IMG/VR virus record: IMGVR_UViG_3300039456_000011
Span: 1 to 36,458 of that record
Direction: 5' to 3' (one strand)
Length of the DNA: 36,458 bases
Origin: a virus
Positions within the stretch are counted from its first letter, which is position 1. Each line of letters begins with the position of its first letter. The position numbers were made by a program, and so were the translations under genes. Shown here piece after piece: positions 1 to 36,458 of this stretch. Under the pieces are notes generated by a model, which was not told the DNA's origin, did no database searches, and saw only the letters and a program-made list of their open reading frames with translations.

Positions 1-1641
1 GATGGCGCGGCGGCTGAATATGTAAACCTCGAACTTGATCCAGCGATTCGAGACTGTAAGCCCGTCGCAAAAATATTCCCTGATATTCACAAGAAATCAG
101 AAAAAAATAAGGTCGATGAAAAGCACTTAACCGGCTTTTCTATCCACATACGTGGCGGTCAGGCTGCCGGTGGTTACCGGGCACTATCAAAAGACGTAAT
201 TGTCGGCGATGAAATCGACGGTTTTGTCGCCCAGGTACGTGGGAAATCTTCAAACGAAGGTAACCCAATATTGCTGATGAAAAAACGCTTAGTTGGTTCG
301 AGTTTTCCTAAAGGAATTTTCGGTACCACTCCGACTACTAGCGGAAATTCACACATTGAAAAGCTCGAAAAAAACGCTGACGTTCGCTTGCGTTGTGAGA
401 TCCCGTGTCCGCATTGCGACACGTTCCAAGTTTTAAAATTTGGTGATGGTCGCCAGCCGTATGGTTTCCGCTGGATCGATGACAATCCTGAAACAGTTCA
501 GTACCAGTGCGAACATTGCGCGGCGTTATTCGAGTACACCGATTACCTCGACATCCAGCCACGATGTGTTTGGCGCGACCGTGAAAACGACATAGAAACC
601 CGCGACGGTTTATTTTTTTACTCGATCAGCACAGGTCACGAACGCCCAACACCAAAGCGCGTGTGTGTGATTGTATGGGCCGCTTATAGCCCAACGTCGC
701 CGTGGTCCCAGATCGTACAAGAATGGCTCGACAGCAAAGATAACCGCAGCACATTACAGGTATTTAGAAACACCACGCTTGGCGAATACTGGCACGAAGG
801 CGTTAGCAAAAAAATGAGCGCTGACTCGCTATTTCGCCGCCGCGAATATTACCCCCGCGTAGACGGTGAATTACGCATACCAAACGGTGTGCAATACATA
901 ACCGCTGGCGTAGATACCCAAGACAATCGTTTTGCTTATGAGATTGTCGGATGGGGCGCAGATAAAGAAAACTGGTCGCTCGAATATAAAGAAATATTGG
1001 GCCGCCCTGACGACTTAGTAATACAAGATTTAATCGTCGAAAAAATGCGCCGGAATTTTTACCGTGAAGACGGTCTGGCCTTGCCGGTTAGTGTTGTATT
1101 TCACGATGCCGGCGGCTCGTTTTATGACGAAGTGCTGGCCATGGCCGCGCGTGTTGATCCGGAGTGGTGGATACCCTGCAAGGGTGACTACGCCGTAGGT
1201 ACCTCATACATAAAAATGAGTGACACCAAGCGCCCGAAAGAAGCTGGCTGTTATTTGTTTATGGTGGGCACCACGACCGTTGGTGACATGGTTTATCGTC
1301 AAACGAAAATCCATGATCCAGAACCAATTTGCCACTGGCCCGTGACCTCAGAAGAAAGCGGCGATTTCAGCGGCCACGACCAGCGTTATTTTGAAATGTT
1401 TACCGCAGAAGCGCGAACACTAAAAAACGTAAAAGGCCGTGATGTATGGCTATGGGAATGCCCGAAGGGCACCAGAAACGAAGCGTGGGATTGTCGACGA
1501 TACGCCACCGCCGCTGTGATATTTGCCGAGCAATACAGCGGCGTCGATTTACGCACCTACAAGCCGAAGCACGTAATTAAAAAACCAAATAAACCCGCGC
1601 CTCGCGCACGTAAAAAATCAGATTACTGGAACCGAAATTAA
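1..1641 (+). CDS. terL: Terminase large subunit, GpA family (3' part; gene continues from the window end)
   Basis: ATPase/nuclease that packages phage DNA into proheads and cuts cos. The frame is open from base 1 and joins the 5' part at 36008-36331, giving about 654 residues against 641 in lambda gpA. This part shows the acidic VIVGDEIDGF segment (Walker B region, cf. lambda VAGYDELAAF). It also has CPHCDTFQVLKFGD with a second CEHC pair (zinc-like Cys pairs as in lambda CPHC...CEH), AAYSPTSPWSQIV, the nuclease-domain TAGVDTQDNRF (lambda TAGIDSQLDRY) and the ending NEAWDCRRYATAA (lambda NEALDCFVYALAA). The stop overlaps the next start (TAATG). The match to the lambda family along the whole length is plain. 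Confidence 0.96.
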   Translation, partial: DGAAAEYVNLELDPAIRDCKPVAKIFPDIHKKSEKNKVDEKHLTGFSIHIRGGQAAGGYRALSKDVIVGDEIDGFVAQVRGKSSNEGNPILLMKKRLVGSSFPKGIFGTTPTTSGNSHIEKLEKNADVRLRCEIPCPHCDTFQVLKFGDGRQPYGFRWIDDNPETVQYQCEHCAALFEYTDYLDIQPRCVWRDRENDIETRDGLFFYSISTGHERPTPKRVCVIVWAAYSPTSPWSQIVQEWLDSKDNRSTLQVFRNTTLGEYWHEGVSKKMSADSLFRRREYYPRVDGELRIPNGVQYITAGVDTQDNRFAYEIVGWGADKENWSLEYKEILGRPDDLVIQDLIVEKMRRNFYREDGLALPVSVVFHDAGGSFYDEVLAMAARVDPEWWIPCKGDYAVGTSYIKMSDTKRPKEAGCYLFMVGTTTVGDMVYRQTKIHDPEPICHWPVTSEESGDFSGHDQRYFEMFTAEARTLKNVKGRDVWLWECPKGTRNEAWDCRRYATAAVIFAEQYSGVDLRTYKPKHVIKKPNKPAPRARKKSDYWNRN

Positions 1642-1850
1642 TGGCAGACAAAGCAGCACAATTAGACGCCATAAATAATGCAATCGCGTCCGGCTTAACT
1701 GAATTCACGTTCGATGGCCAGATATCTAAATACCGCTCACTGTCAGAAATGCGCGATATCCGCGACGAATTACGCCGCGAACTAGGTCAGATTACTAGCT
1801 CACGTACCAGCCGAGCGCGCACGTTTTCCAGTTACGACAAAGGCTATTAA
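1641..1850 (+). CDS. gpW-like head-tail joining protein
   Basis: Small head-completion protein of 69 residues, close to lambda gpW (68 residues), which fills the portal after DNA packaging and prepares for tail attachment. The N-terminus (AAQLDAINNAIASGL, then FDGQISKYRSLSEMRDI) follows the gpW pattern of a helix, a beta hairpin and a second helix with LRREL. It is translationally coupled to terL by a one-base TAATG overlap and sits between terL and the portal exactly as in lambda. Confidence 0.88.
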   Translation: MADKAAQLDAINNAIASGLTEFTFDGQISKYRSLSEMRDIRDELRRELGQITSSRTSRARTFSSYDKGY

Positions 1851-1852
1851 AA

Positions 1853-3376
1853 ATGAACCCTATTGATAGCCTAGTCTCATTTTTTAACCCGGTAGCCGGT
1901 GCCAAGCGCATGGCCGCCCGCACGTCATTAAAATCATTAAAGCGCATGAGCGCCAAAATGAACTACGACGCTGCAGGCCGGGGCCGCCGTGGAATGAAAA
2001 ACAAAGGCGATCCGTCCGCTAAAACAGTGGGCCGTAATAACCTAATAATTTTGCGCCGCAATATGCGCGAACTAGGCAGAAACAACAGCATTATTAAATC
2101 AGCGGTATCTGCCAAAACTGCGCACACAATCGGAACCGGCATTCGCCCAAATATTACGCCCATCGCAAAAACAAAAGCGGCAAAGAAAAAGTCCGATGAC
2201 CTGCAATCAAAAATAAACGCGTGGTGTAGTTCAACCGGCTCCGACCTTTACGGTCGAAATGATTTCTATGGTTACCAGCACCTAGCATTTCAAACCATGA
2301 TCAGCAGCGGCGAATGTCTAATCATTCGCCAGCAAACCGAAGAGCCAGAAACCGGCATACCACTTCAATTAAAAATACTCGATGGCGACCACCTCGACCA
2401 CACCAAAAACGGCAAAAATGCCGACAATGGTAACGACGTAATTGACGGCGTAGAGCTAAACAGCGATGAAAAAGCCGTAGCGTACTGGATATTTGACGAA
2501 CACCCCGGCGACATTGGCTTGTACCGTGGCCACAACTTAAAATCAAAGCGTATACCCGCTGACGATGTCATACACCTATACGAAACCCTACGCCCCGGCC
2601 AGATCCGTGGTTTACCGCGCGGCCTAGCGTCAGCGCAAAAAGCAAAAAGTTTAGACGAATTTCAAGACGCCCGCCTCGAACAAATGAAAGTCGCCGCTTG
2701 CATGGTTGGCGTTGTTACAGATAACAGCATTGGTCCAAACGCTGACGGTAGTACGCCAGAAGCATTGCCCGAACAATTAACACCCGGCCTATTACTTGAA
2801 CTTGGTCGCGGCCAAGGTTTCGCATTTAACCAACCGCCTAGCGTATCCGGGCAACATGATTTTGTGACAGAGCAACTGCACGACATTGCGGCAGATTGGG
2901 ATATCACCTACCAAGCATTAACCCAAGATTTAAAACAGGTGAACTTTACCAGCGGTCGAATGGGCTGGCTCGACATGTATCGCAAAGTCGATACCGATCG
3001 AAGCCGAATTATCATACCGATTTTATTAAATCGCGTATGGCAATGGTTATCTGAAGCGCTCGAACTCACAGGCCAACCGGCGCGCAACATGCGCTGTCAG
3101 TGGATACCGCCACGCCGTGAAATGTTTGACCCAACAAAAGAAATCCCGCCGCTAATTAAAGCAGTACGCGCGGGATTAAAACCAATGCAGCGCGCATTGA
3201 TCGAGCAGGGCGACGACCCTGACGAAATCATTAATCAATTTGCGTCGTGGAATGAAATGGTTGATCGATTAAACCTGATTTTTGACACCGATCCGCGCCG
3301 CGTATCTGGTGCAGGAAATACCATTCCAGCCACCGAAGCAGAACCAGAAAAAGAGACCGTCGACGATGAAGAATAA
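1853..3376 (+). CDS. Phage portal protein, lambda gpB family
   Basis: Forms the dodecameric ring at one capsid vertex through which DNA enters and leaves. The 507 residues include MNYDAAGRGRRG near the N-terminus, RNNSIIKSAVSAKTAHTIGTGI, GECLIIRQQ, KILDGDHLD, DVIHLYETLRPGQIRGLPRG and DYQAL-type TYQALTQDLKQVNFTSGRMG, all typical of lambda-family portals. It starts two bases after gpW with AAAGG upstream. The last 11 bases overlap the capsid gene, so the head genes are coupled. Confidence 0.95.
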   Translation: MNPIDSLVSFFNPVAGAKRMAARTSLKSLKRMSAKMNYDAAGRGRRGMKNKGDPSAKTVGRNNLIILRRNMRELGRNNSIIKSAVSAKTAHTIGTGIRPNITPIAKTKAAKKKSDDLQSKINAWCSSTGSDLYGRNDFYGYQHLAFQTMISSGECLIIRQQTEEPETGIPLQLKILDGDHLDHTKNGKNADNGNDVIDGVELNSDEKAVAYWIFDEHPGDIGLYRGHNLKSKRIPADDVIHLYETLRPGQIRGLPRGLASAQKAKSLDEFQDARLEQMKVAACMVGVVTDNSIGPNADGSTPEALPEQLTPGLLLELGRGQGFAFNQPPSVSGQHDFVTEQLHDIAADWDITYQALTQDLKQVNFTSGRMGWLDMYRKVDTDRSRIIIPILLNRVWQWLSEALELTGQPARNMRCQWIPPRREMFDPTKEIPPLIKAVRAGLKPMQRALIEQGDDPDEIINQFASWNEMVDRLNLIFDTDPRRVSGAGNTIPATEAEPEKETVDDEE

Positions 3377-5492
3377 ACTCAGTACAGCAATGGCCCTAGC
3401 GAGCATGAATGCGGCGCAAGCATCCACCGCGCGCAATTATATCAACAGCCAAGGCGAGCTATTGCTGTACGGGATTATTGGCGACTGGTGGGACGGCCTC
3501 GACGCGTTTAGCGTAGTGCTCGAACTTGAACGCATGAACCCGACCGGCGACCTACACGTTCGCATACAGAGCGACGGCGGCAACTATCTTGAAGGCTTGG
3601 CAATTTACAACGCGCTAAAACGCACAGAACGCCGCGTAATCGTCACAATCGATGGATGGGCCGCAAGCATGGCCACGATTGTCGCCCTCGCTGGTGATGT
3701 CGTGCGTATGCCACAAAACGCATGGCAGTTTTTCCACTTTGCCGGTGGCGATGTATACGGAAACCACGAAGACCTACGCAGCGCCGCCGATCAGCTCGAA
3801 GCATTTAGCCAGCAAGCCGCTGATATTTACGCCGCCAAATCAGACTTAAGCGCTGATGAATGGCTCGCATTAATGCGCGGTAATACATGGTTTAACGCCA
3901 CAAAATGCCTAGAAATTGGGCTGATTGACGAAATCATAGACCCCATCGCCGCCGTGGCGCGAAAAATGAATTTTGCCGGTGACATGTTAGTACCCGTCGC
4001 CGTCATGGAATTAATGAAAGACCCCGAAACGCCGCAGCCTGTGGCCGATCACACCCCCGAAGAAACAGAGGAAGAAGACGTGAAAACAGCCAAAATGACC
4101 GCAGGCGCTCAAGTTCCTGCAACACCAGCGACCCCCGCCGCACCAGCAACCCCGTCACCCGCTGCCGCTGACATGCAAGCCCCAGCCGCAGAAATGCAGG
4201 CCGCCACCGCAGCCGCCGCAACAGCCGAGCGTACCCGACAAGCTGAATTACGTACCATCGCTGGCCAAGCACCGAGCGTCGTAACCGCTGAAATGCTTGC
4301 AGAATGGTGCGACGGTGAAATGACAGCAGATGCAGCCCGTACCGCCGTTTTAAAGCTGGTTGGTGAGCAATCACGCGAGCAAATGCCTAACGGCAGTAAT
4401 TCCGGCGGCAACGCGGCGAGTGCAAATCTACGTGCTGACATTACCGCCGCTGTATTAAATCGCGTTGCGCCAGGTGCAAACCGCTTGGAAGGCCCGAACG
4501 AATTCGCGCACATGTCACTGATGGACGTATGCCGCAGCGTTTTAAGCATTAATGGTGTGCGCACTAACGGCATGACGCCGATGCAAATCGCCGGTGCCGC
4601 TCTGCAATCGACCAGCGATCTACCCGCCGTATTTGCTGACGTAGCAAACAACGAGCTGGCCCGTGGTTATGCTGCCCGCCAACGCACGTTCACGCGTTTT
4701 GCAAACCGCCGCAATATGACAAACTTTAAGCCGCAAAATATCACGCGCTTAAGCGATGCACCTCAGTTGCTACCAAAAACAGAGCTTGGCGCGTATCAAA
4801 TCGGCCAGCTTACCGACAGCAAAGAAACACTCACGCTACAAACAAAAGGCCGCATGGTTAATTTGTCGCGTGAAATGATCATCAACGACGACATGGACGC
4901 ATTATCACGCCTACCGATGATGATGGGCGCGCAAGCCTCGCTTGCTGAAATTCGCATGATTTTTGGTTTATTGGCCAGCAACCCGACCATGGGCGAAACC
5001 GGAAAAACACTTTTCCATGCAGACCACAAAAACATTGCCACCGCTGCAGCGTTGTCGGTTGATTCATTAGGTGCATTGCGTGCGCTACTACGCAAACAAA
5101 AATCAAAAGCGGCGAAGGGTGAAACAGGTTACTCCCTAAATACACCACTCGATTTCTTGATCGTACCGGCGGCGCTTGAAACCGAAGCCCAAAAGATAAT
5201 CAGCCAAATTTCACCAACGAAGGCCGATGACGTTAACCCATTTGCCAATTTAGAGTTGATAGCCGAAGCGGTACTTGATGAAACCAGCGAAACGGCGTAT
5301 TTCGGCATTGGTTCAGCGTCACTGATTGACACCATCGAATACGGTTACCTTGATGGCCAAGAAGGTGCCTTCATCGATTCCGAAGTCGATTTCGACACCG
5401 ATGGTATTAAGATGAAAGTTCGCCACGACTTCGCCGCTGGCGTAGCTGATTATCGCGGTATGACTAAAAACGCGGGCGTCGCTCCTGGCTAA
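3366..5492 (+). CDS. ClpP-like prohead protease fused to major capsid protein
   Basis: One 708-residue reading frame holds the prohead maturation protease and the major capsid protein. Residues about 30-220 are a ClpP/S49-type serine protease: the nucleophile is in GWAASMATI (S101) and the histidine in AWQFFHF (H124), with NHEDLRSAADQL and GLIDEII following. Residues about 230-320 are an Ala/Pro/Gln-rich linker of scaffold type. From about 380 on is a Mu gpT-like capsid domain (LSREMIINDDMDALSRLP, GKTLFHADHKN, LDFLIVPAALE). The ATG at 3366 lies inside the end of the portal gene. A plausible internal GTG start at 4080 (residue 239) would release scaffold plus capsid without protease. Such fusions are known in some siphoviruses. 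Confidence 0.93.
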   Translation: MKNKLSTAMALASMNAAQASTARNYINSQGELLLYGIIGDWWDGLDAFSVVLELERMNPTGDLHVRIQSDGGNYLEGLAIYNALKRTERRVIVTIDGWAASMATIVALAGDVVRMPQNAWQFFHFAGGDVYGNHEDLRSAADQLEAFSQQAADIYAAKSDLSADEWLALMRGNTWFNATKCLEIGLIDEIIDPIAAVARKMNFAGDMLVPVAVMELMKDPETPQPVADHTPEETEEEDVKTAKMTAGAQVPATPATPAAPATPSPAAADMQAPAAEMQAATAAAATAERTRQAELRTIAGQAPSVVTAEMLAEWCDGEMTADAARTAVLKLVGEQSREQMPNGSNSGGNAASANLRADITAAVLNRVAPGANRLEGPNEFAHMSLMDVCRSVLSINGVRTNGMTPMQIAGAALQSTSDLPAVFADVANNELARGYAARQRTFTRFANRRNMTNFKPQNITRLSDAPQLLPKTELGAYQIGQLTDSKETLTLQTKGRMVNLSREMIINDDMDALSRLPMMMGAQASLAEIRMIFGLLASNPTMGETGKTLFHADHKNIATAAALSVDSLGALRALLRKQKSKAAKGETGYSLNTPLDFLIVPAALETEAQKIISQISPTKADDVNPFANLELIAEAVLDETSETAYFGIGSASLIDTIEYGYLDGQEGAFIDSEVDFDTDGIKMKVRHDFAAGVADYRGMTKNAGVAPG
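4068..4082 (+). promoter_or_regulatory. Possible internal ribosome binding site and GTG start within the protease-capsid gene
   Basis: GAGG at 4068-4071 is followed, after eight bases, by an in-frame GTG at 4080. Initiation here would give a 470-residue protein of linker plus capsid domain, analogous to lambda's nested Nu3 start inside gene C. A GAG/GAA-rich stretch can mimic a Shine-Dalgarno site by chance, so this is only suggestive. Confidence 0.4.
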
Positions 5493-5521
5493 GCCAACCC
5501 CGGCAAAGCTAAACAAAACCT

Positions 5522-5551
5522 AAAAAAGCCGGATTAAATTCCGGTTTTTTT
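5522..5551 (+). terminator. Intrinsic terminator after the capsid gene
   Basis: A 12-base arm (5522-5533) pairs with 5540-5551 around a six-base loop, with one G-T wobble. The right arm is CCGG followed by seven T residues. It lies in the gap before the cement gene and may lower expression of the tail genes relative to capsid. Confidence 0.82.
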
Positions 5552-5591
5552 ATCTGAAAAAAAAATTCAAAATTATTTAGGAGAAGCCACC

Positions 5592-5924
5592 ATGGCGACT
5601 ACAAAATTCGCACCCGGTAACCCGCTCGATATCGTGTTAGCGTCAGCCGCAACATCCAGCGATTTAATTGTTTCAGGACAGATCGTAGGTATTGCACAAA
5701 CCAGCGGCGAAACCGGCGACACTATCGCGCTTGATACCGAAGGCTGTCACGAGCTACCAAAAACCGACGATACGCAAACGTTTGCGGTTGGTGCTAAAGC
5801 GTATGCAACGTCAGCCGGTGCGATTACCAGCACGGCGTCAGGCAACAAGCTATGCGGTTATGCCGTAGAAGCGAGCGCCAACGGTGACGCAACAGTTAAA
5901 GTCCGCTTAATTCCGGCGGCATAA
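5592..5924 (+). CDS. DUF2190-like capsid cement protein
   Basis: Protein of 110 residues, rich in Ala, Thr and Gly, whose sequence (ASAATSSDLIVSGQIVGIA, then GDTIALDTEGCHELPK and FAVGAKAYATSAG) fits the DUF2190/capsid-cement family. These small beta proteins stabilise the expanded capsid surface. A strong AGGAGA lies about eight bases upstream of the ATG. It follows the capsid terminator, the position lambda gives to its decoration gene D. Confidence 0.75.
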   Translation: MATTKFAPGNPLDIVLASAATSSDLIVSGQIVGIAQTSGETGDTIALDTEGCHELPKTDDTQTFAVGAKAYATSAGAITSTASGNKLCGYAVEASANGDATVKVRLIPAA

Positions 5925-5926
5925 AC

Positions 5927-6250
5927 ATGAGCCTTGCTGATATCGGAGCGTATAACGCTATGGCGCTGCAAGGAACGCGCGCCCGAGTCATATTGGCGGA
6001 TGACCCAAGCAATCCAGTATTAACCACTGTGATTATGCGTTACGGCCTCGGTGAGGCTCATTCTCCCAACTCTTTGGCCCGCGAACAGTGCCGAATCACT
6101 ACACACAAAGAATTTGATCTAACCGCCGACGACAAAATCGAATTACTAAACGACGATGACGAAATAATAGAAACCCTATTAATAACCACCCCCGGCCAGA
6201 TAAATGCCGCACTTAGAACTCACTTGGCGGTGATAAATGGCGAAGATTGA
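5927..6250 (+). CDS. Probable head-tail attachment or head-completion protein
   Basis: Acidic protein of 107 residues (DDKIELLNDDDEIIETLLI). I do not recognise a family from sequence. Its place, just after the cement gene and overlapping the gpZ-like gene by 14 bases, is where lambda has FI/FII, whose products complete the head and bind the tail. The role is inferred from position only. Confidence 0.62.
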   Translation: MSLADIGAYNAMALQGTRARVILADDPSNPVLTTVIMRYGLGEAHSPNSLAREQCRITTHKEFDLTADDKIELLNDDDEIIETLLITTPGQINAALRTHLAVINGED

Positions 6251-6848
6251 TCATCTACAAATTGACCAAGCAGACTTCAAACGTCAAATGCGCGAGCTTG
6301 GAATTAAATTTGATATTTTAACAGGCACGGACGTAAACCGGGCCCAAGCGTCAGCACTAAACAAAGGTGCCGCGCGAACCAAAACCGCAGGGATACAAAA
6401 AACATCCCGCGCGCTGAAAATTCAGCAAAAACTAATACGGCCCCGCGTAAAAATACGTCGCGCCAACGCAAAAAAACAAACCGCGACGATATGGGCTAAC
6501 ACCTCAAAAGGTGTGCCATTGATAAAATTAAAAGCGCGCGAAGTGGGCGGCGGTGTTACCGCTGGTCAATACGTAGTACCCGACGGCTTTATCAGTACAG
6601 CGACCGCAACACCCAAGCAAAACCGATCAGGGCGAACCAATCCAAGTGCGCAGCTAATAGGCAAAACTCAAGTATTCAAACGAAAGGGAAAGGGCGCATA
6701 TCCCCTCGAAGCCCAAACCGTGAACATACGGCCAGAAATGGAAGCCGCTATTCGTTCACGCGCCGCGTCATACATGCGCAACGAATACCGAAAAATATTA
6801 TTAAACGAATACAAGTTTCGAGTGCTGAAAAAAGCGGGCATTAAATGA
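6237..6848 (+). CDS. Minor tail protein Z-like (tail completion)
   Basis: Basic protein of 203 residues. It opens with a helical segment (LNKGAARTKTAGIQKTSRAL) that matches the minor-tail-Z pattern of an Ala-rich helix followed by Lys/Arg-rich strands, and contains GAYPLEAQTVNI near the end. In lambda gpZ acts at the end of tail assembly and is needed for proper DNA positioning. It overlaps its neighbours on both sides (14 and 4 bases), so it is part of a coupled string. Confidence 0.74.
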   Translation: MAKIDHLQIDQADFKRQMRELGIKFDILTGTDVNRAQASALNKGAARTKTAGIQKTSRALKIQQKLIRPRVKIRRANAKKQTATIWANTSKGVPLIKLKAREVGGGVTAGQYVVPDGFISTATATPKQNRSGRTNPSAQLIGKTQVFKRKGKGAYPLEAQTVNIRPEMEAAIRSRAASYMRNEYRKILLNEYKFRVLKKAGIK

Positions 6849-7231
6849 GTTTAAAAAACGATATACGCACGGCCACCGCCGACATTATTGCCCCAGTATT
6901 CAAAAAAACCTTTCCATATCGGCCCGCTGCAGTAAAGCCAAGCTGGTTACCTGCCGCGTTTGTTTATATCGAAGCGGGCGACCCTGAAACAGTCGGCAAT
7001 CGTTACGATTACACCGCCACCATGACCATTGAAATCATGATAGCTGGATCAGGTAATCTCGACGAAAAGATTGACGCGCTCGAAGACGAAATGAACGAAA
7101 TACTTGATCAAAACTTTACCCTAAACGGCACCGCCACAGGCTTGGTCCGTGGCGGTTTCGCATACGATCCAAACCCAGACACAGCCAGCCTGACACTGGC
7201 GCTAAATTACCTGATTACATACGAGGACTAA
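6845..7231 (+). CDS. Minor tail protein U-like (tail terminator)
   Basis: Protein of 128 residues with IRTATADIIAPVF, LPAAFVYIEAGD, YDYTATMTIEIMIAG and LDEKIDALEDEMNEIL, the pattern of lambda gpU, which caps the tail tube and stops its growth. The order Z, U, tube matches lambda. The start overlaps the Z-like stop by four bases (ATGA). Confidence 0.75.
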   Translation: MSLKNDIRTATADIIAPVFKKTFPYRPAAVKPSWLPAAFVYIEAGDPETVGNRYDYTATMTIEIMIAGSGNLDEKIDALEDEMNEILDQNFTLNGTATGLVRGGFAYDPNPDTASLTLALNYLITYED

Positions 7232-7235
7232 CGTC

Positions 7236-7658
7236 ATGTCTCACGGCCATAAAACACAATTTTCTATCGACCGCGGTACTCCTGAAGTACCAGATTTTCA
7301 GATATTGGGTGACGTCATTAGCGCTGGCGTCCCGAAAAAATCCGCGCGCCTAGTCGACGGCAAACGCTGGTCAGCCGATGCGCCAGAAAATGACGTTTTT
7401 GAAGTGGAAAACATTAGCGATGGTGAATTCCCAATCACGATTCGTTACAGCAATAACGCGGCTAACAATACGCTCAGCAAGTCGTTAGTCGTTGGTAATA
7501 CAGAAACCATAAAAATTGAAATGCCAGCGCCATGGTCAAAAACAATCACGCGCTCCATAATCATTCAAGATCGTGATTTTACCGTCGAAACCGGAAAGTT
7601 ACTTGAAGTGGTTTACATTATGATGCCAACTGGAGACGCCACCGAGGTAGACGCATAA
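7236..7658 (+). CDS. Major tail tube protein
   Basis: Protein of 140 residues and almost wholly beta-strand by composition (FEVENISDGEFPITIRYSNN, IKIEMPAPWSKTITRSI, VETGKLLEVVYIMMP). It lies between the U-like terminator and the G/T frameshift pair, which is the fixed place of the tail tube gene in long-tailed phages. It is shorter than lambda gpV and lacks its C-terminal Ig-like domain. Family assignment rests on position and composition. Confidence 0.7.
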   Translation: MSHGHKTQFSIDRGTPEVPDFQILGDVISAGVPKKSARLVDGKRWSADAPENDVFEVENISDGEFPITIRYSNNAANNTLSKSLVVGNTETIKIEMPAPWSKTITRSIIIQDRDFTVETGKLLEVVYIMMPTGDATEVDA

Positions 7659-8086
7659 TGTTTCTAACTCGATTAATTAACCTACTGCCAATGCTGCTAC
7701 GCATTGGCACATTGCTTGGCAAAGATCCAACGTTTAACGCCCGAAAAACCCGCGACATTGGGCCGTTCGTTGTTGCTGAATTATCCGCTGGTGACCGTCA
7801 AACGTTGCGCAATATGGCAATGAGTTACAGCGCTGACAACGAGTTAAGCAATCAAGAAAAAGAAAATAAATTCTTTGATTTACGCTTGCAAGCCATCGCC
7901 GCCACCGCTCGTAATAAAAACGGTTATTTTTTGTTTAATCCGATGTCTGTAAAAGACATGCAAAAAATTGCTGGCTACCCAAGCACGGTGCTAGAAAACG
8001 CACTCGACGCCATCGCTGAAATATCAAGCGAACCTTTTTTACGCGCAACGCCAGCCCCAGAGGCAGACACAGAAAACCCCTCCTAA
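7658..8086 (+). CDS. Tail assembly chaperone G
   Basis: Protein of 142 residues that fills the lambda gpG slot: it precedes T and the tape measure gene and helps tape-measure protein nucleate the tail tube. The N-terminus is hydrophobic (LINLLPMLLRIGTLLG) and the rest helical. The last sense codons carry the heptamer A AAC CCC (8074-8080), at which some ribosomes should slip back one base into the T frame. It starts on the last base of the tube gene's stop (TAATG). Confidence 0.8.
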   Translation: MFLTRLINLLPMLLRIGTLLGKDPTFNARKTRDIGPFVVAELSAGDRQTLRNMAMSYSADNELSNQEKENKFFDLRLQAIAATARNKNGYFLFNPMSVKDMQKIAGYPSTVLENALDAIAEISSEPFLRATPAPEADTENPS

Positions 8087-8122
8087 GCCAGCCACATCGA
8101 CGCGCCGCAATGCGGCTGGCTT
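8074..8122 (+). promoter_or_regulatory. Programmed -1 frameshift signal (slippery heptamer plus stem-loop)
   Basis: The heptamer A AAC CCC (8074-8080) has the X XXY YYZ form in the G frame. Four bases later a nine-base arm (8085-8093, AAGCCAGCC) pairs perfectly with 8114-8122 (GGCTGGCTT). The G stop codon lies within the start of the arm. Slippery site, spacing and stem together fit the tail-chaperone frameshift known from lambda, which uses G GGA AAG. Confidence 0.82.
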
Positions 8123-8439
8123 TTTCAATGGGAACGTGGAATGTCGATGCCATGCTGGCTGAAATGCCAGCGTCATTAATGGCCGAGTGGGAACACTTTT
8201 TTGAACTAGAACCCCACGGCTCAGAAATCGACGCACTACGCGCCGCACAAACCACTTGGGCATTGGCAAGCATTCACCGCCAAGCCGGGAAAAAACAACC
8301 TGAACTAACAGACTTTGCAATCGGTTACCGCAAGCCGCGCGCAGTCGAACAGCCCTTGCATACGCTGGCTGAAAACCTAATGGAGGCCTTCGGTGTCGGC
8401 AAAAGTATACGACCTGACGGTCAGACTAAAGGGCGATAA
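8080..8439 (+). CDS. Tail assembly protein T domain, made as G-T by -1 frameshift
   Basis: From 8080 the -1 frame is open through CTC CTA AGC and joins the reading frame that ends at 8439. The G-T fusion would be about 260 residues. The T part contains LAEMPASLMAEWEHFFELEP and ALRAAQTTWALASIHRQAGKKQP, the WxxFFxLEP type signature of lambda gpT-like proteins. An independent ATG at 8110 has no clear ribosome site. The end overlaps the start of the tape measure gene by 47 bases. Confidence 0.82.
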   Translation, partial: LLSQPHRRAAMRLAFSMGTWNVDAMLAEMPASLMAEWEHFFELEPHGSEIDALRAAQTTWALASIHRQAGKKQPELTDFAIGYRKPRAVEQPLHTLAENLMEAFGVGKSIRPDGQTKGR

Positions 8440-10405
8440 CGCCAGCTATACAAAGTCAATCAAGCAGGCTAACACCCAAAATAAAGGCTTTACTAATTCA
8501 GTAACGGGTATGTCTCGTGGTTTAACCGCGATACAAGGCCCACTGAATGGCGTTGCAGGCCGTTTTACCGCGTTATCAGGTATCGTTAGTGGCTCAGCGG
8601 TTGGAATTACAGCAGCAGGCGCAGCGTTCGCCGGACTAACGCTACTAATGGGCAAAGCCATTGCCACCGCGTCAGCGTATGAAGTCGAAGCGCTTAAACA
8701 ACAGCAGATATTAGAATCGACGGGTTATGCCGCTGGTTTATCTGCTAAAAGCCTAGAAACGCAAGCGAACGCAGTCGCGCGTAATACTCTGGCCAGCGTT
8801 ACCGGAATCAAAGAAGCTCAGAACGTATTACTCACGTTTAAAACAGTTCAGGGCGAAACTTTTAACGAAGCGATCCGACTATCTCAAGACATGGCCGCCG
8901 TCTTTGGCGGCAGTGCAAAAGACAAAGCCACGCAGTTGGGCAAAGCCCTTGAAGATCCAATACAAGGCATTAACGCGCTGAAACGCTCTGGTGTATCGTT
9001 CACCGTCGAGCAAAAAGAAATGATAAAAACGCTCGACGAAACCGGCAGAAAAGCCGAAGCGCAGCGTTTTATATTAAAAGCACTTCAAGAACAAATCGGC
9101 GGCGCGGCAGGCGCTCAGGCCGGTGGTGTGGCGGGTAGTGTTGACAGCCTGACTCAAAGTTGGGATGAATTCAAACTCGCGCTGGTATCCACTACTGATG
9201 CCGACAGCAAAACAAAAGCATTCCTCGACGGCCTAACCAAACGCCTCGATAAATTAAATAAAATACTGAACCCAGACAAACAAGATCAATTCGACGACCT
9301 CATACGTCAGCGCCTAAAAATAATTGAAAAATTAAAAGGCCTGACCAACGACGACGGAGAGTTTACCGGATTTTTCGCGAAAGACCGATGGTACAACCTG
9401 CAGCGCGACCTAACTGAAGTTAACAAATTATTGGCAGACATGCAGGAAGCCAAAAAAGTCGAAATCATCGAAGAGGGCAAAGCTCAGGCCGGTGGTGAAG
9501 TACAGAAAAAATTAAACGAAACCGTTAAACCAGTCGACCCAGACGCACCAGATAGCTTTTTTGGTATCAAGCCTTCACAAATTGCAGCCGAATTAGCAGC
9601 GATAGAATTGTCGTGGGCGTCACGCATTGACAAAGAATACGCCGCGCATCAAAAGCATCAAGACATGATCGATGCAGCGTTGGCGATGGAGCAAATCAAC
9701 GCCAACAAATGGCAAGAGCTAAGCCTAAATAACTGGCAAGCCTACGAAACCAAGCGCACAGAAATCGCGCAAAAAGAAGCCGAAAAACGACTTAGGCAAG
9801 AAGAAGAAGAGCGCAAAAAAAGCGAAGATGGCCGCCGCCAAAACATAGCGAACCTGACCGGTTTTAACGGAATGATCGTTAACAACCTACGCGACGCAGG
9901 CAAAGAACAAAGCGCGATTTATAAAATCGCGTTTGCGGCCCAAAAAGCCGCTGCGATCCCGTCGATGATCGTCAGTACCGAAGAAGCCAGCACAAGCGCC
10001 CTAGCATTAGCACCCGGCCCGGCTGGTATGGCGATGTCAGCCATTATCAAAGGCCTTGGTTATGCATCAATAGGTATGGTGGCAGGGCAAACCATTGCCG
10101 GTATCGCCCACGGCGGACTCGGATACGTCCCCGAAGAAGCGACTTATTTACTGCAAAAAGGCGAAGGCGTTTTATCGCCAAAACAGAACGTCGCACTAAG
10201 CAACGCCGCTGAACGAATCAACAACGGAAGCGCCAGCCAAATCATCGTCAACATGTACGAAGACAGCAGCAAGGCGGGCAGTGTAGAACGCGAAACCGGC
10301 CCAAATAGTGAAGAAATATTGAACGTATTTGTTGAATCAATTCGCCACGGCGGCCCCGCCGCCGACGAAATAGAACGCCGCTACGGTGTGAGCAGACAAG
10401 CATGA
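8393..10405 (+). CDS. Tail tape measure protein
   Basis: Protein of 670 residues that sets tail length and is ejected with DNA. It starts at GTG, with TGGAGG seven bases upstream. Features in order: Ser/Gly/Ala-rich hydrophobic helices (about 50-90), a region with QDMAAVFGGSAKDKATQLGKALEDPIQGINAL typical of lambda-family tape measures, long charged helices with coiled-coil character (about 330-500), a hydrophobic Ala/Gly stretch, and the ending IAHGGLGYVPEEATYLLQKGEGVLSPKQN seen in many tape measure C-termini. Confidence 0.93.
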   Translation: MSAKVYDLTVRLKGDNASYTKSIKQANTQNKGFTNSVTGMSRGLTAIQGPLNGVAGRFTALSGIVSGSAVGITAAGAAFAGLTLLMGKAIATASAYEVEALKQQQILESTGYAAGLSAKSLETQANAVARNTLASVTGIKEAQNVLLTFKTVQGETFNEAIRLSQDMAAVFGGSAKDKATQLGKALEDPIQGINALKRSGVSFTVEQKEMIKTLDETGRKAEAQRFILKALQEQIGGAAGAQAGGVAGSVDSLTQSWDEFKLALVSTTDADSKTKAFLDGLTKRLDKLNKILNPDKQDQFDDLIRQRLKIIEKLKGLTNDDGEFTGFFAKDRWYNLQRDLTEVNKLLADMQEAKKVEIIEEGKAQAGGEVQKKLNETVKPVDPDAPDSFFGIKPSQIAAELAAIELSWASRIDKEYAAHQKHQDMIDAALAMEQINANKWQELSLNNWQAYETKRTEIAQKEAEKRLRQEEEERKKSEDGRRQNIANLTGFNGMIVNNLRDAGKEQSAIYKIAFAAQKAAAIPSMIVSTEEASTSALALAPGPAGMAMSAIIKGLGYASIGMVAGQTIAGIAHGGLGYVPEEATYLLQKGEGVLSPKQNVALSNAAERINNGSASQIIVNMYEDSSKAGSVERETGPNSEEILNVFVESIRHGGPAADEIERRYGVSRQA

Positions 10406-10866
10406 CAATCGACCTGTATAAATGGCCGCTCGGTCTACCAATGCCGCTACTCAATGGCCAGAACATCGACCACGAAGACGGTGTAAAACGAGAGCCCGCC
10501 GCGTCCGGAAGAGTTCGCGCTATACCGCAATTTAGACGGCCACCGGCTTTTTTACCGATAAAACTACGATTCACATCAGCCGAACGTAAAACGTTTATGG
10601 GTTGGTATATCAGTATTTTAAAAGGCGGTACCGCTTTCTTTACTATGCCGGTTCAGGTTGGTGATGAATTAATTGATCACACTTGCCAGTTTGTTCAAAA
10701 AATAGGCGAGACGCGATCAGGTAATAAGCACGTACTGACCACAAAAATACAGGTGTTTAATTATTACGTCATGCCTGAAGAACATATAACCGCGCTATTA
10801 ATCACCGAACTATCACCAGACCTATTAAACCATTTAGCCCAAGCGACTGAAGACGCGATCAATTAA
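10402..10866 (+). CDS. Minor tail protein, gpM position, function unknown
   Basis: Protein of 154 residues starting four bases before the tape measure stop (ATGA overlap). It has KLRFTSAERKTFMGWYISIL and GGTAFFTMPVQVGDELIDHTCQF, a compact strand-rich fold. It occupies the place of lambda gene M, next to the tape measure, so a role at the tail tip is likely. I recognise no specific family. Confidence 0.62.
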   Translation: MTIDLYKWPLGLPMPLLNGQNIDHEDGVKREPAASGRVRAIPQFRRPPAFLPIKLRFTSAERKTFMGWYISILKGGTAFFTMPVQVGDELIDHTCQFVQKIGETRSGNKHVLTTKIQVFNYYVMPEEHITALLITELSPDLLNHLAQATEDAIN

Positions 10867-10878
10867 GCGAGAAATAAA

Positions 10879-13128
10879 ATGACAGCCACGCCAACGCTTA
10901 CAGACCTTCAAAATTTTAAACGTGACATTGATGACATCGAAGAAATTGTAGCAAGTATTGAAAACACCGACGTACAAACTCGCCTTGGAAAAGTACACAA
11001 AAGCTTAACGGGTCGCATGGAAGATCTGCAAACCAAGCTCGACACCAAAGACGCCAGCGCATCTACAGCGTTAAGCAATATGCAAGCGAGCGTTGCGAAC
11101 AAAGAAGCCACCGCCGAAGCTGATTTGACAACGTACAAAGGGAAGCTTGCTCGCTACGCGGCAATCAATTACACCGGCGATTTTGTCGCCACCACTGCAT
11201 ACGAAGCTAACGACGTATGGAAAAACACTGCTGATGGCTCGTTATGGATTGTGCCCGCGGATTACACCTCAGGCGCAACAGCACAGGCAGACATTGACGG
11301 TAAGTCAGTGCGACCGCATCAGGATCGTGATCGTATTGAGTCAGTCGATACTATTGCCGATTTGCGTTTAGTTGGGAATCGTTACGCGGGCAAAAAAGTA
11401 TTGGTAGGTGGTGCCACGGTTGTTGGTGTTGGCGGTGGCGAATATGTTTGGAAATCTGGAAATTATGCGTCAAAAATATCATTAGACGATGAAGTCGAAT
11501 TTGTAGCTGCTGGCGATGACGACACAGGCGCAACCGGCGCATGGGTTTTAACTGAAAACAAAATGGCAGGCGTAAATAGAATTAGCCAAAAAGACGTTGC
11601 TAGATCAATACTGAACTCTGACCAAACCGCCAATAATTTTTATTTTGATCAAACTACGCCAACAGTATTTAACGTATTTGCGGGAGTGGATAGTTTAACA
11701 GATGGGGCTGGCGGTAATAACGGTCAAGGGACAGACAGTTATTTTAACAGCGTTTCCAATGCACTGATTTCAATTTTTGGAGATGCCGGAAAAGGCTGGA
11801 CATCATTCGATAATAGAGTCGCGGCGCGAGAGGGAATGTCATTTTATAGATCAAACAATCTTTCATATATAAAAACATTACCGAAGGACGAAGCCCCGGC
11901 AATATATTCATTAGATTTTGGCGGACTTCACTCTGATACGGCGGCTATATCTGACACCGGGGTTACAGGTTGGAACGGTAGCGTTAATGACAGAGATTGG
12001 GACACAGCAACTGTATATTTTTTACAACAGCCCGGTGGTGCATCAATTTCTTTCTATCAAAACGGCTCAGGCTCAGTAGACAATATAATCAATACAGATG
12101 GTGCATTGTCATTGCAGTCTGTTGAAATCGCCAAAAATATTGCATTAAATAACGAAATTAAATTCAGGGTGACGACGGCAGGAAAATGTACCGTATTCGG
12201 TGTGTTTTGGAAGCGTAACGTAGACAGTGGGGTTATGTGCTCAAGGTTAGCGTTTGGTGGTTATCAGGCCGCGTATTTTGCGGGACTCGATGATACATTT
12301 CAGGCGCAATGGTTGTCTGAGTTGTTACCAACGCACTATATTTTAAACTCTGGCAGAAATGACGTTGGAAACTATACTCCGGTTGAATTTATAAATAATG
12401 TTCAAACGTATTTAGCAAATTTTCCTTCAAGTACAAAAAAGCTAGTGATGTGTCCTAACGAAAGCTCAACGGATGAAACCAGCGACATTCGGGAATACAG
12501 AAGAAATTTACGTGATTTTGCAAAATCGAACGGGCACGGATTTATAGATAACGCGGTTGTGCTAGGTCGTTATGATGATGCCGTCGCGAATGGCTGGATG
12601 CTAGATGAGACGCACCCAAGTGCCACGGGAAATGGAATTATTGCGTTAAATTTTCTTAAAACGTCAGGGCTGAATCAAACAGCAAAGCCAGAAGTTAAAA
12701 AATATAGAGAGGATCCACAATACAGGGAGTACATCGGCGGCGCTGGAATAGATGCAATAGCACCGGGTGTTGAGTCTCAAATATTAGAAATAAACGCGAA
12801 ACAGAAATCATCACCTTGCGTATTTAAAATAATGGTTGCAGTTAAAAATACTGCAATAACGTCGGTGAGATTAGAGCGTTATACATTCAAAGCTTTTGTC
12901 AACTCTGAAAAAGAATTTGTAAGTATTGGAACGCCAGTTTTAAGTGTTGAGCATGACGACGGTGACATTGGGGATATTGCATTAAATTTATCAGTAGTCA
13001 GTGGCAATTTGATCGTCTCTGTTGCTGCTGATGTTGCGAATACAAGCAATATAGTGCTTGGTATGTCTGTTGAAGCGTTTGCAATATCAGAGATAACAAC
13101 CTCTGGCAACGTATTTGGGTTGGTTTAA
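10879..13128 (+). CDS. Tail fibre with carbohydrate-binding-like modules and an SGNH/GDSL hydrolase domain
   Basis: Protein of 749 residues. Residues 1-90 are helical and heptad-like, suited to trimerise. About 97-135 (INYTGDFVATTAYEANDVWK, SLWIVPADYTSG) is a small aromatic module seen in many tail fibres. About 156-225 (DTIADLRLVG, GGGEYVWKSG, GAWVL) is the head-binding-type motif common in tailspikes. From about 262 an SGNH hydrolase domain carries block I AGVDSLTDG (D271-S272), block III SGRNDVGN (N494) and block V DETHPSATG (D576, H579). The residues after 610 are a beta-rich C-terminal domain. It probably deacetylates or de-esterifies host surface glycans. The codon and base use is more A/T-rich than in the flanking tail genes, which suggests exchange. 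Confidence 0.85.
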   Translation: MTATPTLTDLQNFKRDIDDIEEIVASIENTDVQTRLGKVHKSLTGRMEDLQTKLDTKDASASTALSNMQASVANKEATAEADLTTYKGKLARYAAINYTGDFVATTAYEANDVWKNTADGSLWIVPADYTSGATAQADIDGKSVRPHQDRDRIESVDTIADLRLVGNRYAGKKVLVGGATVVGVGGGEYVWKSGNYASKISLDDEVEFVAAGDDDTGATGAWVLTENKMAGVNRISQKDVARSILNSDQTANNFYFDQTTPTVFNVFAGVDSLTDGAGGNNGQGTDSYFNSVSNALISIFGDAGKGWTSFDNRVAAREGMSFYRSNNLSYIKTLPKDEAPAIYSLDFGGLHSDTAAISDTGVTGWNGSVNDRDWDTATVYFLQQPGGASISFYQNGSGSVDNIINTDGALSLQSVEIAKNIALNNEIKFRVTTAGKCTVFGVFWKRNVDSGVMCSRLAFGGYQAAYFAGLDDTFQAQWLSELLPTHYILNSGRNDVGNYTPVEFINNVQTYLANFPSSTKKLVMCPNESSTDETSDIREYRRNLRDFAKSNGHGFIDNAVVLGRYDDAVANGWMLDETHPSATGNGIIALNFLKTSGLNQTAKPEVKKYREDPQYREYIGGAGIDAIAPGVESQILEINAKQKSSPCVFKIMVAVKNTAITSVRLERYTFKAFVNSEKEFVSIGTPVLSVEHDDGDIGDIALNLSVVSGNLIVSVAADVANTSNIVLGMSVEAFAISEITTSGNVFGLV

Positions 13129-13616
13129 TGTCCACTCACCTGAACCGAATTTGCGCTTCCCGCCCCGGCGACGATGGCCGCTTGTACGTACTCGAACTGA
13201 CATGCGCGGCATGGTCAGAGCCGGTACGTCTTGCGGCCAGCCCTGAAAACGAAACCGTCACCCACGAAAATGGCGACGTGGTGACGTACCAATGGAGCAA
13301 TGTTGTTTTAACATTGCCGTCGCGGGATGTGTCTGGTACCGAAACATTTTCGTTTCAGATTAACGGTGTGACGGATATAGTTTTGCCGCTTATTCGTCAG
13401 GCTCAGGCCACGCGTGAAATCGTTACCGCGACAATCCGAACGTATGCCTACAGCGATTTAACAACGGTACAAGAGCGATTCGATTACGAATCTAAAGCCA
13501 CGGCGGGCACGACGTTTGAAACGTCTATCGCGGCGACATTTCCCGAAATCATTAACAAGCCTTTTCCGAGGTATCGCAACACGCCGGAAAACTCACCCGG
13601 CACGGTTCACATGTGA
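13128..13616 (+). CDS. DUF1833-like minor tail protein (gpL position)
   Basis: Protein of 162 residues with RLYVLELTCAAWSEPVRLAA, VTHENGDVVTYQWSNVVLTLP and DIVLPLIRQAQATREIVTATI, the pattern of DUF1833 phage proteins found just before the NlpC/P60 tail peptidase. By position it corresponds to lambda gpL, a tail-tip hub protein. It overlaps the fibre stop by one base (TAATG). Confidence 0.7.
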   Translation: MSTHLNRICASRPGDDGRLYVLELTCAAWSEPVRLAASPENETVTHENGDVVTYQWSNVVLTLPSRDVSGTETFSFQINGVTDIVLPLIRQAQATREIVTATIRTYAYSDLTTVQERFDYESKATAGTTFETSIAATFPEIINKPFPRYRNTPENSPGTVHM

Positions 13617-14032
13617 TTATTCCTGAATATTTTAAAAAAATTCCGTATGTGGAAGGTGGCCGCGATTTTGTCGGCGCGGACTGTTACGGCGTTTTGCGGT
13701 TGTGGTTGCAATACCGGCAGATTGTCGATTTGCCCGCCTGGGGGAATGTTATTTCCAAGCGCCGCGCGGCGTGTGCAGAGGCCTATGCAACAAGCGCTTC
13801 TGGTTTTGTCTCGGTAAATGAGGCCCGCCAAGACGACGTAATAACGTGTCATAACCGCGCGGGTGATTTGGAACATATCGGCGCGATTATTGAAACCAGT
13901 ACCGGATTAAGTGTTTATCATTCCACCGCCACATCCCGCCGCCCGGTCGTCACGCCGCTTAATGCGTTTAAGCGCCATTACAAAAATACAGAGCTGATTC
14001 GTTATGCCAATTCTGAAAGTATTTACTCGTAA
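13613..14032 (+). CDS. NlpC/P60-family tail-tip peptidase
   Basis: Protein of 139 residues in the place of lambda gpK. The catalytic cysteine lies in FVGADCYGVLRLW (C24) and the histidine in DLEHIGAII (H88), the usual C-H order of NlpC/P60 cysteine peptidases that cleave peptidoglycan peptides during DNA entry. It starts at GTG overlapping the preceding stop (GTGA), and its C-terminus overlaps the TipJ gene by 29 bases. The lambda-type N-terminal JAB domain is absent, which is common. Confidence 0.9.
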   Translation: MIIPEYFKKIPYVEGGRDFVGADCYGVLRLWLQYRQIVDLPAWGNVISKRRAACAEAYATSASGFVSVNEARQDDVITCHNRAGDLEHIGAIIETSTGLSVYHSTATSRRPVVTPLNAFKRHYKNTELIRYANSESIYS

Positions 14033-16556
14033 TATTCACAACGACATCGATCCAGCCCCCGCCGAAATTTGCCACATTCCAGACCGTTACAGCTTTCACC
14101 AGTACCTAACTGAATTTGTGCCCGCGTATACCAGCGAATGTGATTTTTTATTTTCATTGCATGTTAACGGTGAACACTGGGAGCCAATACGCTGGCGCGA
14201 AATTTTGCCGCAAGATGCAATATGTGAGGCTGTTCGCGCGCCGCAAGGTGCCGAGGTTATTATTCCGCTCGTCATCGCCACGCTGTCAGCCGCTTGGTCG
14301 TTTTATCAAATGAGCAAGCTGGAAGTGCCAGACAACTACAACAGCACCGCGCCCACGTCGTCGAGCATTTACGGCGCGAACGCGCAAGCGAACACAGTGC
14401 GTTTAATGTCGCCCACGACCGAGCTTTTTGGCCGTCATTCGATTGTCCCTGATTACCTATCAGCGCCTCACCGTGAGTACATTGCTCAAGAAGAGTGGCT
14501 TCACTTGTTTTTACGGGTGACGGCGGGTGAGTGTGTGCTAAATAATTCTGATATTTTTATTGGTGATACTCAATTAAGCACATTGGGCGCGGATGCCAGT
14601 TTTTCAGTCTTTGCGCCAGGTGCGTCGGTTGTTGGCGAACGCGCGGCAGAGCATTGGTATTCAGTCGATGAAGTAGCAGGCCAAGGCGTCGAGCTAAAAG
14701 GCGCGCTACCTGTTTTTTCATATCAACCGCCGTACACGGAAGGCGATTACACGTATTTATGGGTAGTTCAGCCAGATACAAAACAGTTAAAAATGGGACA
14801 GTACATAGTACAGGAAAGCTCTTTACAGTATGCAGGCACGGTAGACTGGAAATCATTTTTTAATGATGCCGGATACAGCAAAACCAGCTTAATTGGTGTG
14901 GTTCTTTCAATTTGGACCGGGAGCCAATACGAGTATTTTAGATGCGTAGATGATGCGTATACCGCAACGTTTGCGCGTGTGGATTCCACAACGTGGGAAA
15001 TTGATCAAAGCTGGTCAGGCTTTGGCACTGACGGCGATATATTTACCGGGTTTTACAGTATTGTTCAATCTGCAGATGATTGGGGCGATTGGGCGGGCTG
15101 GTTTAATTGCACCCCGCCGGGAAAGACCACGGATAATTTGCGTTTTAACTTTCATTTTCCCCAAGGATTGTGCGAATTAGATAATAAAAATATTCCGCAA
15201 ACCCGCTCGGTAACAGTAACGCTTGAATATCGCGACGGCCCAAGCGGAACGGTATTGACGCGAGATTATGCATTTAGTGAGGGTACACTCAACGCGCGCG
15301 GCTATACCCGTGAATTTTCGGTATCGAATGGCGCATGGCAGGCCCGCGTTAAATTTAAAACGATCACACACAACGCAAGCACGACAAAAGAATTGCTGTA
15401 CTGGAATGGCATGGCGTCTGAATTGCCAACGCGATCCAGTTACCCAGAATTTACGACACTGTCAGTCAGCATTAAAGGCACTCACCGATTAAGCCAGTCA
15501 GCCTCTGATAAGGTGCGCGTTATTCCAACGCGCAAACTGCCAGAGCTGCAATATACCGGCGGTGAATATTCAATGACGGCCCCTGTGGCCACCCGCAACC
15601 CAGTCGCCGCCGCGTTGCATATATTGAGCGAGTCAGATAACCCAGATACGCGCATTGATTTAGCCGAGTTTTATCGGTTACAGGTGCTATTTGATAGCCG
15701 TAATGATTATTTTGACGGCGCGTTTGATCAGTCGACCACATCTTGGCAAGCGCTAAAGCGCGTATTAGCGGTGGGGCGCACGCATCCAATTACCGAAGGC
15801 GGCAAAGTGGTTCCCGTTCGGGACGAATGGCGCGATGATCCGGCGTGGTTTTTCACTGAAGACAACGTGCTAAGTGATTTTGAGTTTAATGCCGAATTGC
15901 CCACCAGCGGGGGCACGGATATCTTTGACGGCGCTGAAGTTGAATACATGAACCCGGACACATGGAAGCCAGACACGATTCTTTGCACATTGCCCGGTGA
16001 AACTGGCCATAATCCTAGCCGTTTGCGCGCCTACGGCGTTACTGACAGAAACAAGGCCTATCAGTATGGCATGGGCAATTTGGCGCGTGACCGGTACAGA
16101 GATTTGATTATAGGTTTTCAAGCCAGCCTTGAAGGCACACGAGTATCGTATTTAGACGCCGCTGAAATCGGTTGGACGATACCAGGCCAAAGTCAGACAG
16201 GTATTGTGCTGGGTAAAGATGGCCTCACCCTGCAGCTTTCAGAGCCGCTGAACTGGAAAGAGGGCGAAACGCACGTTATCAAGATCCGCACCCGAGAAGG
16301 TAAAGTGAGTGATGCCATCGAAGTGACGCAAGGCCAAACCGATCAGTCAGTGATATTAGCGTCAGACGTGTCGTTTGAAATGACACTGACAGGCCGTGAA
16401 GAACCGCCGCTGTTTATGTTCGGAGTGGCTGAAGAAGTGAGCTTAAGAATGTTAATCAAAAAAAGCGCGCTCAGTGGGACCGAACGCGCGAAAGTAACAA
16501 CAATGCTTGATGATGTGCGGGCTTATCAGTATGACGACGCGATAGCGCCATCATAA
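14004..16556 (+). CDS. Host specificity factor TipJ (central tail fibre/tip attachment protein)
   Basis: Protein of 850 residues that forms the central tail tip and contacts the host receptor. The N-terminal 110 residues contain VNGEHWEPIRWREILPQDAICE and a hydrophobic segment EVIIPLVIATLSAAWSF, like the lambda gpI-type region fused to gpJ. Then comes NTVRLMSPTTELFGRHSIVPDYLSAP and later AALHILSE and TDIFDGAEVEYMNPDTW, typical of TipJ-family proteins. It is shorter than lambda gpJ (1132). Its last six bases overlap a convergent minus-strand gene. Confidence 0.9.
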   Translation: MPILKVFTRNIHNDIDPAPAEICHIPDRYSFHQYLTEFVPAYTSECDFLFSLHVNGEHWEPIRWREILPQDAICEAVRAPQGAEVIIPLVIATLSAAWSFYQMSKLEVPDNYNSTAPTSSSIYGANAQANTVRLMSPTTELFGRHSIVPDYLSAPHREYIAQEEWLHLFLRVTAGECVLNNSDIFIGDTQLSTLGADASFSVFAPGASVVGERAAEHWYSVDEVAGQGVELKGALPVFSYQPPYTEGDYTYLWVVQPDTKQLKMGQYIVQESSLQYAGTVDWKSFFNDAGYSKTSLIGVVLSIWTGSQYEYFRCVDDAYTATFARVDSTTWEIDQSWSGFGTDGDIFTGFYSIVQSADDWGDWAGWFNCTPPGKTTDNLRFNFHFPQGLCELDNKNIPQTRSVTVTLEYRDGPSGTVLTRDYAFSEGTLNARGYTREFSVSNGAWQARVKFKTITHNASTTKELLYWNGMASELPTRSSYPEFTTLSVSIKGTHRLSQSASDKVRVIPTRKLPELQYTGGEYSMTAPVATRNPVAAALHILSESDNPDTRIDLAEFYRLQVLFDSRNDYFDGAFDQSTTSWQALKRVLAVGRTHPITEGGKVVPVRDEWRDDPAWFFTEDNVLSDFEFNAELPTSGGTDIFDGAEVEYMNPDTWKPDTILCTLPGETGHNPSRLRAYGVTDRNKAYQYGMGNLARDRYRDLIIGFQASLEGTRVSYLDAAEIGWTIPGQSQTGIVLGKDGLTLQLSEPLNWKEGETHVIKIRTREGKVSDAIEVTQGQTDQSVILASDVSFEMTLTGREEPPLFMFGVAEEVSLRMLIKKSALSGTERAKVTTMLDDVRAYQYDDAIAPS

Positions 16557-16775
16557 CGGCTCGGCTTGAGGCGGCGCGGCATAGATAGTGCCGCTCGCTA
16601 CTTTTTCTGCGAAGTCGTTGGTTTTCCACGCTAAATCCTTCGATCCTTCCCAGCCTTCCGGCTCACCTTCAACAGTACCCCGAACAAACTCCGTGGTTTT
16701 GTGCGTTACTTGTACTGTTACTTCCCCCACCGTGGCGTTGTAAAAAACGACAATACGGTCATCGATATCAAACAT
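16551..16775 (-). CDS. Small unknown protein, third gene of the partition operon
   Basis: Protein of 74 residues (RIVVFYNATVGEVTVQVTHKTTEF, then EGEPEGWEGSKDLAWKTNDF). It has a strong ribosome site, AAGGGGG four bases before the ATG, so it is very likely real. It lies nine bases downstream of the parB-like gene on the same strand and ends inside the TipJ stop. No family recognised. Confidence 0.68.
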   Translation of the reverse strand: MFDIDDRIVVFYNATVGEVTVQVTHKTTEFVRGTVEGEPEGWEGSKDLAWKTNDFAEKVASGTIYAAPPQAEPL

Positions 16776-16784
16776 AAATCCCCC

Positions 16785-17156
16785 TTAATATCTTCCTTTA
16801 AAGTGCAGATCATCGACCATCGAATACAGGCCTTTATCGTCCTGATACTTTCTGAAAAGATCCGTAAGCGCTTCAACGATTAAACGATTCGCTGTGTTTC
16901 GAGAGTTCACAGATTTAGTGTCTACGCACTCTAATAGCTCGTTTAAATCACGTTTAATGGTCAGCGGGATTGTGGTATCCAGCCGCGCCATTTTGTCTTC
17001 AAAGAATTCCTCAACGACGTGAGTTTTAAGCATTGCCTTCGCTTTGTCTAAGTGAGGCCGCGCTCGCTCAGGTGCTGCATTAACAGACAGGCCCGAGTGC
17101 TTTCGCTTGCCTTCCGTGTTTCCAGCCACTGGCTTTTTAGGCTTACCGATATCCAT
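16785..17156 (-). CDS. ParB-like partition partner, likely ribbon-helix-helix centromere-binding protein
   Basis: Protein of 123 residues coupled to ParA by a one-base TAATG overlap, the arrangement of ParF-ParG type cassettes. Residues 1-40 are basic and look disordered (KPKKPVAGNTEGKRKH), as in the flexible ParG tail. The segment ARLDTTIPLTIKRDLNELL reads as the beta strand and first helix of a ribbon-helix-helix domain, followed by RNTANRLIVEALTDLFRKY as the second helix. It would bind the centromere and repress the operon. The octad arrays described at 17868 and elsewhere are its best candidate sites. The family call is by pattern and context, not by a search. Confidence 0.76.
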   Translation of the reverse strand: MDIGKPKKPVAGNTEGKRKHSGLSVNAAPERARPHLDKAKAMLKTHVVEEFFEDKMARLDTTIPLTIKRDLNELLECVDTKSVNSRNTANRLIVEALTDLFRKYQDDKGLYSMVDDLHFKGRY

Positions 17157-17824
17157 TATTTCAACCCCTCAGAAATAGCGATCAATTCTTTCGCGAGCAT
17201 CTTAATTTCATGCCGCGCTTGATTTTGTTCGTCAAGATCAACAACAGAGCCGCCGCCCTCAAAAATCCGCTGATAATCCAGCCGCCGCGTTGTTCTTGAT
17301 TTCAATGTTGGCAGTTCGTACCCCTTCTGAATCATTCCCGCAAACGTTCCAGACTCCTTAGATGTCTTCAGCACCTGAGAAACCATAAAGTACGTTTCAG
17401 GCCGCTTAGCGTCGCGAATTTCGTGTATCTCTTTAATGATGTCGACAATAGTGTCAGTGGCCCATACATCAGCTTGTGTCGGCTGCACTGGTATCACGAC
17501 AATGTCGGCTGACTTAATCGCTTGCACTGTCAGCGCTTGCACTTGGGGCGCACCATCGACTACTACAAAATCACACCCCCGTTTAACGGCTCCAATTTCG
17601 CGGCTAATGTTTGTGCCCATCGATGAAACTCTAAAAAAGCTTTCTTCTTCGCCGCTCACATTAGCCCGCGTTGCGGCCCAATCTAAAGCCGTGCCCTGTG
17701 GATCCATGTTCACCAGTTCGACCGTGTAGCCCATTGAGTCCAGCATAGCCGCCAGATTAATACTGGCCGTGGTTTTGCCGCACCCGCCTTTCTGATTTAA
17801 GAATGAAATCACTGTGCCTTTCAT
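17156..17824 (-). CDS. parA: ParA-family partition ATPase
   Basis: ATPase of 222 residues that moves plasmid copies apart along the nucleoid. The deviant Walker A is QKGGCGKTT (K12 to T19), followed by VNMDPQGTALDWA (Walker A' region) and FVVVDGAPQ (Walker B). There is no N-terminal DNA-binding helix-turn-helix, so it is a short type Ib ParA like ParF. The ATG at 17824 has AAGGGGG about seven bases upstream; a GTG two codons earlier is less likely. Together with telN and repA it shows the prophage is a plasmid. Confidence 0.95.
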   Translation of the reverse strand: MKGTVISFLNQKGGCGKTTASINLAAMLDSMGYTVELVNMDPQGTALDWAATRANVSGEEESFFRVSSMGTNISREIGAVKRGCDFVVVDGAPQVQALTVQAIKSADIVVIPVQPTQADVWATDTIVDIIKEIHEIRDAKRPETYFMVSQVLKTSKESGTFAGMIQKGYELPTLKSRTTRRLDYQRIFEGGGSVVDLDEQNQARHEIKMLAKELIAISEGLK

Positions 17825-17852
17825 ACACACCCCCTTGGTTAATTGTTTTTAC

Positions 17853-17880
17853 TTTATAACACGCTTTCCGGTTTTCCGGA
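17853..17880 (-). promoter_or_regulatory. Candidate parA promoter overlapped by an octad array
   Basis: Read on the minus strand, TATAAA (17858-17853) lies 17 bases after TTCCGG (17881-17876 region), which is a poor -35. The two CCGG boxes of the array fall on the -35 and spacer. A protein bound there would block RNA polymerase, the usual autoregulation of partition operons. Confidence 0.45.
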
Positions 17881-17886
17881 AATACG
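17868..17886. repeat. Octad-box array 1 (two CCGG boxes and one ACGT box), beside parA
   Basis: CCGG at 17868 and 17876, then ACGT at 17884, each separated by four A/T-rich bases, in exact 8-bp register. A further CCGG stands at 17920. See the other arrays at 26391, 28685, 30162, 31524 and 35488. Confidence 0.85.
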
Positions 17887-18105
17887 TAAGACGAAAAAAT
17901 ATATCTTTTTTATCGGTTTCCGGTTGGTTTATTCCTAACCCACTGAAAAATAAAAGAAAAATAAAATAGCTAAATTATCTACGGGATAGCTTCCGCTTTC
18001 TATTCATGCCACTAGCAAGCTGAAGCGCTGGCGAATCCACCTTTAAAAAGAATATCAACCAACAACGGGCAAGCCAAAAAAAGTATACGAGATTAATTGT
18101 ATAAT

Positions 18106-18310
18106 GTGCATATTTTAGGTACACACAAAAATATATACATGCACAAAATATACATACACACCTACACCCTAAATATACATGTATATTTCGTTCCATTATA
18201 TACGTATATAATGGAACGAAATATACATGTATATTTTGGGTGTGTGTATGCTTTTGTGTGTGTTTTAAATATACATGCTTGCGTTGTGTGTCTTTATAGT
18301 GTACTTTTGT
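18106..18310. other. Extended protelomerase region with repeated AAATATACATG motifs
   Basis: This A/T-rich, non-coding stretch surrounds the telomere palindrome. AAATATACAT recurs at about 18147, 18171, 18219 and 18267, with a near copy at 18131. Outer segments rich in ACACAC on the left face TGTGTG on the right, so the inverted repeat continues imperfectly beyond the central 78 bp. The N15 tos site likewise has flanking inverted repeats outside telRL. Confidence 0.72.
18165..18242. other. Telomere resolution site (telRL-like palindrome)
   Basis: Two 39-base arms, 18165-18203 and 18204-18242, are perfect reverse complements except for one T-T pair (18170/18237). The centre reads CCATTATA (18193-18200), TACGTA, TATAATGG (18207-18214). 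N15 telRL has the same CCATTATA and TATAATGG blocks around a CGCGCG centre. The protelomerase gene starts 101 bases away. Cutting here and joining strands would give a linear plasmid with hairpin ends. Confidence 0.93.
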
Positions 18311-18342
18311 GCATGTTGGTTAATTAATAAGAGGGAATAGAC

Positions 18343-19926
18343 ATGGAAAATCAGAAAAAACGCGCAAGCCAAGGCACTGTCGACCTTGCCGCTGTTATCA
18401 GTGACACGATTGACCGTATTAAAAAAATAGATGGCCACGCTGATTGGGATCAGTCAGAAAAGACACGTAGGCATAAGGTTTTAGCGGAATCAGTTAAAAA
18501 CAAACTGCACGAAGATGGCCGCCGAAGCGATGAAAACAAGGTTTCGCTGGCAACCTATCGCCGTTATTTGACTGACGTTAGAAAAGCGATTACCGCCGAA
18601 AACATGCACCACCATAACCTAGAAAAAAAGTTGGATGTATTGGCGCGGCGGTATCCAAAACACAGCGCTGAATTGCTGGCTATAAAGCGCGGCAACATTA
18701 GCGACACGCGACTGGCACACAAGGCGGCGCTTGAGTCTCTAATCGACGAATCAGAGGCTTACAGTGACTTGAAAGCGATCATTATTGATCATGAAATCAT
18801 GCGTCACTTGTCTATGGCGTCCGCGCAAAAAACGAAACTATCAAACCAGCAGCAAGCGGCCCTTGAAGAAAAGAAACATAACGCTGTCGAAATTGACAAA
18901 GACTGGCTACTGGTTACGACAGAAAGCCTTTTAAAGCCTGATACAGACAGCCAGATCAGCTTTGCGCGCTTAGCGCTTGGTATCGCGTTTGCTACTGGTC
19001 GCCGTGCGATTGAAGTGCTTTATCAGGGCAACTTTGAAGCGGCTGGAAAATATGAGCTCACATTTTCAGGCTTTGCTAAAAAGCGCGGCGGTGCTGATTA
19101 CAGCAACAAAGCGCGAATTTATACCATCGTACCCGCCTCTGACGTGTTAGCCGCGGTTGAACTGCTACGCCAACAGCCAGAAATTGAAGCTATGCGTAAC
19201 GACTTTGGAAGCCTCCCAGAAGGTGAGCGTAACCGCGCGGTTAACCATCGCGCGGCGGCAAACCTAAACAACACCGCAAAACGCGTTTTTGGTGATGAAA
19301 CCCGCGTATTTCGCGACAGCCGCGCCGTATGGGCAAGGTTCGTTTTTGAAGAACATTTTCGCAAAGACCCGCGCTGGAAAAAATTAGACGAAGACGTGTT
19401 CTGGCACCAGCAACTAGGGCACGAAGACCTAGACACCCAGCAAGCGTACAAGCAATTTAAACTAATCGAAGTCGAGCGCGGAGGCGATCAAGACCGCCTT
19501 TCTGCAGTCAAAGCACTGGCCAGAAACCCAGAAGTTATGAAGCGTGGTGCATTACAAAAAATAAACGCCTGGGCGGTTTCAGTGCTCGAAAACGACCCTA
19601 CGGACAAAATCACACAGCATCGAATTATCAGCGAGCTAGGATCTGGCCGGGGCGTGATTAAAGACTGGCTAACACTTGCTGAAGATGCGTTAAACCTTGA
19701 TCCGGTGGCAAATCGCACCAAAAAACACGAAGAAAAGCCGCAAAGCAAAGAAGAAAGCAAACCAGCGGCCCAAATGGATAAACCGCGCATCCGCGCTACT
19801 AAAGACGGCGGCTGGTGGTTGGTGTCTATCGAGATTGGCGGCGCTGAATATGAATACACATACCACGCCGACGAATATGGCCGTGGTGATGCTATGGCCG
19901 CCGCATGGGCTGAGCACGCTGAATAA
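18343..19926 (+). CDS. telN: Protelomerase (telomere resolvase)
   Basis: Enzyme of 527 residues that cuts the replicated telomere palindrome and seals hairpin ends by a tyrosine-recombinase mechanism. Direct matches to what I recall of N15 TelN include TGRRAIEVLYQGNF with GKYELTFSGFAKKR, RVFRDSRAVWAR, DPRWKKLDEDVF and LGHEDLDTQQAYKQFKL. The expected catalytic set is present: Arg 220/221, Lys 246/247, Arg 327, His 360 and Tyr 369. A C-terminal domain (GGWWLVSIEIGGAEYEY) also has a TelN counterpart. It is shorter than TelN (631), mainly in the N-terminal part and the acidic linker. Start ATG with GAGGG upstream. It lies directly beside its likely target at 18165-18242. Confidence 0.97.
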   Translation: MENQKKRASQGTVDLAAVISDTIDRIKKIDGHADWDQSEKTRRHKVLAESVKNKLHEDGRRSDENKVSLATYRRYLTDVRKAITAENMHHHNLEKKLDVLARRYPKHSAELLAIKRGNISDTRLAHKAALESLIDESEAYSDLKAIIIDHEIMRHLSMASAQKTKLSNQQQAALEEKKHNAVEIDKDWLLVTTESLLKPDTDSQISFARLALGIAFATGRRAIEVLYQGNFEAAGKYELTFSGFAKKRGGADYSNKARIYTIVPASDVLAAVELLRQQPEIEAMRNDFGSLPEGERNRAVNHRAAANLNNTAKRVFGDETRVFRDSRAVWARFVFEEHFRKDPRWKKLDEDVFWHQQLGHEDLDTQQAYKQFKLIEVERGGDQDRLSAVKALARNPEVMKRGALQKINAWAVSVLENDPTDKITQHRIISELGSGRGVIKDWLTLAEDALNLDPVANRTKKHEEKPQSKEESKPAAQMDKPRIRATKDGGWWLVSIEIGGAEYEYTYHADEYGRGDAMAAAWAEHAE

Positions 19927-20113
19927 GCGGGCAATGACTCACCCGCCTGACCATTTCGAGCACATGCTCGGAGTGGTCACGCGCAACCCCTAAAACAATA
20001 GCCTCCGGCTGGCCCTGCAGGGCTGGCGACATCGAAACCACATCAAGTATGGCTTGTATTTGAGATACTGAGCGCTGAAGTTCGTCGATCAAACTTTGAT
20101 AATCCGTATGCAT
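19892..20113 (-). CDS. Small unknown helical protein
   Basis: Protein of 73 residues (LIDELQRSVSQIQAILDVV, HSEHVLEMVRRVSHC). AGGGA lies about eight bases before the ATG. It runs against telN and overlaps its last 35 bases. No family recognised. It is one of several short minus-strand genes between telN and repA. Confidence 0.58.
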   Translation of the reverse strand: MHTDYQSLIDELQRSVSQIQAILDVVSMSPALQGQPEAIVLGVARDHSEHVLEMVRRVSHCPLIQRAQPMRRP

Positions 20114-20282
20114 AAATCAATCCCTGTGACAGTTTGTTACAAGATAATTGCGCAAAATTTAACATTCGTACACTGTACAAAACATACACAATGGCAATAT
20201 ATTGACCATTGCCACCAAAAGGGCGCGGTTTGTCCCTTTTATGGCAGTAATAAAACCACAATAATTACAGAGACTGACAACA
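20114..20282. promoter_or_regulatory. Divergent intergenic region with hairpins
   Basis: Lies between the divergent genes at 20113 and 20283. It holds the inverted pair GTAC-A-CTGTAC near 20168-20178, TGGCAAT facing ATTGCCA (about 20192-20215) and AAAAGGG facing CCCTTTT (about 20217-20240). These could be operator sites for the XRE regulator that starts at 20283. No clear -35/-10 pair can be fixed by eye. Confidence 0.4.
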
Positions 20283-20723
20283 ATGACACGAAGCGCCCTA
20301 TGGGCGGCGTTCGGTTATCGACTGAAATGGGCCAGGGAAGCGCGGAAAATCAGCAAGACCGAAGCCGCAGAAAAGTTAACAAACAAACTAAACAGCATAA
20401 AACCGGCTATAAGTCGCCGACATATTGCGTACTGGGAGACAATCGACACCCCAGAAGAGAGCACAACTAAAACAAAGATGAGACCACCCAGACCGCGCGA
20501 AATAATTCACCTGGTCGAAATATATGGCATAAACGGCCTTTGGTTATTTTTGTACGAGCGTGAACCAACGCTATCACCAGAGCCGCCTACACGATCTGCG
20601 CTATACGGGCGGCCAGAGGCCCGCAACGCCTCAGAAATCTGGCTGACGGAGCGCATACAGCGGCTAAATGAATCAGATATAGCCCTATTAGTTGACGCCA
20701 TTGGCGTTGTCCGTAGGATCTGA
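20283..20723 (+). CDS. XRE-like helix-turn-helix regulator
   Basis: Protein of 146 residues. Residues 10-60 (YRLKWAREARKISKTEAAEKL, ISRRHIAYWET) have the spacing of an XRE-type HTH, with the Lys/Arg-rich first helix and the SRRHIAYWE recognition segment. After a basic Pro-rich linker comes REIIHLVEIYGINGLWLFL, a helix often found in phage regulators. It heads a plus-strand group with the two lipoproteins and could control them. The DNA it binds is unknown. Confidence 0.68.
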   Translation: MTRSALWAAFGYRLKWAREARKISKTEAAEKLTNKLNSIKPAISRRHIAYWETIDTPEESTTKTKMRPPRPREIIHLVEIYGINGLWLFLYEREPTLSPEPPTRSALYGRPEARNASEIWLTERIQRLNESDIALLVDAIGVVRRI

Positions 20724-20756
20724 CACAATCGCGATAAATCGACGCAAAGGCACACC

Positions 20757-21035
20757 ATGAAATTTATCGCATTAATCATAAGCGCAGCACTGGCAACGGG
20801 CTGCGCTAACATGCTCGAATCGCAAGAAGGCACCACCGACGTGGGAAAAATGATAACCGGCGGAGGAACGATCAAACTGATACGAGTGCAGCGACCAACG
20901 GGCTACACTGGCGCGATGTATATCAGCGACCAATACGGAATAAATACCAACTATATGTCCATGCCGCCAAGCAAATTAAGAGAACTAAAAAGCCTGATAG
21001 AACAAACTCTGGTGAGCATTGAGGCAAAAAATTGA
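20757..21035 (+). CDS. Predicted lipoprotein
   Basis: Protein of 92 residues with a type II signal peptide: MKFIALIISAALATGC, lipobox LATGC with Cys 16. The mature part contains KLIRVQRPTGYTGAMYISD. It is coupled to the next lipoprotein gene by a four-base overlap (TTGA). Since both lie in the plasmid-maintenance half and not in the late operon, expression in the lysogen is likely, for example for superinfection exclusion. That role is inference. Confidence 0.78.
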   Translation: MKFIALIISAALATGCANMLESQEGTTDVGKMITGGGTIKLIRVQRPTGYTGAMYISDQYGINTNYMSMPPSKLRELKSLIEQTLVSIEAKN

Positions 21036-21364
21036 AACCTGTATTACTGGCAATAATTAGCCTAAGCGTAATCGCCTGCACACCAACAGAACCTCCATTG
21101 GTGGGTAAGATGACAGAGCGCCAAATATGCCAAACAGCGGGCTATCTCATAAGAAAGAAACTAGGAAATGAAATAAAAACGAATGGTATAGAATGCACTG
21201 TAACCGCCATTAGTAGCCAAACTGTAGAAATATCAGCAGGCTACAAAACACCGCTCAAGACCACCCATTACTACACAGCCAAGGCGCGGGTGAGTGGCGA
21301 CAGGCTAACAATAAACACGGTCCGAGACGCTGGCGGCGATACACACTTTCGAGATTGGCCCTGA
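21032..21364 (+). CDS. Predicted lipoprotein
   Basis: Protein of 110 residues starting at TTG inside the previous stop, with GAGG eight bases upstream. The signal peptide ends in the lipobox VIAC (Cys 16). The rest has four more cysteine/aromatic-rich strands (GIECTVTAISSQTVEISAGYK, HYYTAKARVSGDRL). The last 60 bases lie opposite a convergent zinc-finger gene. No family recognised. Confidence 0.74.
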   Translation: MKPVLLAIISLSVIACTPTEPPLVGKMTERQICQTAGYLIRKKLGNEIKTNGIECTVTAISSQTVEISAGYKTPLKTTHYYTAKARVSGDRLTINTVRDAGGDTHFRDWP

Positions 21365-21541
21365 TTCCAGCGTCTGTAGATAGGCTCTGGCATCGACCAG
21401 GGCCGCTTCCAGGTCGTCGATTTTATCTTGAGTAAACTGGATATCCAGAGCACGGCCATTCTCACAGTCTGGGCAGGCGTATATTCCCGCTGCCTCGCGG
21501 GTTTCATCAATACCAGTGTCGTGGCAGCGTTTACACGTCAT
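21305..21541 (-). CDS. Small zinc-ribbon protein
   Basis: Protein of 78 residues with two CxxC pairs (CKRC at the N-terminus, CPDC at residues about 23-26), a DnaJ-like zinc ribbon, followed by a helix (KIDDLEAALVDARAYLQTLE). AAGGAG lies seven bases upstream of the ATG. It is the downstream member of a three-gene minus-strand operon (22071 to 21305) whose genes overlap. Confidence 0.72.
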   Translation of the reverse strand: MTCKRCHDTGIDETREAAGIYACPDCENGRALDIQFTQDKIDDLEAALVDARAYLQTLESGPISKVCIAASVSDRVYC

Positions 21542-21728
21542 TTTGTCTGCTCCTTGATATTGATGATCTGCATGCAGACTTTAAATCATCAGCCGCCTGG
21601 CCAAGGTCGGTAATTGCGTAGATTAATGATCCCTTATATTCTTCCAAAATCTGTTGATCGCTTACATGCTCTGGCGCACCGACATTGCGACGTAGTCGTT
21701 GAACAAATCGATCAGATCTTTTATTCAT
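21531..21728 (-). CDS. Small unknown protein
   Basis: Protein of 65 residues (MNKRSDRFVQRLRRNV, QQILEEYKGSLIYAITDLGQAADDLKSA), basic at the N-terminus and helical. AGGAGG lies nine bases before the ATG, and the gene overlaps its neighbours by 8 and 11 bases. No family recognised. Confidence 0.66.
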   Translation of the reverse strand: MNKRSDRFVQRLRRNVGAPEHVSDQQILEEYKGSLIYAITDLGQAADDLKSACRSSISRSRQNDV

Positions 21729-22071
21729 CGCGGAACCCTCCTAGTTTATCCGGTAGCGTCTCTACCTGAGCCAGTAAGTGTTCGATAATAATCGCCTGAC
21801 TGGAACCTGACGCCTCTGCCAGATCGGCCAGACGCTGCTTTGCTGGGGCTACTATTTTCACGTTCAGCGGCACCAGATCGAGCTTGTTCTCTGATTTTGG
21901 GCGACCCTGCCCAGGTCGAAGACCACCCGAACCCGGCTTGCGGATATTGATCACACCCGTCAGGGCATGGCCACACGCCGGAACGCCTTCAGGGCATGAC
22001 GTAGGTCGCTTGGCGCTTTGAATCGTCACAGAGCCGTGTACCGGGCAATTAGCTGTATATTTTGCTGTCAT
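21721..22071 (-). CDS. Probable DNA-binding protein: zinc-binding N-terminus plus ribbon-helix-helix-like C-terminus
   Basis: Protein of 116 residues. The N-terminal part has CPVHG, CPEG and CGHA, a likely zinc site. The C-terminal part, LVPLNVKIVAPAKQRLADLAEASGSSQAIIIEHLLAQV, has the strand-helix-helix spacing of a ribbon-helix-helix domain. A basic linker GLRPGQGRPKSENK joins them. AGGTGA precedes the ATG. It could be a plasmid or phage regulator, or a second centromere-type protein. Confidence 0.68.
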   Translation of the reverse strand: MTAKYTANCPVHGSVTIQSAKRPTSCPEGVPACGHALTGVINIRKPGSGGLRPGQGRPKSENKLDLVPLNVKIVAPAKQRLADLAEASGSSQAIIIEHLLAQVETLPDKLGGFRDE

Positions 22072-22107
22072 GTATCACCTATTTAATTTTTCAAATATAA
22101 CACCCAA

Positions 22108-22133
22108 AAGCGTGGGACCTTCGGCCCACGTTT
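22108..22133. terminator. Hairpin terminator with UUCG-type loop
   Basis: CGTGGG (22111-22116) and CCCACG (22125-22130) close a stem with CTTCGG at its tip, with A-rich and T-rich flanks on both sides. It could act in either direction, ending the minus-strand small gene at 22141. Confidence 0.6.
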
Positions 22134-22140
22134 AAGAATG

Positions 22141-22302
22141 TTAAAGGCCGTTTTCATCCATCCAATTCCAAAAACAATCTTCTCCCATGCGCGCTTCCAA
22201 TTCATCACAAGCAATACGCCATGCGCCTGCAATTTCAGGCGATGATTGGTTTTTCATTCCTAGTAATGCATCTTTTAATTGCTTGGTTGTGAATTTTTTC
22301 AT
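22141..22302 (-). CDS. Small unknown protein (53 residues)
   Basis: A short gene reading MKKFTTKQLKDALLGM and so on, with EIAGAWRIACDELEARMGEDCF and the ending WMDENGL. GGGAAG lies five bases upstream of the ATG and a promoter-like pair lies at 22335-22362. The composition is protein-like, rich in acidic and aromatic residues. No family recognised. Confidence 0.68.
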   Translation of the reverse strand: MKKFTTKQLKDALLGMKNQSSPEIAGAWRIACDELEARMGEDCFWNWMDENGL

Positions 22303-22334
22303 GTTTGCTTCCCGGTGTGTTTGTTATGTTTCTA

Positions 22335-22362
22335 ACTATACACCGATTTTAATTCAATGCAA
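22335..22362 (-). promoter_or_regulatory. Promoter for the 53-residue gene
   Basis: On the minus strand TTGCAT (22362-22357) and TATAGT (22340-22335) are 16 bases apart, and the gene starts 33 bases downstream. Each hexamer matches the sigma-70 consensus at four or more positions. Confidence 0.6.
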
Positions 22363-22388
22363 CCACAAAAACAAATTATTTTAGTTAT

Positions 22389-22532
22389 TTACCAAGATAA
22401 CTTTTTGGCGCGCTCTAATATTCGTGCTTGGGCTTCGGCCAATGAAGCCTCTAAAGCCGCTTGCCTTCTGGCTTCGGTCCATTCCATCCACTCCGGGGAA
22501 CCTGGCAACGGGAATTTAATCACGTCAGCCAT
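22389..22532 (-). CDS. Small protein coupled to repA (47 residues)
   Basis: Begins MADVIKFPLPGSPEWMEW and continues as one charged helix (EARRQAALEASLAEAQARILERAK). The ATG overlaps the repA stop by one base (TAATG), so it is translated with RepA. A longer start inside repA is possible but unneeded. Confidence 0.66.
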   Translation of the reverse strand: MADVIKFPLPGSPEWMEWTEARRQAALEASLAEAQARILERAKKLSW

Positions 22533-25500
22533 TACGCCAGCCCCAATGTCATTAAGTTGGCCGGGATGATCTTGCCAAAGCGCTGATCTTTGCATTCGGG
22601 ATCGAACCAGCCACGCGCTAAGCGCATCAAGTTCGGAATAGTCAGCGCCCCGAGCCGGTCGAGCCGGTCCAGCGGTCGTTCAGCGGGTATAAACTGGTCA
22701 CCTGTCGGCTTTTTTAACCATTCGATTACTGATAATAAAATATCTTTTTGCGGGGGGGAGATTTTACTATTGGTTCTTATATTGTGTTCAATAATTTCTC
22801 CCCCCTCGCTGTAACCCGCATGGTTACTGGTTTCGATGCGTGATATTGGTAGTATTGAGCTGCTCTCTGGCTGGCTATTTGGTAGGTCTTGCGTGGCTAA
22901 AAACTCGCTAACGGCGACGCTGTCGTCGTGTAAATCGGCGGTGGTGTCTTGCTGTAGTGCGTTTTCACCAATCGCGGCGCGCGCCGCGCAATAATCGTTT
23001 AATTCAGCGAATTTTTCAGGGTGAAGTCGGTAAAATTGAACGCCGTTTAATTTTTTCGCGTTAATGATGGGTACAAATCGTTCTAACAGGCCTTTGACGA
23101 ATCGTGTGGCGCATGTTGGTACCGCATTAACTTGCGGTCCAATGCGTAGCGCGTTGTATTCGTCGATAGCGGCTTGCGAGCTTGTGAGCATTGCGACAAC
23201 GTCGCGCGCTTGCATAACGCTGTACTCACCCTCTCCTGTTAACGTATCCAGCCCCAGTGTCTCGAAAACCCGGTTTAGGATCTGCCAGCGCGCCATAATT
23301 AACCGGCGCTGTGTTAATACCACGCCCTTTTCGTTTTCCCAGTTTTCGACCTTGCTGACTTGCTCAGCAGTGCCTCGCAGCGTTTCAAGTCGTCTAATTT
23401 TGGTTAGTCCGCGACTGTCTAAAAATTCGATAGTGTCGTCAGTGACATCGACGCCTAAATGTTTTTCGATTTCATAGCGCGCAAGCTGCGCAATTTGTAC
23501 CGGCGTTAATAGCTCCTCTTTTTTGAGTTGCTTGTATTCGTCTTCAGTGGGTGTGGTCGCCGCGTGAATACGATCATGACGCGCGTTTTTAACGATGTCG
23601 CGGTCGTTGTTCATTTGCTCCGCGCCCATTTCTGCGGTGAGGTCGTCAGTGGCGACGGCGTTAATTTTCCAGCCGTCTGCAGCCATCAGCATTAAAGTGT
23701 GGCTTATGTACTCGCTACGTGACCGCGCTTGTGCTGTTACCACGTCCAGATACATATCATCAAAATTCGTGGTACGAATTGTCACGCCGTCGTCAGTGGC
23801 CTGCCAGTTTAATGTCTGACGGCTTGATTCATACGCCGCTAATAAACCGCGTAACAGAGCATCACGATCGGTCTGGTGTGTGTCGTGACTTGGTTGCATA
23901 CCTAATAAAACCGATTTAGCGCCCCGGTCGCGTCGTATCATTTGCATGATATCGGAGGGCACAACAACGCCGTGGAAAAGCGCAAAATGGCAGTCAAACG
24001 ACGCCGCCGCCGCGCGTATACTCACACCCGATGAAATCACCGGGCTATAAATCAACACGTCGACATCAGCCGCAATGCGGTTAGGATCGTCAGAAAATTC
24101 GACGGCGGCTTTATCGCCTTTGGTTTCAGCCGTGATGCACAAAACGCGCGCCTCTGGCCAAGCGGCTTGCACACCTTCGGCAACCATGTGCGCTTTTTTG
24201 ATTGAGTCAGTAGCTACTAAAATACGGTCAGTTTTCTTTTTTGCTGTATCGACAATTTGTTGATAAACAAACGCGACGTTATCACAGTAATTAACCGTCA
24301 AATCTGGCGCCGGTGAGTCAATTTCAATAACGTGTATTGGCTCACCTGGTCGCGCCTGATTTAAAAACGTGATTAAAGAATCGTTGGCGTCCGCGTCAGC
24401 CAGTAACACTTTTTCAGCGGCGCGCGCCGCTGCCACCAGTTTGTTATAGGCTTTTACGGGTGCATGGATAGCGTCTTGCCCTGCCATAACGTGCCGTAAC
24501 ACTTGCGTTGCTTCGTCTACACATAGCAACTCGGCTTGTTTCCAGTACCAGTCAAACTCCTGTCTGACCACGGAGTTTACGCACGTCACCATGCGCGTAT
24601 TCCATGACACGTTTACGGCGTCTAACTCACGATAATGCTTTAGGTCCAGCTCGTTAGACATTTGATTAGCCAACGAAACCCGGTGAACAATCATACCCGC
24701 ACCGCCGTGAGCTTCGCGCATGAGTGGCCCCATTACGCGTTCTGTTTTGCCGGTACCGTGTTTGGCTTTTAAAATGATCGATCCTTTTAAGCTGCGCACT
24801 AGGTCCAGCACAGTACCCGGAATAACGGCGTAACCTTCTTCTGTGATTTCTGCATTAACTTTAATGTGTTGCACGTTATCACCCGCTAGGGCGTCATCAC
24901 TAAAATTCTTAGTCGCTGCGGCCATCGCAAACCGCTGCTTCACGCACCAGCTCAAAAAGCCCTTGATCGTCGCTAACTGTTTCGCGTTGGCGCTGGCTTG
25001 TTTGGGTATTGATTTCAATATCTCACGCGCCACGGCTTGGCGGTTGTATTCGTGCGGTACCAAAGCTGCCCCAGCCGAAGCCGCGCGCTTGGCGGCTTTC
25101 ATAAAGCCGTTTTCGCCAGTCAGTTTTAATAGCTGCAACTTGTTTAAAAACATGTTTTTTTCAGGCGCAAGGCGCAAATCACGCGCGGTTAGCTGCTTAG
25201 CAACGACGCGCAAACCGCCCAACATTTCGAGGTCGTTGTAATCTGTCGGATAGTCGTTAATGCTGAATTCATCAAAGCATGGCGCACTGGCTTTAACTTT
25301 TTTGGCGGTTAATACGCCAGCGAGTTCGAACGCTGCAATAACACCCGCGTTGCCCTTACCTTCTAAAAATTTGAAATGGTCGTTATCCGCGCGAATGACG
25401 TGCTTTTTACTGTCGTATAAATACGCGTAATGTTTAACGCCACGGGTAAGCCCGTTTTTATCAAAACACACCACCACGGCGATATTTTTGCGGCCCGCTA

Positions 25501-26374
25501 ATACGTGGGCTTTATACACACTTGACCCAGTAGCGAAACCCTCGACATAGTCGAGCTGGTCAGCGCTGTGAATGTCACCGATCACGATATGCGCTTGCGA
25601 CATATCAGAGCCGCGCGCGTGGGCTTTACTACCGTCCGGGTAGATACGTTGCTGGCCACAATACGCACCCGCAAAATTGATCATGGGAATGGCTAACCAA
25701 CCGCGCCAGCGTTTACGAAACTTGGTTTCCCCGCCTTTATAAAATTCTTTACCTGCAACCAAACGCGGCCCCATATCGCCACACGCCGCGATCACTTCAG
25801 CCGTGATGCCTTTCTTGCTTGCGTAGGGACATTTTGCAACCTGGGCGGCGTTAGTAATGCCGTGTTCGTATCGAGTTTGGTAGATTTTGCGGCGTTGCGC
25901 GGTGTGCTTTTTTAAACGTCGTTCTTCACGCGCATTTTTTTCGGCCTGCAGTTCGCGTACTTTCTCTTTGCGTAAACGAGCCGTGCGTATTTTATCGCGC
26001 TCGACATCGTTTAACAGCCGCCCGCCTTCGCGCTCGAATAATTCCGTCAGGGCTTCGTAGCCGTGCCAAAACACAGTCGACCCACCGTTGGCGTGGGTAG
26101 TAAATTGAATGATTGGGTAACGTATGCCGTTACGAGCTTCACGCCAGTTTAATTCCATCAAGTGGCGTTGCTTGCGGTCTGTTACCGCGATGTCTTTGTT
26201 TTTAAGTAAACGCCCGGGGGATAATTTAGCCGTGTTCGACTTATACCAGTCGATATCAACTTCAGCCGCCGTGGCGTTAATATCGCTTGAAAACTCGTTT
26301 AACCAGTCTTCATGGTGTGCGTTGTCACCGAAACGATCTTGCCAAAACGTCTTTAAGCCTGTGTGTTTGTCCAT
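22532..26374 (-). CDS. repA: RepA: multidomain plasmid replication protein (primase-helicase)
   Basis: Protein of 1280 residues, near the 1324 of N15 RepA, which initiates and drives replication of the linear plasmid. Residues 120-165 are highly charged. About 180-360 holds a zinc/primase-like segment (CPYASKKGI) and a toprim domain (YVEGFATGSS with E278, VVVCFDKNG, IRADNDH with D330/D332). About 500-900 is a superfamily 2-type helicase: Walker A KAKHGTGKT (537-543 region), LLCVDEAT (620-623), VLLADADAN, VLIYSPVISSGVSI and QMIRRDRGAKSV. The tail carries no motif I know. GGAAG precedes the ATG, and an octad array lies 17 bases upstream. In N15 the origin is within repA; I cannot place one here. 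Confidence 0.92.
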   Translation of the reverse strand: MDKHTGLKTFWQDRFGDNAHHEDWLNEFSSDINATAAEVDIDWYKSNTAKLSPGRLLKNKDIAVTDRKQRHLMELNWREARNGIRYPIIQFTTHANGGSTVFWHGYEALTELFEREGGRLLNDVERDKIRTARLRKEKVRELQAEKNAREERRLKKHTAQRRKIYQTRYEHGITNAAQVAKCPYASKKGITAEVIAACGDMGPRLVAGKEFYKGGETKFRKRWRGWLAIPMINFAGAYCGQQRIYPDGSKAHARGSDMSQAHIVIGDIHSADQLDYVEGFATGSSVYKAHVLAGRKNIAVVVCFDKNGLTRGVKHYAYLYDSKKHVIRADNDHFKFLEGKGNAGVIAAFELAGVLTAKKVKASAPCFDEFSINDYPTDYNDLEMLGGLRVVAKQLTARDLRLAPEKNMFLNKLQLLKLTGENGFMKAAKRAASAGAALVPHEYNRQAVAREILKSIPKQASANAKQLATIKGFLSWCVKQRFAMAAATKNFSDDALAGDNVQHIKVNAEITEEGYAVIPGTVLDLVRSLKGSIILKAKHGTGKTERVMGPLMREAHGGAGMIVHRVSLANQMSNELDLKHYRELDAVNVSWNTRMVTCVNSVVRQEFDWYWKQAELLCVDEATQVLRHVMAGQDAIHAPVKAYNKLVAAARAAEKVLLADADANDSLITFLNQARPGEPIHVIEIDSPAPDLTVNYCDNVAFVYQQIVDTAKKKTDRILVATDSIKKAHMVAEGVQAAWPEARVLCITAETKGDKAAVEFSDDPNRIAADVDVLIYSPVISSGVSIRAAAASFDCHFALFHGVVVPSDIMQMIRRDRGAKSVLLGMQPSHDTHQTDRDALLRGLLAAYESSRQTLNWQATDDGVTIRTTNFDDMYLDVVTAQARSRSEYISHTLMLMAADGWKINAVATDDLTAEMGAEQMNNDRDIVKNARHDRIHAATTPTEDEYKQLKKEELLTPVQIAQLARYEIEKHLGVDVTDDTIEFLDSRGLTKIRRLETLRGTAEQVSKVENWENEKGVVLTQRRLIMARWQILNRVFETLGLDTLTGEGEYSVMQARDVVAMLTSSQAAIDEYNALRIGPQVNAVPTCATRFVKGLLERFVPIINAKKLNGVQFYRLHPEKFAELNDYCAARAAIGENALQQDTTADLHDDSVAVSEFLATQDLPNSQPESSSILPISRIETSNHAGYSEGGEIIEHNIRTNSKISPPQKDILLSVIEWLKKPTGDQFIPAERPLDRLDRLGALTIPNLMRLARGWFDPECKDQRFGKIIPANLMTLGLA

Positions 26375-26390
26375 GCTTCTTCCGCGTCAT

Positions 26391-26426
26391 ACGTAAAACC
26401 GGAAAACCGGAAAACCGGAAAACCGT
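26391..26426. repeat. Octad-box array 2, upstream of repA
   Basis: Boxes ACGT (26391), CCGG (26399, 26407, 26415) and CCGT (26423), each followed by four A/T bases. On the minus strand it stands just before the repA ribosome site, so binding there could limit RepA synthesis. Confidence 0.88.
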
Positions 26427-26433
26427 ATAATAC

Positions 26434-26461
26434 TTGAATTAATGACAGGGAGGGTTACACT
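26434..26461 (+). promoter_or_regulatory. Candidate promoter for a small RNA
   Basis: TTGAAT (26434-26439) and TACACT (26456-26461) are separated by 16 bases on the plus strand, divergent from repA. They would start a transcript at about 26468 that meets a strong terminator about 55 bases on. Confidence 0.5.
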
Positions 26462-26467
26462 AAAGTT

Positions 26468-26532
26468 CTTGTGTGGCTCTTTCCGTGTGCCCGCCCCGAA
26501 AAACCCGTAGCGCCAACTGCGGGTTTTTTTTT
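26468..26532 (+). ncRNA. Candidate small RNA between repA and the repressor gene
   Basis: A promoter-like pair leads into about 65 bases ending in a clear intrinsic terminator, with no credible reading frame. The position, between repA and the immunity repressor, is where P4/P1/N15-type phages may place immunity RNAs. No target pairing was established. Confidence 0.45.
26499..26532. terminator. Bidirectional intrinsic terminator between repressor and repA
   Basis: AAAAACCCG (26499-26507) pairs with CGGGTTTTT (26520-26528), and T continues to 26532. On the minus strand it also ends in T-rich sequence, so it can stop repressor transcription before repA. Confidence 0.82.
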
Positions 26533-26652
26533 GCCATCGCGAAACGTATCACATCCGGCACTTTTGAGCTATTAAGCGAGAAAAAAGCCAAAAAAAACGG
26601 TCAAAAACGCGTAAACCGCCCTGATTGCTCAAAGCAGTGTACAACAAGATTC

Positions 26653-26662
26653 AACTATAGTG
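26653..26662. promoter_or_regulatory. Possible distal repressor operator
   Basis: AACTATAGTG differs by one base from the perfect palindrome AACTATAGTT at 27385-27394. It lies just beyond the 3' end of the repressor gene. Confidence 0.3.
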
Positions 26663-26670
26663 TTTAAAAT

Positions 26671-27324
26671 TTATAAGCTATCGTCAGAAAACCAGATAAA
26701 TCCTGTAACTAAACCAAGAATCTGATCTTTACTATTGAGCGCTTCGGGTGGGTACATTCGATTTAGATAGGTAATCCAGTGGTGACGACCATCAAATTCA
26801 TAACGTCCTAAAATCATGATTCCATCAACATTAAACAAACAATCGTCACCGGGTTTTGCATCTTTAACGGGGCTAATAATAGCCACGCCGTTTCTGTAGT
26901 AGCTATACCCGCCCCGATCACTCTCCATTGTTATCATATCAATATGATAGCCATACGACCCAGTAGCACACCGCGCCGGTATGGTTACTGATTTGCCGGT
27001 TTTCTGGTTGTTCATATCGACAACATCAACAGATCTATTTTGAGGTGCAGCAATATAATCTTTGCCACTTTCCCTTACGCCAGTCTGAAGTTCAGCCAGA
27101 TCCCCGGATTTCGCTTCTTTTATTACGTCAGAGGCTTCAACAGATAAGACGTCGCATATTTCTTCAAAAATCGCCCACGAAAAATTAACCGGAACTCTTT
27201 CGAGTTTCGATAAATAAGCGGCTGAAAGCCTGTAATCAGTGGCCGCGCATAGGTCTTCTTGAGTCATTCGCAAAGACAACCGCAAGCGCCTAATGACCTT
27301 TCCTACAAATGGGGTGTTTTTCAT
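26671..27324 (-). CDS. CI-like prophage repressor, HTH plus degenerate S24-like domain
   Basis: Protein of 217 residues. Residues about 8-65 form an XRE HTH (GKVIRRLRLSLRMTQEDLCAAT, LSAAYLSKLERV). The C-terminal half (YSYYRNGVAIISPVKDAKPGDDCLFNVDGIMILGRYEF, ILGLVTGF) has the strand pattern of LexA/CI dimerisation domains. I cannot find the usual Ser in an SMxP setting or the partner Lys. It faces the right-arm genes across a 145-base control region and is the likely lysogeny repressor, in the place of N15 cB. Confidence 0.84.
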   Translation of the reverse strand: MKNTPFVGKVIRRLRLSLRMTQEDLCAATDYRLSAAYLSKLERVPVNFSWAIFEEICDVLSVEASDVIKEAKSGDLAELQTGVRESGKDYIAAPQNRSVDVVDMNNQKTGKSVTIPARCATGSYGYHIDMITMESDRGGYSYYRNGVAIISPVKDAKPGDDCLFNVDGIMILGRYEFDGRHHWITYLNRMYPPEALNSKDQILGLVTGFIWFSDDSL

Positions 27325-27370
27325 ATAGATGATCTTACAGGCTCAAAATGCAATATTTATTAACTATGGC

Positions 27371-27399
27371 TTTACAAGAAACTAAACTATAGTTAGATT
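27371..27399 (+). promoter_or_regulatory. Right-arm early promoter with an operator in its spacer
   Basis: TTTACA (27371-27376) and TAGATT (27394-27399) are 17 bases apart on the plus strand. The 10-bp palindrome AACTATAGTT (27385-27394) fills the spacer, so repressor binding would block the promoter. A half-site AACTATGG lies at 27362. The arrangement matches a CI-controlled rightward promoter. Confidence 0.66.
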
Positions 27400-27469
27400 T
27401 GTAGGTGTGAAAACAACCGCATCGCCATTATTGGGTTTTGGCGTCGGACAATACACGATAGGGGAATAT

Positions 27470-28051
27470 ATGATGGACCACTCTCATAGTCTGTCGCTCG
27501 ATAGTATCTTGCTGTCAGCAACAAAAGATTACTTAGCGAATTCAGCAGATACACAGCGCACCTTTGCCGAAAAACGCTTATTGCCACAAATTCAGACGCA
27601 TGGCGTACCGGGGCCAAAACCACCGGGCGATTCTTCCAGCGCTGACGAATACACCGCTCGCATTAACAACATGCAAAACACATACAGCCGCATCATGAAC
27701 GGTACCAGCTTAATACCGTTAGCGTGGCTTTGGCCGTGGGTTGCCGCTTTGCCTGATTCGTATCGCTCCCGCGTTGTTAATCAGATCCGCGCCCAATTAC
27801 CAGAAACCGTGCCATCGCTGGCCACTGGTGCCAGCTCAATCGCCGATATGGGCCGTTTAGTCACTGAAGCAGGCGAAGCCATTACCGCTATCGCAAAAAT
27901 CGCTTCTGACGGCGTTTACAACAGCGCCGACGACCCAGTCGCCGCCAAAAAAGCACTAGAAGAAATCTACGATTTACGCGATTACGCCCAAGCCGAAGCC
28001 GCCGCGATTGAATCCGGTACTGGTTTAAGCGTATCGCGCACTAACCGCTAA
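27470..28051 (+). CDS. First right-arm early gene, possible regulator, unknown family
   Basis: Protein of 193 residues from the ATG at 27470, which has AGGGGA four to five bases upstream; an upstream GTG at 27407 lacks one. It has SLDSILLSATKDYLA at the start, a hydrophobic stretch IPLAWLWPWVAALP, and a C-terminal helical part (LVTEAGEAITAIAKIASDG, EEIYDLRDYAQAEAAAI) that faintly recalls the C-terminus of CII-type (CP76) phage regulators. I would not assign that family. It is the first gene behind the repressed promoter. Confidence 0.66.
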   Translation: MMDHSHSLSLDSILLSATKDYLANSADTQRTFAEKRLLPQIQTHGVPGPKPPGDSSSADEYTARINNMQNTYSRIMNGTSLIPLAWLWPWVAALPDSYRSRVVNQIRAQLPETVPSLATGASSIADMGRLVTEAGEAITAIAKIASDGVYNSADDPVAAKKALEEIYDLRDYAQAEAAAIESGTGLSVSRTNR

Positions 28052-28064
28052 TTTAGGGGGCAAT

Positions 28065-28685
28065 ATGTTGACAGAAGCCGGTAAAAACAATCTGAGAAGT
28101 TTTATATTTTCAGTGTTTTCAGTACATGCACCGTCTCGCAGCTTTGACTATGCCGCGATACGTGTGCAGTCGTCCGCGCCTGTGTCTGCCCCCATGCCTG
28201 TGACCATGTCACAACTCGAAAACAGGTCATACGTTGCCGCCATTCGCCAGCTATCAACCCCCGCCGCCGCGTGGGTACGTTGGGCGTATGCGAGCCGACA
28301 CCCAGACGCCGCCAATCACGATATGGAAATCGTCGCGCGGAATCTATGGGATGACTACAGCAGCACCCTGCACAGCACCACCGAAGAACAGCGCGAACGA
28401 ATTATGCGACTTGTACAGCCAGCAATGGAGCAAGTCGCTTTCGTTCAGCGTTTAGGAAAAAAGCGATATAGCCGCGCCGATTTGTACGATCTAACGGGCT
28501 GCCCTGAAAGCTCATGGCAGCGCGATATGCAACCGCATTGGAAAGCACTCCAAGACAATCTAAAAAACCAAGACAACGCCGCCTTACGCCGCCTAAGCCT
28601 GATTTTTGACATTGTCGATCAACGTAAAGCGCTTGGGAGCGCTAACGAAATTGCCGCAGATGCACAAATGAGCATTGCGGTTTAA
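28065..28685 (+). CDS. Right-arm early gene, unknown, possible antiterminator
   Basis: Protein of 206 residues with AGGGGG five bases before the ATG. It contains TPAAAWVRWAYASRHPDAANHD and ARNLWDDYSS, then KKRYSRADLYDLTGCPESSWQRD, which could be a helix-turn-helix. The Trp/Arg-rich WVRWAY segment is reminiscent of late antiterminators, and the genome otherwise lacks an obvious Q, but this is weak. It runs in step with the gene before it (13-base gap). Confidence 0.6.
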   Translation: MLTEAGKNNLRSFIFSVFSVHAPSRSFDYAAIRVQSSAPVSAPMPVTMSQLENRSYVAAIRQLSTPAAAWVRWAYASRHPDAANHDMEIVARNLWDDYSSTLHSTTEEQRERIMRLVQPAMEQVAFVQRLGKKRYSRADLYDLTGCPESSWQRDMQPHWKALQDNLKNQDNAALRRLSLIFDIVDQRKALGSANEIAADAQMSIAV

Positions 28686-28728
28686 CGGTTTTCCGGTTTT
28701 CCGGAATTACGTAAAACCGGAACAACGG
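28685..28728. repeat. Octad-box array 3, upstream of the RdgC/FtsK-gamma gene
   Basis: Boxes ACGG (28685), CCGG (28693, 28701), ACGT (28709), CCGG (28717) and ACGG (28725) stand in perfect 8-bp register with four-base A/T-type spacers. It fills the whole gap between the two genes except the ribosome site. Confidence 0.88.
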
Positions 28729-28744
28729 GTAAGGGAAGAAGAAA

Positions 28745-30145
28745 ATGCTTTTAAAACAACTCACGTCATATCAGATCGAAATGCCTACCACGGCCACTGA
28801 CCAGCCAATCGCGCTGGTGCCAACCGAATGGCGCGATCATATCGAACAAAGCGCTCAATCCATGCGCATACGCCCGCTAACGGCGCTACAGCAAACTGGC
28901 TCAGGCTTTGAGCCGCCGTTGCATAAAATAAACAGTGAATACGTTGTGGCCGCCGATTCGTGCGGGTTGTTGTTGCTGTGTTACCGGATTGATACCAAGG
29001 CGATCAACGCCGCCGGCATTAAAGAATCGGTCGAAGCGAAGGCCAAAATCATCGAGCACGAAGAAGGCCGTCGCGTTCGCAAATTAGAGCGCGAAGCAAT
29101 ACACGACGATTTTGTGATAAAAGCCCTTCCGCACATCCAGCCCACGCCAAAACGCATTTTAATATTGCTCGACCTACGCCGGTACCGCGTTTTGATTGGC
29201 ACAAAGTCAGAAGACTTGGCGACGACATTACGCCGCTTATTAGCAGAACACATCGTGCCAGGTTACGAAGTGGAAACCGCTGACGAAAAAGAAACACGCC
29301 GCCCGCGCTTCATCGTCGATAGCAACTGCAAAGGCGACCCGCGCGAACATTACCGACAGTGGATGATTCAAGGTGTTCAAGGCCTGCAACTGCATGACGG
29401 CGCATACCTTGAAAAAGAAGCCTCAAAAAACATCATCGTGACCGGCCAAGCTAATGACGCCCAGGTTATCACCGATGCATTAGATGACGGTTACCAGCCG
29501 TTTCAGGTGTCTGTCAGTGTGATGAATACCGAAGCCGACAGCGTTATCGCTGACGTTGTGCTTGATCGTTTCGGGCAATACACGGCAATACGTATCCCCG
29601 GCCATCTTGAAATCATCAAAAGCACCCACGAAGACGAAAAAGAAGCCGCGCTGGCCGACCTACACGCGAACATGGTGCTCACAGCAGGCACGGCGCACGA
29701 CGTAGAACACGCAGTAAAAGTGGCATTTGGTGACCAGCTTGAAATCGAAGGCATATTAAAAAAAGCACTTGATATGCAGCGAACCGCAATTATTGGAACC
29801 TCTCTAATTTCTAAAGTGATGGCTACCGCGTCTTTAAATATGCCAACTGATTCAACCCAGACCATGACATACAAAGTCGGTCAAGGATCAGAGCCAATCG
29901 CCGCCCATCCTGATGTGATCGAAGTTAATGTTCCGGCTCTAGATGATGAACTTTATCAGAGTGTTCGGAGGTTCGTTGTTGAAAACCAAAAATGTTCAAT
30001 TTCCGGAATTCAGCGCAATTTCAAACTTGGTTACAACCACGCCGCGCGATTAGTTGACGAACTTGAAAGTTGGGGGGTGGTAACGCCGCCTGACAGTTAT
30101 GGACACCGAGACGTTTTAGATAAAAAACCAGAAGGCATTTCTTAA
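28745..30145 (+). CDS. RdgC-like protein fused to an FtsK gamma winged-helix domain
   Basis: Protein of 466 residues. Residues 1 to about 290 follow the plan of RdgC, a ring-shaped DNA-binding protein that limits RecA: MLLKQLTSYQI at the start, VEAKAKIIEHEEGRRVRKLERE followed by ALPHIQP (RdgC has an acidic-basic helix then LLPRAF), ILILLDLRRYRVLIGT and QGLQLHDGAYL. Residues about 400-459 (ELYQSVRRFVVENQKCSISG, GYNHAARLVDELESWGVV, HRDVL) are a clear FtsK gamma domain, the module that reads KOPS on chromosomes. No FtsK motor is present. GGGAAGAAG precedes the ATG. It precedes ssb and follows octad array 3. Confidence 0.84.
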   Translation: MLLKQLTSYQIEMPTTATDQPIALVPTEWRDHIEQSAQSMRIRPLTALQQTGSGFEPPLHKINSEYVVAADSCGLLLLCYRIDTKAINAAGIKESVEAKAKIIEHEEGRRVRKLEREAIHDDFVIKALPHIQPTPKRILILLDLRRYRVLIGTKSEDLATTLRRLLAEHIVPGYEVETADEKETRRPRFIVDSNCKGDPREHYRQWMIQGVQGLQLHDGAYLEKEASKNIIVTGQANDAQVITDALDDGYQPFQVSVSVMNTEADSVIADVVLDRFGQYTAIRIPGHLEIIKSTHEDEKEAALADLHANMVLTAGTAHDVEHAVKVAFGDQLEIEGILKKALDMQRTAIIGTSLISKVMATASLNMPTDSTQTMTYKVGQGSEPIAAHPDVIEVNVPALDDELYQSVRRFVVENQKCSISGIQRNFKLGYNHAARLVDELESWGVVTPPDSYGHRDVLDKKPEGIS

Positions 30146-30161
30146 ACGGATTAATAAAATT

Positions 30162-30213
30162 CCGGTTTTCCGGTTTTCCGGTTTTCCGGTTTTCCGGTTT
30201 TCCGGAATTACGT
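30162..30213. repeat. Octad-box array 4 (six CCGG plus one ACGT), upstream of ssb
   Basis: The longest array: CCGG at 30162, 30170, 30178, 30186, 30194 and 30202, TTTT between each, then AATT and ACGT at 30210. It sits 24 bases before the ssb start. Confidence 0.93.
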
Positions 30214-30236
30214 AAAACAATATAAAGGGGCATACC

Positions 30237-30830
30237 ATGGCACGTAAAAACAGAATTACTTTAATCGGTCACGTTGGCGCGGACCCAGATATTCAAACGT
30301 TTGCGTCAGGCGATAAAGCCGCGCGCATTAGTATAGCAACCGATGAAAGCTATACAGACAAGCAAAGCAATCAGAAAGTCGATGTCACCGAGTGGCACCC
30401 AATCGAGTTTCAAGCCGCACTCGCTGAACGTGTGCAAAAGTACGTAAAGAAGGGCGATCAGCTATACATTGAGGGCAAGTTGCGAACGTATAAAATCGTC
30501 ATTGGCGATAAAAACGTCACGCAACATAAAATCATCGCCACTGATGTCCAGTTTTTATCAAAACGCCGTGATTCAGACCCAGCACATGGCCAACATAATA
30601 ACGGCGGCTATCAGCCAGCGCCGGGTAATCACGGACAAGGCAATCCCCCGCAAAATCCAAACGCGCCGCAACAGGCACCACAACAAAACCAGCAATATGG
30701 CTACTGGCACAGCAACGGTGCACCGTTTAATCAACATCAAGCCGCCGCCGCAAACTATCAGCAATTACAAACATGGCCGCGCGGTACAACACCACCACAA
30801 CAAGCGTATGCGATACAGGGGGTTTACTAA
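30237..30830 (+). CDS. ssb: Single-stranded DNA-binding protein
   Basis: Protein of 197 residues. Residues 1-110 are the OB fold (NRITLIGHVGADPDIQTF, EWHPIEFQAALAERVQKYVKKGDQLYIEGKLRT), as in bacterial SSB. The tail is Gln/Asn/Pro-rich and ends AIQGVY, lacking the acidic DDDIPF-like tip that recruits host partners. AAAGGGG lies six bases upstream of the ATG. It is followed directly by a coupled membrane-protein gene. Confidence 0.94.
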   Translation: MARKNRITLIGHVGADPDIQTFASGDKAARISIATDESYTDKQSNQKVDVTEWHPIEFQAALAERVQKYVKKGDQLYIEGKLRTYKIVIGDKNVTQHKIIATDVQFLSKRRDSDPAHGQHNNGGYQPAPGNHGQGNPPQNPNAPQQAPQQNQQYGYWHSNGAPFNQHQAAAANYQQLQTWPRGTTPPQQAYAIQGVY

Positions 30831-31174
30831 TGGATATCCAAGCGATTTATACCGTGTTGATTTTGGTTTTATTAGTAACTCTCTATTTTTTGGGTGTTGT
30901 GTTATCAAAAAACCAAGATGACCCGATCACGATTGAAATAGAGCCGGTCGAAGATGAAAGCGAGATACTGCGCGAAACAGTTAAAGCGCTGCAGAATTGC
31001 CGCAATGATTTTAACGCCGCCTGTCGTGAATATTGCGTACCGCGCGAAGTAATGGCAAAGCGTCTTGATGCGCGCGGGATCGTCAAAGAATACAACCGCG
31101 CGCGAAATATACTCTCTCAAAGTTTTGGCATTGAGGTGCCCGAGCTGGTGAAAGAAATCGACGTGAGGGCGTGA
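30830..31174 (+). CDS. Small membrane-anchored protein
   Basis: Protein of 114 residues with one N-terminal membrane segment (AIYTVLILVLLVTLYFLGVVL) and a charged helical cytoplasmic part (EILRETVKALQNCRNDFNAAC, EYNRARNIL). The ATG overlaps the ssb stop (TAATG) with AGGGGG upstream. Function unknown. Confidence 0.72.
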   Translation: MDIQAIYTVLILVLLVTLYFLGVVLSKNQDDPITIEIEPVEDESEILRETVKALQNCRNDFNAACREYCVPREVMAKRLDARGIVKEYNRARNILSQSFGIEVPELVKEIDVRA

Positions 31175-31176
31175 TA

Positions 31177-31683
31177 ATGACCGATACAAACAACGCCATG
31201 ACAATTAAAGAAATGGCATTAAAACAACTGCTAAAGCTGCAGCCATGCACAAGCGCTGATTTACGAGAGGCTTGCAACTGGCCAGACCGTCAGCCCGCCA
31301 ACGTTCTAAGCGTGTTGCGACGTGAAGGCCTAGCGGTATTGATCGACGGTGAAAACTTCCTAACTGACGACGGCGTAAAAGCGGCAAATGGGGAAACCCC
31401 ACTAACGCGCCCCGCGCCGCCGGTAGAAATAACCCAGCGTCCAATCAGCAAAAAAGCTCAGACGGTGAAGGCCGATATTCAAAAAGCAAAGACGGCCTTA
31501 GAAAATATTAAATCCAACGAAAACCGGAAAACCGGAAAACCGGAAAGCCGGCCCCGCGAAAGTTTTGCTGGTGACTATCAATTACTTGAACGAATGATAG
31601 AAACATTCGCGAGCGCCGCCGATGATTTAAAGCGTATTAAAAACCGTCTTCAAAAACTGGACGCAACCACAGGGCAGGGCTAA
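31177..31683 (+). CDS. Probable winged-helix protein with an octad array in its coding sequence
   Basis: Protein of 168 residues from the ATG at 31177 (a GTG at 31171 overlaps the previous stop). The first 65 residues (IKEMALKQLLKLQPCTSADLREA, ANVLSVLRREGLAVLIDGENFL) look like a winged helix. A helical C-terminus follows (YQLLERMIETFASAADDLKRIKNRL). Between them the octad repeat encodes NRKTGKPESRP, a flexible basic linker. Function unknown. Confidence 0.7.
   Translation: MTDTNNAMTIKEMALKQLLKLQPCTSADLREACNWPDRQPANVLSVLRREGLAVLIDGENFLTDDGVKAANGETPLTRPAPPVEITQRPISKKAQTVKADIQKAKTALENIKSNENRKTGKPESRPRESFAGDYQLLERMIETFASAADDLKRIKNRLQKLDATTGQG
31524..31551. repeat. Octad-box array 5, inside a coding sequence
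   Basis: CCGG at 31524, 31532, 31540 and 31548 in 8-bp register with AAAA-type spacers. It has no ACGT box, unlike the intergenic arrays. Confidence 0.85.
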
Positions 31684-31685
31684 CT

Positions 31686-31919
31686 ATGGAATCAATTATT
31701 ATATTTTCTGCAATAATTGGTGTGATTATTATTGCCGCGATTTTTGGCTTAGCCGTAGGAATTAAAATCGTGGCGATATGTATGGTCGAGGCAACAGGTT
31801 ACTGGTTGCTACCAAAAAACCACTGCACATACCCAGCCTGTAACTGCCCATTTGACGCCCCGGCAGATCCGAACTGGTGCGCCCGTGGATATCCCCACAA
31901 AAAGGCTGAATCAAAATGA
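31686..31919 (+). CDS. Small membrane protein
   Basis: Protein of 77 residues with a hydrophobic N-terminus (ESIIIFSAIIGVIIIAAIFGL, then VGIKIVAICMVEA) making one or two membrane segments, then a Cys-rich tail with CTYPACNC and WC. AGGG precedes the ATG. It overlaps the next start (ATGA). Confidence 0.66.
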   Translation: MESIIIFSAIIGVIIIAAIFGLAVGIKIVAICMVEATGYWLLPKNHCTYPACNCPFDAPADPNWCARGYPHKKAESK

Positions 31920-32254
31920 ACAACGCCATGGCTAAGCTTGCCGAAAAATTAGGCATTGATCACGCAAAAATGACGCGCGAAAAAATGGCTGAAGTAGTCA
32001 GCGAAAAAGCACTGTCTCACATCATTGAATTAGAGCGTGTGAACCATATACCCGCCGCTGGAGAGGTGTTTAGCGTGATAGCGGGAAAATATGAAGGTAA
32101 TGAAATAAATTGCAAATATAGCGACGAATTCCCAACGCTGGACGAGTCGATCTCTGCCTACGACCAGGTGGACACTTATCCGTGGGCATACATCAAATAC
32201 AAGGGGCGAGTGCTCGATGTGTTTTGGAACGGCTACGACCCCTTTAAGAGGTAG
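31916..32254 (+). CDS. Unknown protein at the head of the cassette cluster
   Basis: Protein of 112 residues (LAEKLGIDHAKMTREKMAEVV, then GEVFSVIAGKYEGNEINC, PWAYIKYKGRVLDVFWNGYDPF). The stop is three bases before the first attC-like site, as in integron cassettes, but the 5' end overlaps the previous gene. It may be a phage gene or a cassette whose left boundary has decayed. No family recognised. Confidence 0.66.
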   Translation: MNNAMAKLAEKLGIDHAKMTREKMAEVVSEKALSHIIELERVNHIPAAGEVFSVIAGKYEGNEINCKYSDEFPTLDESISAYDQVDTYPWAYIKYKGRVLDVFWNGYDPFKR

Positions 32255-32257
32255 GCA

Positions 32258-32312
32258 TATAACCACAAGCTAACGGGCTGCGAAGCAATCCACATTTGAG
32301 CGCCTTGTTATT
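32258..32312 (+). other. attC-like site 1
   Basis: Bounded by TATAAC (32258) and GTTATT (32307), imperfectly self-complementary over 55 bases. It contains AACGGGCTG (32272) and TCCACATTTGA (32289), which recur in site 4. Confidence 0.74.
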
Positions 32313-32328
32313 GCGCGGGAGGTTAAAG

Positions 32329-32502
32329 ATGGAATGGATTTTAACAATATGTACATGGGGGGTTCTTGGAATCTGCTCGCAACACATAGAGCATGGCTAC
32401 AAAGACCAACAGGACTGCTATAAGGCAATGAACTCGCTTTATGAGGCTAAAGGCGAGGATGTGTTTTTATATATAACTTGCAAGCCAAACCCGGCGCCAT
32501 AA
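32329..32502 (+). CDS. Cassette gene, small membrane or secreted protein (57 residues)
   Basis: Starts at ATG 32329 with GGAGG six bases upstream. MEWILTICTWGVLGICSQHIE gives a short hydrophobic N-terminus that could be a signal or anchor, followed by YKDQQDCYKAMNSLYEA and YITCKPNPAP with three cysteines. The stop TAA lies inside the next attC's CATAAC box, a hallmark of integron gene cassettes. Function unknown. Confidence 0.68.
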   Translation: MEWILTICTWGVLGICSQHIEHGYKDQQDCYKAMNSLYEAKGEDVFLYITCKPNPAP

Positions 32503-32556
32503 CCCAGAGCTTTGCTTTTGAGCGACAGCGAAATAAGACAACAGTGAATTGTTATA
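32498..32556 (+). other. attC-like site 2
   Basis: Bounded by CATAAC (32498) and GTTATA (32551). The inner boxes are less clear than in the others, and the hairpin is weaker. Confidence 0.6.
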
Positions 32557-32564
32557 GGTGACAC

Positions 32565-32735
32565 ATGGCTGAGATTGAAAAAAAAATCGAAATAGCTAAA
32601 AAAATAATCGAACTACTCAAGAAATACGATGATGTCGAGCTTCATAAGTTTGATGACGGCGGCGTGATTGATTTTCCCGGAGTAAGTATAAGCTTTGAAT
32701 TTGACAAGGTGACTGATACCGAAGTGTCGCTATAA
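32565..32735 (+). CDS. Cassette gene, 56-residue acidic protein
   Basis: A short gene: a charged helix (AEIEKKIEIAKKIIELLKKY) then strands (VIDFPGVSISFEFDKV). The ATG follows AGGTG, which overlaps the R' box of site 2. The stop TAA is inside the TATAAC of site 3. Function unknown. Confidence 0.68.
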   Translation: MAEIEKKIEIAKKIIELLKKYDDVELHKFDDGGVIDFPGVSISFEFDKVTDTEVSL

Positions 32736-32789
32736 CCCGGCGTTAATGGGCGGCGCTCCAGCGCCGTCCAGATTGCACGCTTTGTTATA
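32731..32789 (+). other. attC-like site 3
   Basis: Bounded by TATAAC (32731) and GTTATA (32784). GGCGGCGC pairs with GCGCCGTCC around TCCA, with unpaired spacers and extra-helical bases nearer the ends, the attC folding pattern. Confidence 0.8.
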
Positions 32790-32917
32790 AATCTTGAAAG
32801 GGGAATCCGTAGGCTGATACGGGCAGGGCTAAGACTGCGGGCAAAGGGCCAAAAACTTAGCTGACACCGACGCGCCATGCTGGGGATCAGTGCCAGCCCC
32901 CTTTCAAGATTTATAAC
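32784..32917. ncRNA. Non-coding cassette, candidate structured RNA
   Basis: Perfect 20-base inverted repeats (32784-32803 and 32898-32917) enclose 94 bases with no reading frame. Inside, CCGTA pairs with TACGG (about 32806-32823), GCTAAG with CTTAGC (about 32829-32863) and GCTGG with CCAGC (about 32879-32897), giving a three-arm fold on a long stem. I do not recognise an RNA class. A miniature inverted-repeat element is the main alternative. Confidence 0.55.
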
Positions 32918-32973
32918 CAAGATTTTAACGGGCTGGAGCGACAGCGACAGTCCACTTTGAAGGAATTGTTATA
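32912..32973 (+). other. attC-like site 4
   Basis: Bounded by TATAAC (32912) and GTTATA (32968). AACGGGCTG (32927) and TCCACTTTGA (32951) match site 1. The next gene's ATG uses the last A of the R' box. Confidence 0.78.
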
Positions 32974-33167
32974 TGGCTAGTCGTCGTGAAATAAAGCTTC
33001 AAAATCAAGTTCTCTTTCGTGATGAGAAGATATCCGATCTTAAAAATAGATCGGATAAAGCTTGGGAAATCATCAAGGACATATTTGATAAACACGAAGC
33101 TGGTGATGATATCGACAGCAAGCTAGCAAAAGCACTAAACATACTGGCCGAACACGAAGCCATATAA
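32973..33167 (+). CDS. Cassette gene, 64-residue helical protein
   Basis: Highly charged and helical (SRREIKLQNQVLFRDEKISDL, DKAWEIIKDIFDKHEAGDD), likely coiled-coil. AAGGA inside attC site 4 serves as ribosome site. The stop TAA is inside the TATAAC of site 5. No family recognised. Confidence 0.72.
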   Translation: MASRREIKLQNQVLFRDEKISDLKNRSDKAWEIIKDIFDKHEAGDDIDSKLAKALNILAEHEAI

Positions 33168-33218
33168 CAAAGAGTTCGCGCGTCGAGGTACGAGATCGAC
33201 GCGTAACGAGGTGTTATT
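33163..33218 (+). other. attC-like site 5
   Basis: Bounded by TATAAC (33163) and GTTATT (33213). GCGTCGA (left) pairs with TCGACGC (right) around a short loop, with two extra-helical bases on the left arm and unpaired spacers outside. Confidence 0.78.
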
Positions 33219-33230
33219 TAAGGGGGTTAA

Positions 33231-33503
33231 ATGTCAAAAGATCTTCATCTAAATCTAAAGGGCTGCTATTTCGATGATATAGCAGCAAAAAAAAAGCCCT
33301 TTGAATATCGCTTAAAAAATGAATATTGGCGTCGTCGATTAGAGGGCCGACATTACGACAATATACATATTAAAAAAGGATATCCGAAGGCCACCGACAC
33401 AAGCAGAATAATCACAAAGCCATACCGTGGTTATGAAGAGCAAACAATCACACACCCGCACTTTGGGCCTTTACCGGTTGAGGTTTATGCAATCCATGTC
33501 TAA
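33231..33503 (+). CDS. ASCH-domain protein
   Basis: Protein of 90 residues that fits the ASCH (PUA-like) family: LHLNLKGCYFDDIAAKKKPFEYRL, YWRRRLEGRHYDNIHIKKGYP and THPHFGPLPVEVYAIHV. Such domains bind RNA or modified nucleotides. AAGGGGG lies four bases upstream of the ATG. It follows attC site 5 but no attC is seen after it. Confidence 0.85.
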   Translation: MSKDLHLNLKGCYFDDIAAKKKPFEYRLKNEYWRRRLEGRHYDNIHIKKGYPKATDTSRIITKPYRGYEEQTITHPHFGPLPVEVYAIHV

Positions 33504-33699
33504 TTCAACCAACAAAACAAATTTATCGGAAAATTTAGCAAAAAGAATTAGAGCAGCGTTAGGTGATTTTAATGATGACCATGAACCAGTTACGGAATTG
33601 GTTAAGTCAGTCGCCCGCCGATTATCTGCAATCGAAACCGCCAAGAACTTAGGTTCTGATATTGATCGAATGCGAGAAAAACACTGTAAAACAAGCTAA
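33496..33699 (+). CDS. Small unknown protein downstream of the ASCH gene
   Basis: Protein of 67 residues (LAKRIRAALGDFNDDHEPVTELVKSVARRLSAIETAKNLG) starting eight bases before the ASCH stop, so coupled to it. Helical, function unknown. A longer upstream start exists but would run through the ASCH gene in another frame. Confidence 0.6.
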   Translation: MSNSTNKTNLSENLAKRIRAALGDFNDDHEPVTELVKSVARRLSAIETAKNLGSDIDRMREKHCKTS

Positions 33700-33764
33700 T
33701 TACTACTTAATTAAATTATTTTGCTACTTAAGTATTTACATGTCATATAAAAAACGGCATTTTT

Positions 33765-33791
33765 TCTATACTGCGAAAAATTCTGTATAGA
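33765..33791. promoter_or_regulatory. Inverted repeat around a TATACT element, candidate late promoter
   Basis: TCTATAC (33765-33771) and GTATAGA (33785-33791) face each other, and TATACT at 33767 could be a -10. No good -35 is present, so an activator may be needed. Confidence 0.42.
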
Positions 33792-33833
33792 GGTCTATCA
33801 CATCGAGAGAGGCCCACATGTAAAACAATCTTT

Positions 33834-33858
33834 AAACCGGCCTTGCGCCGGTTTTTTT
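33834..33858 (+). terminator. Leader terminator before the lysis genes
   Basis: AAACCGGC (33834-33841) pairs with GCCGGTTT (33847-33854) and T continues to 33858. It lies between the candidate late promoter and the holin gene, like lambda tR' downstream of pR'. Confidence 0.84.
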
Positions 33859-33905
33859 ATGTCGCGCATTCGCGCTGGGTAGTCACCCAATAACGAGATG
33901 GTCAG

Positions 33906-34220
33906 ATGCCTGAGAAAGAAACAATAGACACGACAGTCGGTTTTTGGGCTGACAATCATTTGTATATTTCCATGGCGGTTTTTATGTCTGTAGTAATTGC
34001 TTATAGATTAGTAGGCACGGAGCCAATCAATATTCGCCGCTTAGCTGGCGAATTGATTCTGGCTTTAGTTGGCGCGGGTGTATTTCACGCGCTAGGCCTT
34101 CTTAAGGGGCTTTCTGGCCCTGAGTATTGGCTAATGATATTTCTTGCTGCCATGGGCGGTTTACGCTCGATTGAGTGGTCTTTAAAAGTGTTTATTGCGT
34201 TAAAAAAGGTGTCTATCTAA
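33906..34220 (+). CDS. Holin
   Basis: Membrane protein of 104 residues with three hydrophobic segments (about 18-36, 47-66 and 72-88; ISMAVFMSVVIAYRLV, ELILALVGAGVFHALGLL, YWLMIFLAAMGGL) and a basic C-terminus. It is directly followed by the endolysin (TAATG overlap). It would open the inner membrane at the end of the lytic cycle. The family cannot be named with confidence. Confidence 0.83.
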   Translation: MPEKETIDTTVGFWADNHLYISMAVFMSVVIAYRLVGTEPINIRRLAGELILALVGAGVFHALGLLKGLSGPEYWLMIFLAAMGGLRSIEWSLKVFIALKKVSI

Positions 34221-34651
34221 TGTCAGGTTTAAAGTTTGGTAAACGTTCTGAATCAAACTTACAGACCTGTGATGACCGCCTTCAGCGAATAGCGCGCCGG
34301 GTGTTGTCTTATGGTGTGACTGATTTTTCAGTAATTGAAGGCCATCGCCCGTTAGAACGCCAGCTATCCCTTTATCACGCCGGTAAGAGTCAGATCGACG
34401 GCGTAAACAAAAAGGGTAAGCATAACGAATACCCAAGCCACGCCATCGACGTTTTGCCATATCCTGCCGTCGTTAACGGCGTCGACGTATGGGCCGATAA
34501 ACAGCGCTTTTGTGTATTAGCCGGTTTATTTATGGCCGCCGCCGTAGAAGAAGGCGTGGCTATCCGGTGGGGCGGCGATTGGGATAACGATGGCAATAAC
34601 GCTGACAGCAACTTTAACGACTTACCACACATCGAATTAATAGAGGCCTAA
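34220..34651 (+). CDS. Endolysin, M15 metallopeptidase family
   Basis: Protein of 143 residues that cuts the peptide bridges of peptidoglycan. The zinc ligands fit the VanY/M15 family: YPSHAIDVLPY (H74, D77) and DLPHIEL (H137), with SVIEGHRPLERQLSLYHAGKS and IRWGGDWDNDG as in L-Ala-D-Glu endopeptidase endolysins. There is no signal peptide, so it relies on the holin. The ATG at 34220 overlaps the holin stop by one base. Confidence 0.93.
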   Translation: MSGLKFGKRSESNLQTCDDRLQRIARRVLSYGVTDFSVIEGHRPLERQLSLYHAGKSQIDGVNKKGKHNEYPSHAIDVLPYPAVVNGVDVWADKQRFCVLAGLFMAAAVEEGVAIRWGGDWDNDGNNADSNFNDLPHIELIEA

Positions 34652-34652
34652 A

Positions 34653-35204
34653 ATGAAATCAATAATCACCGTCATGATCACTATGGCATTGTTTGCCTGT
34701 GCATCATCACCAGCATTGGCCGCCAACGGCGAAAAGACAGCGTTTATGTTTGGCCTACTGGATAGCCTGGTCATTAATAAAGCCACTGATTCGACAGTAG
34801 CAAATGACAAAGAAACAGAGAAAGAGACCACGGTAAATGATTCAGTATTAGCAGCACCAAAACCAGTTACTGACAGTAATCATAACGCCGATGGCGCATT
34901 AGTTGCCGCCGCGCTGGTTGGGCTGGTCGTTAATAAATATCCGATTGGTTCGACAGTGGTGGCATTACTCATTGCGCTGATGCCACTGCTTCAGTTATTG
35001 GCTAACAGTACACCAAACCCAAAAGACAACGCGTTATTAATATTTATTAATAAGGTGCTGCAATCGTTAACACTGACCAGCTCAAAGAATCAAATTAACA
35101 CAGCGTCATGGTCGACATTATTAACTACCCGGCCAAAGCATTGGCCCGATGCGATCCGGACAGAGGATGTGTTGAAGGTGCACAAGAAAGTAACAGATAA
35201 CTGA
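34653..35204 (+). CDS. Secreted or membrane protein in the spanin position, unknown
   Basis: Protein of 183 residues with a signal peptide (MKSIITVMITMALFACASSPALA, likely cut after ALA) and two hydrophobic segments around 82-118 (ALVAAALVGLVVN, TVVALLIALMPLLQLLA). AGAGG precedes the ATG. It lies where Rz-like spanin genes sit but lacks the coiled-coil of Rz, so a spanin role is unproven. Confidence 0.7.
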   Translation: MKSIITVMITMALFACASSPALAANGEKTAFMFGLLDSLVINKATDSTVANDKETEKETTVNDSVLAAPKPVTDSNHNADGALVAAALVGLVVNKYPIGSTVVALLIALMPLLQLLANSTPNPKDNALLIFINKVLQSLTLTSSKNQINTASWSTLLTTRPKHWPDAIRTEDVLKVHKKVTDN

Positions 35205-35487
35205 CTTCCCCAGCGCGGCCACCCACCGCGCAATCTCTAACCACTTCGGTGGTTTCCCCCGCCGTCTAAGTCAGGCTACCCACTTGGCTTAGGCGGCTCC
35301 CTTACTAAAAGTTAAGGTAAGAATGTTTTTTAATAATGGTTATTATTGGTTAAGAAATACCTTTAAAATCAACGGGTTATACACGACACCCCCTAGTCTA
35401 GGTTCTTCCCAGAACCCCCCACCACGTGGGCTAGATGGGCACGGAAAGTGTGTAGCTAAGGGTAAAAAAAATTAAAGCGTTTCCGTT
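35205..35487. other. Non-coding hairpin-rich region, likely cos
   Basis: No gene. Four hairpins: AACCAC-TTCG-GTGGTT (35239-35254); a ten-base arm 35261-35270 with 35288-35297 (one G-T pair); GGTTCT-TCCC-AGAACC (35401-35416); CCCAC-CAC-GTGGG (35418-35430). Lambda and N15 have cos in this place, between the lysis genes and the small terminase gene. The cut site itself cannot be identified from a circular assembly. Confidence 0.58.
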
Positions 35488-35523
35488 TCCGTTTTACGGA
35501 AAACCGGAAAACCGGAATTACGT
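35488..35523. repeat. Octad-box array 6, overlapping the terS translation start
   Basis: Boxes TCCG (35488), ACGG (35496), CCGG (35504, 35512) and ACGT (35520), with four-base spacers. The array ends three bases before the terS ATG and covers its ribosome site region. Confidence 0.88.
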
Positions 35524-35526
35524 AAA

Positions 35527-36087
35527 ATGGCAACTCAAACCGAAGTCGCAAAACATCTTTTTATCAGCGACCGCCAAGTTCGTAATTTGATTACAGACGG
35601 CGTATTTGCTGGCACGAAGGGCAAAGGCGGTTTAGATATCGACGACTGTAGAAAGCGTTATATCGGCTATTTGCGCAGCATTAAAACTGGGCAAACAAAT
35701 CCCGACTCAGAAAGCGGAAGTGATACCGCACCGGGTGACATCGTCGGCGGCATTAATATTCCGCTTCAAGATGCACGAAAAAAGAAGGCTGATGCAGATA
35801 TTCGCGAGCACCGGCTCGCTGTTATGCGTCAAGAATACGCGCCGGTCATGCTGCTATCTGATGCCGTTATACGACTATCAGAAATGATGGTTGCGCAGCT
35901 TCAAGCGCTGCCGATGAAATTAAAAGTGGCTGACCCGTCAATGACGGCGCGGTCAGTCGATGCGGCGAAAAAACAAATCGCTGATTTATGCAACGGGCTG
36001 GCTGACATTGAACTCGACCTATCTGACTACACTCCAGTCGATCCGGACGGCAGTCAGGAAGGGGCTGAACCCGCTCAGGATATCTAA
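35527..36087 (+). CDS. terS: Terminase small subunit, Nu1-like
   Basis: Protein of 186 residues that recognises cos and hands DNA to TerL. The N-terminus (TEVAKHLFISDRQVRNLITDGVFAG) is a winged-helix like lambda gpNu1, followed by an acidic linker and a helical C-terminal TerL-binding part (DIREHRLAVMRQEY, SEMMVAQLQALPMKL). The ribosome site is weak (CGGAA inside the octad array). It overlaps the TerL start in another frame. Confidence 0.9.
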   Translation: MATQTEVAKHLFISDRQVRNLITDGVFAGTKGKGGLDIDDCRKRYIGYLRSIKTGQTNPDSESGSDTAPGDIVGGINIPLQDARKKKADADIREHRLAVMRQEYAPVMLLSDAVIRLSEMMVAQLQALPMKLKVADPSMTARSVDAAKKQIADLCNGLADIELDLSDYTPVDPDGSQEGAEPAQDI

Positions 36088-36458
36088 GCCTTTAACGGCA
36101 GTTGAATGGTCAGACAAGCATTTTTATTTATCGCCAGAATCGTCTTATGTTGAAGGTCCGTGGACCACGCAGCCGGTACAAATCGTCCCCTTAAATCTGA
36201 TGGGGAATGACGATGTAACAGAATTTTCTATGCGCAAATCAGCGCGAATCGGTTACACGAAAATGCTAACCGCTGCAGTGCTTTACCTTGGTGAACATAA
36301 AAAACGAAATTTAGGTATCTGGCGCGAAGATGATGGCGCGGCGGCTGAATATGTAAACCTCGAACTTGATCCAGCGATTCGAGACTGTAAGCCCGTCGCA
36401 AAAATATTCCCTGATATTCACAAGAAATCAGAAAAAAATAAGGTCGATGAAAAGCACT
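36008..36458 (+). CDS. terL: Terminase large subunit (5' part; joins base 1)
   Basis: N-terminal part of the gene that continues at base 1 (36332-36458 repeat 1-127). Residues include AVEWSDKHFYLSPESSYVEG and the Walker A-like KSARIGYTK (77-85), matching lambda AVEWADANYYLPKES and KSARVGYSK. The TTG at 36008 gives an N-terminus the same length as lambda's. The only ATG in frame upstream is at 35960 and is possible. No clear ribosome site at either, and the start overlaps terS by 80 bases, so coupling is likely. Confidence 0.9.
   Translation, partial: MNSTYLTTLQSIRTAVRKGLNPLRISKPLTAVEWSDKHFYLSPESSYVEGPWTTQPVQIVPLNLMGNDDVTEFSMRKSARIGYTKMLTAAVLYLGEHKKRNLGIWREDDGAAAEYVNLELDPAIRDCKPVAKIFPDIHKKSEKNKVDEKH
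36332..36458. repeat. 127-base terminal redundancy equal to 1-127
   Basis: The end of the window repeats its first 127 bases exactly. This is the signature of a circular contig written with one overlap, not of a biological repeat, and lies within terL. Confidence 0.95.

Follow-up and report, generated by a model that had tools for sequence, protein, structure and literature searches.

The met boxes of MetJ are tandem 8-bp sites for a ribbon-helix-helix (RHH) protein, along which adjacent dimers follow each other at an 8-bp period. In plasmid partition, arrays of this kind are bound by the RHH protein ParG at its own promoter (PMC7308502), and by the RHH protein omega likewise (PMC9499535); the delta/omega system of pSM19035 has six parS sites of 7-10 heptads, which overlap the copS, delta and omega promoters, and at least four repeats are required for ParA activation (PMC9499535). 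In the telomere phage N15, the distal sites act as centromere (PMC7205306) and Sop has a reported role in late gene expression (Ravin et al. 2008, cited in PMC11652158). Box-array partition of the ParG type is already known, and so, separately, are the dispersed SopB sites of N15; in the literature that could be searched we found no account of a ParG-type system spread over equivalent operon positions in dozens of telomere phages.

The window (the whole stretch of DNA analyzed, 36,458 nt of IMGVR_UViG_3300039456_000011) contains CCGG, ACGT and ACGG boxes forming six arrays in 8-bp register. Array 1 (17857-17890), composed of CCGG, CCGG and ACGT at 17868, 17876 and 17884, lies upstream of parA, 37 bp from its start, and overlaps a weak promoter-like site; with no more than three good boxes, it is a point against the interpretation we prefer below. 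Array 2 (26388-26435; ACGT, three CCGG and CCGT, boxes 26391-26423) lies upstream, 16 bp away from the start of repA (22532-26374, minus strand), the product of which matches the RepA of phiHAP-1, VP882, PY54 and N15 by tblastn. Array 3 (28674-28731; ACGG, two CCGG, ACGT and CCGG, boxes 28685-28717) sits between Q and rdgC, whose start lies 24 bp further on; this gene (28745-30145, plus strand) encodes an RdgC protein with a C-terminal FtsK-gamma domain (Pfam RdgC, E 2e-18; FtsK_gamma, E 2e-21). Array 4 (30143-30224; six CCGG and ACGT, boxes 30162-30210) is the longest of the six and the best candidate for a single-site parS; it precedes by 23 bp the start of the single-strand binding protein gene ssb (30237-30830, plus strand; Pfam SSB, E 8e-24). 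Array 6 (35485-35532; ACGG, two CCGG and ACGT, boxes 35496-35520) lies 3 bp ahead of the start codon of terS (35527-36087, plus strand), the terminase small subunit gene, with tblastn identities of 56% to G001/G002 and 40% to MAR terS.

The first-pass annotation had described six CCGG arrays in exact register, the sites preceding parA, repA, an RdgC/FtsK-gamma gene, ssb and terS. Every place and the spacing were recovered, except that 35488 reads TCCG, so array 6 begins at 35496, and that the register is kept inside each array and not genome-wide; the TACGTA-like element, said to share this register, does so as ACGT in five of the six arrays. The position ahead of genes stands for arrays 1, 2, 3, 4 and 6, which end 3-37 bp short of the start codons of parA, repA, rdgC, ssb and terS. 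Array 5 (31515-31554; four CCGG, boxes 31524-31548) lies instead within an ORF (31171-31683) that has no homologue among 40 relatives, with the next ORF (31686) beginning 130 bp further on; it does not front a recognised gene, and its place inside an ORF also counts against our preferred interpretation.

CCGG pairs spaced 8 bp were seen 13 times, versus 0.4-0.7 expected from Markov-1 to -3 sequences, while pairs at 16 and 24 bp numbered 8 and 5 and those at the remaining distances up to 40 bp 0-2; the pattern CCGG-W4-CCGG was seen 12 times versus at most 0.1 expected. No Rfam families were found in 16000-36458, and the right half of the window gave no megablast match to phages.

Adjoining array 1, parA (17156-17830, minus strand) encodes a ParF-type, class Ib ParA of 224 aa (Pfam AAA_31/CbiA) without an N-terminal DNA-binding domain or HTH. 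By phmmer this protein matches TP228 ParF (4dzz) with E 8e-22 over residues 7-220 and the ParA 5u1g with E 4e-22; homologues were found in 40 of 40 relatives. The gene directly 3' of it, joined by a stop/start overlap, encodes a ParG-like, probable RHH protein of 123 aa (16785-17156, minus strand), the candidate binder of all the arrays, which we refer to as the partner. On the other side of parA, between it and the protelomerase gene (18343-19926, plus strand; Pfam ResT-TelK_cat, E 2e-24), there is a telomere-resolution palindrome of 82 bp with 3 mismatches (18163-18244), the context of a linear plasmid prophage.

The kinship of the partner was assessed with a family alignment of 32 relatives. 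All 32 match PHROG 15913, with function listed as unknown, and 23 give weak matches to Pfam Antitox_RHH; by hhalign the family matches the plasmid ParG family with 88-91% probability (E 1-3e-6), the match taking in the N-terminal LSxxRPSR tail. Against this, the partner of the window by itself has no significant Pfam match. Its AF2 model, of low overall confidence, displays an extended strand followed by two helices (65-78 and 83-105), and the monomers of this partner and of a Pseudomonas-type one reached pTM values of 0.38 and 0.47. Foldseek/VIA gave no RHH match among the matches listed for these models, in which an intertwined, obligate dimer was folded as its monomer. The partner profile found chance matches only among PDB sequences; by tblastn the partner had no match in phages and a single one of 33% in plasmids, to a Pseudomonas corrugata phage-plasmid.

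Taken by the features that characterize class Ib, the locus has a short ParF-like ParA lacking the N-terminal HTH and, before the par operon, tetramer boxes with 4-bp A/T-rich spacers; that the small gene 3' of parA encodes an RHH protein is indicated by the profile and not by AF2/Foldseek. ParG plasmids carry ACTC/GAGT boxes around parA-parG in the same 8-bp register as the phage arrays. An N15-type SopABC system does not fit a partner of 123 aa with a ParG-type profile and a ParA of 224 aa. The ParG-type layout and partner proposed in the first-pass annotation are thus supported by the ParF-like ParA, the ParG profile match and the plasmid boxes, and the best reading of the window phage, as judged from sequence, is a ParF/ParG-type (class Ib) partition system with predicted parS/operator arrays spread over key operons.

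Relatives were gathered using a protelomerase alignment as query, pattern-based scans with RdgC and the partner having found none. The quantitative set comprised 40 protelomerase phages (G034, too distant and AT-rich, was left out of the counts), in which array boxes were found by EM under the A/T-spacer register rule. All 40 have 3-10 arrays each, with an array lying no more than 350 bp ahead of parA in 40/40, repA in 35/39, terS in 34/39, rdgC in 5/5 and ssb in 2/2, versus 0.2-2.8 expected by chance; the ssb array is shared with the nearest relative, G001. No arrays were found upstream of terL, cI, CII, Q, the tape-measure protein gene (TMP) or tailD in 35-40 genomes. Re-scanning with a shifted unit spacing produced spurious matches at 6 and 12 bp, because an 8-bp unit can overlap with itself or keep step with the codons, and a PWM-free autocorrelation was used instead; it displayed a lag-8 peak upstream of parA, repA and terS (z 6.6, 4.4 and 5.3, respectively) and none upstream of terL, TMP and CII. 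The arrays are therefore a general trait of the sampled telomere phages, not peculiar to the window phage, and the motif scan proposed earlier found that these genes keep their arrays in relatives. Two model phages, VP882 and phiHAP-1, are among the array-bearing telomere phages.

Across these genomes the boxes differ while register and positions stay: CCGG/ACGT in the window, ACGC/GCGC in some, and, in the majority, GTAC, GAAC or GGAC. The parA, repA and terS arrays shift box type jointly; with classes called independently and kin left out, parA agrees with repA in 34 of 38 genomes (Fisher 8e-5) and with terS in 36 of 38 (Fisher 3e-6). The mixed calls of the GAAC/GCGC group count against the interpretation preferred below. 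The best correlate of box distance is the ribbon strand of the partner (Mantel 0.65). At the start of helix 1, the partner has His in 34/34 genomes with GNNC boxes and in 0/7 with NCGN boxes, where Ala or Lys is found (7/7); NCGN boxes have at least two origins on the ParA tree. In one clade (G033/G022) ParA was exchanged, and partner and boxes stayed as before. The proposal of one protein for all arrays is strengthened by these joint changes, and because the box letters covary with the small partition protein, they suggest for this protein a double role, in segregation of the prophage and in control of the genes that the arrays front.

We consider it very probable that this is a ParF/ParG system whose partner-bound arrays serve as dispersed centromere and as regulator of the fronted genes. 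The RHH protein would bind the palindrome-like tetramer boxes as dimers, one per 8 bp, loading cooperatively along each array, all six arrays being predicted sites. In the prophage, maintained as a linear plasmid, the loaded arrays would jointly constitute a dispersed centromere, which ParA would move over the nucleoid. Since five arrays end so close to start codons, the same partner should also act, as a repressor or by some other kind of tuning, on the par operon and on the replication, recombination/ssb and packaging genes, and one protein level may tie together copy number, segregation and lytic entry. Binding, centromere function and repression by the partner are what we infer from the arrays, their register, positions and conservation, the co-variation of box and partner, and the kinship of the partner with ParG.

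Another explanation, possible though rather unlikely, gives the segregation role to the array at parA (perhaps also the long ssb array) as parS and makes the other arrays plain regulon operators. The arrays are indeed always directly ahead of genes and hardly elsewhere, and ParG plasmids have boxes only around parA-parG; however, distal arrays often have more boxes than the parA array (7 at ssb, 8-10 at terS in relatives), and in N15 it is the distal sites that serve as centromere (PMC7205306).

A different binder is improbable. RepA, through iterons, or a CII-like activator would be nearly universal enough (36/40 and 39/40, respectively), but with the partner strand controlled for, neither explains box type: the correlation with box distance is 0.03 for RepA and 0.17 for CII, versus 0.58 and 0.51 for the partner strand in the reverse controls. 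Tetramers with 4-bp spacers at 8 bp are an RHH layout, unlike CII sites or iterons, the latter of about 20 bp. A second small product of the window (21721-22071) resembles an RHH protein on visual inspection (VPLNVKIVAPAKQRLADLAEASGSS) and gives a weak match to RepB-RCR_reg, yet it lacks a homologue in the 40 array-bearing relatives and a profile match to ParG, which makes it a very doubtful candidate. A methylation or restriction role for the arrays (CCGG being an HpaII-type and common methyltransferase site, and methyltransferases being present in some relatives), or their being repeats without function, is scarcely credible, given that relatives keep register and positions with other tetramers and that box-partner co-variation would be left without a reason.

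Extending the preferred reading, in which the partner both partitions and regulates, to the whole telomere-phage clade seems to us fairly likely: one ParG-like protein would be global regulator and partition protein, its code rewritten several times together with all 3-10 arrays. The clade so defined includes Hapunavirus, Vhmlvirus and many Pseudomonas, Halomonas, Vibrio and marine phages. If true, these phages would offer naturally occurring RHH-array pairs that are orthogonal, and likewise natural phage incompatibility groups. Whether segregation machinery acts as controller of a phage regulon becomes testable, with concrete predicted sites in VP882 ahead of repA, terS, lysis-side genes and parA. 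About 40 genomes and more than 200 arrays provide comparative data for RHH specificity, where the single residue starting helix 1 already sorts GNNC from NCGN boxes. On the preferred reading, two unrelated centromere proteins would have come to act at equivalent regulatory positions in phages that are related.

When compared with described systems, MetJ shares the 8-bp period of neighbouring RHH dimers, although it is a chromosomal metabolic repressor without a ParA. N15 is a telomere phage with a homologous RepA and scattered centromere sites, and the parallel drawn in the first-pass annotation agrees with the location of its SopB inverted repeats (IR1-4), which lie in the 5' end of repA, directly past Q, immediately ahead of the late promoter and in front of gp59; however, SopB is an HTH-type ParB acting on 18-bp inverted repeats, with a class Ia SopA that has an N-terminal HTH. 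The RHH array scheme scored essentially nothing on N15, and the N15 IR motif, scanned for outside the window, recovered N15 sites in N15 only. The pSM19035 system resembles the phage in that one RHH protein joins segregation to copy-number and other promoters via several contiguous-repeat sites (PMC9499535); the likeness is one of layout, and the repeats there are 7-bp heptads, in a Gram-positive theta plasmid without phage genes. TP228 parFGH, with the ATPase ParF, the RHH protein ParG, and parH and an operator built of tetramer boxes and A/T-rich spacers, has in common with the phage a ParF-like ParA, an adjacent small RHH partner and, ahead of parA, tetramer boxes that keep an 8-bp register (PMC7308502), the phage partner being related to ParG at profile level with a longer C-terminus; the phage boxes are GNNC or NCGN instead of the ACTC/GAGT of ParG plasmids, and whereas TP228-type plasmids have a single compact site at the par locus, the phages carry 3-10 arrays scattered among genes for replication, recombination and packaging and those on the lysis side.

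The window (36458 bases, an IMG/VR virus record) contains an 82-bp telomere palindrome (18163-18244) and genes for a protelomerase, a ParF-like ParA with its small partner, an N15/VP882-type RepA, a repressor, a CII-like protein, Q, RdgC/FtsK-gamma, ssb and terS. The six arrays of tetramer boxes described in the first-pass annotation were all found where it had placed them, with an exact 8-bp register inside each array; CCGG pairs occur 13 times at distance 8, against 0.4-0.7 expected from Markov sequences, 8 times at distance 16 and 5 times at distance 24. Their placement before genes holds for five arrays, ending 3-37 bp from the start codons of parA, repA, rdgC, ssb and terS, while the remaining one lies inside an unconserved ORF. 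RdgC (28745-30145) has a C-terminal fusion to an FtsK-gamma domain, which is the KOPS reader in FtsK; the same fusion is found in the related genome G001.

Megablast detected no match, and about 60 relatives were recovered by a protelomerase profile search of viral and genome contigs, their sources being Pseudomonas, Stutzerimonas, Halomonas, Vibrio, a Spirulina assembly and metagenomes. For comparison we used the whole contigs of 35 relatives plus VP882, phiHAP-1, MAR, VP58.5 and VHML. A telomere phage contig of the VP882/phiHAP-1 type within a cyanobacterial assembly (L015, Spirulina subsalsa contig NZ_JAIHOM010000047) probably originates from a contaminating bacterium. The 75-kb Pseudomonas corrugata plasmid pPcorr-B21-055 (L078), annotated as circular, encodes phage tail genes in addition to parA and the partner, and therefore resembles a phage-plasmid belonging to this group. 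A distant telomere phage on a 44.7-kb IMG/VR contig (L144, genome G034) displays repeats of the TGTT-TAAA-TGTT type with an apparent 8-bp step, and its partner has an insert between the helices.

A tetramer count indicated that in nearly all relatives tetramers recur at distance 8, mostly ones other than CCGG. Using expectation-maximisation with a palindromic model, at least three 8-bp units (box plus A/T spacer) and a threshold above ten Markov-3 shuffles, we found 227 arrays across 40 genomes; each genome has 3-10 of them, and an array has on average 5.7 boxes. There are two box classes. One is GNNC (GTAC, GCAC, GGAC, or GAAC/GCGC/GAGC); the other, NCGN, takes the form CCGG/ACGT in the window, ACGC/CCGC/ACGT in G001 and G002, and ACGC/GCGC in G008, G009, G018 and G028.

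The first-pass annotation had suggested scanning related genomes for arrays at the same genes, and there they are: an array lies in the 350 bp preceding parA in 40/40 genomes, repA in 35/39, terS in 34/39, rdgC in 5/5 and ssb in 2/2 (random placement: 2.8, 2.8, 2.6, 0.5 and 0.2, respectively). None was found upstream of terL (0/39), cI (0/38), CII (0/39), Q (0/35), TMP (0/40) or tail gene D (0/37). Matrix-free base identity over 220 bp upstream peaked at lag 8 for parA (z 6.6), repA (z 4.4) and terS (z 5.3); terL, the tape measure genes and CII genes lack such a peak. In phiHAP-1, MAR, VP58.5 and VHML the terS array is absent upstream and found at the opposite record end, across the packaging end. 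The terS array, which adjoins the packaging end of virion DNA, is split by a hairpin, CCTTTC...GAAAGG, and is often the longest, with 8-10 boxes (phiHAP-1, L011, 39131-39210; terS arrays of contigs L079-L145); because of these features, it may take part in packaging control or termination.

The candidate binder is the partner (16785-17156, minus strand). All 32 aligned partners match PHROG 15913 (unknown function), and 23/32 match Pfam Antitox_RHH weakly. The proposed ParG kinship was borne out when the 32-partner profile was compared with a small alignment of plasmid ParG proteins, TP228 ParG among them (its sequence verified against 1p94), giving 88-91% probability and E 1-3e-6 across the ribbon, both helices and the N-terminal LSxxRPSR motif. 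AF2 predicts an extended strand followed by two helices, with good local and poor global confidence; fold searches with these monomer models (Foldseek, VIA) listed no RHH match.

Box distance correlates (Mantel) with the partner ribbon strand at 0.65, ParA 0.63, whole partner 0.60, CII 0.49, protelomerase 0.39 and RepA 0.36. When close kin are left out, the box class called for the parA array matches that of the repA array in 34/38 genomes and that of the terS array in 36/38; the Fisher tests on this agreement ignore kinship. All disagreeing calls fall within the mixed GAAC/GCGC group. A class shared by the three arrays is the trace that a trans-acting protein would be expected to leave. The residue aligned to window partner Lys68, at the start of helix 1, is His in 34/34 GNNC partners and Ala or Lys in 7/7 NCGN partners; the ParA tree requires at least two class changes.

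In G033 and G022, ParA shares 82% identity with its GAAC-group counterpart but no more than 66-68% with its G023/G038 counterpart, whereas the partner is 81-87% identical to the G023/G038 partners, and protelomerase and boxes are also of that type. Their par loci (contigs L125 and L140) thus show an apparent swap of parA alone, breaking its linkage to the partner while partner and boxes were retained, and this natural exchange indicates that box type goes with the partner, not with ParA. RepA as the explanation of box type was rejected, its correlation falling to 0.03 once the ribbon strand is held constant (0.58 for the strand given RepA). The second putative RHH protein (21721-22071), whose N-terminus contains a cysteine and which the first-pass annotation had itself named as an alternative, was discarded as array binder, with homologues in 0/40 relatives and 1% probability against the plasmid ParG profile.

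Partner binding, centromere activity and gene regulation in the window are proposals: RHH dimers would occupy the arrays cooperatively, one per 8 bp, and loaded arrays could serve ParA as handles and block or tune the adjoining promoter or start region. The system is best read as ParF/ParG partition with dispersed, co-evolving arrays that front genes. Such arrays receive no mention in the passages located in papers on VP882-like and telomere phages (PMC12042878, PMC12324486, PMC10432266, PMC13251360, PMC11054321), and an earlier mention elsewhere is possible.

ParG plasmids have ACTC/GAGT boxes in the same 8-bp register, but only around parA-parG. In pSM19035, ParA activation requires at least four contiguous repeats (PMC9499535), which the phage arrays of four to ten boxes fit. 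N15 has a RepA homologous to that of the window, but its centromere protein, SopB, is unrelated to the partner. The dispersed N15 sites named in the first-pass annotation are four inverted repeats, lying in the repA 5' end, directly after Q, ahead of the annotated late promoter (by 38 bp) and ahead of gp59; N15 Sop is reported to play a regulatory part in late gene expression (Ravin et al. 2008, as cited in PMC11652158). Given inverted repeats at such sites, two unrelated centromere proteins therefore appear to hold comparable regulatory places.

Follow-up and report, generated by a model that had tools for sequence, protein, structure and literature searches.

The translocase FtsK has a membrane part and a motor, and ends in a gamma domain, a winged helix with a surface for KOPS (sequence GGGNAGGG) and XerD. 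XafT of the satellite phage TLC-phi reportedly acts on XerD independently of FtsK. In FtsK, a linker connects gamma to the ring-shaped motor, and the reading of a single KOPS is believed to take three gamma modules (PMC5357621, available part). XerD contacts in the E. coli gamma domain are Q1288, R1289, R1292, I1293, G1294 and N1296, and the KOPS surface overlaps them, as described in the accessible text of PMC5052618. The Bacillus phages Sam46 and Sam112 encode a small terminase (TerS) with an FtsK gamma domain that lacks the motor, and the role of such orphan gamma domains in phages is not known, as far as the accessible part of the report goes (PMC8190038). RdgC proteins, whose rings are dimers (PMC11390915), are found in E. 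coli and P. aeruginosa, and phage-borne members include HrdC of P1 and the RdgC of phage vB_VpaM_MAR.

We analysed a virus record of IMG/VR of the phiHAP-1/VP882 type (hereafter the window, i.e., the whole stretch of 36,458 bases), which encodes a protein combining these elements. Its RdgC fold is full-length, as in the proteins of E. coli and P. aeruginosa, to which it adds a linker and a gamma domain; it is phage-borne like P1 HrdC and the vB_VpaM_MAR protein, but these two lack gamma. As in FtsK, a ring protein is followed by a linker and a C-terminal gamma winged helix with the KOPS/XerD surface, but the membrane part and the motor are missing and the ring protein is RdgC. The terminase of Sam46 and Sam112 differs in the partner and in the N-terminal position of gamma, the domain order thus being reversed (PMC8190038, accessible part). 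The same portable tail is present on NdpA/YejK proteins of two F116-like elements (L192, L195), with NA37 rather than RdgC as the partner. The fusion is real and recurrent and is undescribed in searchable papers, whereas phage orphan FtsK gamma domains are already known as a kind. No description of an RdgC-FtsK gamma fusion was found in the literature searched, which included few subscription journals, and the available portions of the PseuP_222 paper (PMC10305613) and of a paper on NdpA/ParB (PMC9927451) mention neither FtsK nor RdgC.

The gene (28745..30145, + strand) is an open reading frame of 466 amino acids with an ATG start. Residues 1-330 (28745..29734, +) form the RdgC domain, residues 331-399 (29735..29941, +) the linker and residues 400-460 (29942..30124, +) the FtsK gamma winged helix. 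Pfam matches cover residues 1-325 for RdgC (PF04381, E 1.7e-18, 67.4 bits, cut-off 25) and 400-458 for FtsK_gamma (PF09397, E 1.9e-21, 76 bits, cut-off 30.6), and a sequence search of the PDB retrieved FtsK gamma (E 1.7e-13) and E. coli RdgC (E 1.2e-6). The motor (alpha-beta) domain of FtsK/SpoIIIE translocases gave no match to the protein in Pfam or NCBIfam, and its NCBIfam FtsK match spans only profile positions 1292-1353 of 1355. An AlphaFold model of the monomer, built from an alignment of 35 window and locus sequences, has a mean pLDDT of 76.3: values are 78-98 for the majority of blocks between residues 31 and 330 (the weaker parts being 171-200 and 281-300), 87-96 in gamma (401-460) and 32-51 in the blocks of the low-confidence linker (331-400). 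Foldseek matched this model to the RdgC structures 2owl (E. coli, E 5e-19) and 2owy (E 3e-18) with a target TM of 0.80-0.83, and to the P. aeruginosa FtsK gamma structures 2ve8/2ve9 with a target TM up to 0.95 and an rmsd of 1.0. A second structure comparison aligned 289 residues of model region 1-330 to 2owy, which we take to be the P. aeruginosa RdgC (Z 23.7, rmsd 2.6), and 62 residues of region 400-461 to the KOPS-bound gamma domain 2ve9 (Z 12.4, rmsd 1.2). The domain identities are therefore firm: a full-length RdgC, a linker of about 70 residues and an FtsK gamma domain. The sequence-only reading had proposed an RdgC-like part joined to a gamma domain without its motor, and all three elements were borne out; the two outcomes named beforehand as contrary to it, a missing RdgC fold and a lost KOPS-reading surface, did not occur, the latter being kept at Q423, R424, G429 and N431.

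At an E-value up to 0.01, the protein matched 263 records of the phage collection and 253 plasmid records, many of them only by way of the gamma part or of FtsK-like genes. We confirmed both domains in HY01, K242, pHm21, BR228a, Skulduggery, K405 and D96a, as well as on pBVIE05 and on one plasmid each of V. cortegadensis and Vogesella. The fusion is widespread, and its carriers include F116-like phages, Skulduggery and Vibrio phages of 83 kb, besides plasmids. Since the same two-domain frame is present in several other phages and plasmids, it is neither a chance combination nor a frameshift artefact. The fusions are strongly diverged, with whole-protein identities to the window of only 21-30%. 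A scan of viral contigs seeded by the window protein alone gave no match, and another, seeded with L024, yielded no more than six loci, all from the same group. Searching for the gamma motif yielded 19 RdgC-gamma proteins among 80 viral contigs, most of the others encoding different proteins with a gamma domain, and a scan of genome contigs returned mostly host FtsK, with RdgC-gamma at one of 80 loci (L093). When the scan was seeded with RdgC, gamma was located on RdgC at 17 of 55 loci, on the next gene at 2 and in neither place at 36, one of which (L224) stops short of the C-terminus; 14 further phage records with RdgC have gamma in 2 cases and lack it in 12. In 150 bacterial genomes of one phylum, 55 RdgC matches were detected in 51 genomes. 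Fifty-four of these frames have at most 355 amino acids, too short for both domains as the shortest fusion frame has 366, and the remaining one (392 amino acids) has no gamma, so that the fusion looks specific to phages and plasmids.

The contact motif Q423-R-N-F-K-L-G-Y-N431 (30011..30037, +) aligns with Q1288-N1296 of E. coli FtsK, and the window presents Q423, R424, K427 (R1292), L428 (I1293), G429 and N431 at the positions that contact XerD. In 54 host FtsK sequences, the R1289 and R1300 positions are arginine and the R1292 position is lysine, as in K427 of the window, in 54 of 54 cases. Among 30 distinct RdgC-gamma and NdpA-gamma sequences, 29 keep the R1289 equivalent, the exception being a histidine in L209; after reduction at 90% identity, R1289 is conserved in 24 of 24 phage sequences, R1300 in 22 (it is E in K242 and L010) and lysine at the R1292 position in 21, the other three having L, T or S. 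The host rows and a large part of the phage rows were retrieved with a motif spanning at most residues 1291-1299, so conservation within these residues is partly due to selection; R1289 and R1300 fall outside the motif. The motif-selected gamma set likewise biases residue counts, and the RdgC-seeded set is free of that bias.

We tentatively favour, as a quite possible explanation, that gamma is a targeting tail placing the RdgC ring clamp on KOPS-like DNA, mostly that of the host, during early lytic growth. As FtsK gamma is also attached by a linker to a ring, RdgC-gamma reproduces the layout of the C-terminal part of FtsK, a passive ring standing where FtsK has its motor. The ring-forming RdgC, which binds double-stranded DNA, would carry the gamma reader on its long, probably flexible linker; the tail would bind octamers resembling KOPS, mainly in the chromosome of the host, and once bound would load or anchor the ring as a passive clamp within the early lytic programme. 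Such a clamp could exclude RecA-type recombination, FtsK, or both from that DNA while the phage replicates. That KOPS is the target, that the host chromosome is the site and that RecA or FtsK is affected are inferences. Points against targeting are that the reading of a KOPS is believed to take three gamma modules while the RdgC ring is dimeric, and that the window has H432 at the position of E. coli R1297, where 54 of 54 host FtsK, chosen with R or H permitted there, have arginine.

Because one surface serves both (PMC5052618, in the part available), the sequence cannot tell KOPS binding from XerD contact, and the main rival, rather unlikely in our estimate yet serious as the XerD contacts are intact, is a control of Xer recombination. 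Gamma would here contact host XerD and either switch on XerCD or sequester XerD, with RdgC binding DNA, at dif or at a phage resolution site. According to the accessible text of PMC5052618, a nine-residue gamma peptide fused to XerC suffices for XerCD activation at dif, and changing R1297, which corresponds to H432 of the window, served as a control and left activity at the wild-type level; both facts suit this rival. It is weakened by the search for dif: a pattern allowing up to 3 mismatches in 20 fixed bases found a site in six of six host genomes (0-1 mismatch) but none in 47 phage and plasmid records, the window included. The substitutions at the R1292 position in three of the 24 reduced sequences and the histidine of L209 at R1289 also count against it, and a linear hairpin plasmid would present no obvious dimer problem for Xer to solve.

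KOPS-like sites on the linear plasmid had been suggested as a target by the sequence-only reading, but the window has 3 KOPS for 1.7 expected, a number reached in 14 of 60 simulations, hence no enrichment; 2 lie on the + and 1 on the - strand, too few for an orientation count along the arms. Two of the three, at 31672 and 32821, have the 12-base string GGGCAGGGCTAA in common. We then turned to the KOPS of 48 records, leaving out pHm21 (W03), whose 1 and 45 sites include 36 in a single microsatellite, and G002, a 6.5-kb fragment without any site. The 21 elements with RdgC-gamma or NdpA-gamma contain 136 KOPS vs 82 occurrences of a reversed-pattern control, and the 17 elements with RdgC lacking gamma contain 108 vs 94 (Fisher p 0.07 between the two sets); the numbers are 34 vs 29 in six elements with other gamma proteins and 6 vs 2 in two telomere phages without rdgC. 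Strand bias did not differ between gamma-bearing and gamma-less RdgC elements (0.79 vs 0.78). An enrichment of KOPS on the gamma-bearing phages was thus set aside, their counts being not clearly above those of the gamma-less RdgC phages. Together with the absence of dif from these records, the lack of a clear KOPS enrichment points away from a site on the phage and rather in the direction of the host, its chromosome or one of its proteins.

The microsatellite of pHm21, a protelomerase plasmid encoding RdgC-gamma, is a long (GCCCCT)n/(GCCCTT)n repeat outside annotated genes (L009:14267-14422 and L245:1-120); its 36 overlapping KOPS all lie on one strand, and a chance or assembly effect is possible.

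Less probable than Xer control is that the winged helix was kept to read a sequence of the phage itself, an operator serving regulation or replication. Glutamate at the R1300 position of K242 and L010, H432 of the window and its atypical FKLGYNH motif would agree with this, but the recognition segment is nearly identical to that of host FtsK. Dispersed arrays of the octamer AAAACCGG/CCGGTTTT adjoin the window gene and could be seen as such an operator. They are located at 26395-26425, 28678-28704, 30160-30205, 31519-31551 and 35497-35517, two of them flanking rdgC-gamma, and the window has 21 copies, singles included. Against this, phiHAP-1, with no annotated rdgC, has period-8 arrays of another sequence, and HY01 and K242 have the fusion without period-8 arrays, so that we judged the octamers unlikely to be the target of gamma. 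As period-8 arrays also occur in phiHAP-1, they are probably centromere or iteron repeats.

By its genes the window belongs to the phiHAP-1/VP882 type. A protelomerase (18343..19926, +) is 41.7-45.5% identical to those of phiHAP-1 and VP882, and directly upstream of its gene a large palindrome (18163-18245, without strand; arms of 41 bases, 3 mismatches) is the probable telomere resolution site. A ParA gene is present, as well as a CyRepA1-type replication protein (22532..26374, -; NF042913, E 1.6e-87) and a CI-like repressor (26671..27324, -; phrog_3, E 5e-6). The early genes then run rightward: a CII-like activator (27407..28051, +; phrog_4834, E 2.6e-36), a Q-like antiterminator immediately before the fusion (28065..28685, +; phrog_304, E 8.8e-17), rdgC-gamma, and a gene for a single-strand DNA-binding protein (ssb; 30237..30830, +; phrog_44, E 5.6e-32), which begins 95 bases downstream of it. 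An ssb gene lies within 300 bases of 14 of 31 distinct gamma-bearing RdgC frames vs 12 of 51 without gamma, in counts that include truncated rows, short-flank rows and near-copies. The earlier reading had connected the fusion with the linear plasmid and with the hairpin ends and telomeres of that plasmid; this found no support. The fusion is also carried by elements without demonstrated hairpin ends (the F116-like BR228a, Skulduggery, K405, pBVIE05 and the Vogesella plasmid), no rdgC is annotated in the telomere phages VP882 and phiHAP-1, and in the VHML-type phage vB_VpaM_MAR the RdgC encoded at this place of the early region lacks gamma. We rejected a telomere-specific role because the fusion is neither confined to telomere phages nor present in all of them.

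The unexpected result of this analysis is that the tail is portable: sequence comparison of F116-like elements has shown it to be exchanged between RdgC and NdpA, the product of the adjacent gene. Three arrangements were identified: rdgC-gamma with ndpA absent (L006, L204), rdgC followed by ndpA-gamma (L192:4944-6185 and L195:749-1993; NA37, PF04245, E about 1e-90, plus C-terminal FtsK_gamma), and rdgC ahead of an ndpA that lacks gamma. In L191, L174, L212, L215 and L219, ndpA ends in a short piece resembling the end of gamma. The tails of L006 and L195, on RdgC and NdpA respectively, are homologous in DNA (82% over 148 bases, E 5e-34). Those of L192 and L195 are only 74% identical in DNA, vs 88-95% for the first 960 bases of ndpA, and the gamma domain of a Pseudomonas host FtsK matches the L192 tail at 89% protein and 87% DNA identity; these identities fit a renewed capture from host ftsK or a gene conversion. 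RdgC itself is 97-99% identical in pairs with and without the tail (L015/L191, L208/L211, L204/L174, L194/L201), so that these sister phages offer a direct comparison. Biased packaging in the F116-like phage phiC725A is tied to its attachment site in the accessible part of PMC5217972, which makes no link to FtsK.

In 29 reduced F116-like rows, RdgC-gamma and ndpA occur together in none of 10, vs 10 of 19 rows without gamma (Fisher p 0.005); when relatedness is allowed for, 4-5 independent pairs remain and the exclusion is not significant (sign test p 0.06-0.125). Taken from the sequences, this pattern looks as if the tail could stand in for a nucleoid protein, and it may also follow mechanically from ndpA deletions that create the fusion. 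YejK/NdpA interacts with gyrase and topoisomerase IV, as stated in the available text of PMC9927451. Targeting is supported by the tail having two distinct partners, the nucleoid proteins RdgC (PF04381) and NdpA/YejK (PF04245); a tail for DNA targeting fits both, and since both partners are nucleoid proteins, DNA targeting is favoured over pure XerD activation. Such hopping between neighbouring DNA-binding proteins hints at a common way in which phages aim them.

A quick tree of 70 RdgC domains, in which the window is a very long branch (4.39) of unsure placement, requires 15 changes in the presence of gamma, showing that gamma was repeatedly gained and lost on RdgC. A selectively neutral accretion, in which the tail would be a by-product of deletions beside a gamma-bearing gene and add little, is the least probable alternative: frequent gain and loss (supported branches by themselves demand at least 6 changes) and the gamma-end-like pieces left in ndpA of the five elements above would suit it, but the contact residues are conserved across fusions as diverged as these, and the fusion recurs in separate phage groups.

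Returning to the targeting tail, a wider version of it is conceivable, though we rate it rather unlikely. Phages and phage-plasmids would have repeatedly built motorless look-alikes of FtsK from RdgC or NdpA and a swappable gamma domain, sometimes renewed from host ftsK; the tail would load these proteins at host KOPS or at terminus XerD and let the phage take over or block the FtsK, Xer and recombination machinery with which chromosome segregation is completed, the microsatellite of pHm21 being a decoy or a loading array. The RdgC-gamma set is a compact testable case, with a solved module reading DNA and XerD and a partner of known ring fold, and it opens the question of whether phages read the orientation code of the host chromosome.

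Gamma domains were also observed in many other phage proteins, with unnamed partners (L018:3257-3670, L022, L025, L030, L038, L055, L069, L073 and L007); some of these sit in the middle of the protein or at the N-terminus, and weak matches to RMF and DUF4423 were detected.

Follow-up and report, generated by a model that had tools for sequence, protein, structure and literature searches.

Integron-type cassettes with inverted attC polarity in a telomere phage and signs of cassette exchange among temperate phages

Whether temperate phages carry genuine integron cassettes, and whether such cassettes move from one phage to another, is the question raised by a block at positions 32257-33219 of the IMG/VR record IMGVR_UViG_3300039456_000011, whose 36,458 nucleotides constitute the window analyzed here. 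In this block five short sites (s1-s5) set apart three small ORFs and a stretch that does not code for protein. An earlier note, made from the sequence alone, had described it as an integron cassette cluster lacking an integrase inside a temperate telomere phage, and the features on which that description relied, namely the five sites with their boxes and inner motifs, the stop codons within the left boxes and the start codons past the right ones, are all present in the sequence.

The window belongs with the telomere phages, as it encodes a protelomerase with a ResT/TelK catalytic domain (18343-19926, plus strand; PF16684, E 2.1e-24), whose closest counterparts are those of phiHAP-1 and VP882 at 42-46% identity, next to a near-perfect palindrome that by its sequence would be the telomere (18164-18245). 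Matches to Rfam miRNAs in the window were caused by this palindrome and were discarded as false. A late antiterminator Q-like gene (28065-28685, plus strand; PF06323, E 9.8e-12) lies upstream of the array region and an endolysin-like lysis gene (34175-34651, plus strand; phrog_465, E 4.4e-36) downstream. Directly to the left of the array is a chimeric gene (31916-32254, plus strand), which over its first 99 bp matches a gene of prophage L004 at 82% identity and is unrelated to it in the remainder, and the right flank is formed by a phage gene matching phrog_625 (33231-33503, plus strand; E 2.6e-31). The ORF at 28745-30145 fuses an RdgC-like domain with a DNA-reading domain of the FtsK gamma type, a pairing that is unusual for a telomere phage. 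No match to the integron integrase model TIGR02249 was found in the window record, as the earlier note had stated, and with neither an IntI nor an identified attI the locus is not a complete integron. Since protelomerase and telomere palindrome are present and the integron integrase is absent, the block is best read as a CALIN and its carrier as a telomere phage of the phiHAP-1/VP882 kind, and we consider this reading, taken together with the mechanism proposed below, quite probable.

Folding alone was unimpressive, s1, s2 and s4 folding weakly (about -3 to -4.5 kcal/mol) and some sites folding well on both strands, and for this reason relatives of the sites were sought. A motif scan of IMG/VR returned a single true relative among random matches, the integrase-type prophage L009 with its six-site array, and further arrays were found in the sister or related prophages L004/L034, L032/L035, L036 and L037, in a Mu-like prophage of an isolate genome (L016) and in another phage with a different gene context (L121). 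A search for related loci by means of the protelomerase found none, and comparison of the block with phages and plasmids (megablast, blastn) gave no relative except an RNA element in PY54 and P840.

Two covariance models were used to evaluate the sites. R2 was derived from 21 sites of five phages (L004, L009, L035, L036 and L037) with the window excluded, while R1 was derived from 21 attCs adjoining integron integrases in sampled Gammaproteobacteria, their orientation being set by the IntI. On both strands of the whole 36 kb, R2 recovered s1-s4, each of them on the minus strand, and gave no further match with an E value below 0.2. The first site of the array, s1 (32257-32313; E 5.4e-5), is 92% identical over 65 bp to the first site of L009, s2 (32497-32557; E 4.5e-12) is 95% identical to the first site of L032/L035, s3 (32730-32790; E 3.7e-10) is 98% identical to the last site of L036, and s4 (32911-32974; E 1.7e-10) is 89% identical to the second site of L009. 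The covariance-model search that the earlier note had proposed therefore came out in its favor, with four sites found by a window-independent model at E between 5e-5 and 5e-12, and these matches, together with PF16684 and the palindrome, bear out its description of an integron-type cluster without integrase in a telomere phage.

The arrays close with two types of terminal site. The one in the window, s5 (33162-33219; R2 E 0.22), represents a separate terminal type that also closes the arrays of L009, L032/L035 (array 1) and L037, and is 97-98% identical to the terminal sites of L009 and L032 and 88% to that of L037. Its strand is ambiguous, R1 giving 9.8 bits on minus vs. 7.3 on plus and R2 matching on plus; R1 gave no support to an early idea that s5 is opposite in orientation to s1-s4.

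The specificity of R1 was high, all 37 matches in ten host control loci falling on the expected strand. R1 also matched the phage arrays (best E 7e-5 and 0.003), with the window sites weak when taken singly (best E 0.43), and reciprocally R2 matched host attCs in canonical orientation in nine cases out of nine. The block hence contains, by structure model, at least two attC sites close together (four by R2, with a fifth of terminal type), in agreement with the attCs of independently found genuine integrons. Judged on these matches, all five are genuine attC-type sites of integrons, far beyond chance, and the phage sites constitute a distinct AT-rich subtype of attC.

An ORF co-directional with its attC is usual for cassettes without being a defining trait. 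The earlier note had considered the gene layout to be as in true cassettes; on this point it has to be corrected, the attCs being inverted relative to the ORFs. When the longest ORF between neighboring sites was chosen automatically, host arrays showed 44 ORFs in the same orientation as the attC and 3 in the opposite one (3/47), whereas in phage arrays 27 of 29 were opposite, including all three ORFs of the window, and 2 were the same. In each of the two exceptions a plausible forward ORF can be read that the automatic choice overlooked. None of the 13 R1 matches within phage arrays was on the ORF strand, all of them falling on the opposite one, and an anchored weight matrix, correct for 48 of 55 held-out host sites, agreed on the polarity of nearly every genuine site. 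Measured against host attCs whose orientation was set by the IntI, phage attCs thus lie antisense to their genes. In the published phage TJE1, R1 located three attCs on the ORF strand, the canonical layout. In phage PH101 (L119 25920-27988; KR534323 about 75919-77987), R1 placed four attCs opposite to the annotated ORFs.

As a consequence of this inversion, the cassette units are delimited by the left boxes and not by the right ones. A shared unit consists of a site and the ORF that follows, whereas canonical polarity predicts an ORF and the site that follows, and the units of 184-245 bp previously obtained by cutting at G/TT, which used the wrong box, must therefore shift: measured from left box to left box, the units of the window are 240, 233, 181 and 251 bp long. 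Few families were recognized among cassette ORFs with Pfam and PHROG. In the window, ORF A (32329-32502, plus strand; 57 aa), with its stop codon within the box of the next site, had no PHROG match and a Pfam match below threshold only, ORF B (32565-32735, plus strand; 56 aa) matched no Pfam or PHROG family, and ORF C (32973-33167, plus strand; 64 aa) had only a weak match to phrog_5080 (E 0.025). Most cassette genes present a ribosome-binding site just past the right box and a stop in the next left box, and they are probably real in the rightward direction.

Sites are 77-98% identical across phages whose cassette genes differ. L036 and L037, 91-97% identical in their flanks, have arrays with one cassette in common, and L004 and L009, 91-96% identical in their flanks, have arrays without any common gene; in the latter pair the identity of the right flank begins at the GTTATT box, and the terminal sites differ exactly at the right GTT box. 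The window has sites and an RNA in common with other phages and no cassette genes. Two cassettes are shared elsewhere, one of 228 bp and 98.7% identity between L016 (1373-1600) and L121, the other of 241 bp and 98.3% identity between L036 (6750-6990) and L037. Both span from TAAC to TAAC, with unrelated sites beyond the right TAAC, so that exchange at the GTT/AAC core is seen in these two cassettes and not in those of the window. Because near-identical phages differ in their cassettes and near-identical cassettes are common to different phages, cassettes have passed between phages, and unrelated temperate phages apparently take their plug-in genes from one pool. Fixation of the same genes in all related phages, the outcome that the earlier note had named as adverse to its reading, is contradicted by the different cassettes of sister phages.

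The copies of the shared cassettes, identical otherwise, differ by 3-4 changes clustered inside the attC, as if this were a hot spot of mutation or conversion. Two prophages have a second small array at their right end (L034 8310-8961; L035 8252-8643). In L034 it directly precedes a host tRNA-His/Arg/Pro cluster, and the 3' part of the tRNA-His is shared, which is probably the attachment site.

The non-coding cassette of the window corresponds to a structured RNA (32780-32921, plus strand), whose conserved core occupies about 32797-32903. The element is closed by an inverted repeat of 24 bp (32780-32803/32898-32921) and devoid of any plausible cassette ORF. Its counterparts are a stretch preceding the holin in the telomere phages PY54 and P840 (75% identity), a stretch of L016 behind a Mor-like gene (84% identity) and a relative behind a Q-like gene in the PY54-like L017, the names Mor and Q being read from translations. 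Homologues measure roughly 100 nt (L016 2986-3093; L014 4001-4100; L015 4001-4100; L017 about 4038-4158). In a consensus of five sequences, three of them close relatives, 12 of 28 pairs have changes on both sides; no family was found in Rfam. Since the element is repeatedly placed before late or lysis genes, recurring near late regulators or lysis genes in PY54/P840, the Mu-like phage and the window, it may be a leader of the late operon or a small RNA belonging to it.

How could these units move? We propose that a cassette unit extends from one TAAC box to the next and comprises an attC followed by an ORF or an RNA, and that an integron integrase would act in trans on folded single-stranded attCs, so that cassettes would be gained, lost or swapped at the AAC/GTT core. 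With the attC antisense to the gene, the TAA of the next box would supply the stop codon, and the genes would be co-directional with the rightward operon of the phage; inverted polarity may therefore ensure that the crossover box always provides a TAA stop and that the gene is read along with the operon of the phage. Sequence comparison shows the identity of the sites, their inverted polarity, their sharing across phages and the junctions at the AAC/GTT box, and an integron integrase in trans is the most likely agent of cassette movement. The enzyme would be a host-supplied IntI, the cassettes would be transcribed from the phage operon, and the cargo genes are presumably beneficial.

A host source was sought in several ways. 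The sister phage records examined contained no IntI, and a search of 369 sampled Gammaproteobacteria with R2 and a pattern found no integron with this site type. Scanning genome_contigs with the s1/s4 motif gave 12 matches, and none of those inspected lay in an array, their surroundings being metK-like or otherwise unrelated sequence. The tRNA cluster flanking L034 led to a nearest genome with 83% identity, whose family yielded one generic, canonical attC only. Absence of a host array is weak evidence, because the sampled genomes cover a small part of the class. The earlier suggestion that the phage may carry cassettes stands as regards exchange between phages, which the sequences support; its general idea had already been published (PMC9892861), and its chromosomal side found no counterpart, no chromosomal integron with these sites having been found in these searches.

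Several points count against our explanation: the weak R1 scores of the window sites, the searches of host genomes that yielded neither an integron nor an IntI associated with such sites, the terminal sites of L004 and L009 that differ exactly at the right GTT box, the ambiguous s5, and the two shared cassettes, neither of which involves the window. The 3-4 changes inside the attC of shared cassettes count against a simple transfer by IntI, which does not predict them. The rival reading of ordinary phage mosaicism takes the repeats as dispersed intergenic hairpins of roughly 60 bp serving as short homologies for phage or host recombinases, with no integron integrase involved. In its favor, sites 77-98% alike across phages suffice for short-homology recombination, the shared cassettes start within alike sites and have changes inside the site, and searches of the phages yielded no IntI. 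Homologous recombination cannot, however, choose the right junctions of the two shared cassettes, which lie at TAAC between unrelated site sequences; the sites match an independent host attC model (R1), and R2 finds host attCs in the correct orientation. We regard mosaicism as unlikely.

Slightly less likely still is that a phage captured part of the chromosomal integron of one host and that this part is now frozen and inactive, although phages with captured pieces of Vibrio chromosomal integrons have been described (Qi 2023, PMC9892861) and the site types are shared as they would be within one host lineage. Sister phages differ in cassettes despite 91-97% identical flanks, identical cassettes occur in unrelated phages, and chromosomal ORFs are co-directional with the attC while phage ones are not. 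It is very improbable that the sites act as hairpins of the mRNA, punctuating an operon or stabilizing RNA, and resemble attCs in appearance only: they do lie between genes of one operon, where they would be transcribed as hairpins, and some fold well on both strands, but s1, s2 and s4 fold weakly and yet keep the attC boxes, spacing and unpaired-base signature.

Extending the preferred reading of integrase-mediated exchange, we lean, with some reserve, toward the view that telomere phages, Mu-like transposing phages and chromosomally integrating temperate phages may share a dedicated pool of miniature cassettes with inverted attCs, a phage-adapted type in which the box gives the stop, the phage operon gives expression, integrases act in trans and non-coding RNA cassettes are included. 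The arrays described here go further than the isolated reports of attCs in phages, in that they give evidence of cassettes actually travelling between phages that are unrelated. The polarity rule departs from the standard layout, and cassettes may be wrongly delimited as a result, as cutting at the right GTT gives wrong units. If these findings are confirmed, site-specific recombination can exchange the moron regions of phages, and integron integrases take part in phage evolution.

Among known systems, phiHAP-1/VP882 (Hapunavirus) and PY54 resemble the window in protelomerase, RepA-like gene and order of repressor and Q, and PY54 and P840 also in the RNA element; they differ from it in that phiHAP-1, VP882 and the right-hand 8-12 kb of PY54 and P840 gave no R1 or R2 match. 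With the sedentary chromosomal integrons of Gammaproteobacteria the phage arrays share box sequence, spacing, the TAACAA..TCAA..GGAC signature and the attC hairpin plan, and they differ in having no intI, ORFs antisense to the attC and small cassettes (about 180-250 bp in the window, 180-430 bp for most others and about 790 bp for one). Closest in kind are the published phage CALINs of TJE1, PH101 and P12002L (Qi et al., 2023, PMC9892861), in which phage genomes likewise carry arrays of attCs but no IntI, and five of six phage attCs tested there recombined with attI1 through IntI1. PH101 is in that work among the arrays of most typical structure and its opposite polarity is not remarked; swapping between sister phages, a cross-phage pool or a consistent inverted polarity are not reported in it, and a search of the open-access literature turned up no description of either a systematic inversion of polarity or a cassette pool common to several phages. 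What the present arrays add to published work is the sharing and exchange of cassettes among phages, the inverted polarity, and a structured RNA cassette without an Rfam family.

What the first reader, a model, noticed from the sequence alone, without database searches (positions are those of the whole stretch)
32784..32917. Non-coding cassette with a perfect 20-base stem and a multi-arm interior
Between two attC-like sites the cassette has no reading frame. Its ends are perfect 20-base inverted repeats, and three further helices can form inside. This looks like a stable structured RNA, or a miniature mobile element that uses the attC boxes. I match it to no RNA family I know.
Basis: seen in the sequence. 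Interest (0 to 1): 0.75.

Follow-up and report, generated by a model that had tools for sequence, protein, structure and literature searches.

The report
Phage RNA scaffold with swappable insert
The stretch encodes a folded, non-coding RNA that belongs to a widespread but apparently undescribed family in viruses of Proteobacteria: a tRNA-shaped frame that stays the same while the piece it carries is exchanged for unrelated ones from phage to phage, which looks like a swappable RNA tool.

Summary
The 20-bp ends and inner helices are real (z = -6), and the element lies between two of five attC-like sites. It is not an orphan. blastn found its inner part upstream of the holin of Yersinia phage PY54, and that opened a large family: 257 copies in phage and prophage DNA. 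A covariance model built without the window or PY54 finds the window copy at 58.5 bits, E = 8e-14. The frame is a 7-bp stem, a 4-bp hairpin (loop AGGCUGAU) and a 5-bp hairpin (loop AGAUCAGCA) flush with the 7-bp stem: tRNA acceptor, D and T dimensions, with complementary loops. Covariation is strong: 12 pairs change on both sides, 0/500 shuffles. Between the hairpins lies a hypervariable module: 257 copies fall into 169 module clusters. The same module occurs in unrelated surroundings, and one locus with related flanks carries about 12 unrelated modules. Many copies lie among tRNA genes, before lysis genes, or before a terminator. Rfam has no match. The window phage is a telomere phage. I infer a stable trans-acting RNA displaying an exchangeable payload, probably against host defence; function is untested.

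The parts
32784..32917 (+). whole RNA element (window copy of the family)
   Evidence: covariance model R2 built without it matches 32794-32907, E 8e-14
32784..32803 (+). P1, 5' strand. Family core is the inner 7 bp 32797-32803; 32784-32790 is the R' box of attC S3
32898..32917 (+). P1, 3' strand. Core 32898-32904; 32911-32917 is the R'' box of attC S4
32804..32806 (+). AAU linker between P1 and P2, near invariant in the family
32807..32822 (+). P2 hairpin: 4-bp stem CCGT/ACGG (mostly GCGC/GCGC elsewhere), 8-nt loop AGGCTGAT
32823..32878 (+). variable module (56 nt); same module as in Yersinia phages PY54 and P840
32879..32897 (+). P3 hairpin: 5-bp stem GCTGG/CCAGC, 9-nt loop GGATCAGTG complementary to the P2 loop; abuts P1
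32259..32311 (+). attC-like site S1
32499..32555 (+). attC-like site S2
32732..32788 (+). attC-like site S3 (folds as bottom-strand hairpin), left border of the RNA cassette
32913..32972 (+). attC-like site S4, right border of the RNA cassette
33164..33217 (+). attC-like site S5 (folds as bottom-strand hairpin)
32329..32502 (+). small cassette ORF, 57 aa, stop codon inside attC S2
32973..33167 (+). small cassette ORF, 64 aa, stop codon inside attC S5
34175..34651 (+). likely endolysin (M15-type peptidase, weak Pfam match) of the lysis block downstream
   Evidence: E 0.0096, below the Pfam cut-off
28065..28685 (+). antitermination protein Q, presumed activator of the late transcript
18343..19926 (+). 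protelomerase (telomere resolvase): marks a linear-plasmid telomere phage

Best explanation
The element is a member of a large family of phage-encoded structured RNAs that I could not find described. A conserved tRNA-like frame (7-bp stem, 4-bp and 5-bp hairpins with complementary loops) holds a hypervariable module where a tRNA has its anticodon arm. The frame is shown by covariation, and exchange of modules between phages is shown by comparison (together about 0.95 sure). I infer that the RNA is transcribed with late or tRNA operons, is cut out and protected by its tRNA-like fold, and acts in trans. I further infer that the module binds a variable host molecule, most likely to blunt a defence system, which would explain why it is swapped so often. 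In the window it has become a cassette in a phage-borne attC array upstream of the lysis genes. The confidence below is for a trans-acting payload-carrying RNA; the anti-defence purpose alone is about 0.3.
For: Membership: a model built without window and PY54 gives E 8e-14. Structure: 12 pairs with double changes, 0/500 shuffles; slid structures drop from 99% to 31-50% paired. Test on the half not used for fetching: outer P1 pairs 199 of 204 paired, shuffled mean 117, maximum 138. RNA strand: G-U exceeds A-C in P1 (21 v 3). Modules: 169 clusters in 257 copies; 81 pairs share a module but no flank; 78 pairs share flanks but not the module; L081/L330 flanks 97% and 99% identical with unrelated modules. 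Free RNA: terminator-like hairpin within 100 nt downstream in 37/206, against 6/204 upstream and 2/206 on the reverse strand. tRNA within 1 kb in 14% v 5% control, 22 of 24 on the same strand, six of them only 8-10 nt downstream. T-arms on the same strand 24, opposite 3.
Against: No transcript, processing, protein partner or phenotype was tested. The kissing contact rests mostly on invariant pairs: 4 of 6 never vary, one shows a single double change. An encoded CCA end is rare, T-loop consensus and anticodon arm are missing, and ARAGORN and Rfam do not call it a tRNA. Most copies have no tRNA within 1 kb. Modules alone fold only slightly better than chance (mean z -0.6). The anti-defence role is inferred only from variability and location.
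Confidence: 0.5

Rival explanations
1. Cis-acting leader element: it works inside the late transcript, for example as an antitermination RNA (like put of HK022) or as a control element of holin timing.
For: Lies between Q/pR' and the holin in HK620, HK633 and an E. coli prophage, and before the lysis genes in PY54; upstream stem-loops are enriched.
Against: Also among tRNA genes of P1/P7, D3, N4-like and Ackermannviridae phages, in several of them away from lysis genes; often followed at once by a terminator; a cis element gives no reason for the exchange of modules. The lysis regions of lambda, HK97 and N15 do without it.
Confidence: 0.2
2. RNA that assembles into homo-oligomers through intermolecular kissing of the two loops, with the module as cargo or outer surface, as in the ROOL and GOLLD cages.
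For: Complementary loops GCUGAU/AUCAGC in nearly all copies; ROOL and GOLLD are also phage RNAs near tRNA islands, use kissing loops and carry a variable linker (PMC12286853).
Against: The geometry (P3 flush on P1, P2 three bases away) allows the contact inside one molecule, as in tRNA; the RNA is several times smaller; no Rfam match to GOLLD or ROOL.
Confidence: 0.12
3. Each module is an unrelated small regulatory RNA (base-pairing sRNA or sponge) that only uses the frame for stability.
For: Phage sRNAs at the pR' moron site are known and variable (AgvB, AsxR; PMC4104026).
Against: Those bind Hfq, are about 55 nt and share a 3' region rather than a frame; some modules here keep compensated structure; base-pairing targets were not tested.
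Confidence: 0.12
4. DNA element: a MITE, or a single-stranded DNA recombination site read as hairpins (attC-like), moved by a recombinase.
For: In the window it is bordered by attC sites; modules are exchanged as cassettes; ends are inverted repeats.
Against: No target duplications in 197 copies; ends have no fixed sequence but stay paired; G-U pairs exceed A-C pairs, which points to one RNA strand; co-directional with tRNAs and followed by terminators.
Confidence: 0.06

Closest known systems
ROOL and GOLLD RNAs (Rfam; cryo-EM in PMC12286853)
   Same: Phage and prophage non-coding RNAs of unknown function, often next to tRNA genes, kissing loops, variable inner linker.
   Different: Several hundred nt and ornate; no match to their Rfam models; no exchange of a whole module on a constant frame is described.
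tRNA
   Same: Stem lengths 7/4/5, the 5-bp arm flush with the 7-bp stem, contact between the loops of the 4- and 5-bp arms, spacing of 8-10 nt to the next tRNA in some operons.
   Different: Anticodon arm replaced by a module, mostly 24-190 nt; loops are Watson-Crick complementary; no T-loop consensus; CCA not conserved; not called by ARAGORN or Rfam.
T4 species 1 and 2 RNAs (rnaC, rnaD)
   Same: Small stable RNAs at the end of a phage tRNA cluster; rnaC ends in a tRNA-like T arm.
   Different: T4 genome has no match to the model; folds differ.
Phage CALINs (attC clusters without integrase; Qi et al. 2023, PMC9892861)
   Same: The window has five attC-like sites with small ORFs and no integrase gene recognised among the proteins I scanned.
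   Different: One cassette here is a structured RNA of a phage family instead of an ORF.
Prophage anti-sRNAs AgvB/AsxR (PMC4104026)
   Same: Variable small RNAs at the site downstream of pR' in lambdoid prophages.
   Different: Hfq-bound, about 55 nt, no such frame or module exchange.

Membership tests
the RNA family described here | 7/4/5-bp frame with AAU linker and both loops | tested here: met
   R2, built without window and PY54, E 8e-14
the RNA family described here | compensatory changes in P1, P2, P3 | tested here: met
   the window has its own P1, P2 and P3 sequences, all paired
the RNA family described here | expressed as a discrete RNA | not testable with these tools
   no RNA data available
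GOLLD / ROOL | match to the Rfam models | tested here: not met
tRNA | recognised tRNA fold with anticodon arm, T loop and CCA | tested here: not met
T4 species 1/2 RNA | match between T4 genome and the model | tested here: not met
   (W10, 0 matches)
MITE | target-site duplication | tested here: not met
   0 of 197 copies
MITE | conserved terminal inverted repeat sequence | tested here: not met
   outer P1 pairs vary freely but stay paired
integron cassette in a phage CALIN | attC sites on both sides, same orientation | tested here: met
   S1, S2 and S4 rest on box spacing only
integron cassette in a phage CALIN | recombination by an integron integrase | not testable with these tools
   assay needed
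Hfq anti-sRNA (AgvB/AsxR) | Hfq binding and base-pairing target | not tested
   no Hfq or RNA interactome data at hand

The most novel reading that the evidence does not exclude
Phages keep a shared pool of exchangeable RNA modules, mounted on a constant tRNA-like frame and swapped by recombination in the frame, each module neutralising a particular host factor or defence system: an RNA counterpart of the anti-defence gene islands.
Probability: 0.3. Interest if true: 0.95.

Novelty: categorically new. Interest (0 to 1): 0.82.

Why it matters
A structured RNA family present in P1, HK620, D3, N4-like and Klebsiella phages and in many E. coli prophages, yet absent from Rfam and from the open literature I could search, would be a sizeable gap in phage biology. 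The constant frame with exchangeable modules is directly testable in ordinary laboratory phages such as P1. If the modules counter host defences, it would be a new, RNA-based and modular form of counter-defence and a natural precedent for the tRNA scaffolds used in biotechnology.

Tried and rejected
Rfam at gathering and relaxed thresholds: only tRNAs nearby and chance matches. Plasmid and E. coli searches with the window sequence: none; with a consensus-like copy 1600 of 5426 E. coli genomes have at least a partial match (E up to 10, so an upper figure). T4 species RNAs: different. MITE: no target duplications. phiHAP-1 and VP882, nearest relatives by protelomerase, lack the RNA, as do 71 loci with related endolysins. 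CCA-ended tRNA mimic: CCA at most 10 of 89 at any offset. Genome sampling with the model (5 of 99 and 4 of 299) is a lower bound because only 12-38 candidates per genome were scored. More relatives of the window's own module: only PY54-type phages. Full-text searches for an earlier description: none found; subscription papers are not covered.

Full report
What was checked. The window was read at 31500-34500. The inverted repeat 32784-32803 / 32898-32917 is perfect and the + strand folds with z = -6. There is no significant reading frame. Rfam gives nothing.

How the family was found. blastn of the cassette against phage records gave a 76% match over 102 nt in Yersinia telomere phages PY54 and P840, in the gap between a methylase gene and the holin. 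PY54 as query then hit 123-169 phage records, mostly by parts of its frame: Klebsiella, Escherichia, Pseudomonas, Salmonella, Erwinia and others. Contexts are a gap of about 1 kb between Q/pR' and the holin in HK620, HK633 and an E. coli prophage, tRNA clusters in P7 and P1-like plasmids, D3 and Taipeivirus UPM 2146, and a 2-kb non-coding gap with tRNAs in N4-like phages. Pattern scans of IMG/VR and of GTDB genomes (nearly all Gamma- and Betaproteobacteria) gave the sequences for comparison.

The frame. A descriptor and alignments give: P1 of 7 bp (longer in some; 20 bp in the window), linker AAU, P2 of 4 bp with loop AGGCUGAU, variable region, P3 of 5 bp with loop AGAUCAGCA, then the P1 3' strand without any spacer. 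On an alignment without window and PY54, 12 of 22 pairs show changes on both sides (48 cells; 0 of 500 shuffles reach this), and 99% of cells are paired against 31-50% when slid. Because loci were fetched by one half of the motif, I tested the other half separately: the three outer P1 pairs are paired in 199 of 204 cells against a shuffled mean of 117. In P1, G-U cells outnumber A-C cells 21 to 3, which fits RNA of the + strand. The loops can pair over 6 bp (GCUGAU/AUCAGC); four of these pairs never vary, so the contact is likely but not proven by covariation. The stem lengths and the flush P3-P1 junction are those of tRNA acceptor, D and T arms. This is a resemblance of shape, not membership: ARAGORN and the Rfam tRNA model do not accept it and CCA is rare.

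Window membership. Model R2 (no window, no PY54) finds 32794-32907 on the + strand as its only hit in the window, 58.5 bits, E 8e-14. The window copy has its own P1, P2 and P3 sequences, all paired.

The module. In 257 copies the inserts fall into 169 blastn clusters, 125 of them singletons; median length 66 nt. 81 pairs of copies share a module while both 300-nt flanks are unrelated; 78 pairs have related flanks and unrelated modules. One locus (15 contigs around L081) carries about 12 unrelated modules; L081 and L330 are 97% and 99% identical in the aligned parts of the two flanks with nothing in common between. Copies with a 6-nt insert also occur (L315, L380). 'Unrelated' means no blastn match; structure-only relatives would be missed. 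The window's module is shared with PY54, P840 and L006, with a compensated change in its first hairpin (GCAG/CTGC v GTAG/CTAC).

Signs of a free RNA. 37 of 206 distinct copies have a terminator-like hairpin within 100 nt downstream, most at 18-41 nt, against 6 of 204 upstream and 2 of 206 on the other strand. tRNA genes lie within 1 kb in 14% against 5% for random positions, 22 of 24 on the same strand; in six copies the next tRNA starts 8-10 nt after P1. T-arm motifs within 150 nt: 24 same strand, 3 opposite. A stem-forming element just upstream is enriched (49 v 9 of 197). No target-site duplications.

The host phage. The window carries a telomere resolvase (Pfam E 2e-24), ParA and Q; nearest protelomerases are VP882 (45%) and phiHAP-1 (42%). 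Neither has the RNA. The element sits about 1 kb before a probable lysis block, a place comparable to that in PY54. It lies in an array of five attC-like sites with small ORFs between, two of whose stop codons lie in the next attC site, as is typical of integron cassettes. Phage CALINs are known (PMC9892861); an RNA cassette in one was not mentioned in the passages I read.

How it most likely works. Shown: conserved RNA structure, module exchange, co-direction with tRNAs and terminators. Inferred: processing from late or tRNA transcripts, protection by the tRNA-like frame, action in trans, and a host factor bound by the module. The frequency of exchange and the location in variable phage regions make counter-defence the likeliest purpose, but I give that step only about 0.3. 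The closest known relatives in kind are ROOL and GOLLD, which differ in size, sequence and in lacking a module system.

Limits. Nothing here shows expression. Literature search covered open-access papers only. The E. coli prevalence is an upper figure and the genome samples are lower bounds. The rating 'categorically new' rests on the module system and on the absence of the family from Rfam 15 and from the papers searched; an earlier description in a paper not held would lower it.

Noticed in passing
L436 20078-20203 (phage P1), L008 3342-3463 (P7), L136 3702-3827: A divergent subtype with P3 CCGGG/CCCGG and another P2 loop, next to a normal copy; scored 22-26 bits.
   Followed up: partly
L008 2754-2922 (P7); PY54 and P840 just upstream of the element (L005, L004): A second frame type with P3 GCCGG-AACCGTAA-CCGGC. 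In P7 and P840 its 3' stem strand is complementary to the 5' stem strand of the next RNA, so neighbours could pair with each other.
   Followed up: no
upstream of the element in P1 (L436 ~20035), P7 (L008 ~2936) and PY54 (L005 ~3418): Shared element AACGGGTTCATATCCCAATCTA resembling a tRNA T arm.
   Followed up: no
up to 75 nt upstream of P1 in many copies: Stem-forming element (often AGTGCTCTTTCCG paired with an upstream AAGAGCA): 49 of 197 copies against 9 in the control.
   Followed up: partly
L315, L380: Near-empty frames with a 6-nt insert TAGATA.
   Followed up: no
L093, L166, L193, L221, L387, L389 modules: Several modules, some of them unrelated, share a hairpin with loop GTGNRANTC.
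   Followed up: no
window 28745-30145: RdgC-like protein fused to an FtsK gamma domain (Pfam E 2e-18 and 2e-21).
   Followed up: no
window 32259-33217: Phage-borne attC array with four small cassettes and no integrase found among the proteins scanned.
   Followed up: partly
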